Shown here one piece after another: positions 1 through 64,000 of a DNA stretch of 64,000 nucleotides. The stretch's first letter is position 1, and each line of letters begins with the position of its first letter. The DNA lies in assembly GCA_001606155.1 (NCBI GenBank), contig LODT01000029.1, positions 682,001-746,000 of the forward strand, given 5' to 3'. Under the pieces are notes generated by a model. It saw nothing but the letters and a program-made list of their open reading frames with translations. It searched no databases and was not told the origin of the DNA. The translations under genes and the position numbers were made by a program. This DNA is from Tieghemostelium lacteum. Taxonomy: Eukaryota > Evosea > Eumycetozoa > Dictyosteliales > Raperosteliaceae.

Positions 1-2
1 TA

Positions 3-2201
3 CAGGAATTTAATAATAGAAAACAACATTCCAGCGCTGGTAGTAACAGAAACTCAGTATTGATTTCATCAGAGGAATATGAAGATGATCTCTCTAATTG
101 GGATTTGATTAGTAATGAAGAGTTGTTAATGTACTATGGATACTCGCTCAATGAAGATAATGATAACCTTACTTTTAGAATCAAGGTTTATAAATCTGAA
201 AAGGAGTTGATGGAGCTGTGTAAAGATGATCAAGAGGAGTTCCAAAGAGAGATGAAATTGATGAAAACCAAGATTAAGATACTTCAGTCTATTGGTATTG
301 GAATGAATCTGTCTGCGTCTTCAGAAGGAAACCATAAACTGTGTATCAGTGAAGATGGCTATTTTGTAGAGACTCTAACTAGAGACAAACAGTTGGGAAC
401 TAATGTCCTGGAGGTTTGTAGAATTAGTAAATTGCGTGAAGGAGAGTCCTATTTCTATGAAGAGAACCAGTGTTTGACTATGATTAATCCTAGAAATGAA
501 TTGGAGACTCTTGTAAGTCTAAGTAAGAATCTTTTGCAGGTTCTCAATTTGATCTTGAAAAAGGTACATTTGATCAATGATGGTTCTATATGTATAGGTT
601 CTCAAATGTTGTCTACGGAACTAGAGAAATATTATAAACAACATCAGTCCATTGTTGAACAGTCACTTTTGCATGTGTCTACATTAAAGAGCGAGTTTTG
701 TAGATCTGCAAATTCCAGAGCTCTACAGAGTAGCTATGTTAAACCCATTGCTGATATCTATAGAAAATTTGAAAATTGGTTAAAATCAGGTGGAGTGATA
801 TTCCCAAAGATTCAAATTGCAAATTTCAATGATTCCACTGGTAGAGGTGTTATAACTACCAAACGTATTGAAGAGGGTGAAGCTGTCATACAAGTTCCCA
901 AAAACTATCTGATAACAGTTGACGTTGCAAAATCACATCCAGTGTTGGGTCCTATTTTTGCAGAGTTACATTTCAATGATGACACTGTACTCTTTCTATT
1001 CCTCATCTATGAAAAAGAGAATCCCAATAGCTTCTGGAGACCTTTTTACGAGACTTTGCCATCATATTTCACAACATCTATAAATTACAGTGCAACTGAG
1101 CTTTTGGAATTGGAGGGAACAAATCTCTTTGAAGAGACATTACAGGTGAAACAACAGCTACAATCATTCAGAGACTATCTATTTCCAGAGCTTTCTAAAC
1201 AATTTCCTGATGTTTTTCCAGAGACTTTGTACAGTTGGGAGAATTTCTTGTGGGCTAGGTCTTTGTTAGATAGCAGAGCTATACAGTTAAAGATAGATGG
1301 CCAAATCAAGTCTTGTCTAGTTCCAATGGCAGATATGATCAATCACCACCAACATGCTCAGATTTCAGAACGTTTCTTTGATGAAGAAACCAATTCATTT
1401 AAGATGATTAGTTGTTGTAATATACCTGTAAACAACCAGGTATTTTTACATTATGGTGCACTTCAGAATTGGGAATTGGCTTTGTACTATGGTTTTGTTA
1501 TTCCTAATAATATCTATGATAGCTATCACATTGGATTTGAATTGGACAGTGAAGAGATGGAACATGAACAAGATACAGAGGTAAAGAAAGAATTTGAATT
1601 GTTAAAGAAGAAAAAATTAAAATTACTAGAGGATCACAACTTGTCACTGGATTCACATTTCCTTAGAAAGGATAGAATTCCAAGCAAGATATTTGCAGCT
1701 CTCAGAGTGGTATTGCTCTCTGACAAGGAATTTAATCCACATGTTGATATATTCAATCCAATAACTCGAAGAAATGAAGAAATTGTTTTACAAACACTCT
1801 ATGGATTGGTTTTAATGCTACTAAAGAGATTTTCATCAACCTACCATGAAGACAAACAGCTATTGGAGAGTCTAATTGAACAGCAGCAACAAAATCAAAA
1901 TATTAGATCAAGTGAGGATTTGGAAGATGATGAAGAGGATGAAGATGAAAATGTAGATGAACCCAATGATATTAGATCAACTGAACAAATGTCCATGGTT
2001 CTTCAGTATAGAATTGAACAAAAAGAAATATTATCAATGTCTATTGAGAAAATTGTAGATATCATGAAAGAAATGTCTTTTGAAATACCCCAGAGTCCAA
2101 GTGATGTCAGTGATAATGATTTAGACAGTCAAGAGGAAGAAGAGGAGGAAGATGATGATGAATTTTATAGTGATACCAATGATTCAACTGATGAAAATTA
2201 A
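3..2201 (+). CDS. SET-domain protein methyltransferase, 5' end outside window
   Basis: The frame is open from the first bases of the window to a TAA at 2199-2201, so the true start lies upstream; about 732 residues are visible. The first ~260 residues are charged and helix-prone with no recognised domain. A split SET domain of the SETD3/SETD4/Rubisco-methyltransferase type follows. Its N-terminal part includes GRGVITTKRIEEGEAV (about visible residues 279-295), then comes a helical insert, then the C-terminal part with MADMINHH (about 440-447) and FLHYGALQNWELALYYGF (about 479-496). In this family the N-H pair and the tyrosine bind S-adenosylmethionine and the target lysine or histidine. The tail is very acidic (runs of E and D). 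The family methylates non-histone proteins such as actin or translation factors; the substrate here is unknown. The last ~130 codons were copied into the spacers of the neighbouring tandem array. Confidence 0.85.
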   Translation, partial: QEFNNRKQHSSAGSNRNSVLISSEEYEDDLSNWDLISNEELLMYYGYSLNEDNDNLTFRIKVYKSEKELMELCKDDQEEFQREMKLMKTKIKILQSIGIGMNLSASSEGNHKLCISEDGYFVETLTRDKQLGTNVLEVCRISKLREGESYFYEENQCLTMINPRNELETLVSLSKNLLQVLNLILKKVHLINDGSICIGSQMLSTELEKYYKQHQSIVEQSLLHVSTLKSEFCRSANSRALQSSYVKPIADIYRKFENWLKSGGVIFPKIQIANFNDSTGRGVITTKRIEEGEAVIQVPKNYLITVDVAKSHPVLGPIFAELHFNDDTVLFLFLIYEKENPNSFWRPFYETLPSYFTTSINYSATELLELEGTNLFEETLQVKQQLQSFRDYLFPELSKQFPDVFPETLYSWENFLWARSLLDSRAIQLKIDGQIKSCLVPMADMINHHQHAQISERFFDEETNSFKMISCCNIPVNNQVFLHYGALQNWELALYYGFVIPNNIYDSYHIGFELDSEEMEHEQDTEVKKEFELLKKKKLKLLEDHNLSLDSHFLRKDRIPSKIFAALRVVLLSDKEFNPHVDIFNPITRRNEEIVLQTLYGLVLMLLKRFSSTYHEDKQLLESLIEQQQQNQNIRSSEDLEDDEEDEDENVDEPNDIRSTEQMSMVLQYRIEQKEILSMSIEKIVDIMKEMSFEIPQSPSDVSDNDLDSQEEEEEEDDDEFYSDTNDSTDEN

Positions 2202-2306
2202 TAAAATATAACTTATAATCCCACGTTGGAGTAATATTTTTTTGATTTTTGTTTTAATAGGTTGATATAAAATAGAATTTCTATAAGATTAAAATTAAAG
2301 ATGGAA

Positions 2307-2620
2307 TTAAAATCCACTTAATCCTCCATAATGCCAGTTTAGTGAAACTGTATCAGTGGGCAATGGAAGACAATCACTATAGATATCACAATTAAAACAA
2401 ATGGAAGACTAATTACATGTTATTTCTTTCAGATTTTAGACTAGCATTTTCCTATTAAATTTATTTAAGTACCCAAAAAGGTAACAGGTGCATATGGTGT
2501 ATTTAAATCTTCATTGAATGTTCCATAACCATTTGGTCTAATATTGAAATTTGTGGTATAATAGATGTGACTAGGACTATTTAGATTGAGAGGAGTTAAA
2601 TCGAATTGATTATCAATATT
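2307..2620 (-). pseudogene. Two short exon-like coding remnants of an unrecognised gene
   Basis: On the minus strand, 2465-2620 reads as about 50 open codons ending in ...NTPYAPVTFLGT-stop. Positions 2307-2405 read as 32 codons ending in ...SLNWHYGGLSGF-stop, directly after an AG acceptor. Composition and codon use look like coding DNA, unlike the surrounding AT-rich sequence. A GT donor within or at the end of the first piece could join the two, but only a poor donor (GTTACC) keeps frame. No 5' part is present before the neighbouring giant gene. I read this as the 3' remnant of a gene, or the end of a gene I cannot assemble. I recognise no family. Confidence 0.4.
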
Positions 2621-2788
2621 TCAAATAGTTGCAATTTAGTTAAATTTAAATTATTTATTAAGAGTATTCAGTACTATAGTAATAATATGTAAAATGGATT
2701 GATTGTATTTCTATAGTAGAATTAAACAATCAATCATAAAGCATAGTATATTTATATATATATTTATAATTATGATTATTTTATTATT

Positions 2789-5700
2789 TTATTGTAGTTT
2801 AATTATTTTTTCAATGTCAGAATAGAGAATAGAGTTAGATCTTCTCAGATTTAGATTTTTAAGAATGAATTCAAATGGTTCATTGTTGAATTTAGAAGTG
2901 ACAACCTTATTCCAAGGCTCTTCAGAGATTTCAATTGGTCTTTTATCTTTTTTCTTGATGAAACCATTTGAAGTGAAAATGTTGTTGAGATGTGGGTGTT
3001 TCTCTAAGAGAGTACTGAGAGAATATTGGTCAATTTCTAAAACACCAAGAATAGAGTATATTTGTGAGATATTATCTGTGTGGAAATATTTTGAACCATT
3101 CAAAAGAGTGATTTGATTGAATATCAAATCTACACTCTTGAAATCTTTGATTTTACTTGGTAGAGGTGTGTGAAGACGTCTCAGAAGATCAATTTGTGTA
3201 TTGGACATGATTGGAGAAACTTGATGAAGAGATGCAATTATACTCTGAAGTGGTTGATCTCTTAGAATTGGTAACAAATAATTGGCTTCATAGGAACTGA
3301 TGAATATCACAACAGGGTTGTCTCTCCAGAGTACCAATATATAATTTGGAGTCTTTAGATATTGGTCAAGTGAGGTATAGTCCGATGTACCTTCTAATGT
3401 GATTGTTTCAGTGAAGTTGTATGAACATCGAATAGAAGGATCCCAGCCAGACACAGTGGGTCCAAACTGTTTACTGATAGAGGTGTTCTTGTACATTTCA
3501 GAGATATAGAAAATCTCAAAATTGTTAATAGATTCATTTGGTTTTGTGCACAGAGTCTCTAGATGTTTCAATGCTGAATATTTGTTTTTTGCAGGTTCTC
3601 TAGCAGTTGGTAATTGGACGATATGCTCTCTTTCTTGTTCAATTTCACATTCTCTTTCCTGCTCTTCATCAGCACCTATATTGGAATATGTATTAACTTC
3701 AGAAACATAATTAGAAGTAACCTCCATAATATCGTTATGTAATTCATCCAATTTTTCAGTAAATTCCTGTTCAGCAATTTCCAATACTGATAGACATTTC
3801 ATCTTGGAATTTACAGAACTATAGAATATGATTTCTCTCAATTCTGTCAATGTGTAGTTAGCTCCATACATTTCCTCTAAATTCACTTTTTCAGGGGAAC
3901 TAGATAATTGTCTTAAGGTCTCTGGGTGGGATTGGAATAATTTAGTTGCCAAATGAGTTTGGGAATACATTATACCTTGTGTGGCCCACGATTGGAATGC
4001 ATTGATATTAGATTGAATAGTATTCTTTGTTACAAATTGTAAGATCATTTGAGGAGTGATAGAGTTTAGGTTTGGAGTCTGATTGAATTGACTGAAATTC
4101 AATTGATCAGAGACAAGGAAACTGATGGTTTGACCATGTCCAAACTTTCTTAATCTGAGGATACCATGTAAAAGTTTCTCTTTGGTAAGATTGAGACCAA
4201 CAGTAACACATGCATGTGTGTCAATTGGGAATTTGATATCAACACCTCTGGTATGGTAATCATCAAGATAGGTTACTACTCTTTTGAGGTTATTGACAAA
4301 TGGTGAGAGATGGAATGGGTATTTTCGACCAGATCTATCAATAGCTGTCAAGAGATTGTTTTCAAAGAATAGTGCTCCATCAATGTATGATGGATCTGAG
4401 AACCTAACCAGAGTCTTGCAACTTCATCATTTGATTTACCAATCATAAGTGCACCAGTATCAATGAGAACTTTAGCTTTCTTACCATTATTCTCATTAGA
4501 AATCAATTTCTGCATGATGGTATTCTTGTTTACAACTTCAACTGGTTTTGGTAATTGTTGAGATAAGACATAGTGAATGACTTCGAAATTAGTGTATTTT
4601 AGTTCTTCCATATCTTGTTGTTTGATGTTTAGTGGTAATAGACATCTGGTATCATTGGTTCCACTGAATCCAATGGTGGTGAGATTTTCTTTTTCAGAAG
4701 AAATATCCCATGCATTGGCCAATAGTTTCTCTGGGAAACATTTGGTTTCATAAGGTAGAACCAATGATGACAAGTAGTAATTGATCACCAAGATATTGAA
4801 TTTGAATATCTTATAGAGCTTGTTTAACTGTTCAGTATTTGATAATACAATGGAATAAGATGATTTGTATTCAGATGGAATATTGATTTCTTCTTTTACC
4901 CAATCTCCATAGATCTTGTTTGCATGTTGTTTTTCTTTTTTGATGAGATATTCAAGAGTGTCAACAAATTGTTTGTGAGTCAAACCTTGGTTGTAGTATG
5001 CCAAGTGAGTGAGAATCAATGCAACATCAGGATGACCATATTCAGCTCTTTCAGAAGGTGTATCTTTGGCACGATAAGGAACTGCCAATTTGGTTCTATC
5101 ATTATGAGTCAATCCAAAGTCTTTGGTTGGTATCTTTTCAAGACAATGCAACAAGACTCCATAAACAAACATACCTCTATAAATTAATGCTAATGTTTTG
5201 AACATATTATCATTAAATCCATTGAGTTTATCAATAACCTGTTCGCTGAGATCTTCTCTTTTGGACATTTCAGATAGGATAGTTTTCTTGTCAGGATCCA
5301 ATTGTTTAACTTTAATCACATATTCTAAAAACTGATCTAGAAGAAGTCTACCTTTATCTGAATTGAGGATTGTGATCGAAGGGAACCCTGAATTTAATTC
5401 CTTGTTGGATATTACAATTTGATTGATACCAATTGCTTTATCATAAGAAATATATCGTTTGAGTTGGATGAGAATTTCTTGAATGATTTTCCAACGTTGA
5501 TTATCTCCATCAAGTGGAATTTTACCTCCAATTGGATAGACTAATTGATATTTATGTGATAGTAGTTCATCACATTCATCGAGAATATCATAAATATTAT
5601 CATTATACCAATTGATAATGTCGATCATATACTTGGATTCATCTTCAAATTTCAATTTCCATTTTAGTTGGAATGATAAGGTGTGTTCTGGTGTTGATAG

Positions 5701-8700
5701 AATGATACCATTGTTATTTTTACATTCATTCAACTGATTCAACATTGTAGAGACTTGGTTTCTATCTAGAAAGTTTCTGTCTCTTTGGTATGGGAACATA
5801 TAGAGTTTTCTATTGAGAATACCTCCCATACGTCTGATAATATCATCTCTTGATGTTTCCAAAAGTGATGGAAGAACATTAACTCTGACAGCTTTGTTCT
5901 TTCTGGAGAGTGCCAAACACATCAAAGGAAGAATTACAGATGTTTTACCTTCTCCCATTTGAAGTTGAGTGCAGATATTCTCTTTGGAGTTCATGAGATC
6001 AATTGCAATCTTTGATTGAATATCTCTGATCATTATACCTTGTTCCAATTCAAACATTAACCATTCAGGATATTGACTTGGTTTCCAATTTCTGTTCAAT
6101 CTTGATGTTTCTAATTCTCGAATAGCATCATCTTTAGAACCTGATTGACAACGTAGTACTTTGTTTATATAGGTTCTCAATAGAATATAAGAACCAATAC
6201 ACTTGAATAATGGAGATTCAATATCACCTTTACCAATTGATTCCAAATAGTATTTAAAAATACTGGTTTTGGTTGAATGATTTTCCAAACCACAAAATCT
6301 AAATGTTTTTGAGAGAATTTCATCACTTTGGAAAGCAGTCATTATTAAATCCCAAACTTCAACAGATCTTTCAGTAGCAATACGATATACCTTTTCTAAA
6401 TTGGTGTTATATTTTGTACTAAGATCACTCTTTGGTTGCTCAGATAGTTTCTTTTTAAGAGATTCTAAACTTTGTTCTAGATCCTCATGAATGTGAGTTG
6501 ACATTTGATCTCCTGCTTTAATAGACTGTAGGAATCCTTGGCAATTAGGTGACAATGTTGAAGGCTTCAATTTAACCAAACATTCACTTAATAGATTTTC
6601 AATTTCCTCGTCCATACCACTATCAAACAAATTCAAGAAATAAAGTGAATAATTTGAAAGAGTTTGAATTTTGACCAATGGTTTCAGCAGTGGTTTAGGT
6701 GTGTTAATAAGTTGAGGTGAAGGTAAAAATAGATATTTCAGTACTGATTCAAGGGCAGGTTGCTTTGCAAATGTCTTTTTCTTCTCTTGTCTCAAAATGG
6801 CATCAATAGAATTGATACTTTCTAAGAGTGGTGTGTTATTCATCCATTTAGTTACCAACTTTTGCAACTGGATAGAGAATTGTGGATGGTTTGGGAATGA
6901 TTGAAGTTTAATTGGAACCTGTCCAATATCTTTTTTCTTCTCCCAATATTCATTATCTACACTAAAGTTGGTCTGGAAGAAAAGCGAACTCTGTTGAGGA
7001 TTTTCAAATTTGATGTGCTTGTTTATAAGATTATTAATTTCCTGAGCATTAAATGCAATTAAAGGTGCTGATACACCGTGTACTGCTGGTGTCTGAATGG
7101 GTGATATTTTTCTATGAGCAACACAAGCCAGAGAATCAAAGTAACCATCTGGAATTCTAAAATGTTTGTTATTTAAGTTTTTTGATATTGAATTCCAATT
7201 CCATTGTAGATAAGTGAACAGGTACTTTAGAGAATTCATACTGTATTTGTTGATAGATGTCATATAGGCAAGATTATAGAGAGTCAGATAATAGTCACTT
7301 GGTGTTACTGTAAAATCAATACAGTTAATTTTATCAATATTATCTTGTTCTCCATTAATTTTTTTGAACCTATCGTTCGAACCTAACAATATAAATTTTA
7401 CGAAACCATTAGATAAATTGGTTGGTAGATGATTCATTAGTTTAATGGAGAGACATTTGGTATCTATTGGCTTGGTTCTGTCAAATTCAACTTTGAATTT
7501 GGGTTCGTTGTTATTACTTGTCAATATATAATCATTAATTCGAGTTAGATGAGATTGATTCTTAATGGATAGTCTATAATGATTTTCCATTAATTTATGA
7601 TTATTCAATTCAAAATCACCTAAGGGTTGATTAGTAGACTTTGGTGTACCAAGGTGGAGGAATTTCAATTGTTTGTTATTATTTATGATGTGTTTGGTCA
7701 ACAGGTAGAAGGATTCATAGGCAATCGATGGATGGAGTAATTCATTCCATTCAACATTTTGGAAATGGAATTGACATGTTCTCTTGGGTGACAGTGAACC
7801 AATGTCCTTAAGAATTATTTTACATTCTTTAGATAATGGGATATTAGATTGGTAGTGATTCAAGGCTTGGATTGATGATTCTACACCAGTTAGACCTGTG
7901 AATGGATCTGGAAGTGTTGATGATGTTGCTGCATGTAAATAGGATAAGAATATTTGGGGGAGGATATCATTACTTCGAAGAAGAGAGAACTCATTGTCAA
8001 CATCATAACAGAATAGTGCTGAATTTTTAGGTACCTGAAAAGTGGATATTGTTACGTGGTGGTGTGCAAGTAAATTTCCGTTTATACGCTGGTTGTTGAT
8101 TTTCACAATTGTGCTATTTGGAATAATTACTTTCTTCTTGGTCTGTTTCTCATCAATGAGAACTAGAATGGATTGGAAACCAATTAGAGTACCTAGGTAT
8201 TGGTCTGGTGAAACATTGTATCCTGGATATTGGTTAGATCTAATCTTACCATCAGATAGAGTAAAGTCTAAATTATAACAAGAGAGTTTCACATTGATTT
8301 GATTTGTTTTTATATTCTGAAAAACTTCTAGATTGGTTTCAGAAAATTCAATTGGTTTAAATACAGCATGAATGTTTTCAAAATCTGAAGATTTGAGGTT
8401 CATAAGATAGAAATCGTTTTCAGATTCCAATAATTTTTCCTTCAGTCTATAGGTATATTTAATTGGGTCGTGGAAGGACTTAAAGTTCTTGGATCTAAAT
8501 TCAATTGTAAAATTCTTTGGATCGTACCAATGGCTGTACTCATTCACCAAAGTGTTGCAAATGAGTGATTTGAAGTTACTACTTGGTACCAGGTAACGAA
8601 CTTCATTGTTCCAAAGTGCCTTTATACCATACGAATTTTTACCAACACTGAAGAACTCGTAGTGGCAATCATAGTATTTATCAACAGTTTTCCATTTACG

Positions 8701-11700
8701 TTTATCAACAATACGTACTTGTAAAATTGTCAATCCAAATAAACTATTATATATAGATGAATTTTCAATTTCTGATGGTAATCTTGAAATTGGGTTGAAA
8801 TTAATTAAAAATTCACCATTTTGTAGATTGATTGTGATATTGTATTTTTCATTAGCCACTTTATCAGTAACGATATAGGTGATGCAATGTGAATTATTTG
8901 AGACCAATTTATAAATACAATCTGATCCTCTATTCCAATATTCTGAAATGAATTGGGGTATAATTGTGAGATTACCTTGTAATGTTTTGACCACTGTTGT
9001 ATACTGTTTCAGTGATATTCTTTGTACTTCTGATATTAACTGTTGGAAAACTACTGAATTATCTTGAATTGCCATCTTTCCATTTACAATCATGGTATTG
9101 GCTTTCAAATAGACAATTGATCTAATATAATCTATAGTTTCAGTTGGTGCATCTTGCATATCAATATTAAAAGTCAACAATGAACATATACAAGCATACA
9201 CCATATTGGTCTTTAATTTCTGTGATTCTAGAGAATTGGAATTTTGAATTAACTTGTGTAATGTTGACATCCAATTTTGAGAAATCTCTCTACATTTAAT
9301 TAGACATTGAATAATATCTTTCTTTTTGTTGTTATTGTTATTGTTGTGATTGGATGATGACTTATCAGTATTCAATAAAATCAATAGAATTTTAATGAAT
9401 GTCAACATGGAGTACTTGGATTCCCAATTACCTTTGATATTATCAAGGTTTTTTCTAATGGAATCAACTAAAAGATGTGTGATAATAGGATCTCTAGTAT
9501 CTAATTTCCAAGGTCTAACATTATTATTATCAGGATTAGGACCAACTTGATAAATTATTTGCATAATTAAAAGATAGGTTTCAACTTGATTGAAATCTAA
9601 TCTTTGACCATCAAGAGCTCTGATGATATTTCTAATCTGAAGATTCGAACCACATCTCATTATACCAAAATCACAGTATTGGTCTGGTGTCATTATTGAT
9701 ATTGGACAAATATTCTGAGTTGCAATAACTTGGTTTTCAGTGATATCACTGCTATTGAGAATCCATTGTAATGGGTGTTCTTTCTTGCTGTTGTTACTAG
9801 AAACAATACAAGGAATGGTATAGACAATGTTATTCAGATTCCAAGCATCAATTTTTGGTATTTCCAAACTCTGTGGCCAACTATCATCACCAATATAGAA
9901 GCCACTAGTTCTCTTATCAGTAGGCTTGATAACAGCATCTAGAGTTGATGTAAAAACTTTACATTTTTTATATCTTGTGGCTATAAATGGTTTTGTAAGA
10001 CTACCAAGATAGACAATTCTTTGGTCTCTGGTTTTTCTATTTTCAGGGCGAATCCAAAATTCACCTGGTACTTCAATGGGTTTAGGCTCAGTAAAGAGGT
10101 CTATCAATACAGCATAGGCATTTGTAACTACAATCAATTCACTTGGCATGTGTTTTTCATACATAAGAACATGTTTACCTACCTCATCACGAGGTAGATA
10201 ATCCTCATGAATTAATATATTTTTCTTCTGTTCTTTAGTTATTAATTTCATTTGTTCCATTTGTACTTTGGGATCTTTGGATTGTTTGATTGCCAATTGG
10301 AATTTAGCTATATTGTCTCTTATGGATTGAGATGCATTTTCGAATTCACTTTGTTTATTCGTTCGATTGAGAACTTGTTGATCTATTAACTTATTCAATT
10401 TGGTTTGGTAATGGTGTAACGACCAGTTATAAGCAAAACCTGTATTACTTGTAGAGAACAAATCTTCATTATCCTGAATAGCATCTTCAAATCTATTCTT
10501 AAAGTAGAACTCAATTTCATTCAATAAATGATATTCGTGATGGTACTCCAGTAACAGTCTGTCAAAGACACCAATGTTCATATACGGTGGATGTTTATAA
10601 TAGATCTCTGAAGATTCTCCATTAAAATTCAAACTAGGTATATGATCAATGATAGCCACTATAGCTACACATGTCAAGATCATTTTACTTCTGAGTTTAG
10701 AATCATTCTTGTAGGTATTCAATGCATATTCTTTATACAATTGCAAAATCTCCAATAATTGACGACCATAATTAAAATTCTTCATTAATTCAATTCTTTG
10801 TTTCCATAAAACGGTAGATACTACATTTTCAACAGTATGTAATATCAAATCGATATTATACTGAGGGATTACATTTCTATTTGGAAGAAGTTGTTTTAGC
10901 TGAGGAATCACTTCCTTTGCATTGGCAACATTGAGTAAAGGTTCCAACTTTGTCATGGTTATTGTTGGTTTCGATTGCTCACCTACCACATCATCTTTTG
11001 AAATTTCATTCATGTTCTGTAAAAAACCGTCAAAATCATGAACAATGGATGCAAGATTTTCTTTTACACTGAATATTTTTTTGATTGTATTAGATATTAA
11101 ACCCCTTTTAGCCCATTCAATAGAGCTCTCTTTCCACTTTTGTTCATTGCTCTTAGTTAATTTACCAATAACCATATAAGTGTTTTCCATTACCCTATCC
11201 ATAAATTCAATGAATTCTGGGTGGTTAATGAGAGATGAATTTTCTTTTAAACTTTCTAGTTTCCTTATTCTACTGGCTAATTTCAATTGAAGTTCATGAA
11301 TATCATTAATTTGAAGATTATTATAGTTTTGGTCCAAAATTGCAGTGAGAAAGTCTGTGATTATCAGCTTATACAGAGTAGTGCTGTGGCCAGGTACAGG
11401 ATCTAGTTTGGCAAATAAGAAATGTATTGAAGCCTTTAGCCCAACCCATAGTGGTGACCTACGCCATATCTGTTTATTTGGTACCATAAATCCTTGAGTA
11501 GATAATGATTTAAAGAATACTGGTGAAGTTCTATCAAAATCCAAAGCATCAGTTGGTAGTAACCATTCAGTGATTGCAGTAGGAAATGGTGAATATCTGT
11601 CATCAGATGTTTCCACATTACCTTTCTTCACTTTAGTTTGACAGATATCTAAAGTAGTTTCCAAGTTTTTCAAAAACAATAGATTTTCAATAAAATCATT

Positions 11701-12108
11701 ATCTTGGATAACAGTTAGTGGAAACTTATAACTATGTAATGGTGTTATCATATTATACTTCAAATCAGTTGCTTGGACCTTTGGGTCAGTTGGGTGTATT
11801 TGAATGACACTAACCAGTACATAGTCAGGATTGTCATCACTGTGAAATACCAACATACAATTTGATTGTCTAATGTGTATAATAATTGGTGAATTAAATC
11901 CTAAACTAAAAAGATCTTTCATTTCCTTTACAGTTTTTAATTTATCAGGATTCATATATTCGAAAGCTTTAAGAAGCTTCTCAGCTATATTAAAATCAAA
12001 TCCACTAGATTCTGCAAAATATTGAAAATAGCTTTTAATCCTTGCCAATATTCTCGTTTCAACATCATTATCGATCTGTTCCCAAGACTGAGGTAACCCT
12101 CTAGTCAT
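2789..12108 (-). pseudogene. DUF6606/DUF3638/DUF3645 giant protein, copy 1, frameshifted
   Basis: This is the copy nearest the SET gene. The upstream part (4348-12108) starts at an ATG with MTRGLPQSWEQ and runs 2,586 residues; the remaining ~520 codons (2789-4351) continue in another frame. Against copy 3 one A is missing at about 4400 (gagaacc here, gagaaacc there). After ...ARLWLG the frame runs into a stop about 17 codons later. The downstream part opens with TTG, not ATG, so it is a tail rather than a separate gene. All family marks remain: P-loop QMGEGKTS, DECDEL, VPYRAKDTPSERAEYGHPD, YLDDYHTRGVDIKFP. The truncated product would keep the P-loop and DUF3645 core but lose the C-terminal helicase-like segment. 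It may be a recent pseudogene, a gene for a shortened protein, or a sequencing error. The rest of the copy shows no other break. Confidence 0.8.
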
Positions 12109-12360
12109 GAATAAATGTTGAAATATCCTATTCTCCCTATATCCAATATATTTAATAATCAGTACTAAGGTATAAACATTGTTATTTTTTTATAAATCAT
12201 ACATGATAGATATATAGGTTTTAACAGATATTGATACGATTTAGATGAACTAAAAAAAGTCTTTAAAATTTTTTTTTTTGATTGGCGTTTAGATATTTTA
12301 GGAGATTTCAAGAGTGCTTTGTAAAAATTTTATAAACTCGAAAAAATGAGTGAGAAATGT
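12109..12360 (-). promoter_or_regulatory. Upstream region of copy 1, shared with copies 2 and 3
   Basis: About 250 bp before the ATG of copy 1 is shared, with small differences, by copy 2 (21884-22150) and copy 3 (31936-32190). On the minus strand it holds TTTATAAAAAAATA at about 12185-12198, like the TATA-plus-homopolymer promoters of dictyostelids, and a T/A tract at 12270-12281. No in-frame ATG lies between an upstream stop and MTRGLPQ, which supports that start. Similarity may reflect recent duplication rather than selection. Confidence 0.45.
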
Positions 12361-12370
12361 AAATTGGTTT

Positions 12371-12478
12371 AATGTTAAATATCTCAAACCACTGTAAATT
12401 CTTGATTGATATTGTTATGTTGAGTTTGTCTAAAGTCGTTTGAGAATAATACACATTCTAAATTTGTTTGAGAATAGG
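12371..12478 (-). pseudogene. Relic of FG-GAP gene 3' part at first array joint
   Basis: The plus-strand text (ttaaatatctcaaaccactg... to ...tttgtttgagaatagg) matches 32530-32649 inside the FG-GAP gene, with scattered substitutions and small gaps. It ends where a relic of the SET gene begins, so it marks the right-hand end of an earlier duplicated unit. About 335 bp of the FG-GAP 3' end, including the stop codon, is missing between the copy's upstream region and this relic. The same deletion is seen in the second spacer. Confidence 0.75.
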
Positions 12479-12560
12479 TTTTAATGCTACTAGAGGGATT
12501 CTCTTTAACCTACCATGAAGACAAATAGTTTTTGGAGAAAAAATTGAACAGCAGCAACAA
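12476..12560 (+). pseudogene. Relic of SET gene 3' part at first array joint
   Basis: The sequence from ggttttaatgctacta to gcagcaacaa matches 1808-1890 of the SET gene with several substitutions and gaps. It is joined directly to the FG-GAP relic on its left. On the right it jumps to the 3' flank of copy 2, so about 875 bp of the original sequence between these points is missing. It is non-functional and shorter than the matching relic in the second spacer. Confidence 0.75.
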
Positions 12561-12586
12561 TATCGAATTATGATTATTTTATTATT

Positions 12587-15500
12587 TTATTGTGTTTTAA
12601 TGATTTTTTCAATGTCAGAATAGAGAATAGAGTTAGATCTTCTCAGATTTAGATTTTTAAGAATGAATTCAAATGGTTCATTGTTGAATTTAGAAGTGAT
12701 AACCTTATTCCAAAGCTCTTCAAAGATTTCAATTGGTCTTTTATCTTTTTTCTTGATGAAACCATTTGAAGAGAAAATGTTGTTGAGATGTGGGTGTTTC
12801 TCTAAGAGAGTACTGAGAGAATATTGGTCAATTTCTAAAACACCAAGAATGGAGTATATTTGTGAGATGTTATCTTTGTGGAAATATTTTGAACCATTCA
12901 AAAGAGTGATTTGATTGAATATCAAATCTACACTCTTGAAATCTTTGATTTTACTTGGTAGAGGTGTGTGAAGACGTCTCAGAAGATCAATTTGTGTATT
13001 GGACATGATTGGAGAAACTTGATGAAGAGATGCAATTATATTATGAAGTGGTTGATCTCTTAGAATTGGTAACAAATAATTGGCTTCATAAGAACTGATG
13101 AATATCACAACAGGGTTATCTCTCCAGAGTACCAATATATAGTTTGGAGTCTTTAGATATTGGTCAAGTGAGGCATTGTCCGATGTACCTTCTAAAGTTA
13201 TAGTTTCAATGAAATTGTATGAACATCGAATAGAAGGATCCCAGCCAGATGCAGTGAGTCCAAACTGTTTACTGATAGAGGTGTTCTTGTACATTTCAGA
13301 GATATAGAAAATCTCAGAATTGTTAATAGATTCATTTGGTTTTGTGCACAGAGTCTCTAGATGTTTCAATGCTGAATATTTGTTTTTTGCAGGTTCTCTA
13401 GCAGTTGGTAATTGGACGATATACTCTCTTTCTTGTTCAATTTCACATTCTCTTTCCTGCTCTTCATCAGCACCTATATTGGAATATATATAAACTTCAG
13501 AAACAAATCTAGAGGTCTCTTTCATAATATCTTGATGTAATTTTGCAATAAATTGTTCAGTATTTTTCAATACTGATTGACATTTCATCTTGGATTTTAC
13601 AGAATTAGAGTATATGATTTTTCTCAATTCTGTCAATGAGTAGTTGGCTCCATACATTTCCTCTAAATTCACTTTTTCAGGGGAACTAGATAATTGTCTT
13701 AAGGTCTCTGGGTGGAATTGGAATAATTTAGTTGCTAAATGAGTTTGGGAATACATTATACCTTGTGTGGCCCACGATTGGAATGCATTGATATTAGATT
13801 GAATAGTATTCTTTGTTACAAATTGTAAGATCATTTGAGGAGTGATAGAGTTTAGGTTTGGAGTCTGATTGAATTGACTGAAATTCAATTGATCAGAGAC
13901 AAGGAAACTGATGGTTTGACCATTTCCAAACTTTCTTAATCTGAGGATACCATGCAAAAGTTTCTCTTTGGTAAGATTGAGACCAACAGTAACACATGCA
14001 TGTGTGTCAATTGGGAATTTGATATCAACACCTCTGGTATGGTAATCATCAAGATAAGTTACTACTCTTTTGAGGTTATTGACAAATGGTGAGAGATGGA
14101 ATGGGTATTTTCGACCAGATCTATCAATAGCTGTCAAGAGATTGTTTTCAAAGAATAGTGCTCCATCAATGTATGATGGTTCTAAGGAACTTAACCAGAG
14201 TCTTGCAACTTCATCATTTGATTTACCAATCATAAGTGCACCAGTATCAATGAGAACTTTGGCTTTCTTACCATTATTCTCATTAGAAATCAATTTCTGC
14301 ATGATGGTATTCTTGTTTACAACTTCAACTGGTTTTGGTAATTGTTGAGATAAGACATAGTGAATGACTTCGAAATTAGTGTATTTTAGTTCTTCCATAT
14401 CTTGTTGTTTGATGTTTAGTGGTAATAGACATCTGGTATCATTTGTCCCACTGAATCCAATGGTGGTGAGATTTTCTTTTTCAGAAGAAATATCCCATGC
14501 ATTGGCCAATAATTTCTCTGGGAAACATTTGGTTTCATAAGGTAGAACCAATGATGACAAGTAGTAATTGATCACCAAGATATTGAATTTGAATATCTTA
14601 TAGAGCTTGTTTAACTGTTCAGTATTTGATAATACAATGGAATCAGATGATTTGTATTCAGATGGAACATTGATTTCTTCTTTTATCCAGTCTCCATAGA
14701 TTTTGTTTGCTTGTATTTTTTCTTTTTTGATGAGATATTCAAGAGTGTCAACAAATTGTTTGTGAGTCAAACCTTGGTTGTAGTATGCCAAATGAGTGAG
14801 AATCAATGCAACATCAGGATGACCATACTCAGCTCTTTCAGAAGGTGTATCTTTGGCACGATAAGGAACTGCCAATTTGGTTCTATCATTATGAGTCAAT
14901 CCATAATCTTTGGTTGGTATCTTTTCAAGACAATGCAACAAGACTCCATAAACAAACATACCTCTGTAAATTAATGCTAATGTTTTGAACATATTATCAT
15001 TAAATCCATTGAGTTTATCAATAACCTGTCCGTTGAGAATTTCTCTTTTGGACATTTCAGATAGGATATTTTTCTTGTCAGGATCCAATTGTTTAACTTT
15101 AATAACATATTCTAAAAACTGATCTAGAAGAAGTCTACCTTTATCTGAATTGAGGATTGTGATTGAAGGGAACCCTGAATTTAATTCCTTGTTGGATATT
15201 ACAACTTGATTGATACCAATTGCTTTGTCATAAAAAATATATCGTTTGAGTTGGATGAGAATTTCTTGAATGATTTTCCAACGTTGATTATCTCCATCAA
15301 GTGGAATTTTACCTCCAATTGGATAGACTAATTGATATTTATGTGATAGTAGTTCATCACATTCATCGAGGATATCATAAACATTATCATTATACCAATT
15401 AATAATGTCGATCATATACTTGGATTCATCTTCAAATTTCAATTTCCATTTTAGTTGGAATGATAAGGTGTGTTCTGGTGTTGATAGAATGATACCATTG

Positions 15501-18500
15501 TTATTTTTACATTCATTTAACTGATTCAACATTGTAGAGACTTGGTTTCTATCTAGAAAGTTTCTGTCTCTCTGGTATGGAAACATATAGAGTTTTCTAT
15601 TGAGAATACCTCCCATACGTCTGATAATATCATCTCTTGATGTTTCCAAAAGTGATGGAAGAACATTAACTCTGACAGCTTTGTTCTTTCTGGAGAGTGC
15701 CAAACACATCAAAGGAAGAATTACAGATGTTTTACCTTCACCCATTTGAAGTTGAGTGCAGATATTCTCTTTGGAGTTCATAAGATCAATTGCAATCTTT
15801 GATTGAATATCTCTGATCATTATACCTTGTTCCAATTCAAACATTAACCATTCAGGATATTGACTTGGTTTCCAATTTCTGTTCAATCTTGATGTTTCTA
15901 ATTCTCGAATAGCATCATCTTTAGAACCAGATTGACAACGTAGTACTTTGTTCATATAGGTTCTCAATAGAATGTAAGAACCAATACACTTGAATAATGG
16001 AGATTCAATATCACCTTTACCAATTGATTCCAAATAGTATTTAAAAATACTGGTTTTGGTTGAATGATTTTCCAAACCACAAAATCTGAATGTTTTTGAG
16101 AGAATATCATCACTTTGGAAAGCTGTAGTTATTAAATTCCAAACTTCAACAGATCTTTCAGTAGCAATACGATATACCTTTTCTAAATTGGTGTTATATT
16201 TTGCACTAAGATCACTCTTTGGTTTCTCAGATAGTTTCTTTTTAAGAGATTCTAAACTTTGTTCTAGATCCTCATGAATGTGAGTTGACATTTGATCTCC
16301 TGCTTTAATAGAATGTAGGAATCCTTGGCAATTGGGTGATAATGTTGAAGGTTTCAATTTAACCAAGCATTCACTTAATAGATTTTCAATTTCCTTGTCC
16401 ATTCCACTATCAAACAAATTCAAGAAATAAAGTGAATAATTTGAAAGAGTTTGAATTTTGACCAATGGTTTCAACAGTGGTTTAGGTTTAGGTTTACTAA
16501 GTTGAGGTGAAGGTAAAAATAGATATTTCAACAATGAATTAAGAACAGTTTGGTTTACCAATGTCTTATTCTTCTCTTGTTTTAATATGGCATCAATAGA
16601 GTTAATACTTTCTAAGAGTGGTGCGTTATTCATCCATTTAGTTACCAACTTTTGCAACTGGATAGAGAATTGTGGATGGTTTGGGAAAGATTGAAGTTTA
16701 ATTGGAACCTGTCCAATATCTTTTTTCATTTCCCAATATTCATTGTCTACACTAAAGTTGGTCTGGAAGAATAGCGAACTATGTTGAGGATTTTCAAATT
16801 TGATGTGATTGATTATCAGATTTTTAATTTCCTGAGCATTAAATGCAATAAAAGGTGCTGATAAACCGTGTACTGCTGGTGTCTGAATAGGTGATATTTT
16901 TCTATGAGCAACACAAGCCAGAGAATCAAAGTAACCATCTGGAATTGTAAAATGTTTGTTACTGGGGTTTTTTGATATTGAATTCCAATTCCATTGTAGA
17001 TAAGTGAACAGGTATTTTAGAGAATTCAAACTGTATTTGTTGATAGATGTCATATAGGCAAGATTATAGAGAGTCAGATAATAGTCACTTGGTGTTACTG
17101 TAAAATCAATACAGTTAATTTTATCAATATTATCTTGTTTTCCATTAATTTTTCTGTCCTTTTTGTTCGAACCTATCAATATAAATTTTACGAAACCATT
17201 AGAAAAATTAGTTGGTAGATGATTCATAAGTTTAATGGAGAGACATTTGGTATCTATTGGCTTGGTTCTGTCAAATTCAACTTTGAATTTGGGTTCGTTG
17301 TTGTTATTACTTGTCAATATAGAATCATTAATTCGAGTTAGATGAGATTGATTCTTAATGGATAGACTATAGTAATTTTCCATCAATTTGTGATTGATTT
17401 CAATATCACCTGAGGGTTTTTTTTTAGATTTTGGTGGACCAAAGTGAAGGAACTTTAATTGTTTGTTATTATTAATGATGTGTTTGGTCAACAGGTAAAA
17501 GGATTCATAGGCAATCGATGGATGGAGTAATTCATTCCATTCAACATTTTGGAATTGGTGATAGCATGTTCTCTTGGGTGACAATGAAGCAATGTATCGA
17601 AGAATTGTTTTACATTCTTTAGATAATGGGATATTAGATTGGTAGTGATTCAAGGCTTGGATTGATGATTCTACACCAGTTAGACCTGTGAATGGATCTG
17701 GAAGTGTTGATGATGTTGCTGCATGTAAATAGGATAAGAATATTTGGGGGAGGATATCATTACTTCGAAGAAGAAAGAACTCATTGTCAACATCATAACA
17801 GAATAATGCTGGAATTTGATGTTGTGCCTGAAAAGTGGATATTGTTACGTGGTGGTGTGCAAGTAAGTTTCCGTTGATATGCTGGTTGTTGATTTTCACA
17901 ATTGTACTATTTGGAATAATTACTTTTTTCTTGGTCTCAGAGTCATCAATAAGAACTAGAATGGATTGGAAACCAATTAGAGTACCTAGGTATTGGTCTG
18001 GTGAAACATTGTATCCTGGATATTGGTTAGATCTAATCTTACCATCAGATAGAGTAAAGTCTAAATTATAACAAGAGAGTTTCACATTGATTTGATTTGT
18101 TTTTATATTCTGAAAAACTTCTAGATTGGTTTCGGAAGATTCAATTGGTTTAAATACAGCATGAATGTTTTCAAAATCTGAAGATTTGAGGTTCATAAGA
18201 TAGAAATCTTTTTCAGATTCCAATAAATTTTCCTTCAGTCTATAGGTATATTTAATTGGGTCGTGGAAGGACTTAAAGTTCTTGGATCTAAATTCAATTG
18301 TTAAATTCTTTTGATCGTACCAATGGCTGTACTCATTCACCAAAGTGTTACAAATGAGTGATTTGAAGTTACTACTTGGTACCAGGTAACGAACTTCATT
18401 GTTCCAAAGTGCCTTTATACCATACGAATTTTTACCAACACTGAAGAACTCGTAGTGGCAATTATAGTATTTCTCAACAGTTTTCCATTTACGTTTATCA

Positions 18501-21500
18501 ACAATACATACTTGTAAAATTGTCAATCCAAATAAACTATTATATAGAGATGAATTTTCAATTTCTGATGGTAATCTTGAAATTGGGTTGAAATTAATTA
18601 AAAATTCACCATTTTGTAGATTGATTGTGATATTGTATTTTTCATTAGCCACTTTATCAGTAACGATATAGGTGATGCAATGTGAATTATTTGAGACCAA
18701 TTTATAAATACAATCAGATCCTCTATTCCAATATTCTGAAATGAAATTGGGTAAAATCGTGAGATTACCTTGTAATGTTCTGACCACTGTTGTATACTGT
18801 TTCAGTGATATTCTTTGTACTTCTGATATTAATTGTTGGAAAACTATTGAATTATCTTGAATTGAAATCTTTCCATTCACAATCATGGTATTGGCTTTCA
18901 AATAGACAATTGATCTAATATAATCTATAGTTTCAGTTGGTGCATCTTGCATATCAAAATTAAAAGTCAACAATGAACATATACAAGCATACACCATATT
19001 GGTCTTTAATTTCTGTGATTCTAGAGAATTGGAATTTTGAATTAACTTGTGTAATGTTGACATCCAATTTTGAGAAATCTCTCTACATTTAATTAGACAT
19101 TGAATAATATCTTTCTTTTTGTTATTGTTATTGTTGTGATTGGAAGGTAGTTTATCAGTATTCAATAAAATCAATAGAATTTTAATGAATGTCAACATGG
19201 AGTACTTGGATTCCCAATTAACTTTGATATTATCAAGGTTTTGTTTAATGATCTCGACTAAAAGATGTGTGATAATAGGATCTCTAGTATCCAATTTCCA
19301 AGGTCTAACATTATTATTATCAGGATTAGGACCAACTTGATAAATTATTTGCATGATTAAAAGATAGGTTTCAACTTGATTGAAATCTAATCTTTGACCA
19401 TCAAGAGCTCTGATGATATTTCTAATCTGAAGATTAGAACCACATCTCATTATACCAAAATCACAGTATTGGTCTGGTGTCATTATTGATATTGGACAAA
19501 TATTCTGAGTTGCAATAACTTGGTTTTCAGTGATATCACTGCTATTGAGAATCCATTGTAATGGGTGTTCTTTCTTGGAGTCATTACCAGAAACAGCTCT
19601 AGGAATGGTATAGACAATGCTATTCAGATTCCAAGCATCAATTTTTGGAATTTCAAAACTCTTTTTTGGGTCCTCACCAATATAGAAACCACTAGTTCTC
19701 TTATCAGTAGGCTTGATAAAAGCATCTAGAGTTGATGTAAAAACTTTACATTTTTTATATCTTGTGGCTATAAATGGTTTTGTAAGACTACCAAGATAGA
19801 CAATTCTATTGTCTTTGGTATTTTTTTTTTCAGGGCGAATCCAAAATTCACCTGGTACTTCAATGGGTTTAGGTTCAGTAAAGAGGTCTATCAATACAGC
19901 ATAGGCATTGGTAACTACAATAAATTCACTTGGAATGTATTTTTCATACATAAGAACATGTTTACCTACTTCATCACGAGGTAGATAATCTTCATGAATT
20001 AACATCTTTTTCTTTTGTTCTTTAGTTATTAATTTCATTTGTTCTTTGGGATCTTGGGATTGTTTGATTGCCAATTGGAATTTAGCTATATTGTCTCTTA
20101 TTGTTTGAGACTTATGTTCGAATTCACTTTGTTTACTCTTTCGATTGAGAACTTGTTGATCCATTAAATTTTTCAATTGGTTTTGGTAATGGTGTAACGA
20201 CCAGTTATAAGCAAAACCTGTTTTACTGGTAGAGAACAAATCTTCATTATCCTGAATAGCATCTTCAAATCTATTTTTAAAGTAGAACTCAATTTCATTC
20301 AATAAATGATATTCGTGGTGGTGATCCAGTAACAGTCTGTCAAAGACACCAATGTTCATATACGGTGGATGTTTATAATAGATCTCTGAAGATACTCCAT
20401 TAAAATTCAAACTAGGTATATGATCAATGATAGCCACTATAGCTACACATGTTAAGATCATTTTACTTCTGAGTTTAGGATCATTCTTGTATGCATCCAA
20501 TGCATATGTTTTATACAATTGCAAAATCTCCAATAATTGACGACCATAATTAAAATTCTTCATTAATTCAATTCTTTTATTCCATAAAACGGTAGATACT
20601 ACATTTTCAACAGTATGTAATATCAAATCGATATCATACTGAAGGTTTTCAATTCTATTTGGAAGAAGTTGTTTGAGCTGAGGAATCACTTCTTTTGAAT
20701 TAGAAACATTGAGTAAAGGTTCCAACTTTGTCACAGGGTTTGTTGGTTTCGATTGCTCACCTACCACATCATCTTTTGAAATTTCATTCAAATTCTGTAA
20801 AAAACCGTCAAAACCATGAATAACGGATGCAAGACTTTCTTTTTCAGTGGATATTTTTTTGATTGTATTAGATATTAAACCCCTTTTATCCCATTCAGTA
20901 GAGCTCTCTTTCCACTTTTGTTCATTGCTCTTAGTTAATTTATCAATAACCATATAAGTGTTTTTCATTACCCTATCCATAAATTCAATGAATTTTGGGT
21001 GGTTAATGAGAGATGATGTTTCTTTTAAACTTTCTAGTTTCCTTATTCTACTGGCTAATTTCAATTGAAGTTCATGAATATCATTAATTTGAAGATTATT
21101 ATAGTTTTGGTCCAAATTTTCAGTGAGAAAGTCTGTGATTATCAGCTTATACAGAGTAGTGCTGTGGCCAGGTACAGGATCTAGTTTGGTAAGCAAGAAA
21201 TGTATTGAAGCCTTTAGCCCAACCCATAGTGGTGACCTACGCCATATCTGTTTATTTGGTACCATAAATCCTTGAGTAGATACTGATTTAAAGAATACTG
21301 GTGAAGTTCTATCAAAGTCTAAAGCATCAGTTGGTAGTAACCATTCAGTGATTGCAGTAGTAAATGGTGAATATCTGTCATCAGATGTTTCCACATTACC
21401 TTTCTTCACTTTAGTTTGACAGATATCTAAAGTAGTTTCCAAGTTTTTCAAAAACAATAGATTTTCAATAAAATCATTATCTTGGATAACAGTTAGTGGA

Positions 21501-21883
21501 AACTTATAACTATGTAATGGTGTTATCATATTATACTTCAAATCAGTTACTTGGAGCTTTGGGTCAGTTGGGTATATTTGAATGACACTAACCAGCACAT
21601 AATCAGGATTGACATCACTGTGAAATACCAACATACAATTTGATTGTCTAATGTGTATAATAATTGGAGAATTAAATCCTAAACTAAAAAGATCTTTCAT
21701 TTCCTTTACAGTTTTTAATTTATCAGGATTCATATATTCAAAAGCTTTAAAAAGCTTCTCAGCTATATTAAAATCAAATCTAGATTTTGCAAAATTTTGA
21801 AAATAACTTTTAATCTTTGCCAATATTCTCGTTTCAACATCATTATCGATCTGTTCCCAAGACTGAGGTAACCCTCTAGTCAT
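12587..21883 (-). CDS. DUF6606/DUF3638/DUF3645 giant motor protein, copy 2, intact
   Basis: One uninterrupted frame of 3,098 residues, starting with ATG (MTRGLPQSWEQ) and without visible introns. Domains in order: a DUF6606-like N-terminal region (about 1-280, with WRRSPLWVGLKASIHFLL); a long helical and mixed middle; DUF3638 with P-loop QMGEGKTS (about 2045-2052) and Walker B-like DECDEL (about 2166-2171); DUF3645 with VPYRAKDTPSERAEYGHPD (about 2320-2340); a segment with YLDDYHTRGVDIKFP and RLRKFGNGQ (about 2605-2650) that resembles helicase motifs V/VI; an acidic EEQERECEIEQERE stretch; and a C-terminal region without a recognised domain. The motor resembles SecA in its MGEGKT loop. Databases often label the family ubiquitinyl hydrolase; I see no clear protease site and treat that as unproven. 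Its TATA-like element is altered relative to copies 1 and 3. Confidence 0.9.
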   Translation of the reverse strand: MTRGLPQSWEQIDNDVETRILAKIKSYFQNFAKSRFDFNIAEKLFKAFEYMNPDKLKTVKEMKDLFSLGFNSPIIIHIRQSNCMLVFHSDVNPDYVLVSVIQIYPTDPKLQVTDLKYNMITPLHSYKFPLTVIQDNDFIENLLFLKNLETTLDICQTKVKKGNVETSDDRYSPFTTAITEWLLPTDALDFDRTSPVFFKSVSTQGFMVPNKQIWRRSPLWVGLKASIHFLLTKLDPVPGHSTTLYKLIITDFLTENLDQNYNNLQINDIHELQLKLASRIRKLESLKETSSLINHPKFIEFMDRVMKNTYMVIDKLTKSNEQKWKESSTEWDKRGLISNTIKKISTEKESLASVIHGFDGFLQNLNEISKDDVVGEQSKPTNPVTKLEPLLNVSNSKEVIPQLKQLLPNRIENLQYDIDLILHTVENVVSTVLWNKRIELMKNFNYGRQLLEILQLYKTYALDAYKNDPKLRSKMILTCVAIVAIIDHIPSLNFNGVSSEIYYKHPPYMNIGVFDRLLLDHHHEYHLLNEIEFYFKNRFEDAIQDNEDLFSTSKTGFAYNWSLHHYQNQLKNLMDQQVLNRKSKQSEFEHKSQTIRDNIAKFQLAIKQSQDPKEQMKLITKEQKKKMLIHEDYLPRDEVGKHVLMYEKYIPSEFIVVTNAYAVLIDLFTEPKPIEVPGEFWIRPEKKNTKDNRIVYLGSLTKPFIATRYKKCKVFTSTLDAFIKPTDKRTSGFYIGEDPKKSFEIPKIDAWNLNSIVYTIPRAVSGNDSKKEHPLQWILNSSDITENQVIATQNICPISIMTPDQYCDFGIMRCGSNLQIRNIIRALDGQRLDFNQVETYLLIMQIIYQVGPNPDNNNVRPWKLDTRDPIITHLLVEIIKQNLDNIKVNWESKYSMLTFIKILLILLNTDKLPSNHNNNNNKKKDIIQCLIKCREISQNWMSTLHKLIQNSNSLESQKLKTNMVYACICSLLTFNFDMQDAPTETIDYIRSIVYLKANTMIVNGKISIQDNSIVFQQLISEVQRISLKQYTTVVRTLQGNLTILPNFISEYWNRGSDCIYKLVSNNSHCITYIVTDKVANEKYNITINLQNGEFLINFNPISRLPSEIENSSLYNSLFGLTILQVCIVDKRKWKTVEKYYNCHYEFFSVGKNSYGIKALWNNEVRYLVPSSNFKSLICNTLVNEYSHWYDQKNLTIEFRSKNFKSFHDPIKYTYRLKENLLESEKDFYLMNLKSSDFENIHAVFKPIESSETNLEVFQNIKTNQINVKLSCYNLDFTLSDGKIRSNQYPGYNVSPDQYLGTLIGFQSILVLIDDSETKKKVIIPNSTIVKINNQHINGNLLAHHHVTISTFQAQHQIPALFCYDVDNEFFLLRSNDILPQIFLSYLHAATSSTLPDPFTGLTGVESSIQALNHYQSNIPLSKECKTILRYIASLSPKRTCYHQFQNVEWNELLHPSIAYESFYLLTKHIINNNKQLKFLHFGPPKSKKKPSGDIEINHKLMENYYSLSIKNQSHLTRINDSILTSNNNNEPKFKVEFDRTKPIDTKCLSIKLMNHLPTNFSNGFVKFILIGSNKKDRKINGKQDNIDKINCIDFTVTPSDYYLTLYNLAYMTSINKYSLNSLKYLFTYLQWNWNSISKNPSNKHFTIPDGYFDSLACVAHRKISPIQTPAVHGLSAPFIAFNAQEIKNLIINHIKFENPQHSSLFFQTNFSVDNEYWEMKKDIGQVPIKLQSFPNHPQFSIQLQKLVTKWMNNAPLLESINSIDAILKQEKNKTLVNQTVLNSLLKYLFLPSPQLSKPKPKPLLKPLVKIQTLSNYSLYFLNLFDSGMDKEIENLLSECLVKLKPSTLSPNCQGFLHSIKAGDQMSTHIHEDLEQSLESLKKKLSEKPKSDLSAKYNTNLEKVYRIATERSVEVWNLITTAFQSDDILSKTFRFCGLENHSTKTSIFKYYLESIGKGDIESPLFKCIGSYILLRTYMNKVLRCQSGSKDDAIRELETSRLNRNWKPSQYPEWLMFELEQGIMIRDIQSKIAIDLMNSKENICTQLQMGEGKTSVILPLMCLALSRKNKAVRVNVLPSLLETSRDDIIRRMGGILNRKLYMFPYQRDRNFLDRNQVSTMLNQLNECKNNNGIILSTPEHTLSFQLKWKLKFEDESKYMIDIINWYNDNVYDILDECDELLSHKYQLVYPIGGKIPLDGDNQRWKIIQEILIQLKRYIFYDKAIGINQVVISNKELNSGFPSITILNSDKGRLLLDQFLEYVIKVKQLDPDKKNILSEMSKREILNGQVIDKLNGFNDNMFKTLALIYRGMFVYGVLLHCLEKIPTKDYGLTHNDRTKLAVPYRAKDTPSERAEYGHPDVALILTHLAYYNQGLTHKQFVDTLEYLIKKEKIQANKIYGDWIKEEINVPSEYKSSDSIVLSNTEQLNKLYKIFKFNILVINYYLSSLVLPYETKCFPEKLLANAWDISSEKENLTTIGFSGTNDTRCLLPLNIKQQDMEELKYTNFEVIHYVLSQQLPKPVEVVNKNTIMQKLISNENNGKKAKVLIDTGALMIGKSNDEVARLWLSSLEPSYIDGALFFENNLLTAIDRSGRKYPFHLSPFVNNLKRVVTYLDDYHTRGVDIKFPIDTHACVTVGLNLTKEKLLHGILRLRKFGNGQTISFLVSDQLNFSQFNQTPNLNSITPQMILQFVTKNTIQSNINAFQSWATQGIMYSQTHLATKLFQFHPETLRQLSSSPEKVNLEEMYGANYSLTELRKIIYSNSVKSKMKCQSVLKNTEQFIAKLHQDIMKETSRFVSEVYIYSNIGADEEQERECEIEQEREYIVQLPTAREPAKNKYSALKHLETLCTKPNESINNSEIFYISEMYKNTSISKQFGLTASGWDPSIRCSYNFIETITLEGTSDNASLDQYLKTPNYILVLWRDNPVVIFISSYEANYLLPILRDQPLHNIIASLHQVSPIMSNTQIDLLRRLHTPLPSKIKDFKSVDLIFNQITLLNGSKYFHKDNISQIYSILGVLEIDQYSLSTLLEKHPHLNNIFSSNGFIKKKDKRPIEIFEELWNKVITSKFNNEPFEFILKNLNLRRSNSILYSDIEKIIKTQ

Positions 21884-22149
21884 GAATAAATGTTGAAAAA
21901 TCCTATTCTCCCTATATCCAATACATTAAAGAATTAATACTAATTACAGTATAAACATTATTAAAAGTTATTTTTTTAAAAATCATACATGATAGATATA
22001 TAGGTTTTAACAGGTATAGACCTATACGATTTAGATGAACTAAAAAAAGTCTTTAAAATTTTTTTTTTGATTGATTTGGGTGTTTAGATATTTTAGGAGT
22101 TAAGAGTGCTTTATAAAAATTTTATAAACTCGAAAAAATGAGTGAGAAA

Positions 22150-22270
22150 TGTTACTGTTAAATATCTCAAACCACTGTAATTTCCTGATTGTAATGTTGA
22201 GACTGATACTTTTGTCTATAGTCGTTTGAGAACACTACACCTTCTAAATTTAATTTATTTTGAGAATTGG
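22150..22270 (-). pseudogene. Relic of FG-GAP gene 3' part at second array joint
   Basis: Plus-strand text from gttactgttaaatatctc to ttttgagaattgg matches 32525-32649 in the FG-GAP gene and ends at ATTGG (22266-22270), the base string it shares with the SET gene at the joint. It lacks the same ~335 bp as the first spacer, so both joints descend from one event. Confidence 0.8.
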
Positions 22271-22568
22271 TTTTAATGCTACTAAAGAGATTCTCTTTAA
22301 CCTGTCATGAAGAAAACAGCTATTGGAGAGTCTAATTGAACAGCAGCAACAAAATCAAAATATTAGATCAAGTGAGGAATTGGAAGATGATGAAGAGGAC
22401 GAAGATGAAAATGTAGATGAATCCCATGATATTAGATCAACTGAACAAATGTCCATGGTTCTTCAGTATAGAATTGAACAAAAAGAAATATTATCAATGT
22501 CTATTGAGAAAATTGTAGATATCATAAAAAAAATATCTTTTGAAATACCAAAGAGTCCAAGTGATGTT
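22266..22568 (+). pseudogene. Relic of SET gene 3' part at second array joint
   Basis: Matches 1805-2108 of the SET gene from ATTGGttttaatgctact to agtgatgttag. After a small early shift it stays open for about 80 codons (SLIEQQQQNQNIRSSEEL..., ...FEIPKSPSDVS) before running into the 3' flank of copy 3. The acidic block and the LQYRIEQKEILSM stretch are nearly unchanged. There is no start region and no SET domain, so it should not make a working enzyme. It is longer and better preserved than the relic in the first spacer. Confidence 0.8.
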
Positions 22569-22611
22569 AGTATTTTGAAATATGATAATTTTATTATATT
22601 ATTATTTTATT

Positions 22612-25600
22612 TTATTGTATTTTAATGATTTTTTCAATGTCAGAATAGAGAATAGAGTTAGATCTTCTCAGATTTAGATTTTTAAGAATGAATTCAAATG
22701 GTTCATTGTTGAATTTAGAAGTGATAACCTTATTCCAAAGCTCTTCAGAGATTTCAATTGGTCTTTTATCTTTTTTCTTGATGAAACCATTTGAAGAGAA
22801 AATGTTGTTGAGATGTGGGTGTTTCTCTAAGAGAGTGCTGAGAGAATATTGGTCAATTTCTAAAACACCAAGAATGGAGTATATTTGTGAGATGTTATCT
22901 TTGTGGAAATATTTTGAACCATTCAAAAGAGTGATTTGATTGAATATTAAATGAACACACTTGATATCTTTGATTTTACTTGGTAGGGGTGTGTGAAGAC
23001 GTCTCAGAAGATCAATTTGTGTATTGGACATGATTGGAGAAACCTGATGAAGAGATGCAATTATATTCTGAGGTAGTTGTACCACTTTAGAATATAATTG
23101 TTCTCTTAGAATTGGTAACAAATAATTGGCTTCATAGGAACTGATGAATATCACAACAGGGTTATCTCTCCAGAGTACCAATATATAATTTGGAGTCTTT
23201 AGATATTGGTCAAGTGAGGCATTGTCCGATGTACCTTCTAAAGTTATAGTTTCAATGAAATTGTATGAACATCGAATAGAAGGATCCCAGCCAGATGCAG
23301 TGAGTCCAAACTGTTTACTGATAGAGGTGTTCTTGTACATTTCAGAGATATAGAAAATCTCAGAATTGTTAATAGATTCATTTGGTTTTGTGCACAGGGT
23401 CTTTAGATGTTCCAGTGTTGAATATTTGTTTTTTGCAGGTTCTCTAGCAGTTGGTAATTGGACGATATACTCTCTTTCTTGTTCAATTTCACATTCTCTT
23501 TCCTGCTCTTCATCAGCACCTATATTGGAATATGTATTAACCTTAGAAACAAATCTAGAAGAAACTTTCATAATATCTTGATGTAATTCTTCAAATTTAT
23601 CAATAAATTCCTGTTCAGCATTTTCCAATACTGATAAACATTTCATCTTGGATTTTACAGAATTAGAGTATATGATTTTTCTCAATTCTGTCAATGAGTA
23701 GTTGGCTCCATACATTTCCTCTAAATTCACTTTTTCAGGGGAACTAGATAATTGTCTTAAGTTCTCGGGCTGAGATTGGAATAATTTAGTTGCTAAATGA
23801 GTTTGGGAATACATTATACCTTGTGTGGCCCACGATTGGAATGCATTGATATTAGATTGAATAGTATTCTTTGTTACAAATTGTAAGATCATTTGAGGAG
23901 TGATGGAGTTTAGGTTTGGAGTCTGATTGAATTGACTGAAATTCAATTGATCGGAGACAAGGAAACTGATGGTTTGACCATTTCCAAACTTTCTTAATCT
24001 GAGGATACCATGTAAAAGTTTCTCTTTGGTAAGATTGAGACCAACAGTAACACATGCATGTGTGTCAATTGGGAATTTGATATCAACACCTCTGGTATGG
24101 TAATCATCAAGATAGGTTACTACTCTTTTGAGGTTATTGACAAATGGTGAGAGATGGAATGGGTATTTTCGACCAGATCTATCAATGGCTGTCAAAAGAT
24201 TGTTTTCAAAGAATAGTGCTCCATCAACGTATGATGGATCTGAGAAACCTAACCAGAGTCTTGCAACTTCATCATTTGATTTACCAATCATAAGTGCACC
24301 AGTATCAATGAGAACTTTGGCCTTCTTACCATTATTCTCATTAGAAATCAATTTCTGCATAATGGTATTCTTGTTTACAACTTCAACTGGTTTTGGTAAT
24401 TGTTGAGATAAGACATAATTAATGGCTTCGAAATTAGTGTATTTTAGTTCTTCCATATCTTGTTGTTTGATGTTTAGTGGTAATAGACATCTGGTATCAT
24501 TGGTTCCACTGAATCCAATGGTGGTGAGATTTTCTTTTTCAGAAGAAATATCCCATGCATTGGCCAATAGTTTCTCTGGGAAACATTTGGTTTCATAAGG
24601 TAGAACCAATGATGACAAGTAGTAATTGATCACCAAGATATTGAATTTGAATATCTTATAGAGCTTGTTTAACTGTTCAGTATTTGATAATACAATGGAA
24701 TCAGATGATTTGTATTCAGATGGAACATTGATTTCTTCTTTTATCCAGTCTCCATAGATTTTGTTTGCTTGTTGTTTTTCTTTTTTGATGAGATATTCAA
24801 GAGTGTCAACAAATTGTTTGTGAGTCAAACCTTGGTTGTAGTATGCCAAGTGAGTGAGAACCAATGCAACATCAGGATGACCATACTCAGCTCTTTCAGA
24901 AGGTGTATCTTTGGCACGATAAGGAACTGCCAATTTGGTTCTATCATTATGAGTCAATCCATAATCTTTGGTTGGTATCTTTTCAAGACAATGCAACAGG
25001 ACTCCATAAACAAACATACCTCTATAAATTAATGCTAATGTTTTGAACATATTATCATTAAATCCATTGAGTTTATCAATAACCTGTCCGTTGAGAATTT
25101 CTCTTTTGGACATTTCAGATAGGATATTTTTCTTGTCAGGATCCAATTGTTTAACTTTAATCACATATTCTAAAAACTGATCTAGAAGAAGTCTACCTTT
25201 ATCTGAATTGAGGATTGTGATTGAAGGGAACCCTGAATTTAATTCCTTATTGGATATTACAATTTGATTGATTCCAATTGCTTTATCATCAGAAATATAT
25301 CGTTTGAGTTGGATGAGAATTTCTTGAATGATTTTCCAACGTTGATTATCTCCATCAAGTGGAATTTTACCTCCAATTGGATAGACTAATTGATATTTAT
25401 GTGATAGTAGTTCATCACATTCATCGAGAATATCATAAATATTATCATTATACCAATTGATAATGTCGATCATATACTTGGATTCATCTTCAAATTTCAA
25501 TTTCCATTTTAGTTGGAATGATAAGGTGTGTTCTGGTGTCGATAGAATGATACCATTGTTATTTTTACACTCATTTAACTGATTCAACATTGTAGAGACT

Positions 25601-28600
25601 TGGTTTCTATCTAGAAAGTTTCTGTCTCTCTGGTATGGAAACATATAGAGTTTTCTATTGAGAATACCTCCCATACGTCTGATAATATCATCTCTTGATG
25701 TTTCCAAAAGTGATGGAAGAACATTAACTCTGACAGCTTTGTTCTTTCTGGAGAGTGCCAAACACATCAAAGGAAGAATTACAGATGTTTTACCTTCACC
25801 CATTTGAAGTTGAGTGCAGATATTCTCTTTGGAGTTCATAAGATCAATTGCAATCTTTGATTGAATATCTCTGATCATTATACCTTGTTCCAATTCAAAC
25901 ATTAACCATTCAGGATATTGACTTGGTTTCCAATTTCTGTTCAATCTTGATGTTTCTAATTCTCGAATAGCATCATCTTTAGAACCAGATTGACAACGTA
26001 GTACTTTGTTCATATAGGTTCTCAATAGAATGTAAGAACCAATACACTTGAATAATGGAGATTCAATATCACCTTTACCAATTGATTCCAAATAGTATTT
26101 AAAAATACTGGTTTTGGTTGAATGATTTTCCAAACCACAAAATCTGAATGTTTTTGAGAGAATATCATCACTTTGGAAAGCTGTAATTATTAAATCCCAA
26201 ACTTCAACAGATCTTTCATTAGCAATACGATATACCTTTTCTAAATTGGTGTTATATTTTGTACTAAGATCACTCTTTGGTTGCTCAGATAGTTTCTTTT
26301 TAAGAGATTCTAAACTTTGTTCTAGATCCTCATGAATATGAGTTGACATTTGATCTCCTGCTTTTATAGAATGTAGGAATCCTTGGCAATTAGGTGATAA
26401 TGTTGAAGGTTTCAATTTAACCAAACATTCACTTAATAGATTTTCAATTTCCTCGTCCATTCCACTATCAAACAAATTCAAGAAATAAAGTGAATAATTT
26501 GAAAGAGTTTGAATTTTGACCAATGGTTTCAACAGTGGTTTAGGTGTGTTACTAAGTTGAGGTGAAGGTAAAAATAGATGTTTCAGTACTGATTCAAGAA
26601 CAGGTTGGTTTGCAAGTGTCTTTTTCTTCTCTTGACTCAAAATGGCATCAATAGAGTTAATACTTTCTAAGAGTGGTGTGTTATTCATCCATTTAGTTAC
26701 CAACTTTTGCAACTGGATAGAGAATTGTGGATAGTTTGGGAATGATTGAAGTTTAATTGGAACCTGTCCAATATCTTTTTTCTTCTCCCAATATCCATTG
26801 TCTGCACTAAAGTTGGTCTGGAAGAATAGCGAACTCTGTTGAGAATTTTCAAATTTGATGTGATTGATTATCAGATTTTTAATTTCCTGAGCATCAAATG
26901 CAATTAAAGGTGCTGATAAACCGTGTACGGCTGGTGTCTGAATAGGTGATATTTTTCTATGAGCAACACAAGCCAGAGAATCAAAGTAACCATCTGGAAT
27001 TGTAAAATGTTTGTTACTGGGGTTTTTTGATATTGAATTCCAATTCCATTGTAGATAAGTGAACAGGTATTTTAGAGAATTCATACTGTATTTGTTGATA
27101 GATGTCATATATGCAAGATTATAGAGAGTCAGATAATAGTCAATTGGTGTTACTGTAAAATCAATACAGTTAATTTTATCAATATTATCTTGTTTTCCTC
27201 TAATTTTTCTGACCTTTTTGTTCGAACCTAACAATATAAAATGTACTAAACTATTAGGTAAATTGGTAGGTAGATGACTCATAAGTTTAATGGAGAGACG
27301 TTTGGTATCTATTGGCTTGGTTCTGTCAAATTCAACTTTGAATTTGGGTTCGTTGTTATTACTTGTCAATATAGAATCATTAATTCGAGTTAGATGAGAT
27401 TGATTCTTAATGGATAGACTATAGTAATTTTCCATCAATTTGTGATTGATTTCAATATCACCTGAGGGTTTTTTTTTAGACTTTGGTGGACCAAAGTGAA
27501 GGAATTTCAATTGTTTGTTATTATTAATGATATGTTTGGTCAACAGGTAAAAGGATTCATAGGCAATCGATGGATGGAGTAATTCATTCCATTCAACATT
27601 TTGGAATTGGTGATAGCATGTTCTCTTGGGTGACAATGAAGCAATATATCGAAGAATTGTTTTACATTCTTTAGATAATGGGATATTAGATTGGTAGTGA
27701 TTCAAGGCTTGAATTGATGATTCTACACCAGTTAGACCTGTGAATGGGTCTGGAAGTGTTGATGATGTTGCTGCATGTAAATAGGATAAGAATATTTGGG
27801 GGAGGATATCATTACTTCGAAGAAGAGAGAACTCATTGTCAACATCATAACAGAATATTGCTGGATTTTGATGTTGTGCCTGAAAAGTGGATATTGTAAT
27901 GTGGTGGTGTGCAAGTAAGTTTCCGTTGATATGCTGGTTGTTGATTTTCACAATTGTACTATTAGGAATAATTACTTTTTTCTTGGTCTCAGAGTCATCA
28001 ATAAGAACTAGAATGGATTGGAAACCAATTAGAGTACCTAGGTATTGGTCTGGTGAAACATTGTATCCTGGATATTGGCTAGATCTAATCTTACCATCAG
28101 ATAGAGTAAAGTCTAAATTATAACAAGAGAGTTTCACATTGATTTGATTTGTTTTTATATTCTGAAAAACTTCTAGATTGCTTTCAGAAGATTCAATTGG
28201 TTTAAATACAGCATGAATGTTTTCGAAATCTGAAGATTTGAGGTTCATAAGATAGAAATCGTTTTCAGATTCCAATAATTTTTCCTTCAGTCTATAGGTG
28301 TATTTAATTGGGTCGTGGAAAGACTTAAAGTTCTTGGATCTAAATTCAATTGTAAAATTCTTTGGATCGTACCAATGGCTGTACTCATTCACCAAAGTGT
28401 TACAAATGAGTGATTTGAAGTTACTACTTGGTACCAGGTAACGAACTTCATTGTTCCAAAGTGCCTTTATACCATACGAATTTTTACCAACACTGAAGAA
28501 CTCGTAGTGGCAATTATAGTATTTCTCAACAGTTTTCCATTTACGTTTATCAACAATACATACTTGTAAAATTGTCAATCCAAATAAACTATTATATAGA

Positions 28601-31600
28601 GATGAATTTTCAATTTCTGATGGTAATCTTGAAATTGGGTTGAAATTAATTAAAAATTCACCATTTTGTAGATTGATTGTGATATTGTATTTTTCATTAG
28701 CCACTTTATCCGTAACGATATAGGTGATGCAATGTGAATTATTTGAGACCAATTTATAAATACAATCAGATCCTCTATTCCAATATTCTGAAATGAAATT
28801 GGGTAAAATCGTGAGATTACCTTGTAATGTTCTGACCACTGTTGTATACTGTTTCAGTGATATTCTTTGTACTTCTGATATTAATTGTTGGAAAACTATT
28901 GAATTATCTTGAATTGAAATCTTTCCATTCACAATCATGGTATTGGCTTTCAAATAGACAATTGATCTAATATAATCTATAGTTTCAGTTGGTGCATCTT
29001 GCATATCAACATTAAAAGTCAACAATGAACATATACAAGCATACACCATATTGGTCTTTAATTTCTGTGATTCTAGAGAATTGGAATTTTGAATTAACTT
29101 CTGTAATGTTGACATCCAATTTTGAGAAATCTCTCTACATTTAATTAGACATTGCATAATATCTTTCTTTTTGTTAATGGAAGGTAATTTATCAGTATTC
29201 AAAAAAACCAATAGAATTTTAATGAATGTCAACATGGAGTACTTGGATTCCCAATTACCTTTGATATTATCAAGGTTTTTTCTAATGGAATCAACTAAAA
29301 GAGGTGTGATAAAAGGATCTCTAGTATCCAATTTCCAAGGTCTATCATTATTATTATTATTATCAGGATTAGGACCAACTTGATAAATTATTTGCATAAT
29401 TAAAAGATAAGTTTCAACTTGATTGAAATCTAATCTTTGACCATCAAGAGCTCTGATGATATTTCTAATCTGAAGATTAGAACCACATCTCATTATACCA
29501 AAATCACAGTATTGGTCTGGTGTCATTATTGATATTGGACAATTATTCTGAGATGCAATAACTTGGTTTTCAGTGATATCACTGCTATTGAGAATCCATT
29601 GTAATGGGTGTTCTTTCTTGGTGTCGTTACTAGAAACAGCTCTAGGAATGGTATATACAATGCTATTCAGATTCCAAGCCTCAATTTTTGGAATTTCAAA
29701 ACTCTTTTTTGGGTCTTCACCAATATAGAAACCACTAGTTCTCTTATCAGTAGGCTTGATAAAAGCATCTAGAGTTGATGTAAAAACTTTACATTTTTTA
29801 AATCTTGTGGCTATAAATGCTTTTGTAAGACTACCAAGATAGACAATTCTATTGTCTTTGGTTTTTCTTTTTTCAGGGCGAACCCAAAATTCACCTGGTA
29901 CTTCAATGGGTTTAGGTTCAGTAAAGAGGTCTATCAATACAGCATAGGCATTGGTAACTACAATAAATTCACTTGGAATGTATTTTTCATACATAATAAC
30001 TTGTTTACCTACTTCATCACGAGGTAGATAATCTTCATGAATTACCATCCTTTTCTTTTGTTCTTTAGTTATTAATTTCATTTGTTGATCTTGTTCTTTG
30101 GGATCTTGGGATTGTTTGATTGCCAATTGGAATTTAGCTATATTGTCTCTTATGACTTGAGACTCATGTTCGAATTCACGTTGTTTATTCGTTCGATTGA
30201 GAACTTGTTGATCCATGAAATTATTCAATTGGGTTTGGTAATGGTGTAACGACCAGTTATAAGCAAAACCTGTTTTACTGGTAGAGAACAAATCTTCATT
30301 ATTCTTAATAGCATCATCAAATCTATTTTTAAAGTAGAACTCAATTTCATTCAATAAATGATATTCGTGGTGGTGATCCAGTAATAGTCTGTCAAAGACA
30401 CCAATGTTCATATACGGTGGATGTTTATAATAGATCTCTGAAGATACTCCATTAAAATTCAAACGAGGTATATGATCAATGATAGCCACTATAGCTACAC
30501 ATGTCAAGATCATTTTACTTCTGAGTTTAGGATCATTCTTATATGCATCCAATGCATATTCTTTATACAATTGCAAAATCTCCAATAATTGACGACCATA
30601 ATTAAAATTCTTCATTAATTCAATTCTTTTATTCCATAAAACGGTAGATACTACATTTTCAACAGTATGTAATATCAAATCGATATCATACTTAAGGTTT
30701 TCAATTCTATTCGGAAGAAGTTGTTTGAGCTGAGGAATCACCTCCTTTTCGTTGTAAACATTGAGTAAAGGTTCCAACTTTGTCACAGTTATTGTTTGTT
30801 TCGATTGCTCACCTACCACATCATCTTTTGTAATTTCATTCATGTTCTGTAAAAAACCGTCAAAACCTTGAAAAATGGATGCAAGATTTTCTTTTACACT
30901 GAATATTTTTTTGATTGTATTAGATATTAAACCCCTGTTAGCCCATTCAGTAGAGCTCTCTTTCCACTTTTGTTCATTACTCTTAGTTAATTTATCAATA
31001 ACCATATAAATATTTTTCATTACCCAATCCATATATCCAATGAATTCTGGGTGGTTAATGAGAGATGAATTTTCTTTTAAACTTTCTAGTTTCCTTATTC
31101 TACTGGCTAATTTCAATTGAAGTTCATGAATATCATTAATTTGAAGATTATTGTTGTTTAACACAATTTTGGTGAGAAAATCTGTGATTATCAGCTTATA
31201 CAGAGTAGTGCTGTGGCCAGGTACAGGATCTAGTTTGGCAAGCAAGAAATGTATTGAAGCCTTTAGCCCAACCCATAGTGGTGACCTACGCCATATCTGT
31301 TTATTTGGTACCATAAATCCTTGAGTAGATACTGATTTAAAGAATACTGGTGAAGTTCTATCAAAATCTAAAGCATCAGTTGGTAGTAACCATTCAGTGA
31401 TTGCAGTAGTAAATGGTGAATATCTGTCATCAGATGTTTCCACATTACCTTTCTTCACTTTAGTTTGACAGATATCTAAAGTAGTTTCCAAGTTTTTCAA
31501 AAACAATAGATTTTCAATAAAACCATTATCTTGGATAACAGTTAGTGGAAACTTATAACTATGTAATGGTGTTATCATATTATACTTCAAATCAGTTACT

Positions 31601-31935
31601 TGGAGCTTTGGGTCAGTTGGGTATATTTGAATGACACTAACCAGCACATAATCAGGATTGACATCACTATGAAATACCAACATACAATTTGATTGTCTAA
31701 TGTGTATAATAATTGGTGAATTAAATCCTAAACTAAAGAGATCTTTCATTTCCTTTACAGTTTTTAATTTATCAGGATTCATATATTCAAAAGCTTTAAG
31801 AAGTTTCTCAGCTATATTAAAATCAAATCCACTAGATTCTGCTAAATATTTAAAATAGCTTTTAATCTTTGCCAATATTCTCGTTTCAACATCATTATCA
31901 ATCTGTTCCCAAGACTGAGGTAACCCTCTAGTCAT
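22612..31935 (-). CDS. DUF6606/DUF3638/DUF3645 giant motor protein, copy 3, intact
   Basis: One open frame of 3,107 residues from ATG (MTRGLPQSWEQ) to TAA, with the same domain order as copy 2: DUF6606-like start, P-loop QMGEGKTS, DECDEL, the DUF3645 block VPYRAKDTPSERAEYGHPD, YLDDYHTRGVDIKFP and the EEQERECEIEQERE stretch. It agrees with copy 2 at many places where copy 1 differs (for example IDDSETKKK and FHFGPPKSKKKPSGD). It agrees with copy 1 elsewhere (YDPKNFTIEF, SENDFYLMN), so the copies are mosaics. It lacks most of the poly-asparagine run of copies 1 and 2, and carries a private insertion (REQLYSKVVQLPQNIIASLHQ) in the C-terminal part. It is the copy next to the FG-GAP gene and probably sits in the ancestral position on that side. 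Confidence 0.9.
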   Translation of the reverse strand: MTRGLPQSWEQIDNDVETRILAKIKSYFKYLAESSGFDFNIAEKLLKAFEYMNPDKLKTVKEMKDLFSLGFNSPIIIHIRQSNCMLVFHSDVNPDYVLVSVIQIYPTDPKLQVTDLKYNMITPLHSYKFPLTVIQDNGFIENLLFLKNLETTLDICQTKVKKGNVETSDDRYSPFTTAITEWLLPTDALDFDRTSPVFFKSVSTQGFMVPNKQIWRRSPLWVGLKASIHFLLAKLDPVPGHSTTLYKLIITDFLTKIVLNNNNLQINDIHELQLKLASRIRKLESLKENSSLINHPEFIGYMDWVMKNIYMVIDKLTKSNEQKWKESSTEWANRGLISNTIKKIFSVKENLASIFQGFDGFLQNMNEITKDDVVGEQSKQTITVTKLEPLLNVYNEKEVIPQLKQLLPNRIENLKYDIDLILHTVENVVSTVLWNKRIELMKNFNYGRQLLEILQLYKEYALDAYKNDPKLRSKMILTCVAIVAIIDHIPRLNFNGVSSEIYYKHPPYMNIGVFDRLLLDHHHEYHLLNEIEFYFKNRFDDAIKNNEDLFSTSKTGFAYNWSLHHYQTQLNNFMDQQVLNRTNKQREFEHESQVIRDNIAKFQLAIKQSQDPKEQDQQMKLITKEQKKRMVIHEDYLPRDEVGKQVIMYEKYIPSEFIVVTNAYAVLIDLFTEPKPIEVPGEFWVRPEKRKTKDNRIVYLGSLTKAFIATRFKKCKVFTSTLDAFIKPTDKRTSGFYIGEDPKKSFEIPKIEAWNLNSIVYTIPRAVSSNDTKKEHPLQWILNSSDITENQVIASQNNCPISIMTPDQYCDFGIMRCGSNLQIRNIIRALDGQRLDFNQVETYLLIMQIIYQVGPNPDNNNNNDRPWKLDTRDPFITPLLVDSIRKNLDNIKGNWESKYSMLTFIKILLVFLNTDKLPSINKKKDIMQCLIKCREISQNWMSTLQKLIQNSNSLESQKLKTNMVYACICSLLTFNVDMQDAPTETIDYIRSIVYLKANTMIVNGKISIQDNSIVFQQLISEVQRISLKQYTTVVRTLQGNLTILPNFISEYWNRGSDCIYKLVSNNSHCITYIVTDKVANEKYNITINLQNGEFLINFNPISRLPSEIENSSLYNSLFGLTILQVCIVDKRKWKTVEKYYNCHYEFFSVGKNSYGIKALWNNEVRYLVPSSNFKSLICNTLVNEYSHWYDPKNFTIEFRSKNFKSFHDPIKYTYRLKEKLLESENDFYLMNLKSSDFENIHAVFKPIESSESNLEVFQNIKTNQINVKLSCYNLDFTLSDGKIRSSQYPGYNVSPDQYLGTLIGFQSILVLIDDSETKKKVIIPNSTIVKINNQHINGNLLAHHHITISTFQAQHQNPAIFCYDVDNEFSLLRSNDILPQIFLSYLHAATSSTLPDPFTGLTGVESSIQALNHYQSNIPLSKECKTILRYIASLSPKRTCYHQFQNVEWNELLHPSIAYESFYLLTKHIINNNKQLKFLHFGPPKSKKKPSGDIEINHKLMENYYSLSIKNQSHLTRINDSILTSNNNEPKFKVEFDRTKPIDTKRLSIKLMSHLPTNLPNSLVHFILLGSNKKVRKIRGKQDNIDKINCIDFTVTPIDYYLTLYNLAYMTSINKYSMNSLKYLFTYLQWNWNSISKNPSNKHFTIPDGYFDSLACVAHRKISPIQTPAVHGLSAPLIAFDAQEIKNLIINHIKFENSQQSSLFFQTNFSADNGYWEKKKDIGQVPIKLQSFPNYPQFSIQLQKLVTKWMNNTPLLESINSIDAILSQEKKKTLANQPVLESVLKHLFLPSPQLSNTPKPLLKPLVKIQTLSNYSLYFLNLFDSGMDEEIENLLSECLVKLKPSTLSPNCQGFLHSIKAGDQMSTHIHEDLEQSLESLKKKLSEQPKSDLSTKYNTNLEKVYRIANERSVEVWDLIITAFQSDDILSKTFRFCGLENHSTKTSIFKYYLESIGKGDIESPLFKCIGSYILLRTYMNKVLRCQSGSKDDAIRELETSRLNRNWKPSQYPEWLMFELEQGIMIRDIQSKIAIDLMNSKENICTQLQMGEGKTSVILPLMCLALSRKNKAVRVNVLPSLLETSRDDIIRRMGGILNRKLYMFPYQRDRNFLDRNQVSTMLNQLNECKNNNGIILSTPEHTLSFQLKWKLKFEDESKYMIDIINWYNDNIYDILDECDELLSHKYQLVYPIGGKIPLDGDNQRWKIIQEILIQLKRYISDDKAIGINQIVISNKELNSGFPSITILNSDKGRLLLDQFLEYVIKVKQLDPDKKNILSEMSKREILNGQVIDKLNGFNDNMFKTLALIYRGMFVYGVLLHCLEKIPTKDYGLTHNDRTKLAVPYRAKDTPSERAEYGHPDVALVLTHLAYYNQGLTHKQFVDTLEYLIKKEKQQANKIYGDWIKEEINVPSEYKSSDSIVLSNTEQLNKLYKIFKFNILVINYYLSSLVLPYETKCFPEKLLANAWDISSEKENLTTIGFSGTNDTRCLLPLNIKQQDMEELKYTNFEAINYVLSQQLPKPVEVVNKNTIMQKLISNENNGKKAKVLIDTGALMIGKSNDEVARLWLGFSDPSYVDGALFFENNLLTAIDRSGRKYPFHLSPFVNNLKRVVTYLDDYHTRGVDIKFPIDTHACVTVGLNLTKEKLLHGILRLRKFGNGQTISFLVSDQLNFSQFNQTPNLNSITPQMILQFVTKNTIQSNINAFQSWATQGIMYSQTHLATKLFQSQPENLRQLSSSPEKVNLEEMYGANYSLTELRKIIYSNSVKSKMKCLSVLENAEQEFIDKFEELHQDIMKVSSRFVSKVNTYSNIGADEEQERECEIEQEREYIVQLPTAREPAKNKYSTLEHLKTLCTKPNESINNSEIFYISEMYKNTSISKQFGLTASGWDPSIRCSYNFIETITLEGTSDNASLDQYLKTPNYILVLWRDNPVVIFISSYEANYLLPILREQLYSKVVQLPQNIIASLHQVSPIMSNTQIDLLRRLHTPLPSKIKDIKCVHLIFNQITLLNGSKYFHKDNISQIYSILGVLEIDQYSLSTLLEKHPHLNNIFSSNGFIKKKDKRPIEISEELWNKVITSKFNNEPFEFILKNLNLRRSNSILYSDIEKIIKIQ

Positions 31936-32210
31936 GAATAAATGTTGAAAAATCCTATTCTCCCTATATCCAATACATTAAAGAATTAATACTAACTACA
32001 GTATAATTAAAAATTATTTTTTATAAATCATACATGATAGATATCGGTTTTAACAGATATTGATACGATTTAGATGAAATAAAAAAAGTCTTAAAATTTT
32101 TTTTTTGATTGATTGGGGTGTTTAGATATTTTAGGAGATTTAAAGAGTGCTTTATAAAAATTTTATAAACTCGAAAAATGAGTGAGAATTGATTAAATTT
32201 ATTTTTTGTA

Positions 32211-34506
32211 TTAGAGTACACTACTATTTGTTGTTGAGCTTTTTAGGAAAAATATGGACATGGAAAGCAATAGCAGAGGTATTAGAATAAAGTATTTTAA
32301 AAGTTTGAAAATGGAGTGATTAAAAGTCAACGAAATGGAATCTTGATAAAGTTGTTGATTGTTATTGAGTAACTCAATCTGAAGTAGAGTGGGTTCAGAG
32401 ATGATATTGGGAGTCTGTAAAAGTGCACTATAATGACCAGTTGAGAAATAGTTGTTCTCAAAGAGTGTTGTGTTTCCATAGAGTATACGAATGTGATAGG
32501 TTTGGTCTGGTGCTGAGGCTTTAGTGTTACTGTTAAATATCTCAAAATCCACTGTAAATTCCTGATTGATAATGTCACGTTGTGACTGATACTTTTGTCT
32601 AAAGTCGTTAGAGAACATTACACCTTCTCTATTTGTTTGAGAATTGGACGCAAAAACATTTCTTCCGTGGTTAAAAGACATTCTAGTCTGCCATGGTTTA
32701 TACTGAAACCCAGTTTGAAAACACACAATCGATCCAGAATGAGATGTAAATATTAAATCTAAAATTCCATCACCATTTACATCGTCAGCTAGTAAATCAG
32801 CAAATGATACAAAGTCACCATAATCATATTTATCAACACACCCTGATTTACCATCAATTGTGTATATAACACCATCGCCTGCATGGGTGATTATAATCAT
32901 TCCAGGATCTGTTTGATTCTGTTTGTCAACTAATAGAACCTGGTTAAATACCTCTCCAGAGATTCTAATGGGGAAGTTGTCTAGTGGTTCACCAGTCTTT
33001 CCATTCCATGCCCATATTGAGTGTCCAAAACTTCCAACTACCACATCCAACTGTCCATCACCATTAATGTCACCTATAGACACTGGTGCCTCTGTTCTAT
33101 CCACAATCTCACCTTGCCAAAGCTCATCACCATTATGAGAGAAACATACTACATTTCCATTAGAATCCGTAGCTATCAACTCCAATTTACCATCACCATT
33201 CAAATCATGTGCTACAACCTGTGAGAATATAGAGTCCATCAGTAAAGGGAAGTTTCCAGGTATAGGCACACCCTTCTCCGAAAGTGCGTATATAAACCCT
33301 AATGAAGTTCCAACAATGATATCTAAACGACCATCACCGTCTATATCGACAATAGTTGGTGCGTCATAGACATACCCTTTGTAATCGTTGATATCGTCTG
33401 TTGTAATATCCAAATGAGTTTGCCATTTAATAGTACCTCTCTTCAAATCAAAGCATACTATACCACCAGCAACATATTTACTAGGATCTATTGATTTATC
33501 TAATTTAGAAGCTCTGTGATGTGAATCTGCATAGTACTGCTGATCGTAGTAATACGATATTGAAAGCACCAAATCCATCGACCCGTCTTGATCAATATCA
33601 ACCAAGACCGGTGTAGAAATGATATGTGCATCTACATAGACATAGTTTTCTCTATCGTATGCATTAGAGTACCATATATTAGTCTCTATAAAGTCTTTGT
33701 AACTTTTGGAGAAATATGGACTTTCAGAATCTACATTCTGCAATAACTCTGTATTTATATTACCACTCTGTTGCTGTCTGTGTTGTTCCTCTACATTCTC
33801 TTCAACATTGGTATGTGATACTATATTCTTCTTATTATCCTTGTTTGTCAATGACAATGAAGCATCTACATGTTTTTGGTCTAACCCGTCAAACCAATTT
33901 TTCTTTACTTTTAGCGGAGGCACTTTTAAAGTGTCATTAGAGAGCAATATACCATTACTCTGAATAAATAGTATCTCACCTTCTCTAGTTGACACTATTA
34001 TATCTAATTTACCATCACCATTCTTATCATAAACTAAAGGACTTGCAATAAATGTTGATTCATCCAAAATAAAAGGAAATCCAAACACTCTATCACCATC
34101 AGCACCTCTGAGTACATCTATATAGTTTGTAGCTTCAAATACAATAATCTCCTTATTACCATCACCAAATAAATCAACAATCAAAGGTGTGGAACCTACA
34201 GTTGTCGTTAATTCATTCTCCCAATAAACATCCAATTCTGTGTTTTTACATTTATTTGCTGTTGATCCTTTAGTTGAATCTACACCACTATTCAAATGAT
34301 ATTATATTAGTAAACCTTAACATTATCTCTAACTTCCTTTACTATGTTTATAAATGAACCTACAATACTACTTCTTCAATTTGCAATGGTATATTGTTTG
34401 AATATTTATTATCAATTATTGCCAATTGATTGTTATTGGCAATCTCAACTGATACAACTGTGTATATAAATAGAATAAAAAAAATATGAAAACAGTTGAT
34501 CTTCAT
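32211..34506 (-). CDS. FG-GAP/VCBS repeat type I membrane protein (DEX1-like)
   Basis: Two exons: 34364-34506 and 32211-34287, with a 76-bp intron (34288-34363) that joins TT|T GGT in frame; 739 residues. The first exon gives a signal peptide (MKINCFHIFFILFIYTVVSV). The mature part carries at least seven FG-GAP/VCBS calcium-binding loops: DLFGDGNKE, DKNGDGKLD, DIDQDGSMD, DIDGDGRLD, DLNGDGKLE, DINGDGQLD and DVNGDGILD. Together they imply an integrin-alpha-like beta propeller in the secretory lumen or outside the cell. One C-terminal membrane helix (LKYFILIPLLLLSMSIFFL) ends with a very short cytoplasmic tail. The layout is that of plant DEX1-like proteins; the ligand is unknown. Only 81 bp separates its start from the divergent gene at 34588. 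Part of its 3' region is duplicated in the array spacers. Confidence 0.85.
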
Positions 34507-34587
34507 ATTCTCTGATCAAATTTCAAACTAAAATTAAAAAAAAAAAATTAAACTTTATTTTTGATATCAATAGGTGATATATAAAAG

Positions 34588-34985
34588 ATGGAATTGGATT
34601 ATGAAAACTTATTACCATTAGAATTCTTAAAAAGAGAAGATTTAGAAAAGGAATTTAGAGTAATGAGATTAGTGAGTAGTAAGTTTTTGTAATATTCTCA
34701 ATTTTTTCAGAAATAGGTCCTAATGATGATAATAAAGGTAGAATAATTAGTAATGTTGATGACTATAAAGATTGGAAAATTATGCAATTTATAAATTTTA
34801 CATGTGAAAAGTTGTATGAACAGGCTAATCCTAATGAACCAAAATGTATGCAAATGGTTAGTTGGAGGGAAAGATATCCGCTGACAACTGAAAATTTCTC
34901 TGAAGAACAAAGATATTTATATGCTAATAGATTTCAATCTGAATACATTGAGTCTGCCCTAAACAATAGTTTTTATAATAGATAA
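34588..34985 (+). CDS. Small protein of unknown function, two exons
   Basis: Exon 1 at 34588-34678 (MELDYENLLPLEFLKRED...) and exon 2 at 34711-34985 (...SEYIESALNNSFYNR, TAA). The donor GTAAGT and acceptor TTTTTTCAG preserve frame and give 121 residues. The intron would be only 32 bp, half the usual length here; a donor three bases earlier would make it 35 bp. Without splicing a TAA follows within four codons. The protein is charged, with no signal or membrane segment, and I recognise no family. It shares a short divergent promoter with the FG-GAP gene. Confidence 0.6.
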
Positions 34986-35032
34986 ATAAAACCACAAATC
35001 TAAATTTTATATACAACCCTCTATTCTATTTA

Positions 35033-35682
35033 TTACTCTGATTTTGGATATCTATTAATTGGTACCCACTACATAATACATTTGAATTAGTATACCTTCA
35101 AAACTATTAAAACAACTAAACTACATACTTTTGGAGCATCAGTAAAAAGTCTCATTGCATGTACAAATCTGTTTTCATCCAATGCAAAACGATGATACAT
35201 ATTAGCTGGCTATTAACATAAATCAGTTAGTTAAACTCCTAAACTACCTTTTGGTTCATAGTAATCAATCAATACATACTACAATAATTAAATCACCTTT
35301 TTCAACTCTGATTCTAACCCATTTATCTTGTTTATCTCTGACATCAAAAAATCCACAACCATCCAAGATGAATCTAATTTCTTCGTCATCATGTAAATGT
35401 CTAAGTGTATAATGATTAGCCTATAATGTGTATTAAATTAAGATTGCTTCTAATCTCTAGTAATTACTCTTCAAAAAATATTTTTAATTTATCTTCAAGT
35501 CCTGGAGTATCTTTACTCAATTTAACTTCATCTCTGTTTTTGTATCCTCTTTCTGTACAGATTTGATTTAAACGGTCTGTATAAGATGTCATATCCATTG
35601 GAAAATATAAGACCCCTAGACTCTTTAAATCCTCTAGTGATAGCACATTTTCAGAATTATCAAAATCATATGCCTTCACCAT
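35033..35682 (-). CDS. adi1: Acireductone dioxygenase (ARD), methionine salvage
   Basis: Four exons: 35468-35682, 35280-35400, 35129-35209 and 35033-35068, with introns of 67, 70 and 60 bp that all keep frame. The product is about 150 residues, shorter than the usual ~180 because the N-terminal loop is reduced. The cupin metal site is visible: FFEEHLHDDEE, with His73, His75 and Glu79, plus the later His in PANMYHRF. The C-terminus is [14 protein letters not shown]. The enzyme oxidises acireductone with Fe or Ni to the keto acid precursor of methionine plus formate. The ATG at 35680-35682 starts MVKAYDF, matching the family's MVKA start. Confidence 0.93.
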
Positions 35683-35981
35683 GATGCTAATTTATAAATT
35701 TCAAACTAAATTCAAAAAAAAAATAAAAAAAAACCTTTGGACATCTATATCATCTAATTGACTAATTAATATATGAACAAGACAATAAAATATATATTAA
35801 AAGTTCATCATTTAATTGTGATTAAATAACCTTCCATTTTTGTAAAAGATATTTATAAAAAACATCATTTTGTCATCAACAAGTTAAATTAAAAAAAATT
35901 TTTAAAAAGGCATAAATTAAAATTAATTTAAAATAGAAAGATATAAATAAATAGATACTGAAATTATAGTCTTAAGTAAAA

Positions 35982-36483
35982 ATGGGTGGTAAATTTTCTT
36001 CAATAACTGATAATATGGTTGAAAAACAAAAACAACTTCAAGTTGAAATGGTTAAATTACAGGTGAGTCCTCATCCCCCAAGTCTTTAGATCTACGTAGT
36101 GATCAATCTAATACTAATGGTTTTATACCTTATAAAAGCTTGATAATCAAATTCTAATGCAAGATAGAATGATGAAAAAACAAATTGCTTTGCAAATGGC
36201 AATGACAAAAGAGAGAACCTATTGGTTTGCAGGGTTTGTTAGTTTTATGTATGCAGCTGCCTTTGTAATCACTAAAAAAGAAGGTAAAGTACCAAAGATT
36301 TTAGTAGGACCTGCTGTCGCATTGACAGTAGTAACAGCATACCAATATGATATGGCATTCCTTAATAAAATGAATAGAATTAAAAAGATGGCTGATGAAT
36401 ATGAACATGACCCTTCACTTTGGATACATCCAATTCAACCTCTAAAATACCCAACCACAGACACCACTAACACTAAAAAATAA
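35982..36483 (+). CDS. plgrkt: PLGRKT-like (plasminogen receptor KT family) membrane protein
   Basis: Exons 35982-36062 and 36139-36483 with a 76-bp intron in phase 0; 141 residues. The start MGGKFSS, the motif QILMQDRMMKKQIALQMAMTKE, two hydrophobic segments (about 56-75 and 82-100) and TAYQYD in between match the PLGRKT (C9orf46) family by order and spacing. In animals the protein is an integral membrane protein linked to plasminogen binding through a C-terminal lysine; this one also ends in lysine, but an amoeba has no plasminogen system, so the ancestral role must be different. The glycine after Met might be myristoylated (MGGKFSS), which is inference. Confidence 0.8.
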
Positions 36484-36930
36484 AATAGAACTCTAATATA
36501 TTTATAAATCCCAATTTCCCACATTATGATCCAACAGACACACATAGTCAGTGTAATTTTTACGACCTATCTATCAATTCTGTCTCTACAATCTTTTAAA
36601 CCATGGTATTCATATAAATACGCAAAAGCAAGGTCGGAACTAATTCTTATTTCGGGGTGTTGAAAGTGTGATGGGTGGGTGTCGGTTTTGTAAAAATTTT
36701 AAAATTCATTCAGGAGATACTCGAAAAATTTGAAATCTAAACGTTAGACTATGGGAAATCTAATTAATTCAAATAGATTTTTTCAAATAAGGACCTCCTC
36801 ACCTCCACATTGGATATTTTAGAAAAGATGAAACAGTTGGATGGATATTTTATATTTTTTTAGTTTTAAATTTTTCCCCGAGTTTATTTTAATTTATAAA
36901 TATTCTTAATACATAACCATCACCACAAAC
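36484..36930. other. Intergenic region, no gene seen
   Basis: 447 bp between the PLGRKT-like and seven-helix genes. Positions 36630-36680 and 36780-36820 are richer in G and C than other spacers here, but hold no open frame and no tRNA-like fold that I can recognise. The right end is AT-rich with a T tract before the ATG at 36931. Confidence 0.4.
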
Positions 36931-38005
36931 ATGGTAGAAGACAAATACAGAGGAACTTGGATATACTTTGGTGAGGGATTATGGTATATACCTTTACTCA
37001 TAGTAGTCATATACCACATTATCATAGAAATTAAAAAATCAAAACAATTAAATGCCAAAGTTAAAAGAATGTATTTAAAATCAATTCCATTTTTAGTTTT
37101 TAGTTGTATGGCTATTGCCATCTGTTGTAAGTATCAAGTTATTATTTTAATTTCCTTCATTTAATATATTAATTTTATTTCAATTTTTTTTAAATTTAGT
37201 TAGAATAGCTACTGGATTTACAGCATATGCTTTTGATGCTAAAGCACCACACTATAATAATATAGTTTGTATTATATATGGGTGGTCCGTACAGTTTTTT
37301 GCAATGGAGTTTTGTTTTATAATTTTATTGTGGATGAAATTGGCGGTGGTTTATATGGAGAAGAATGTACATTTTGAAAGAATTGTTATTGTAGATAGAA
37401 TAATTTTGGGAAGTGTTTTAATGTCATTGACATTTTATACAACTATTGGAATAATAGTGTTGGTAGATTCAAGTAAATCAGCTGCTATTGATGTTTCATG
37501 GAGACTTTATTTTATAGGATCTGCTGCTTTGATTTGTGGGTCTATGGGATACTTTGGTTGGAAGATTATGAAGTTGGTTGATAGTAACAAGAATAAATCA
37601 GCTCAAGAGGAATTACTGATAAGTAAGATTAAAGGTCTTTTGGCTGTAACTACATTTTTAGGTATTGTACTTTGGATTATAAATATAATCTATGTAACTA
37701 TTGGAAGAGATTCCAAAGCTGAAGATTGGATAAATATTGGGTTCTTTGTTTTGGAACTTATTAATTGTTATGCCACCTTAATTATCTTTGGTCGTTCTGA
37801 GACTTGTAGGAAACTTAGATCTTTATTAGGGTACCCTGAAATGATTGGTGGATCTGATAGTAGTAAAACTGATTCTGTTGGAAATGAAATTCATTTGGCA
37901 GTAACCAGAAAATCAAATATTGAAGATGTAGAAGTTGGATCATCAAACCCCACTTCTGGTCTAGATGTTTCAGTATCATCATCAAGAGAAAATTCAAAAA
38001 ATTAA
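36931..38005 (+). CDS. Seven-helix membrane protein, possibly TOM1/THH1-like
   Basis: Exons 36931-37126 and 37200-38005, intron 73 bp, phase 1; 333 residues. Seven hydrophobic segments are visible: LWYIPLLIVVIYHIIIEI, SIPFLVFSCMAIAICF, NIVCIIYGWSVQFFAMEF, a segment at ILGSVLMSLTFYTTIGIIVL, one at YFIGSAALICGSMGYFGW, one at GLLAVTTFLGIVLWIINI, and one at WINIGFFVLELINCYATLII. A hydrophilic, Ser-rich tail of about 60 residues follows. There is no signal peptide and the N-terminus is short. The layout fits a GPCR-like or TOM1/THH1-type protein; I lean to the latter from the charged loop before helix 6, but weakly. Function is not shown. Confidence 0.75.
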
Positions 38006-38146
38006 AAATATATAACACTAATATTTGTAATATAAAATAAAATGTATAATTAATAATGTATAATTAAATATTAATAATCCTATTATTTCAATTCTCTTTT
38101 TTGTTTTTATTTATATTTTTTTTTTTAGATTTTAAAAAAAAGGAGA

Positions 38147-39181
38147 ATGAACGAAACAAATAACCCAATATCTGAAATTAATATAGAGATCTTTTCACCA
38201 CAGAAAAGATTAAAACTAAGACATATTGAGAAGAAAAATGAAAATGAGATGGAAGTGGATACAGATCAAGACGAAATATATAAATCCAGGAGACTAATGA
38301 TACCGGGTCAGTCTATAGCAAAAGAAGGAGAATATCTAAAAGGTCATGGTACATTTCATTTCGATGGAAATTTGATTGCATCAGTTTGTGGTAATATAGA
38401 AAGAGTAAATAAATTAGTTAGTGTCAGAGCATTTAAGTCTAGGTACAACGGAGAGATTGGTGATATTATAGTAGGTCGTATAACAGAGATTCAAGGTAAA
38501 CGATGGAAAGTTGATGTCAATGCAAGACAAGACTACTTTCTCATGTTGTCAGCTATCAATTTACCAGGAGGTATTCAAAGAAGAAGAACCTCTTCAGATG
38601 AACTACAAATGCGTAACCTATTTGTCGAAAATGATTTAGTCTATGCTGAGGTCCAGCAGATTATGGGTGATGGTTCCGTGGCAATTCACACTCGTAATCT
38701 TAAATATGGTAAATTACAAAACGGATGTTTTCTAAAGGTTCCTTCTAATCTAATGAAACGTTCAAAAATGCATTTTCACTCGTTGGATGAGTGTGGTGTG
38801 GATGTGATTTTGGGTCTGAATGGATATATTTGGATTGCAGATACAGAACAACAGAGAAAACAACAGGCTTTCATTCAAAAACACGAAAGAGAGAATTTTG
38901 ATCAACCATTGGTTCTACCAGAAGATCACAAAGAAATCACAAAAGAATCTAGAGAGAGAATTGCAAGAATTAAAAATAGTATCAGCCTTCTAGCAGAAGG
39001 TTTCATGGTTATACATCCAAAGTCCATTATGCAAGTATATAAACAATCTATAAAAATGGCATTATCAGCAAAAGATTTACTTCACCCAGAATATATTAGA
39101 CAAATTACAACATATCTTTCAACTCTACCTTTAGAGAATGATTCAAATTTAGATATGCATGAATATCCCGAAGAACAATAA
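38147..39181 (+). CDS. exosc2: Exosome complex subunit Rrp4 (EXOSC2)
   Basis: Single-exon gene, 344 residues. After an acidic N-terminal extension (about 1-45) comes the Rrp4 N-terminal domain (LMIPGQSIAKEGEYLKGHGT), an S1 RNA-binding domain (about 105-180, GDIIVGRITEIQGKRWKVDV), and a KH domain with the Rrp4 signature LKYGKLQNGCFLKVP and VDVILGLNGYIWI. The protein forms part of the S1/KH cap of the RNA exosome, which guides RNA into the ring for 3'-5' processing and decay in nucleus and cytoplasm. The ATG at 38147 follows a purine-rich AAAAAAAGGAGA leader. Confidence 0.95.
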   Translation: MNETNNPISEINIEIFSPQKRLKLRHIEKKNENEMEVDTDQDEIYKSRRLMIPGQSIAKEGEYLKGHGTFHFDGNLIASVCGNIERVNKLVSVRAFKSRYNGEIGDIIVGRITEIQGKRWKVDVNARQDYFLMLSAINLPGGIQRRRTSSDELQMRNLFVENDLVYAEVQQIMGDGSVAIHTRNLKYGKLQNGCFLKVPSNLMKRSKMHFHSLDECGVDVILGLNGYIWIADTEQQRKQQAFIQKHERENFDQPLVLPEDHKEITKESRERIARIKNSISLLAEGFMVIHPKSIMQVYKQSIKMALSAKDLLHPEYIRQITTYLSTLPLENDSNLDMHEYPEEQ

Positions 39182-39381
39182 AAACAACAACAAACACACA
39201 TAGTGTGTTTCAAATAATATAATTTAATTTGTATATCAAAAAAAACAAATCAAGTAATCATAATTTATTATAATGTTTTTAAAAAGAATCAATTTCTATA
39301 TATAATGAATAACTATAAATGAATAACTATAAACTATGAGATCTCATAGGAAAAAAAAAAATCAATCAAATGAATTGTAAT

Positions 39382-41256
39382 CTATTCACTAACGTTCACA
39401 GATTTATTAGAGTGAATTAATTCAATATCATTTTTACCTTCATCGATTGAAGGTTGATTTTCGAGTTTTGAGAATGAGGATGAAAACATTCGAATGAATG
39501 GTTTAAATGGTTTGAGGAATACTTGTATGTACCCTGCACTCCATGCCATCATGAACATTGCAGCTGTACTGAATGGTAACATGGAAAGTAACCAATATCC
39601 AAATCCAAAATGCTCTACAATATACCCTAGCAAGAACCCTGAGAATCCTGATGCTATATACTGTGATGTAGTTAATAAACCTGCCATTAAAGCTGCGTTT
39701 CTAACCGTTCCCAAATCCAGTAGTGCTGTTACAGCCAATGTATTATTACCTCCAAATATAAATATAAATATTAAAATGAGTAATATTGTTGACAGTACTT
39801 GTGATGTCACAAAATACAATGCCACAGCAAACACATTTAACAGCAAAAAGAATATAAACAGTGCTGGTGGTCTCTTGTAATTGAATACTTTGTCAGACAA
39901 AAATCCACAAACAAAACCTCCTGTCATACTACCGAATGTCACACCAGCCAAACACAACGCTAACAGTGTATCATTTGCATCTTTTCCAAATTTATGGTTA
40001 AGAAACAGTAGGAACCAACTAACAAAGCCTTCTTTAACCCATCCTATACAAAACAGTGATAGAGCATTCAGTATATTGTCTCTACTGGCTATAGGTTTAA
40101 GATTTTCTTTTTTCAAAACCTCTTTTACAATATTTTTAATAACGTCAAACAATGAGGATTTGGAGTTGTTTTTAGTGGATTCTATTCCATCTTTTTCCAA
40201 TGGTATATCGACAAGATGCTTATCTTCAAATTCTGAAGACACCAATACATCATTGTCATTTTCATTGGATATAATTGCGTAATTTGCAGACTCTTCTTTT
40301 TCTTGGTTATTTATAGTTAAAGGAAGCTCAGATTCACTATCCTTTTCCTCTAGTTCTTGTTTACTGTTAGATTCATCTTCATCTGAAGCACCATTATTTG
40401 ACTGATTGGAATCTATAAGCGAATTAGCGGAAAGATCAATGTGAGAGAAACCAGCAATTTTTGGATTCTCTTTTACTACAAAGAAGGAAGAGATACCACA
40501 GACTAACAGAATGAGACCTGGAATGATAAATATATAGTTCCATGGCAGAGACTTTGATTGAACCAGTAGATCACCAATATTAAAAGTAAAAAAGAAAGCA
40601 GTGGATAAAATGGCACTAAAAATACCACCAAAAACCCCAATTTCAGATTTCCTGTACCATCCTGAATTGACTTTACTCATGGAGCCTGTTGCCAAAGATT
40701 GTGACATAAAATTAAGGGCATTAAAGAAGGAAAACAAAACAACTGGTGGAATGTAATTCAAGATGGAATTGATGGTAATCGATGTGATTACGGTACTAGA
40801 TGATGAAGAGGTTGTAGATAGTGGTGTATCTAAAGCTGTACTAGAAGTTCGAGTAGTTTTAGGTAACAATAGAAGACCAAGTAGACAATTGATCACGCCT
40901 GATCCAATGACACCTACTATAATAACATTTTTCGGACCTTTAAGGTCACCAATACTCCCCATGAATGGGGACACAAATGCATAGATCCAATATCCAAAAG
41001 TCAGTATCCAACCGTACTGACTATCCGACAGTCCAATTTGATTTTTTATTTTGGTATGTGAGAGCAATGTGAAATTATATCTTCCAATGTACATGGAAGC
41101 ATAGCTTATTGCCAACAATATCCAATTGTAAAATCTTCTAACCCTGTAGGGAAATGGTAGTGGTCGGATCTTATCAAAACCAAATAAATCTACCCCAATG
41201 CACACAAAAATAACAATAAATACAAAAATTAACAAGAGTAGTGATACAACCTCCAT
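39382..41256 (-). CDS. Major facilitator superfamily transporter
   Basis: 624 residues, single exon, ATG at 41254-41256. The first hydrophobic helix is followed by a classic MFS N-half: SYASMYIGRYNFTLLSHT, GWILTFGYWIYAFVSPFMG and the motif A-like GSIGDLKGPK. A long hydrophilic, acidic loop (about residues 265-385, many D/E/S) separates it from a C-half of six helices. The YxGRYN element and the overall shape recall organophosphate:phosphate antiporters (SLC37/GlpT group), so a sugar phosphate or related anion is possible; the substrate cannot be read from sequence. The tail after the last helix is short and polar. Confidence 0.85.
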   Translation of the reverse strand: MEVVSLLLLIFVFIVIFVCIGVDLFGFDKIRPLPFPYRVRRFYNWILLAISYASMYIGRYNFTLLSHTKIKNQIGLSDSQYGWILTFGYWIYAFVSPFMGSIGDLKGPKNVIIVGVIGSGVINCLLGLLLLPKTTRTSSTALDTPLSTTSSSSSTVITSITINSILNYIPPVVLFSFFNALNFMSQSLATGSMSKVNSGWYRKSEIGVFGGIFSAILSTAFFFTFNIGDLLVQSKSLPWNYIFIIPGLILLVCGISSFFVVKENPKIAGFSHIDLSANSLIDSNQSNNGASDEDESNSKQELEEKDSESELPLTINNQEKEESANYAIISNENDNDVLVSSEFEDKHLVDIPLEKDGIESTKNNSKSSLFDVIKNIVKEVLKKENLKPIASRDNILNALSLFCIGWVKEGFVSWFLLFLNHKFGKDANDTLLALCLAGVTFGSMTGGFVCGFLSDKVFNYKRPPALFIFFLLLNVFAVALYFVTSQVLSTILLILIFIFIFGGNNTLAVTALLDLGTVRNAALMAGLLTTSQYIASGFSGFLLGYIVEHFGFGYWLLSMLPFSTAAMFMMAWSAGYIQVFLKPFKPFIRMFSSSFSKLENQPSIDEGKNDIELIHSNKSVNVSE

Positions 41257-41575
41257 TTACAGAATAATATAGTGTGAGTGTGTCTCTATTGATTATTATC
41301 AATACTAAACATTTAAATTAATTTTCCTAACCTATTTAAATTAATATTTAAAAAAATGTTGAAATTTACACAAAGGAAAAAACAAATCGACAAAGGATGG
41401 GGTTATATAACAACATTTTTCCCAAATTAATTTAAAAAAAATCAAAAAATATCCTTTAAAATTTTGAAAAGGGTTATAAGGATTCTGTTAGAAAGATTTT
41501 TATTTAAATTTTTAATTATGGTATACAACAAAACTCACTTTATTATATTAATAATATAATAATAAATTGAAGAGT

Positions 41576-42283
41576 TTAAATATACATTTGATCGGGTGGT
41601 CTTGTTTGTCCCTCTAACAAGCTGAGATGGCGAAGAAAATGGTGAGTTAACATATCCTTAGCTTCATCTTCATCTAAAATATCCAATAGATCTTCAATAT
41701 TACCAACACCATTTGCTTTTGATTTGAGGCGAAATTTAATGGGATTAATAAAATTTAGGTCAGCTTTGGATTTAAATATTTTGGTTAAACTAAAATGATA
41801 TCTTTCAAAAGGTATCTACATACCTTGCTCTATTTGTTGTCCTTGTCTACCTATTGTAGTAGAACAGGTGTTAAAATTTTATATAGTTTATGTAAAAAAT
41901 ATATTAGTATAAATGAACAATAGGTCTTTAAATTAGTGAAAGGTTTTTAATTTACATACCTGAAGGGGTTGTGGCTGAAGGGGTTGTGGGTCTAAGTCCA
42001 AGTAATGATAAAGCTGTTGGTAGAGAAATTTCAAGGGTACGAATAATAATATCTAATGTTACCTCCGGATTACCATTAGGGTTAATTTACTCCGGACTAC
42101 CATTAAGGTTAAATTTACTAATATTTGATTTATCATCCCCTCAGGAATTTTTAGGTAATCTATGATTTTCTGAGTCGTCGTACCTTCTGTAAGTGTAAAA
42201 GCATTGGGTATTTGCTGTGTTCTAATATTAGTTGAGCTAGTCGTTGTTGTAGTTGTAGTTGATGTTTGTTGATTATTGTATTC
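41576..42283 (-). CDS. Multi-exon gene of unknown function, 5' exon unresolved
   Basis: Four exon segments can be chained in frame by GT..AG introns: 42184-42283, 41960-42052, 41824-41850 and 41576-41763. They give about 135 residues: a Thr-rich start (QQTSTTTTTTSSTN), then TLTEDIIIRTLEISLPTALS, a repeated TTPS, then DLNFINPIKFRLKSK and NIEDLLDILDEDEAKDML, ending QTRPPDQMYI. Introns are 131, 109 and 60 bp. The first coding exon is uncertain: an ATG at 42325-42327 is out of frame unless another short splice is used. I recognise no family; the C-terminal part looks like a small helical domain. The codon use and Thr run argue for a real gene. Confidence 0.5.
42064..42118. repeat. Short tandem duplication inside a predicted intron
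   Basis: Two adjacent copies of a 27/28-bp unit: ctccggattaccattagg... then ctccggactaccattaagg.... They differ by a few substitutions and one base in length. They lie within the 131-bp predicted intron of the minus-strand gene here and probably explain why it is twice the usual intron length. Confidence 0.75.
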
Positions 42284-42501
42284 CTATTTAACCTGGTATA
42301 TTCGTCATTTTTAATGGTGGTATACATCTATTGTATTGTAAAAAAAATATTATCTAAATGGGGTTACACACATCAATTTATCTATTATCATATAAAAACA
42401 TGAAAATATATTCCCACTCTCAAAGTATTTTACAATAAAATTAAATAAATAATTTTTTATTTTAATTATATTAAAATAAATAATAGAGGAGATTCAAAAG
42501 A

Positions 42502-42837
42502 ATGGGAGAAGAAGTTATCAGTAATAATATCAATGAAAGTTGTGTTTATGTACCACCAGTAGTAGAATTAGATAATAGAAATGCAATTCAATTATCAATT
42601 GCTGAACAAATGGCACATTATGATCAAGTTAGTGTTGAGAGAATTCATACAATAGTCTGTTTTATTATTGGTATATTTTTCCCATTTGCATGGTTACGTG
42701 GATTTAAACATTTCAAAAGTAATGATTCAGTACTAAAACCTATTCTGTCTTATCCTTGTTTCTTTTTATTTGAAGTTGGAGTCTTTGTAGTCTTATCTCT
42801 AATGGCTCTTGTAGTTGGTTGTCTATATGGTTATTAA
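42502..42837 (+). CDS. Small two-helix membrane protein, unknown
   Basis: 111 residues from ATG after an AT-rich leader (AGAGGAGATTCAAAAGA). The N-terminal half is polar. Two hydrophobic segments follow: IHTIVCFIIGIFFPFAWLRG and CFFLFEVGVFVVLSLMALVV, with a basic stretch between them. The FFPFAW element near the end of the first helix recalls small eukaryotic tail-type membrane proteins, but I cannot name a family. There is no signal peptide. Confidence 0.65.
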   Translation: MGEEVISNNINESCVYVPPVVELDNRNAIQLSIAEQMAHYDQVSVERIHTIVCFIIGIFFPFAWLRGFKHFKSNDSVLKPILSYPCFFLFEVGVFVVLSLMALVVGCLYGY

Positions 42838-43062
42838 AACCAAAGAATAAAATCAAAAAAGTCACTCATCAATATCTCAAAACAATATCATTAGTTTGTT
42901 ATCTTAAAAATGATTATTATATATATCCTTTTTATTTTTGTTGTCCTTTCTTTTCTTTGAATTCAAAACAATTACAATATTTGTTATTTCACAAACATTG
43001 AAATTATTTTTTTCCAAATAGGATTGTAAATAGAAATATTGGTTTACTTTCGAGAGTACTTT

Positions 43063-44812
43063 CTAAATGTTGTTGGTATTGTTATTGTTATTGTTATTGT
43101 TAGCAGTGGTATTTGAAGTTGGGGCTTTTGAAACATCAGGTTTCATTGCTGGGAATAAAATAATTTCTTTAATATTATAAGTGTCAGTCATCAACATGGT
43201 AAATCTATCGATACCAAGACCCCAACCACCAGTTGGTGGAAGTCCATATTGTAAAGAGGTAGTGAAAACAGTATCGACTAATTGAGCCTCTTCATCACCC
43301 ATATCTTTGGCTTTAGCTTGTTCTTCAAATCTTTCAAGTTGTGTAAATGGATTATTCAATTCAGTGTAAGCGTTACAAGCCTCACGAGTATTGATAAACA
43401 ATTCGAAACGTTCAGTCAAACCTGGGATAGATCTGTGATGTTTAGCAAGTGGACTCATAATCTCTGGATGGTTGATGATAAATGTTGGGTTGATACATTG
43501 GACTTCCAAGTAGTGACCAACTAATTTATCCAAAAGTCTTGCAGTTGTGTGTGGGGCTCCACATTCGACTTTATGTTCTCTACAAGTTTTGATAAGGAAC
43601 TGACGACATTCCTCACTAGTGTATGGAGTTGGGATCTTAGCACCAATGGCTTTCTCAAGATCTGAAATCATATCAATCTTTTTCCATGGACGTGTGAAAT
43701 CAATTTCAATCTCTTGAGGAGCCTCTCCTTTTGGACCTGGTTGAGTACCGTTTGGATGGTATTTCAATTTAAGAGATCCATGGATATTCATAACAATCTG
43801 ACAAATCATCTCTTCAGTGAGTTCCATGAGATCATTGTAGTCTACATAGGCCATATAGAACTCGCAAGTTGTAAACTCTGGGTTATGAGTGTGATCGATA
43901 TCTTCATTACGGAATTGTTTACCAATTTCATACACACGGTCCATACCACCAACAACGAGCTGTTTGAGGTAGAGTTCAGGAGCAATTCTCATGAACAACT
44001 CCATATTCAAACTGTTATGGTAGGTTTTGAATGGTTTGGCAGCAGCACCACCAGCAATCATGTTCATCATTGGAGTTTCAACTTCAACAAAACCCAAATT
44101 GTCGAGGAATTTTCTGACACCTTGAATGACTTTGGAACGAACGATAAAGTTCTTTTTGACATTTTCATTGACAATCATATCGAGGTATCTCTGACGGAAT
44201 CTAGTCTCTGGATCATGCAAACCAGTAGTTGATTGAGGCAACATATGCAAACATGGAGACAATAACTGAATATCAGAAGCAAACAATGAAAGCTCGCCAG
44301 TCTTTGATCTACCAGCAACACCATTGGCACCGATAATATCACCTCTTCTCAAGAGATCGTTAGTCTTTTTGAAAGCATCTTCTGAGCTAAACAATGATTT
44401 GTTTGCCAAAATTTGAATTTGTTGGAATTCACCTTTAATAGTGTAGAATACCAATGAGTTACCTGCTTGTCTTTTTGAGAAGACACGGCCTGCAACTGAA
44501 ACTGGTTGTGATCTTTCTTCTTGACCTTCAATCTTTGAGAATTCCTCTACAAATTTTGGTAAACTATGTGAAACATGGAATTTATGTGGCCATGCATTGA
44601 CTCCACTTGCACTGTCATTCAATTGTTTAGTTCTATTCTCTAAATATTGTGATGGGTCAAAATCTTCTTCTGCATTACCTTTAGCTTTACCTGCAGTTCT
44701 AGATTATTTTGTTAAAAGTTAGTCTTTTACGTTATTTTTATCAAAATTATGAATCTAAATACTACTACTTTTTGTTGGTAGCTTCAGTTGGTTTTGGTGG
44801 GTTTGTAGTCAT
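43063..44812 (-). CDS. lysS: Lysyl-tRNA synthetase, class II, cytosolic
   Basis: Exon 1 44769-44812 ([15 protein letters not shown]) and exon 2 43063-44698 with a 70-bp intron; 559 residues. The lysine-rich N-terminal extension is typical of eukaryotic LysRS. An OB-fold anticodon-binding domain follows ([20 protein letters not shown]). The class II core has motif 1 near [15 protein letters not shown], motif 2 [15 protein letters not shown] and motif 3 [11 protein letters not shown]. The enzyme charges tRNA-Lys with lysine using ATP. The C-terminus is a run of asparagines, as is common in dictyostelid proteins. There is no mitochondrial leader. Confidence 0.95.
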
Positions 44813-45331
44813 TTTCTATACAAAGGAATATATATATTAAAAAAATATAAATAAATATAATACCAAATGACAGTATTTATACTAAAAAAAAAAAAGAAAA
44901 ACTTATGAAAAAAGTTTTCGTTTTTTCTTTATTTTTTTGCTTTGAGTTGGTGAAAATGAACATAAAAAAATCATTTTAGTAAAAAAAATTGATATTTTGG
45001 ATTCATCAGATAAGATTTCTATTGCTTCCATTGGAATAAATTATTTACCTATATATGGAATGGAATTGATATAAATTTTATTAAAAGTTAAATTATTTTT
45101 ACAATAAATTTATATTATAAACATCTTAACAATCATTGAAAACTAATGGAAATTTTCATAAAAAACTTCACAGTTCACATATAAAAAAAAATAAAATAAA
45201 ATAATATTAATTTTTCATTTAATTATAATACATAAATTGTAAATAGTTCATATAAATCAAATCCCAATCTGGATTAAACTTGTGTATTGTCTCAAATTAT
45301 CAAATTATAAATTATAAATTTCAAAAGAAAA
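44813..45331. other. Divergent promoter region, no gene seen
   Basis: 519 bp between the start of lysyl-tRNA synthetase and the start of the Hsp70 exchange-factor gene, which point away from each other. It is strongly AT-rich with A and T runs (for example 44884-44895) and contains no open frame worth noting. Promoters of both genes should lie here. Confidence 0.5.
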
Positions 45332-46459
45332 ATGTTAACCAATACATCATCTTCAGAGAAGAAAAACGAAAATAATAATAACAATAACAATAATAATGAT
45401 AACGCAAATAATAATTCTAATAATCAAGTAAAGAAAAATACAGAATTTAAATTACCGAAAGATATAGGCGCTGGTTTATTAAAGTTTTGTCTAACACATA
45501 CAGATTCACCAAATTTAAAAGAAAGTAAAGTCGTCGATAGAGATCCTAAAGATTATGAATGGTTGAGAGCTGCTTTCGACAATTTAGAAGATGATGCAAA
45601 GAGAATGAAAAAGATATTAGATTTATTGAATGATGACAGCAAGGTAAAAACTATTGACCAGATGGTTCAATCTCTTGAGCAGTTACAGTTTTATATAGAG
45701 GATATCGATAACTCTGGTGACCTTATAAAGATTGGTGGAATACCTACTCTTCAGAGACTGATGAAGTCTACTCAAAGTCCTTTGATAAGAGCACAGGCTA
45801 GCGGATGTCTGACTACTATATGTCAGAATGAAGAGAATATTCAAGCCTATTTCAAACAGTTAGGGTTACTAGATGAAGCTATAGCACTGTTGAATAGTGA
45901 GTTTGTACCGGCTTGTAGAGAGAAGTATCTGTCACTAATATCCAGTCTCTTTGGATACGAGATAAAGTCTATAGATGCAGTGAAACTGGAGGTTATAACT
46001 AAACTTACATGTTCGTTTCTCTCGCCTACTGTGGATTTGACAATAGACGATCAAGTTCATTCAATAGAGAACTCGGTTACCGGTATGACCAAAGCATGTT
46101 TTATTCTCAGAAAGATATTCATTGCCTATCCTAAACTTCTTCAAGTTGCACCTAGTTTGGGTATTGTTCAGGGTTTAGAAGACCTATTGTTAGCATTCAA
46201 TATCTCTGAAGAGAAATCAGATCTTCAAGTAGTAATGGTTGAAAAAGTTGAACTTTTACTATTAGAACTTTTAAAGAACAATGAATTCAATAAGGATTCT
46301 AGAAATATTATTAAACAGTCAACCATCTTACCTATCCAATTAGAAAAAAGACTAAAGTTCATCAAAGATCAAGAAACAGCTTCAAAAAATACTTCAAATT
46401 ATGAAGATGAAAAGAAAACTGTCTTAACTTTATTAAAGTTTATGAAAGAACTGAAATAA
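45332..46459 (+). CDS. Fes1/HSPBP1-type Hsp70 nucleotide exchange factor
   Basis: 375 residues, single exon. A poly-asparagine N-terminus (about 10-32) is followed by the Fes1 domain: LLKFCLTHTDSPN, then DYEWLRAAFDNLEDDAKRMK and the armadillo-like repeats with LEQLQFYIEDIDNSGDLIKIGG and RAQASGCLTTICQNEENIQ. In yeast and animals these proteins bind the Hsp70 ATPase lobe and release ADP in the cytosol. Length and order fit HSPBP1 (about 360 residues). No membrane segment or targeting signal. Confidence 0.9.
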   Translation: MLTNTSSSEKKNENNNNNNNNNDNANNNSNNQVKKNTEFKLPKDIGAGLLKFCLTHTDSPNLKESKVVDRDPKDYEWLRAAFDNLEDDAKRMKKILDLLNDDSKVKTIDQMVQSLEQLQFYIEDIDNSGDLIKIGGIPTLQRLMKSTQSPLIRAQASGCLTTICQNEENIQAYFKQLGLLDEAIALLNSEFVPACREKYLSLISSLFGYEIKSIDAVKLEVITKLTCSFLSPTVDLTIDDQVHSIENSVTGMTKACFILRKIFIAYPKLLQVAPSLGIVQGLEDLLLAFNISEEKSDLQVVMVEKVELLLLELLKNNEFNKDSRNIIKQSTILPIQLEKRLKFIKDQETASKNTSNYEDEKKTVLTLLKFMKELK

Positions 46460-46607
46460 ACAATCAATTGGTAGACAACAATTCTCTAGGGAATCAAAGG
46501 GGTTTAAAGGTTTATAGCATACTATTTACATTGAAATCTTGATAACATCTACTTCAAGATGCTATGTGATATTGGATTTGGTGGGAGGTATTATACAATG
46601 TTGGTAT

Positions 46608-46988
46608 TTAAATACTTTCTTCTTCTACATTAGGATCAAATGCTTTTTTAGCTTTCTTTAACTCTTCATTCATACGAAGCAGTTCTATAATTCTGTAGTA
46701 TTTCTTTGGATCTTTTCTAACTAGAAATACTAAATCCTCAGTTTGAAATTTACCTCTTTTTGTTGAACATTGTGCTGCTTTTAATGTTGTTTCTTGTATG
46801 AATTCAAATACTATATCTTCTAATAAATCTACTGATTCCTGTAATGGTTCTTTTACATCACCAAAACCATACATCATATGCCGCACTAGTAGTAATACAT
46901 TACAAATATCAATACTAGTTCATATTCCAATGATGATCACACATTACTTACAATCTTTTGTGAATAATCTTTTTCGTTTATTTGACAT
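46608..46988 (-). CDS. taf13: TFIID subunit TAF13
   Basis: Exon 1 46952-46988 (MSNKRKRLFTKD) and exon 2 46608-46885, intron 66 bp; 104 residues. The joined start KRKRLFTKDLRHMMYGFGD is the characteristic TAF13 beginning of the histone fold. It continues with LLEDIVFEFIQETTLKAAQ and FQTEDLVFLVRKDPKKYYR. TAF13 pairs with TAF11 in TFIID for RNA polymerase II initiation. The C-terminus is acidic. Length agrees with the family. Confidence 0.95.
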
Positions 46989-47209
46989 TTTTGTAAACAA
47001 CAAAAATGATAAAAAATTATAAAAAAAAAGCAATTAAAATAAACTATTAATTAAATATAAAATCTATATTTATTTTAAAATTTATTTATTTCAAAATAAA
47101 ATGTTTAAATATTGATGGTTTGTTAATAAATTGGGAAAATATAAGTATTTTTTACAGAATTTTTTAAATTGCGATGTAGAATTAATTCTATTGTTTGAAA
47201 AGTTCAATA

Positions 47210-49004
47210 ATGTCAATACTACCAAGATATCTTTATGTAAAAATATTAAAATGTTGGGGAGATAAAGCAACTTTAAAAACTATAAATAATTTAACATTGG
47301 TGTGCAAGGTAGGTAAATTGAATCAAAACTCGAGTTAGATATGATCAAGAGTTTTAATGCAAAAATGGAATTGTATAGGAATGGAATGATTATGTTATAC
47401 CAATTATTAGAGAACACTATGACTATTGTCTGTCAATATTAGATAGTCAGAGTTTTGATAAATTCTATCGGATGATTAATACCAAAGGTTTTAGATTGAA
47501 GATGGTGGTGCAATGTAACAAGGATTTTCAGTATCAGAACACCAGAGATCTTATAAATACATTTGTAGATTTTGAATCAAAGAACTTGGTGCCTGATTTC
47601 GGACCTCATTCACCAACTCTTAAAGATATCAGAATTCTAATGAACTCATCTGAGAAGTGTAATGATCTATCCCCTGATCCTTTAATGTCTGTCCACTTGT
47701 TAAAGAATATCGAAAGAGTTTCTATTAAACTAACCAGCACAGATTCAATTAAATCCTTTGAATTCAGTTCTCAATTGAAATCATTTAAAAATGTAATGAA
47801 ATTGTCAAATCTGACTATAGATTGTAATTCTGTGTATATAAAGGATATAGATACACTCTTACAGTTTAAATCATTAGCTAAACTTTCATTGACACAAGTA
47901 AGATTCTCAACTGACAGGTTTAGTGAACTTATTGGCAATCTACAGTGTCTCTCTACAGTGGAGCTTAGAGATATTGTATATGACAGAGCTAGTGCTCTTA
48001 ATGATCTTTTTGTTAGTGTATTCTCAGTTTCAAAGACTATAAAGTCTTTAACAATTTTAGATAGTCCAAATGGAAAGAGTGAGGTATATCTAGAATCTAT
48101 TCAGTCATGTCTCAATGAAAACCGAGTTTTAAAGAATCTCAATGTACAACTAAATGTCAAAAGAATACCTACTCCAAAGTCACCTTCAACAGTACCTGCA
48201 GTTCCGGTGGAAATTGTAAATAGTATATTAGAGTATTGTACCATCAAAGGTGTAGTAACTCATTCTCTGTGGAAAACACCTAGTTCTATAAAGTCATTAG
48301 AAATGGCAATTACAGCTACTATGGAAGATAAAAAGCCTACAGAGGCTTTTGATAGTTTAAACCTACACCAAAACTGTCAGCTACTGAAGCTTACAAAGAC
48401 TGAGTTCAACAATATAGATTTCTTAATTGGTCATATCAAACTACCTAACCTACGTAACCTAGTCCTAAACAGACCCATCCCATCTACAGATGTGTCAATC
48501 TATAGCACATTCTCCGAATCACTTCTACGATTGGTCGAGTCCATTCACACCATCAGAGATTTGAAACTTGATTCAATAACCATTGAAGGTAACCAATTCG
48601 TTCAGTTTATTAGCAAATGTACTCTTGAGAGACTATCTATTCATACTGTTACATGGGTGGGTAAAACGCCAAAGATTTGGCCTACCCTAACACCAGCAAT
48701 TGTAAATCACCCTACACTAGGTTCACTATCAATCAATAGATTTGAAATCTTAGTCAGAGAATCTATAGATACATTTATTGAATCAATTACAAAAATTATA
48801 AAAGAAGGTACTAATTTATATTATCTCTCACTTCCTGCTCCCAAATTGACAAATTCCATTGTAAAAGATAAAGTTAAACCTGAAACTTTAGAATCTTTTA
48901 AATCAGCCATTCATCAAAATTACCAAAACCTAGATTCTTTAATATTAAATATCTCTAACAAGGAAATTAATGAGATATTATCTTTATATGCGCTTCGAGA
49001 ATAA
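47210..49004 (+). CDS. F-box and leucine-rich-repeat-like protein
   Basis: Exon 1 47210-47308 and exon 2 47379-49004, intron 70 bp in phase 0; 574 residues. The joined N-terminus LPRYLYVKILKCWGD... ...LTLVCKEWNDYVIP has the F-box pattern (LP..., VC+.W). The rest is made of degenerate leucine-rich segments (for example LSTVELRDIVY, LRNLVLNRPI, YYLSLPAPKL) as in the large dictyostelid family of F-box/LRR proteins. Such proteins usually act as substrate adaptors of SCF ubiquitin ligases; the target is unknown. Confidence 0.75.
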
Positions 49005-49424
49005 TAAATCAATCTATTTTTATAATAATTCAACTCTTCCTCCTTTTTGTTAAACCCCACCAACATTGTTTTTATTTATTAATAATTATAATTATCATAA
49101 TACAGTACTTTAAAATAGTTTGCACTTTAATTGCAATAATTAATCCCTATGATTTTCCTACCATACTTCTTTGGTTTCAATTATCCGTTGTTCTCTCGCA
49201 GTTTTTTATTCTCAAATTTTTTCTTAGAGTTTCCATTGAAAGTAATAGAAGTATTTTTTTTACAATGATGAAAATGGCAAGTTGTTCTTCAGATCCACAA
49301 TTTTGGTTAGAACAATCTGTAGAAACCAAACCATTAGCTAGCCAAAAGCAAATATTTTTGGATATAAAAAGATGAAATTTAAATTTAGAATGATATAATC
49401 ATTGAAATTATACAAGTAGGAAAA
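49005..49424. other. Intergenic region with one short open frame
   Basis: 420 bp before the dehydrogenase gene. It holds a small ATG-to-TGA frame (49265-49375, listed separately) and a TATAAAA at about 49363-49369. Otherwise it is AT-rich without recognisable features. Confidence 0.4.
49265..49375 (+). other. Possible 36-codon small ORF upstream of the dehydrogenase
   Basis: ATG ATG AAA ATG... to TGA, translating as MMKMASCSSDPQFWLEQSV and ending QIFLDIKR. Composition (W, C, Q, P) is more protein-like than random AT-rich sequence. It could be an upstream ORF in the dehydrogenase leader, a microprotein, or a chance frame. No splice to the gene downstream keeps the dehydrogenase start better than its own ATG. 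Confidence 0.3.
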
Positions 49425-50162
49425 ATGTCAACAAGTAATAATCAAATTGTATTGGTAACTGGTGCTAATAAAGGTATTGGTTTGGCAACTGTAAAGTTAT
49501 TTGCAAGTAAGGGGTATGTTACATATATAGGTGCAAGAAATGAAGCTGAAGGTGCCAAAGCTTTGGAGGAGGTAAAGAAAGAGGTTCCACAATCCACTGT
49601 TAGATTTGTCAGATTAGACATTACATCAACTGAAAGTATAAAATCAGCTGTTGAAGCTGTATCCAAAGAAACTGGTGGTAAATTAGACTATCTAATTAAT
49701 AACGCTGGTGTTTTCAATACTAATAAGAAACCAAGTGAATTTGATTCTGAGGCTATTAGAAAATGCTTTGATGTCAATTTCTTTGGAACTGTTGAAGTAA
49801 CTCAATTGTTTTTACCATTGTTAAAGAATGGTGGATGTAAGGTTATTTTGAATGTCAGTTCAGATTTAGGATCATTACAATTACAAAACTATACCAATTA
49901 TAGATTCTATGGGTTCAATGTATTTGCTTATAATACTAGTAAAACTGCTTTAAATGGTTTCACAGTTGGTCTCTCTAAAGAGTTATCTGGTGAAGGATTC
50001 CGTGTAAATTCTGTAAATCCTGGATTTGTAAATACTACAATGAATGGTAATGCTGGTGAGCTTGCTCCAGAAGCTGCTGCAAATACCCTCTTTAATGCAG
50101 CTGTAAAAGAACATGGTACTGGTAGATTCTTGGGTGATAACTATACCACTTATCCATGGTAA
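49425..50162 (+). CDS. Short-chain dehydrogenase/reductase, carbonyl-reductase-like
   Basis: 245 residues, single exon. The Rossmann fold is clear: VLVTGANKGIGLATVKLFAS (TGxxxGIG nucleotide loop), GAR after strand 2 (suggesting NADPH), LDITSTES, LINNAGVFNTN, the catalytic Ser region LNVSSDLGS, and YNTSK with Tyr and Lys, followed by VNSVNPGFVNTTM. A stretch between the Ser and Tyr motifs (QNYTNYRFYGFNVF) is short, so it is a classical SDR near carbonyl reductase. The substrate is unknown. No targeting signal. Confidence 0.9.
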   Translation: MSTSNNQIVLVTGANKGIGLATVKLFASKGYVTYIGARNEAEGAKALEEVKKEVPQSTVRFVRLDITSTESIKSAVEAVSKETGGKLDYLINNAGVFNTNKKPSEFDSEAIRKCFDVNFFGTVEVTQLFLPLLKNGGCKVILNVSSDLGSLQLQNYTNYRFYGFNVFAYNTSKTALNGFTVGLSKELSGEGFRVNSVNPGFVNTTMNGNAGELAPEAAANTLFNAAVKEHGTGRFLGDNYTTYPW

Positions 50163-50297
50163 ATATCAAAACAATTCAATTTCATTCCACACTATGAAAA
50201 TAAATTGCATGATTGTGTTCACAGTTTACAATTCAAAAAGAAAAGTTTAGATTTTTTTTTAATTTTTTTCAAATCATTTTATTTTCCAAAACGTTGG

Positions 50298-51365
50298 ATG
50301 AGTTTCAATAAATTAAAACAACAATTAAGTGCTCAAAAAAGAGGATTAGAAAGTACAAGTGAAATAAATCCAACCAATGAACAACCTGTAAAGAAATTTA
50401 AAACTAGAGGTGAAATAGAAAAAGAGAAAAAAGAAAATGAAAGATTGAAACAATTGGAAATTGATAGATTAAAATCACAACAGTCTACAAAGGTACCTGA
50501 TTCAACTAATGTAGAAAGTAACAATGAACCAAACAAAGATGTAAATTCTGAACCTGTATGTATAGTAGTGTTTTTTGTAAAGGTGAGTCAATACTAATGT
50601 ATTTCAAATTGATATTGTATATAGGTACCATTCTTACCAAAACATATTGTAATACAAAGATTAAGACTTAGAGGTCAACCAATAACCTATTTTGGTGAGA
50701 CTGATTACACAAGAGCTGAGAGATTGAGGTTATTAGAGGAAAATGAACCTATTGAGTACACTCAAGGTGACAATGAATTTCAGAATATTCTGAAACAAAT
50801 TGACTCTGATGCATCGAATAAAGGCGGTGTAAAAGATACTCTAGAGAATACAGATTCAGAAAACAGAGAACAGTTAGAGAAAGAATCACATTTATCAAAA
50901 GAAGGTAATATTTATTACTTTTTAGCTAAACTAATGTGGGAATGGGAAGAGACATTAGAAGAAAGATCATCAGAAGAAAAGAAGTCTCTACAAGGTAGAA
51001 TGTTGAAAGCTAATATGTTACAGTGTAGATCACATATTCAACCACTAATGAACTCACTCAAATCCAAAACACTGGCATTGGATATTCTAACTCATATTCA
51101 CAGGATTATTGAATTCTGTCAACAGAGAGAATATCTGAAAGCCAATGATCAGTATCTTCAAATGGCTATTGGTAATTCACCTTGGCCTATGGGTGTTACT
51201 ATGGTTGGTATTCATGAACGTTCAAGTAGAGAGAAAATTCATTCTAATCAGGTAGCACATGTTCTCAACGATGAGACACAGAGAAAATATATTCAAGCTG
51301 TAAAAAGATTAATGACATTTTGTCAATCTAGATATCCAAATAATCCATCAAAAAATATCGGATGA
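50298..51365 (+). CDS. prpf18: Pre-mRNA splicing factor Prp18
   Basis: Exon 1 50298-50555 and exon 2 50625-51365, intron 69 bp; 332 residues. An alternative donor 27 bases later would give a 42-bp intron and is less like the other introns here. The N-terminal helical region (MSFNKLKQQLSAQKRG) leads to a PRP4/SFM-like motif (LPKHIVIQRLRLRGQP, FGETDYTRAERLRLLE). The Prp18 domain follows with AIGNSPWPMGVTMVGIHERS and VAHVLNDETQRKYIQAVKR. Prp18 acts with Slu7 at the second step of splicing. The gene ends with TGA, unlike most here. Confidence 0.95.
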
Positions 51366-51420
51366 TTTATAAATATACATAAAAATAGTATAGTGTGGTA
51401 GGGGTTAATTTGTACATAAA

Positions 51421-52679
51421 TTACAATTGGGTTTTTAATTTCTTCAGTTTTTTACTGGGTAAATCAGGAGATTGGTCAAGATCTATAGTTTCTGATTTAG
51501 TAGATGATGATGATTGTCTACGAAGTGATGCTCTGTTTTTACTGAGTTTATGTGATGTATTGGAATTTGGTGAGGAGTCGTCTAGAGTGTAAGATGTTTG
51601 GTCTAGTACACCTTCAACCTCTTCAGATTCAACTTGATCTGGTGATGTTGGATTTGAAGATGGATTGGTTGAAGTCGATATAGTACTCTTTGACATGGAT
51701 CTATGTAACTTTCTTCCTCTAGTCAGAGGTGAAGGCGACGGAGATGGTGTTATGGATGTACTTGTAAGTCCAGGTGACTTTAAAAGTTCCTGTTGTTGTT
51801 GTAGTTGTTGTAGTTGTGTTGCATGGCTCTCCAACTCTTTTTCTGCAAATTTTTTCATAGTTTCAGCCATTAAATAGATATCTGATTTCTCTTCATTATA
51901 TTCCATTGCATTCTTGAAAATCAATACTACATCTTTATGAAACTCTTGTAGTGTTGAATAGACACCATCTTCCACATTTTTCTTTAGTTTTGATAAATCC
52001 ATACGATGTTTAATCACTTTATCATAATCTGGAGCCTCATCATGTGTAATAGGGTACTTAAACACATAGGCATGTCTATGACCATTCAAAGTCTTCCATA
52101 TCTTTAACATTGTAGCTAATAAACTCTTTCTTTGCATAGCCTTCAATTCCTCCTCCTCCTTTTTACGTTGTTCTTCCTCTTCAATTTGTTTTTGTTTTTC
52201 TAATTGAACTCTTTGATAATCTCTAAATTCCTGTACATATTTTTTAGTTTCGTTATCTTTATCAACTAATCTATCATTTATCTCTACTATATTCTTTAAC
52301 AATAGTTCTTTTCTAGTGTCTCTAATAAGTAATTCTAAATCTTCATGACTATATATTTTAACAATCTAATTAATACTCTAAATAAATAAAAGTAGATTAC
52401 CAATATAATATTTTACTTTTTTGAAAGTGTCTCTTGTAATGTATTATAATAATTCTTGATTTCTTCAGAATCCTTAAATATAACTTCTAATTCTGAATCT
52501 GTTCTTTCTTTTTCCAAAAGTTGATAATCATTTACATATTTATTTAAATATTCAACTAACTGATTTCTAACTGTTTCCCAATCAACTATACCTTCACTTT
52601 TTTTAATAATATCTAGTAACAATCGTGTACTCAATGATTTTGTTGATTTTTCAATATATTCATCATATTCAGTATTCAT
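51421..52679 (-). CDS. Bromodomain protein, BRD8-like
   Basis: Exon 1 52417-52679 and exon 2 51421-52348, intron 68 bp; 396 residues. The N-terminal part (LSTRLLLDIIKKSEGIVDWETVRNQL) resembles the BRD8 start. Then follows a coiled coil rich in E, Q and K, then one bromodomain (about 160-265): MLKIWKTLNGHRHAYVF, DEAPDYDKVIKHRMDLS and IFKNAMEYNEEKSDIY, with the acetyl-lysine Asn in MEYN. The tail is Q-, S- and T-rich and ends in basic residues (PSKKLKKLK). BRD8 is a subunit of the NuA4/TIP60 acetyltransferase; that role is inferred from similarity. Confidence 0.85.
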
Positions 52680-52927
52680 CGCACATAATTAAAAAAATAA
52701 AAAAAATTTTAAAATTAAAAATGATGATCAATATGAACATAGAATTGGATATTCAATAATTCTTCCCTATTTAATTATTAATTTTTGAGATAGAATTGCA
52801 AAATTAATGATTTTTGAAAATCTAAGAATTATCTTACGACTTATTAAAAATTTTTTATTTTTTCGGTGAATGATGGACTACACAGGTTAATATTTTTTTA
52901 TATTGATCAATAACATTAACTAAAACA

Positions 52928-54352
52928 ATGAAATTTATTACAATAATTTATTTACTGATTAGTTATTCTCTATTGGTTCTATCAAATGATGTTAACAATG
53001 AATTGTGTACAGTTTATGTATCAAAATATGGTGCATGGAATAACAAAGATTGCACTAATCAATATCCATGTTTAACCATTGGACAAGCTATACAGACATG
53101 TAACAACCAAAACAAAGGTAACAATATAAATGTACTTGTACAACCTGGAGTCTACATGATAACATGGTCTGACAGGTTACCATTATATAATGCAAATTTA
53201 CAGTTCACTGGTATTGGTAGTGGAGTGATATTCGATCTAACCTATCAAGCTGAGCCATATTGGATAACTATTAAAGATCCTGAAAATATACAAAAGAGTA
53301 GTAGTAGTAATAGTAACATAACTACAACAGTCACTTTAAAAAACATTGAATTTACAACTATAGATCATGGCATTGTTTTGGCGAATTCTACAACTAGTAT
53401 AGTAAGTCTCACTATATCTCAATGTAAATTCAATTTCTCGACGATTCAACAAGGTATCTCAATGTTCAATCTACAAAGTACCAACAACCAAATTGTAAAT
53501 ATTCAACAAACTCTATTCAATTCACTGGTACTTGCTAGTAATGGCTATTTATTGAGTGCACCCAATGCAGAGGTGGTTATTCAAAATAGTATTTTTACGA
53601 ATATTAGTGGGTGTTTAGCAGTGGTGCAGTGGAATGGCGGTTCAGTTTCATTCCCCCAAACCACATTTCAAAATAATTTTTGTCCTTGTTTACTAGTATC
53701 CAAAACACAAGGAACTCTAAACTCTGGATCATTTATAGGCAGTCAATCACTTTACTCTATAGGTGTCAACCAAAATTCAAATTTACAACTAAACTCAATG
53801 AATATAAGTAATAATATAATAGTTTCACTACTAAGTATCAACGATAGCAGTACTGTGCAAATGAGTAACTCCTTCATATCCTATAACACAGGTCAGATAT
53901 TCGAAGTCAATGGCTCTACATTAGAACTTGACAATATCACAATGACCAATAACTATAAATTTCAGCTAGCCAATTGCCAATCATCAGTCATCAAAATGAA
54001 TAATATCATTACAGCCAATAACATTATTCCCATCATTGGAAACATGTCATGTTCACATTGTGACCTTGACAACAATGAAAATTGGACATGTCCCAATCCC
54101 AATGATCAACCCTCTTCGAGCTCCTCCTATAGCTACACTGCAGAACTAACCAAAGATCGAAATACACTCATCATTGTCATGTCATCATTCGTCATTGTCA
54201 TTCTAATTTCAATTGTAGCCTTCAATATCTACTGTTATCGTAAAAATAATCAAAGTCATAGTAGTAACACAACTTCTCTCTCCTCTACACCAACCCCTTC
54301 TCTAACATCTTTAGAAAAAACACCACTGTTACAATCAGACCAAGAAGCATAA
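52928..54352 (+). CDS. Predicted surface protein, beta-helix type, one membrane helix
   Basis: 474 residues, single exon. A cleavable signal peptide (MKFITIIYLLISYSLLVLS) is followed by CTVYVSKYGAWNNKDCTNQYPCLTIGQAI, the start commonly seen in dictyostelid right-handed beta-helix (pectin-lyase-fold) proteins. Repeated short strands rich in N, S, T and I follow, with many N-glycosylation sites. A cysteine pair (CSHCDLDNNENWTC) precedes a Ser-rich stalk, one membrane helix (LIIVMSSFVIVILISIVAF) and a basic then Ser/Thr-rich cytoplasmic tail. It is likely at the plasma membrane or in endosomes; partner unknown. Confidence 0.75.
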   Translation: MKFITIIYLLISYSLLVLSNDVNNELCTVYVSKYGAWNNKDCTNQYPCLTIGQAIQTCNNQNKGNNINVLVQPGVYMITWSDRLPLYNANLQFTGIGSGVIFDLTYQAEPYWITIKDPENIQKSSSSNSNITTTVTLKNIEFTTIDHGIVLANSTTSIVSLTISQCKFNFSTIQQGISMFNLQSTNNQIVNIQQTLFNSLVLASNGYLLSAPNAEVVIQNSIFTNISGCLAVVQWNGGSVSFPQTTFQNNFCPCLLVSKTQGTLNSGSFIGSQSLYSIGVNQNSNLQLNSMNISNNIIVSLLSINDSSTVQMSNSFISYNTGQIFEVNGSTLELDNITMTNNYKFQLANCQSSVIKMNNIITANNIIPIIGNMSCSHCDLDNNENWTCPNPNDQPSSSSSYSYTAELTKDRNTLIIVMSSFVIVILISIVAFNIYCYRKNNQSHSSNTTSLSSTPTPSLTSLEKTPLLQSDQEA

Positions 54353-54663
54353 TATGTAAAACACGAATTGTTGTAATTAAAATAAATTCAAATTATTGAA
54401 ACTAATAATATTAATTCATAAAATATTTTTTTATGTCTGTGTGTAAAGTGTGATTTTTGGACTGTTATTTAATAATAATCAAAGAAAATTATATTTTTTT
54501 CGAATTATAAAATTTTTATAAAAATAAGGACCCATTTTCAATTAACTTTCAAAGACAAATATGCAATGAAATGTATGATATTAAAATCAATCGGTTTATA
54601 ATTATAGTTCTGTTTAATTTGATAAGATTTTGAATTATCAATCTTAAAATGTTTACAAGTAAC

Positions 54664-54694
<31 letters not shown>

Positions 54695-56790
54695 CTAACC
54701 AGAAATATTGAAGTTACCACTTTATGAAGTAAACACATCATCTTATCATTTCATAATTCGGTAACTCCATACTACTGGTTTTAGGTAAACTAGTATGTTC
54801 AAATTTCATGTTAACATAATTGTAATTTTCAAGTGCAACTCGGGAAAGTAAAAAGGTGAAATTGTGGATGGATTGTCAAACACAGATATATATCATGAAG
54901 TTTATTTTTCGAATAGATATTTTTGTGTTTTTTATTGTTTTTGTTTTTTTGTTAGTTTTTATATGGAAGAGGGCCTATTTTTCATGATGGCCTTGTGAAA
55001 AATCATTTTCGTAAAAAATTTGATTGAAAAATATTTTTTTACAATGAACACAAAAAACAGATAAACATAATAATGAAGAACTCATATTCTTTTAATTATA
55101 ATTAAAAGAATAATATTTTAGAAAAAGCAATTATGCTATGTTCTATTGTTCTTTTTTTTTTAATTTTACTTACTTATTATTATTATTTTTTTTCTTAAAT
55201 TATTTATATATAAAGAGATAAATTATACAAGTTTTTGTAATAATATATATATTAGGTAAAATTTTATTTTTGGAACTTTTTTGTTTTGATCATACACCCA
55301 CATACACCAACTACCATTAATAGGCCATTTTAAACTTTGATTGAATATGGATCTATCATTGTAAATCTTTAGACTCACACTTTTAATATACTCATTTAAA
55401 AAAACTTGGATAACATGTAAAAAAAGACATTTATTAGAAATAGAAGAGTGTGATGTAATTACCATAATGTTATGTTAAAAATACATTTTTTGATACCTCC
55501 ACATTACCCCCCTTCACCAACCCCCCTTTGCATTTTTATTTAAAATTGTTCAAGATCATTGAAATTTATACTTGTTGTAAAAAAAAAAACAAAACAAAAA
55601 TACAAGTGGCACTTGAAAAAATTTATTTATATCTTTATATTTTTTTATAATTTTATAATTTTAAATATAATTGAATTATTGGATTTTTTGTCTCATAAAA
55701 AATTACAATAGAATTTTTTACATCATCCATCAAGATTTAATGTAATTTATCACGTTGTTGACCATTCATTTGGATCAGAACACACCAAAAAAAAACTTGC
55801 AGTTTGACAAAGTTTTTTTAGTTTTGTTTTTTTTTTTCATACTTGTAATTTTTAAATGTAAACAAGTTACCCTATTTATATAAATATCTAGTTCCAAGTC
55901 TAAGATACTATTCACTTCATGTATATTTCCACCAATCATAGATATTATTTTTTTACAAGTGTATATCACATATCTTAGGATCTGGTCATATGTTATGACA
56001 ATAGCGTAATCAATTCCATTTTAGATTTTTTTTATAGGACCCCCCAAAAAAAGTCGTCCTTTTTATTACCCACCTTTATAAAATTATTATTATTAAAAGG
56101 TTTTTTTTTTAAAATAATTGTTTTGTTATCAATACTTGGGTTCTCCATAGTCAATTAGAAATTTTTAGTTATTGGGTACAAAGAGAGTTCATTGTGTTTA
56201 TTTGTTTGATTAGATCAGAGATCTTAAATTTCTAAAAAAAAAAAACAATTCACTTACCACCCCCACCCAATTCAAACATCATTTTAAAAATAACAATTTT
56301 ATGTAAACAATAACCTAAGAACATCACAACATATTCCTAGGGATCTATTTATATATCAAATTGTACCATTACTCAAATTTTGTAAAATATACCCTCTAGA
56401 GTTTTTTTATTTTCTCAAATTTATTACATTGTGAAAATATCTGAAAAGAAATCAATCAATCAAATTTTTATTTTTATCACATTTTACAATTTTTCAAATA
56501 CCAAACATTCCGATATTTATCTTCCCGTAGATATATATTTTTTCATAGAACAATAATATTTTTTTTCCCTCCCCTTCCTTTTTGTTTGATAGTAATTTCT
56601 AATATCTTTTATTTTTTTTTTTTCTCCAATTATAGATTTTTAAAAAAACATTTCATGAACAAATTATCACTTATATAATAACACATTTTCAGAATTTTCA
56701 TCCAACACAAGGTGTAAATTTACACACACTCATATATATTTATTCCAATTAATTTAAATAATCAATTTCATAAAATAATTTATTCGAATA
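54353..56790. other. Long intergenic region, no gene seen
   Basis: 2.4 kb of AT-rich sequence. It holds an A run of 22 (54664-54685), many T runs, a short inverted repeat (54977-55003) and a C-rich patch (about 55498-55530). No open frame here has coding-like composition, and I recognise no RNA gene. Its right part probably serves as a long 5' control region and leader of the Q/N-rich gene at 56791. Confidence 0.5.
54977..55003. repeat. Short inverted repeat
   Basis: ATTTTTCA and TGAAAAAT are perfect reverse complements around an 11-base GC-bearing loop (TGATGGCCTTG). It could form a small hairpin in a transcript. It lies 620 bp past the stop of the surface-protein gene, so a link to its 3' end is not evident. 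Confidence 0.4.
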
Positions 56791-59700
56791 ATGAATTCAC
56801 CAAATAATCCAAATTCATCACCCTCAAAACAGAATAGCAATGGTATGAATATTAATTTGGAAATATTATTTTAAATTTTCAAAAATTTTAATAATGTCCA
56901 TACTTTATATAAATTTAGATAAAAAAAGCAATATACCATCAACACCATCATCACCATTGATTTATAATATAAATAATATAAATCTATCAAATTCAGCTAC
57001 AAATTCAAATTTATCATTGAGTAGCAATTCAAATACATCACCAATATTAATACCACAAATGTACAGCAATGCTGTTGGTACTACTCAGAGTCAACCAATG
57101 GCTATAAAAACACTTCCAAATGGTGCTCCATTTTATATTTATGATTTTGACCCAAATATGGGAATTTCAACACCATCACAATATATAACCAATACAAATC
57201 AAATTGCATATACAAATCCAAATGACATTTTATTTAATCAACAGTTACAACAACAGTTACAACAACAACAGCAACAGCAGCAGCAATCACAATTATCAAA
57301 CCAACAGTTAAATATTAATAATTCAAATAACAATAATAATCCAATGGCATATATACAACCACAATTATATAATGTTCAATATGCCTATACTCCACAGGGT
57401 CCTATAATGTTTACAACTCAACAGCCACAACAACAACCTACTCCACAGCAACAGCAGCAACAACAACAGTTACAACAAGCTCAACCACAATATTTTCAAA
57501 TACCTCCACAGGGATACTATATAAATCCAAATAATTCACCACCAGTTCCAAATAGACCATTTTCCATTGTAAGTGGTTATCCAAATGTAATAGCACAACC
57601 AATTCAACAGCAGATTCCAACTTCAAATAATATAATGATTGGTACAAATATAACAAATATAAATACATCTTCACCTACAATTCCAACCAATACCCTTAAT
57701 ACTAGTAGTACCATTATAAATACTTCAAATTTAAATAGTAATCCTAATAATAATAATAATAATAATAGTAACCCTAATAACAATAATAACCCAAATAATA
57801 ATAATAGTAACCCTATGGTATCAAGTGGTAATAAAATTACAGTTAGTGTCAGTGGAAATAGTATTGGTACAGTGGTTTCACCAAATATTGAAATTAGTCA
57901 TTTGAAGAGCCATTCAACTTTTAATATCAAAGATGATGATACACCATCATCACCGGTTGATACTAAACTAAAACCATCCAATTTTCAAGCTATAAAGATT
58001 ATCATTGGATCTTGGGAATATTTGGCTACATTTCCAGGAGATATTACATCGAAATTCTATTTTACGAAAAAGCAAATTGTATGGGAACTGGTGAGATCAG
58101 GTGTAAAGAGTAAAATTGTTATAGGATTCAACGATGTAACTGCATTGGTCATAAACTCAATCTCTGAAGATCATTCATCACTTACTGTGGAAACATGCAA
58201 GATACCAAAGTTTTACAAGGAAATCAACCCACAACCAAAGAAAAACACAATGTGGGTTCCTTCAGATGATTTCACTCAGAGTCAGGCATCAATGTACAGA
58301 AGACATACTCTTCATTTTAAAAAGCAAAACCTTAACAAAAATATAGAAAAATTGCAACAATCTGATCAAAGACTGCGCAGATTACTTGAATCTCAAGAAT
58401 TCTTTTCCAACGATATCTATTTACCTGGTGAGAATCCAAATAAACCTGATTATCATGGTGGGAATTCGAGTAGTAATATTAATATAAATATCAATGCAAC
58501 CACCACCACCACCTCAACATCAACATTAACTACTGCAACCACCCCTTCAACTATCCCCAATAATAATAATACAAGTGAATTTTCATCACCAAAAATGGAT
58601 CCACCTTCATTAGAGTTAGCAGATAACCAATCTATTACTAGTAGTGGGGGTATTAATAGATCTAATGTACAGACACCTTTAACACCTCCATTGACTCATA
58701 CTGGTACCACACCAACTAAATCAAATTCCAATCCATCTATTGGATCATCACCAGTATCAAATATTGATCCATTCTATACTGCAGATGTTAATAATCTATT
58801 TTATAAAAGTGGTTCTTCACCTATAAGTAAAGGACAAATTTCGACAAACAACAATAATAGTGGCACTGGTAATACTTTTGAACCATTAGATATAAATACA
58901 ACTTTAGAGGGTGATAAATTAATAACAGCAACAGAGAATCCACATATAGTACTAGAACAATTACAATCATTAATACCAACAAATTTAACACATTTGACAC
59001 AAGGAATTTCACCTTCTTTCACATCGATACCTATTGTAACCAATCAAGAAAATAATAATAATAACAATAATAATAATAATAATAACACAAATAATATAAA
59101 TAATAGTAGTAATGTAATTCCAACACCTCCACCAAATTTATTACATAATAGTACAAATTCATTTATTGGTAGTAGTAGTGGATCTATTAGTGCACCTCCT
59201 CCTAGTTTGAGTAGTAGTATAAATGCAAGTAGTGGTAGTATAGGTAGTGTAGGTTTAAGTCAGTCAAATATAAATATATCAATGTTACAACCACCATATT
59301 TTCCACAACCTGTTCAACCTATATTATCATTACAACAGCCACCACAGGTATTCAGTTTACCACAACAACCACAACAAGTACCACAACCAACACAAATACA
59401 ACAATTACCACATGGATTTCCAACAAACTCTCCAACACTCATTCCAGCCTATCTAAAAAATTCACCACAATTTAAACCACTATTTCAGTCACCCGATATT
59501 AATAACCATGTTTTTGATCCCAATCTATTTTATTTACAATCTACTTCTCCATTATTAGCATCTAACAATGCTCAATTACTAGTACAGACACCACCACCAT
59601 TAAATTTACAACCACCAGTTCAACCCATTAGTTCACCACTTCAAACTTTTAGTACTCAAAGTTTTACAAATGATACAGTTTTTGGTTTCACTCCTATCGA

Positions 59701-59914
59701 TCCTAATCTAATACCAATGGCTGCTGTTCCAAAAACAATCCCAAATATTGACTTTAATAATATACCCACTAATATTAATATAAATAATAACAACAATAAT
59801 AATAATAATAATAACAATAATAATAATTCAACCAAAACAAGAAATTCATCAACCTTAAATAATGATGAAGAGAAAAAGAGAACAAAACGTTCTAAATCAG
59901 TTCACGATATATAA
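56791..59914 (+). CDS. Large Q/N-rich protein with one conserved compact domain
   Basis: Exon 1 56791-56842 (MNSPNNPNSSPSKQNSN) and exon 2 56919-59914, intron 76 bp, phase 1; 1,015 residues. Most is low complexity: poly-Q (about 110-180), poly-N, Ser/Thr/Pro runs. A single compact domain lies at about 370-530: IKIIIGSWEYLATFPGDI, KKQIVWELVRSGVKSK, ALVINSISEDHSSLTVETC, then WVPSDDFTQSQASMYRRHTL and LQQSDQRLRRLLESQEFF. The last part resembles uncharacterised plant and fungal proteins, some called TRF-like; I could not verify this. The tail KRTKRSKSVHD is basic and could be a nuclear signal. A nuclear regulatory role is inference. Confidence 0.75.
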
Positions 59915-60738
59915 AAATTTGTTTTTTAAATATATCATAATTATTCACTTTTATACTTCTAAAAAAACTTCATTAAAATTGAAACTTAAAAATACATTTC
60001 TGTATCAATTTACTTATTTCTATTTATTTTTCTCTTTTGATATTGATTTAAAAATAATTATTAGTATGAATGACAAGAAATAAGTTATTTTGGGGTCCTA
60101 AAATAATTTAAATATTGATAAATAAAGAATAATTAAAATTTAATTAAAAATTTTAAAGTAAATTTATTAAAAGATAATTTGAATTAATTTTTACAAAAAT
60201 TCAAAAGATTGATTAAAATTTTTTCTATGAATCCATGTCCTGTTTCACAAAAATTGTGAGAAATTTTATTCAAATAATTAGAAAAAATGTTCAAGTTTAT
60301 TTTCTTTGATAACAATTTTAAGACAATTTGAATTTTATAGTTTAATATTAAAGGATATTTATATTTTTAGATTAAAAGCATTCTTGCTAAATCGTTCTAT
60401 ATTAATGAAACACAGTTTGTGTGTTAATATTCAAAATAATGGTAGTGTTTTTGATTGAGTTAGTCAATACCCCATCACACATTTAATAAAAATAAAAATA
60501 TGATTTATATTATCACCTAGCTCAAATTTTAATTTTTACTGATATAATATTTATTTAATGTTTTACTGATATAATATCAAAATTTGAAAAATAAAATTAC
60601 AGTATATGTGGAAAAAAACTAGGTTTCAATCCGTAATTTGAAAACTTAATAAAAAGTCATAGCGATCCAAAAATTAGTGAAGCTATCAACGACTTTATAA
60701 CCAACACATTTCAACTTATGGGTTTGTTTCAAACTTAC

Positions 60739-60951
60739 TTACAATGTCAAAATTTTGTCATATTCAAGTTCCATTCAAAAACTCTGATTGGAAGAGTTCA
60801 ACAAGCTATGCTGAGTCTACACTAATTATCTATTCTATAGAAAAAAGAAAAAGAGTCTCAAAATACGAGAATATCTATTGATGAAGAAATCTACTTCAAT
60901 GTTACATTGTCAAAATTGTAATATTCAAAAACCAGATTGGAAAAGATCAAC
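60739..60951 (+). repeat. Diverged direct repeat
   Basis: The first copy (about 60739-60802) reads acaatgtcaaaattttgt...tattcaa...gattggaagagttcaac. The second (about 60902-60951) reads acattgtcaaaattgtaat...attcaaaaaccagattggaaaagatcaac. The order of shared blocks is the same, spaced about 163 bp. No open frame links them. Confidence 0.5.
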
Positions 60952-61019
60952 TAATTTCTTGGTCCATTGAATATTCTTTTAAAGTATTGATTAATTGAAT
61001 CAAAGATATCTTAATTAAG

Positions 61020-61095
61020 ATTCAACTGCATACTTAATGATAATTGAATGTCATTTTATGAATTAATCAATTTTTCATTAAGCATGCAGTTGAAT
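61020..61095. repeat. 21-bp inverted repeat, 34-base loop
   Basis: The left arm attcaactgcatacttaatg (61020-61039, plus A at 61040) and the right arm at 61075-61095 are reverse complements with one mismatch in 21. Pairing may extend inward with a bulge through AATTGA. It could be a hairpin in a 3' region, a palindromic mobile-element remnant, or a regulatory RNA stem. Confidence 0.7.
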
Positions 61096-61096
61096 G

Positions 61097-61216
61097 TTAT
61101 TTATTAGTAATATTAATTTCATTTCCACCATCCAAAACTGCATAAAGTTCTACAACTTTGGTATGCCTTTCATTCTCTCTAGAAATCAATGGATTTCTAC
61201 TAAATTTAAATATCAT
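61097..61216 (-). other. Possible terminal coding exon, unrecognised
   Basis: A minus-strand frame of 39 codons (MIFKFSRNPLISREN..., ...VVELYAVLDGGNEINITNK-stop) with balanced, protein-like composition. An AG (AAATTTAG) lies just before the AGA AAT CCA codons, so it may be a last exon. A second hydrophobic open stretch lies upstream (about 61240-61315) after an AG, but I found no splice joining the two in frame. It could be a gene remnant. Confidence 0.3.
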
Positions 61217-61564
61217 TTACTAACACATTTTACTGCTACATACATGATTCACCTATAATTCTTATAATTTTAAAACCTATATTTTCCAGAATTCCAAAGA
61301 GAAAAATACACACCTATGCATTTTATAAAATAGTCATTCATTAATATCATCTTTTATTTTGTTAGTTTAAAAACTAATTATTTATTTAATTTATTTTTTT
61401 ATTTTAACAATTGAATACAAAAAATAATTTAAATAATTTCTATATAGAGATGCAATTACCTTTTCAATCATATCTTAATTTAATAAAAATCAAAATTTTT
61501 TTACAGTAATTAACATTATTGAAGATAAAAGACAACTAAAAGAGATTTTTGTAAACTTTTTTTT

Positions 61565-64000
61565 TTATTTATCTTTTTGGGGTTGAGAGATTGGTGCATT
61601 TAAAATGTTATTGATATGTTTTTCAATATCTTTGAGATTAACATTGCCTTCAGGTACTTTGAAATTATATTGTCTTCCAATTTCATAAATTCTCTTTAAT
61701 GTCTCATCAAATTCATTCTTTTCTTGGAGACTCAAATAGTATTTGTAAAGCTCCATAGCAGTGCGAGCATCCTCAACACTGCAATGTGTTTCTGACTGAA
61801 TGTCAATTTTCAATAAGACAAAAGCCAAGAAACGTAATGACAATTTTCTTTGGTTCTTTAGTTGATACAACTCGACGGTATCAATAATTTGTTCAGGTGG
61901 TACATAGATATTAATGATTCTAAAATCCTTTTGAAGACCGTGACCTACAAATTTAACTTTTTGATCCACCAAATAACGCAATTTCAAGTAGATATTCTTG
62001 AGAGATATTACATTTTTGGTTGACACCTTAGGATCTAAATCACCAACATTGATACCAGAGAAACGTGTGAGATAGTCGGTAACAGGTTCTATGGACTGTA
62101 TATAGTCATCAATGAATGCTTCACCGTTTGATCTGACAATGGATACTCTTGCCAGAGAGAAATTACCAGGTTGAATGATTACACGTTTTCCATCTAAAGA
62201 TACCTCAGTTTCCTCAGGACCAATACTGACAAATTCAGTATCAATAGCAACTAAATCATCCTTTTTTGGTAAGGTATTGGTATTGGCTGGAGTAAATGTC
62301 AATGCATTGGGTTTACATGTAATTAGATTATTCTGAAGATAGGTGTCCTTGGAAATTGGATTTACAATTGGAGGAATTGGAAGATCACTAGTGGCATTTG
62401 AATTCACTTTACTATAGTATAAAATAGCACCGGTCCTCCAGTTACTGTCAAAGTGTGTTACATCATTTGCAGAACACTCATTGATACGAAAATCATTAAA
62501 CAAATACCAACGATCTTTTGGAGGATTTACAGAGGTATCTTTGATTTTAATCTGACTGACCAAGTGTCCTTGTTTAGGAATTCTCTTGAACTGGTCCTTA
62601 ATATGAGATATACAGGTTGTTAATTCATACAATTGTCCATTTTCATTGACTTCCTCTACAAGGTCCTGTGGGTTGACTGGTACCTTTGATTTTTCGAGAT
62701 TATTTGGATACTCAGTGACAGAGAGTTGATTGTTATTACTATCCAGTTTAATTCTGATTTTTAAAGGTAACCAAGTGATTTCATCCTTGTTATTGTTGAA
62801 TCCTACCTGTTGTTGCTGTCCATTTAATTGGGATTGTGGTCCATGTTGCTGTTGTTGACCAGTGGAGGAAATAAATGTTTTTGTGCCCGGAATGATATTA
62901 GTTGACTCAAATTTCCAATACTCTTCTTGTTCTTTTTTTATACAATTTGCGTTTATACAGAGCAGAGGTGGGAGTGATTTAAGAGTTTTCTTTTGCACTG
63001 TCGAAAAGAAACCTTGACATTTCTCACACCATGCAGGAGATTTGAATTGTTTGGAAAGTGTATTCTTGAGAATGTTAGAAAAACTAGTGCCATCAGGTCC
63101 CTGACCGTATTCATTGGGAGTTGTAGGATAAGAGAGTTCATATTGATTCTGTTTCAGTTGTTTTTCATATTGGTTACCACAGTTTATACATTTATTAGAG
63201 GACAATGAAATAGAGCTAAAAAGACTTTCAAATATAGTCTCAGAGTTGATATTACTTGTAGTGGATATCTCCTTGTGCAATTGCTCCACTAAGAATCTAT
63301 TGAGATTCGATACCAATTGTGGAAGAGGTATTGGTGATTCTGGTGTCTCACTTGACAATATGATACCTAATGCAGAGGCTTGTGGTATCTGTTTCAGCAC
63401 ACGCAAGAAATTACTGCTCTCTACAGTCTTTCCAACTGAATTGTCCATCATTGTAAAGAGGAATCCCAATTCACACGATAAACAGTAGCTCTTGGTACAC
63501 AAGTGATTCAAGAGTACTGCTCTGATATTTGGTATAAAATAGAGTGCCTGAATGACACAATTGGAGTAGGAATTTGGTAGTATGTTTTCTAGACCACTAA
63601 AATGAGTCTTGTTGAATTCCATAACTTCAAATTCCTCTAACCCAAATTTTTTGAATTTCAGTTCAGTCCATCTAAAGATTTTTGGAGGTCTGATGTGGGA
63701 CATGGAGAGATTAGAAAGTGACTTGATCTTACCCTCCTCATAGGATTTACCTCTCATTTGTTTTCTAGAGATTTTGTTGGCACCTGTATTTGGAATATAT
63801 CCTACAAAATCATGTTGTTTTAAATTTGCCAACAATGTGCTATTTAGTGGTCTCTGTGGAAGACCAACTTGGTAGGATAGTGTTGGTTTCCAATAACTCA
63901 GTAGATACTGATCAGGTCCATCCTGTTGAAATGGTATCTCTGACAATGGAGAATTTTCAGTCATTCTATTGGGTCTATTAAATTGTGGAAATTGAACTAA
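61565..64000 (-). CDS. pan2: PAN2, poly(A)-specific ribonuclease subunit, 5' part outside window
   Basis: The frame is open past the right edge (VQFPQFNRPNR before the first ATG), so the start and the N-terminal WD40 domain lie beyond. About 811 residues are visible. The region FSGLENILPNSYSNCVIQALYF opens the ubiquitin-hydrolase-like domain, which in PAN2 lacks the catalytic Cys; Cys pairs CINC and CEKC follow. The exonuclease domain has the DEDDh residues: AIDTEFVS, the Asp of GHGLQKDF, and the His/Asp of THCSVEDARTAMELY. PAN2 with PAN3 trims mRNA poly(A) tails in the cytoplasm at the start of decay. It is Q-rich in the middle (QQQQHGPQSQLNGQQQQ). Confidence 0.93.
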   Translation of the reverse strand, partial: LVQFPQFNRPNRMTENSPLSEIPFQQDGPDQYLLSYWKPTLSYQVGLPQRPLNSTLLANLKQHDFVGYIPNTGANKISRKQMRGKSYEEGKIKSLSNLSMSHIRPPKIFRWTELKFKKFGLEEFEVMEFNKTHFSGLENILPNSYSNCVIQALYFIPNIRAVLLNHLCTKSYCLSCELGFLFTMMDNSVGKTVESSNFLRVLKQIPQASALGIILSSETPESPIPLPQLVSNLNRFLVEQLHKEISTTSNINSETIFESLFSSISLSSNKCINCGNQYEKQLKQNQYELSYPTTPNEYGQGPDGTSFSNILKNTLSKQFKSPAWCEKCQGFFSTVQKKTLKSLPPLLCINANCIKKEQEEYWKFESTNIIPGTKTFISSTGQQQQHGPQSQLNGQQQQVGFNNNKDEITWLPLKIRIKLDSNNNQLSVTEYPNNLEKSKVPVNPQDLVEEVNENGQLYELTTCISHIKDQFKRIPKQGHLVSQIKIKDTSVNPPKDRWYLFNDFRINECSANDVTHFDSNWRTGAILYYSKVNSNATSDLPIPPIVNPISKDTYLQNNLITCKPNALTFTPANTNTLPKKDDLVAIDTEFVSIGPEETEVSLDGKRVIIQPGNFSLARVSIVRSNGEAFIDDYIQSIEPVTDYLTRFSGINVGDLDPKVSTKNVISLKNIYLKLRYLVDQKVKFVGHGLQKDFRIINIYVPPEQIIDTVELYQLKNQRKLSLRFLAFVLLKIDIQSETHCSVEDARTAMELYKYYLSLQEKNEFDETLKRIYEIGRQYNFKVPEGNVNLKDIEKHINNILNAPISQPQKDK

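Follow-up and report, generated by a model that had tools for sequence, protein, structure and literature searches.

The three tandem DUF3638 genes in the analysed window, a stretch of 64,000 nts from Tieghemostelium lacteum (contig LODT01000029.1), are separated by two joints (J1 and J2) that are copies of one another, and both go back to a single illegitimate event. The complete history that we propose, in which one joint was formed at a microhomology, decayed, and was then copied together with a gene by unequal crossover, is probably correct.

The locus, in an AT-rich, amoeba-like genome, comprises, from left to right, a SET-domain gene (plus strand), three DUF3638 genes named D1, D2 and D3 (all on the minus strand), and an FG-GAP/DEX1-like gene (minus strand). 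The coordinates of all features are listed in Table 1. Self-BLAST of the window showed that the DUF3638 copies are 96.2% (D2-D3), 94.9% (D1-D2) and 94.8% (D1-D3) identical over ~9.6 kb. The SET gene was identified by its matches to PF00856 (E=4e-7) and PF09273 (E=2.9e-13). A preliminary description of this locus had placed both donor genes intact at the outer ends of the array. The FG-GAP gene is indeed open; the SET frame is open over the part that lies inside the window (base 3 to the stop codon, 2201), and only this part can be judged, the 5' end being beyond the window edge. The remainder of the window (34683-64000) contains ordinary-looking eukaryotic housekeeping genes.

Table 1. Features of the DUF3638 array and its surroundings (window coordinates)
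Feature	Position	Strand	Remarks
SET / Rubisco-LSMT substrate-binding domain methyltransferase gene, left donor	3..2201	+	Pfam, ORF
Parental ATTGG, left breakpoint	1805..1809		in codon 559 of the SET ORF starting at 129
D1, DUF3638 copy 1	2789..12108	-	full-length except one 1-bp deletion
1-bp deletion/frameshift in D1	4401	-	codon 2570 of the copy
Presumed promoter (5' flank) of D1	12109..12368	-	homologous to 21884-22150 and 31936-32190
J1, FG-GAP relic	12369..12478		matches 32527-32649, ~80% with gaps
J1, fusion word ATAGG	12474-12478
J1, SET relic	12474..12571		matches 1805-1903, 84%
D2, DUF3638 copy 2	12587..21883	-	3098 aa, open; probable left/right recombinant
J2, FG-GAP relic	22150..22270		matches 32525-32649, 83% with gaps
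J2, fusion word ATTGG	22266-22270
J2, SET relic	22266..22571		matches 1805-2111, 94.8%; longest perfect run 100 bp
D3, DUF3638 copy 3	22612..31935	-	3107 aa, open
FG-GAP / DEX1-like gene, right donor	34301 to 32211	-	open; Pfam, ORF
Parental ATTGG, right breakpoint	32645..32649		inside the FG-GAP gene
Probable first exon of the FG-GAP gene	34360-34515	-	with signal peptide
RRP4 exosome subunit	38147
MFS transporter	39382
Class II tRNA synthetase	43063
Fes1-like	45332
Short-chain dehydrogenase	49425
TRF2/HOY1 PH-domain protein	56894
Ubiquitin-hydrolase plus exonuclease protein, PAN2-like	61565

Both inner spacers, read from left to right, consist of an FG-GAP piece ending at the position that corresponds to 32649, followed by a SET piece starting at 1805. 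Self-BLAST and alignments bear out the earlier proposal that each spacer joins FG-GAP to SET sequence in head-to-tail order; the FG-GAP contribution is the 3' portion of that gene, and the SET contribution comes from the gene's interior. When the spacers were aligned with the flanking genes, local alignment scores between relics and parents ranged from 116 to 532, whereas neither 200 shuffles nor 95 control pieces taken from elsewhere in the window scored above 44. A single ATTGG had been described at the fusion and in both parents; this word was found in the two parental sites and in J2, whereas J1 reads ATAGG. The SET relic of J2 lies in antisense orientation just downstream of D3, and read-through of D3, if any, would produce RNA antisense to the SET mRNA from this relic.

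The word common to both parental sites is exactly 5 bp, since the adjoining base differs on either side, and it is present once at the joint. At this base composition, the chance that at least 5 bp are shared at a random joint is 0.009, a value that applies to one event. Beyond these 5 bp, no long homology at the parental breakpoints was detected by self-BLAST of the window. There is good support for a head-to-tail duplication of a unit with one end within the SET gene and the other within the FG-GAP gene. Given the 5-bp microhomology, the first joint is likely to have originated by end joining or template switching; one microhomology at one joint is by itself compatible with both. The ancestral locus would have contained the SET gene, a single DUF3638 gene and the FG-GAP gene. 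A unit of ~11 kb, reaching from SET codon 559 into the FG-GAP gene, would have been duplicated head to tail, as the layout records, probably because two ends were joined or a polymerase switched template at ATTGG. Such an event would leave the donors whole on the outside and a single fused relic inside.

Both J1 and J2 lack FG-GAP positions 32189-32524 (3' end and flank, about 336 bp). As the conserved DEX1 beta-sandwich domain extends into this segment, the absence of the segment is a derived state. In addition, both joints read AAACC at a site where the intact FG-GAP gene has AAAATCC, a 2-bp loss that is frame-breaking there. Because the joints share the fusion and two later deletions, it follows that one joint was formed, decayed and was then copied with the gene; the fused relic would have lost the 336 bp or so of FG-GAP sequence and the further 2 bp in the interval, as both of its descendants record. 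The microhomology-driven tandem duplication of the preliminary description is therefore retained for the first duplication and replaced by copying for the second joint, which carries the same frame-breaking deletions as the first. After the copying, each joint decayed further independently: SET sequence is missing from about 1904 onward in J1 and from about 2112 onward in J2. Substitutions in the SET part are more numerous in J1 (15/98) than in J2 (5/98; p=0.03). The distance between J1 and J2 (0.10-0.16) exceeds the value predicted from D2-D3 (0.05), a point against the proposed history, and this excess is due to the faster evolution of J1.

Homologous unequal crossover is the most likely source of the third gene. 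The decayed joint and the gene, whose copying is visible in the shared deletions, would have been passed on when misaligned copies recombined homologously, an exchange that leaves three genes and a pair of sister joints. Unequal crossover predicts the arrangement left copy, joint, right/left chimera, joint, right copy, and, with all three genes on the minus strand, the left copy is predicted to have supplied the 5' end of D2. With a boundary at codon 420, which was picked after inspection of the data, synonymous p-distances in codons 0-420 are 0.055 (D1-D2), 0.072 (D1-D3) and 0.072 (D2-D3), and after codon 420 they are 0.072, 0.076 and 0.050, respectively. These distances form two age classes (recent and old), located where unequal crossover predicts them. 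In bootstrap analysis of synonymous distances among the three window copies, the remainder of D2 grouped with D3 (1.0) and its 5' 420 codons grouped with D1 (0.79); site patterns at synonymous codons were also clustered (runs test, p=0.015). A change-point search for a recombination point at an unspecified place was non-significant (permutation p=0.057, block permutation 0.33), and the promoter substitutions (D2 equal to D3 at nine, D1 equal to D2 at four) did not favour a chimera. The resulting D2 would be mostly right-hand copy with a 5' end from the left-hand copy, for which a single crossover is likely and patchy gene conversion is possible.

The three copies might instead have been generated in one event, by rolling-circle, break-induced or template-switch replication, with the joints later homogenised by gene conversion. 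Such a triplication would explain the identical fusion point of J1 and J2 and is in line with a J1-J2 divergence (0.10-0.16) about equal to that between joints and parents (0.05-0.17). However, two deletions would then have to be spread by subsequent conversion, and all copies should be equally distant from one another, whereas D2 and D3 are clearly the closest pair along most of their length (bootstrap 1.0); we consider a triplication unlikely. The presence of the same word in both joints could also be attributed to two independent illegitimate duplications at the same breakpoints, but chance would then have to account for the coincidence of both breakpoints and of two frame-breaking deletions, and the shared deletions contradict this account, leaving it a negligible probability.

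As to the first duplication, homologous recombination between flanking repeats is a common route in other genomes (PMC4232551, Figure 1B), and repeats or a mobile element on either side of the unit might have mediated it here as well. Self-comparison, however, revealed no repeat beyond 5 bp at the parental breakpoints, and neither tRNA genes nor Rfam elements were found in the 64-kb window; this origin is judged very improbable. The lone 1-bp frameshift of D1 is error-like and would suit an assembly artefact, with haplotypes or repeats misplaced end to end; yet the copies differ by 4-5%, their indels come in multiples of 3, and the spacers hold their own decayed relics, which is beyond what an assembler creates, and an artefact of this kind is extremely improbable. 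We retain one illegitimate joint followed by homologous copying as the most likely origin of the array.

Apart from its 1-bp deletion, D1 is open to the same stop as the other copies; as assembled, its ATPase motifs V and VI are out of frame. All but one of the coding indels among D1, D2 and D3 are multiples of 3, and overall dN/dS between copies is 0.44-0.47. Changes are unevenly distributed along the gene, with 85 nonsynonymous and 24 synonymous changes in residues 259-800 (the N-terminal third) versus 3 and 11 in the DUF3638 core (p=5e-5); D1 alone has 0 nonsynonymous and 6 synonymous changes in the core. The ATPase core of all three copies was under purifying selection, and the N-terminal third evolved nearly neutrally. 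This pattern in the core implies that, through the greater part of their history, all of the copies were kept functional, so that the frameshift of D1 either marks recent pseudogenisation or is an error of sequencing. Relaxation of selection in D1 after the frameshift was non-significant, both within D1 (p=0.44) and in comparison with D2 and D3 (p=0.15).

The encoded giant protein was characterized further. Pfam domains in D3 are DUF6606 (residues 5-258, 109.3 bits), DUF3638 (PF12340, residues 2000-2214, 233.8 bits) and DUF3645 (residues 2329-2361, 62.7 bits), all above curated cut-offs, together with a sub-threshold DEAD helicase match. A Parachlamydiales relative (a MAG) came up in a motif search and pointed on to the wider Chlamydiota phylum, and an alignment of 28 sequences including chlamydial relatives was the basis of the motif and fold analysis. 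Conserved positions in this alignment correspond to Walker A, DExD, a TGT-like motif, GxD and RxR, and G62/G64/K65, D187/E188, G632/D634 and R662/R664 are conserved in at least 90% of the 28 sequences. AlphaFold yielded a model with pLDDT 74.6 and pTM 0.68 on this alignment, and a useless one (pLDDT 29.5) from the window copies alone. In a Foldseek search against PDB, SecA ranked first (E=2.6e-8; TM about 0.39-0.47 for the best matches), followed by MDA5/LGP2 and other SF2 ATPases. The predicted fold of the DUF3638-DUF3645 core (window 23776-25983, D3 residues 1985-2720) is thus nearest to SecA among solved structures; since TM-scores are below 0.5, membership of the SF2 superfamily is supported more firmly than the SecA branch. 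With two RecA-like lobes in the predicted fold, Walker A, DExD and an arginine-finger motif, we conclude that the protein is probably an SF2 ATPase motor whose core resembles that of SecA. SecA proper was rejected on sequence, comparison with E. coli SecA giving a BLASTP E-value of 0.49 and an hhalign probability of 0.8%. Sequence searches of PDB returned no match for the single protein and E=0.2 or worse for the profile. No close relatives were present in viral contigs, phages or plasmids, PADLOC and NCBIfam searches gave no match, and the publications found on DUF3638 do not establish its function.

DUF3638 scored above the Pfam cut-off in 95 of 234 Chlamydiota genomes, in which many open frames of 2,000-4,400 codons were observed, with at least 11 matches in one genome. 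These giant frames are sometimes neighbours of one another. They occur mainly in genomes larger than 1.4 Mb; those of ~1.0-1.2 Mb mostly have none or marginal matches. The distribution suggests that the DUF3638 family has been exchanged or used in common between amoebae and their chlamydial symbionts. It is conceivable, though unlikely, that the array multiplies a giant SecA-like ATPase whose family is likewise strongly expanded in those Chlamydiota that have larger genomes and probably infect amoebae, that the frozen core and near-neutral N-terminal third would reflect host-symbiont conflict, and that read-through of D3 into the J2 relic would produce RNA antisense to the SET gene. The predicted SecA-like core is a candidate fold for this domain of unknown function, and a SecA-like SF2 ATPase family shared with Chlamydiota may outweigh the joint in importance.

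Like the DUF3638 family (PF12340) in general, the genes described here encode all three domains; unlike it, they form three near-identical tandem copies. They resemble SecA/SF2 helicases in predicted core fold, Walker A, DExD and motif V/VI-like residues, and differ from SecA in having no significant sequence similarity to the E. coli protein and about 9-11% identity in structural alignments. With regard to the array, microhomology-mediated tandem duplication (by MMEJ or MMBIR/FoSTeS) fuses units head to tail at a short word common to both ends. The DUF3638 array likewise has a head-to-tail joint, the short shared word once and no long homology, but it is known from a single old joint, and sequence alone does not give the repair route. 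Short-word head-to-tail joints are shown as a type of duplication in Figure 1C of PMC4232551. In the CUP1 arrays of Saccharomyces cerevisiae, breaks flanking the gene, some of them inside neighbour genes, were joined illegitimately, no flanking neighbour was duplicated whole, and copy number was then altered by unequal crossover (Zhao et al. 2014, PMC4232551). The rarity claimed in the preliminary description for such a record is too strong, because CUP1 arrays have the same layout: in both systems, one gene was duplicated between breaks in its flanks, and unequal crossover followed in CUP1 and most likely here. Units of CUP1 are 1.2-2 kb, with joints sharing ≤3 bp, repeats that differ by 0.5% and several independent origins (PMC4232551), whereas the DUF3638 array has a unit of ~11 kb, 5 bp shared, copies that differ by 4-5% and one origin. 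The array illustrates a known process well and reveals no new mechanism. It cleanly documents the start and growth of a large tandem array, with visible donors, one illegitimate joint and probably homologous copying, and is useful as a worked example in which the presence of the joint is a marker for dating the duplication among relatives.
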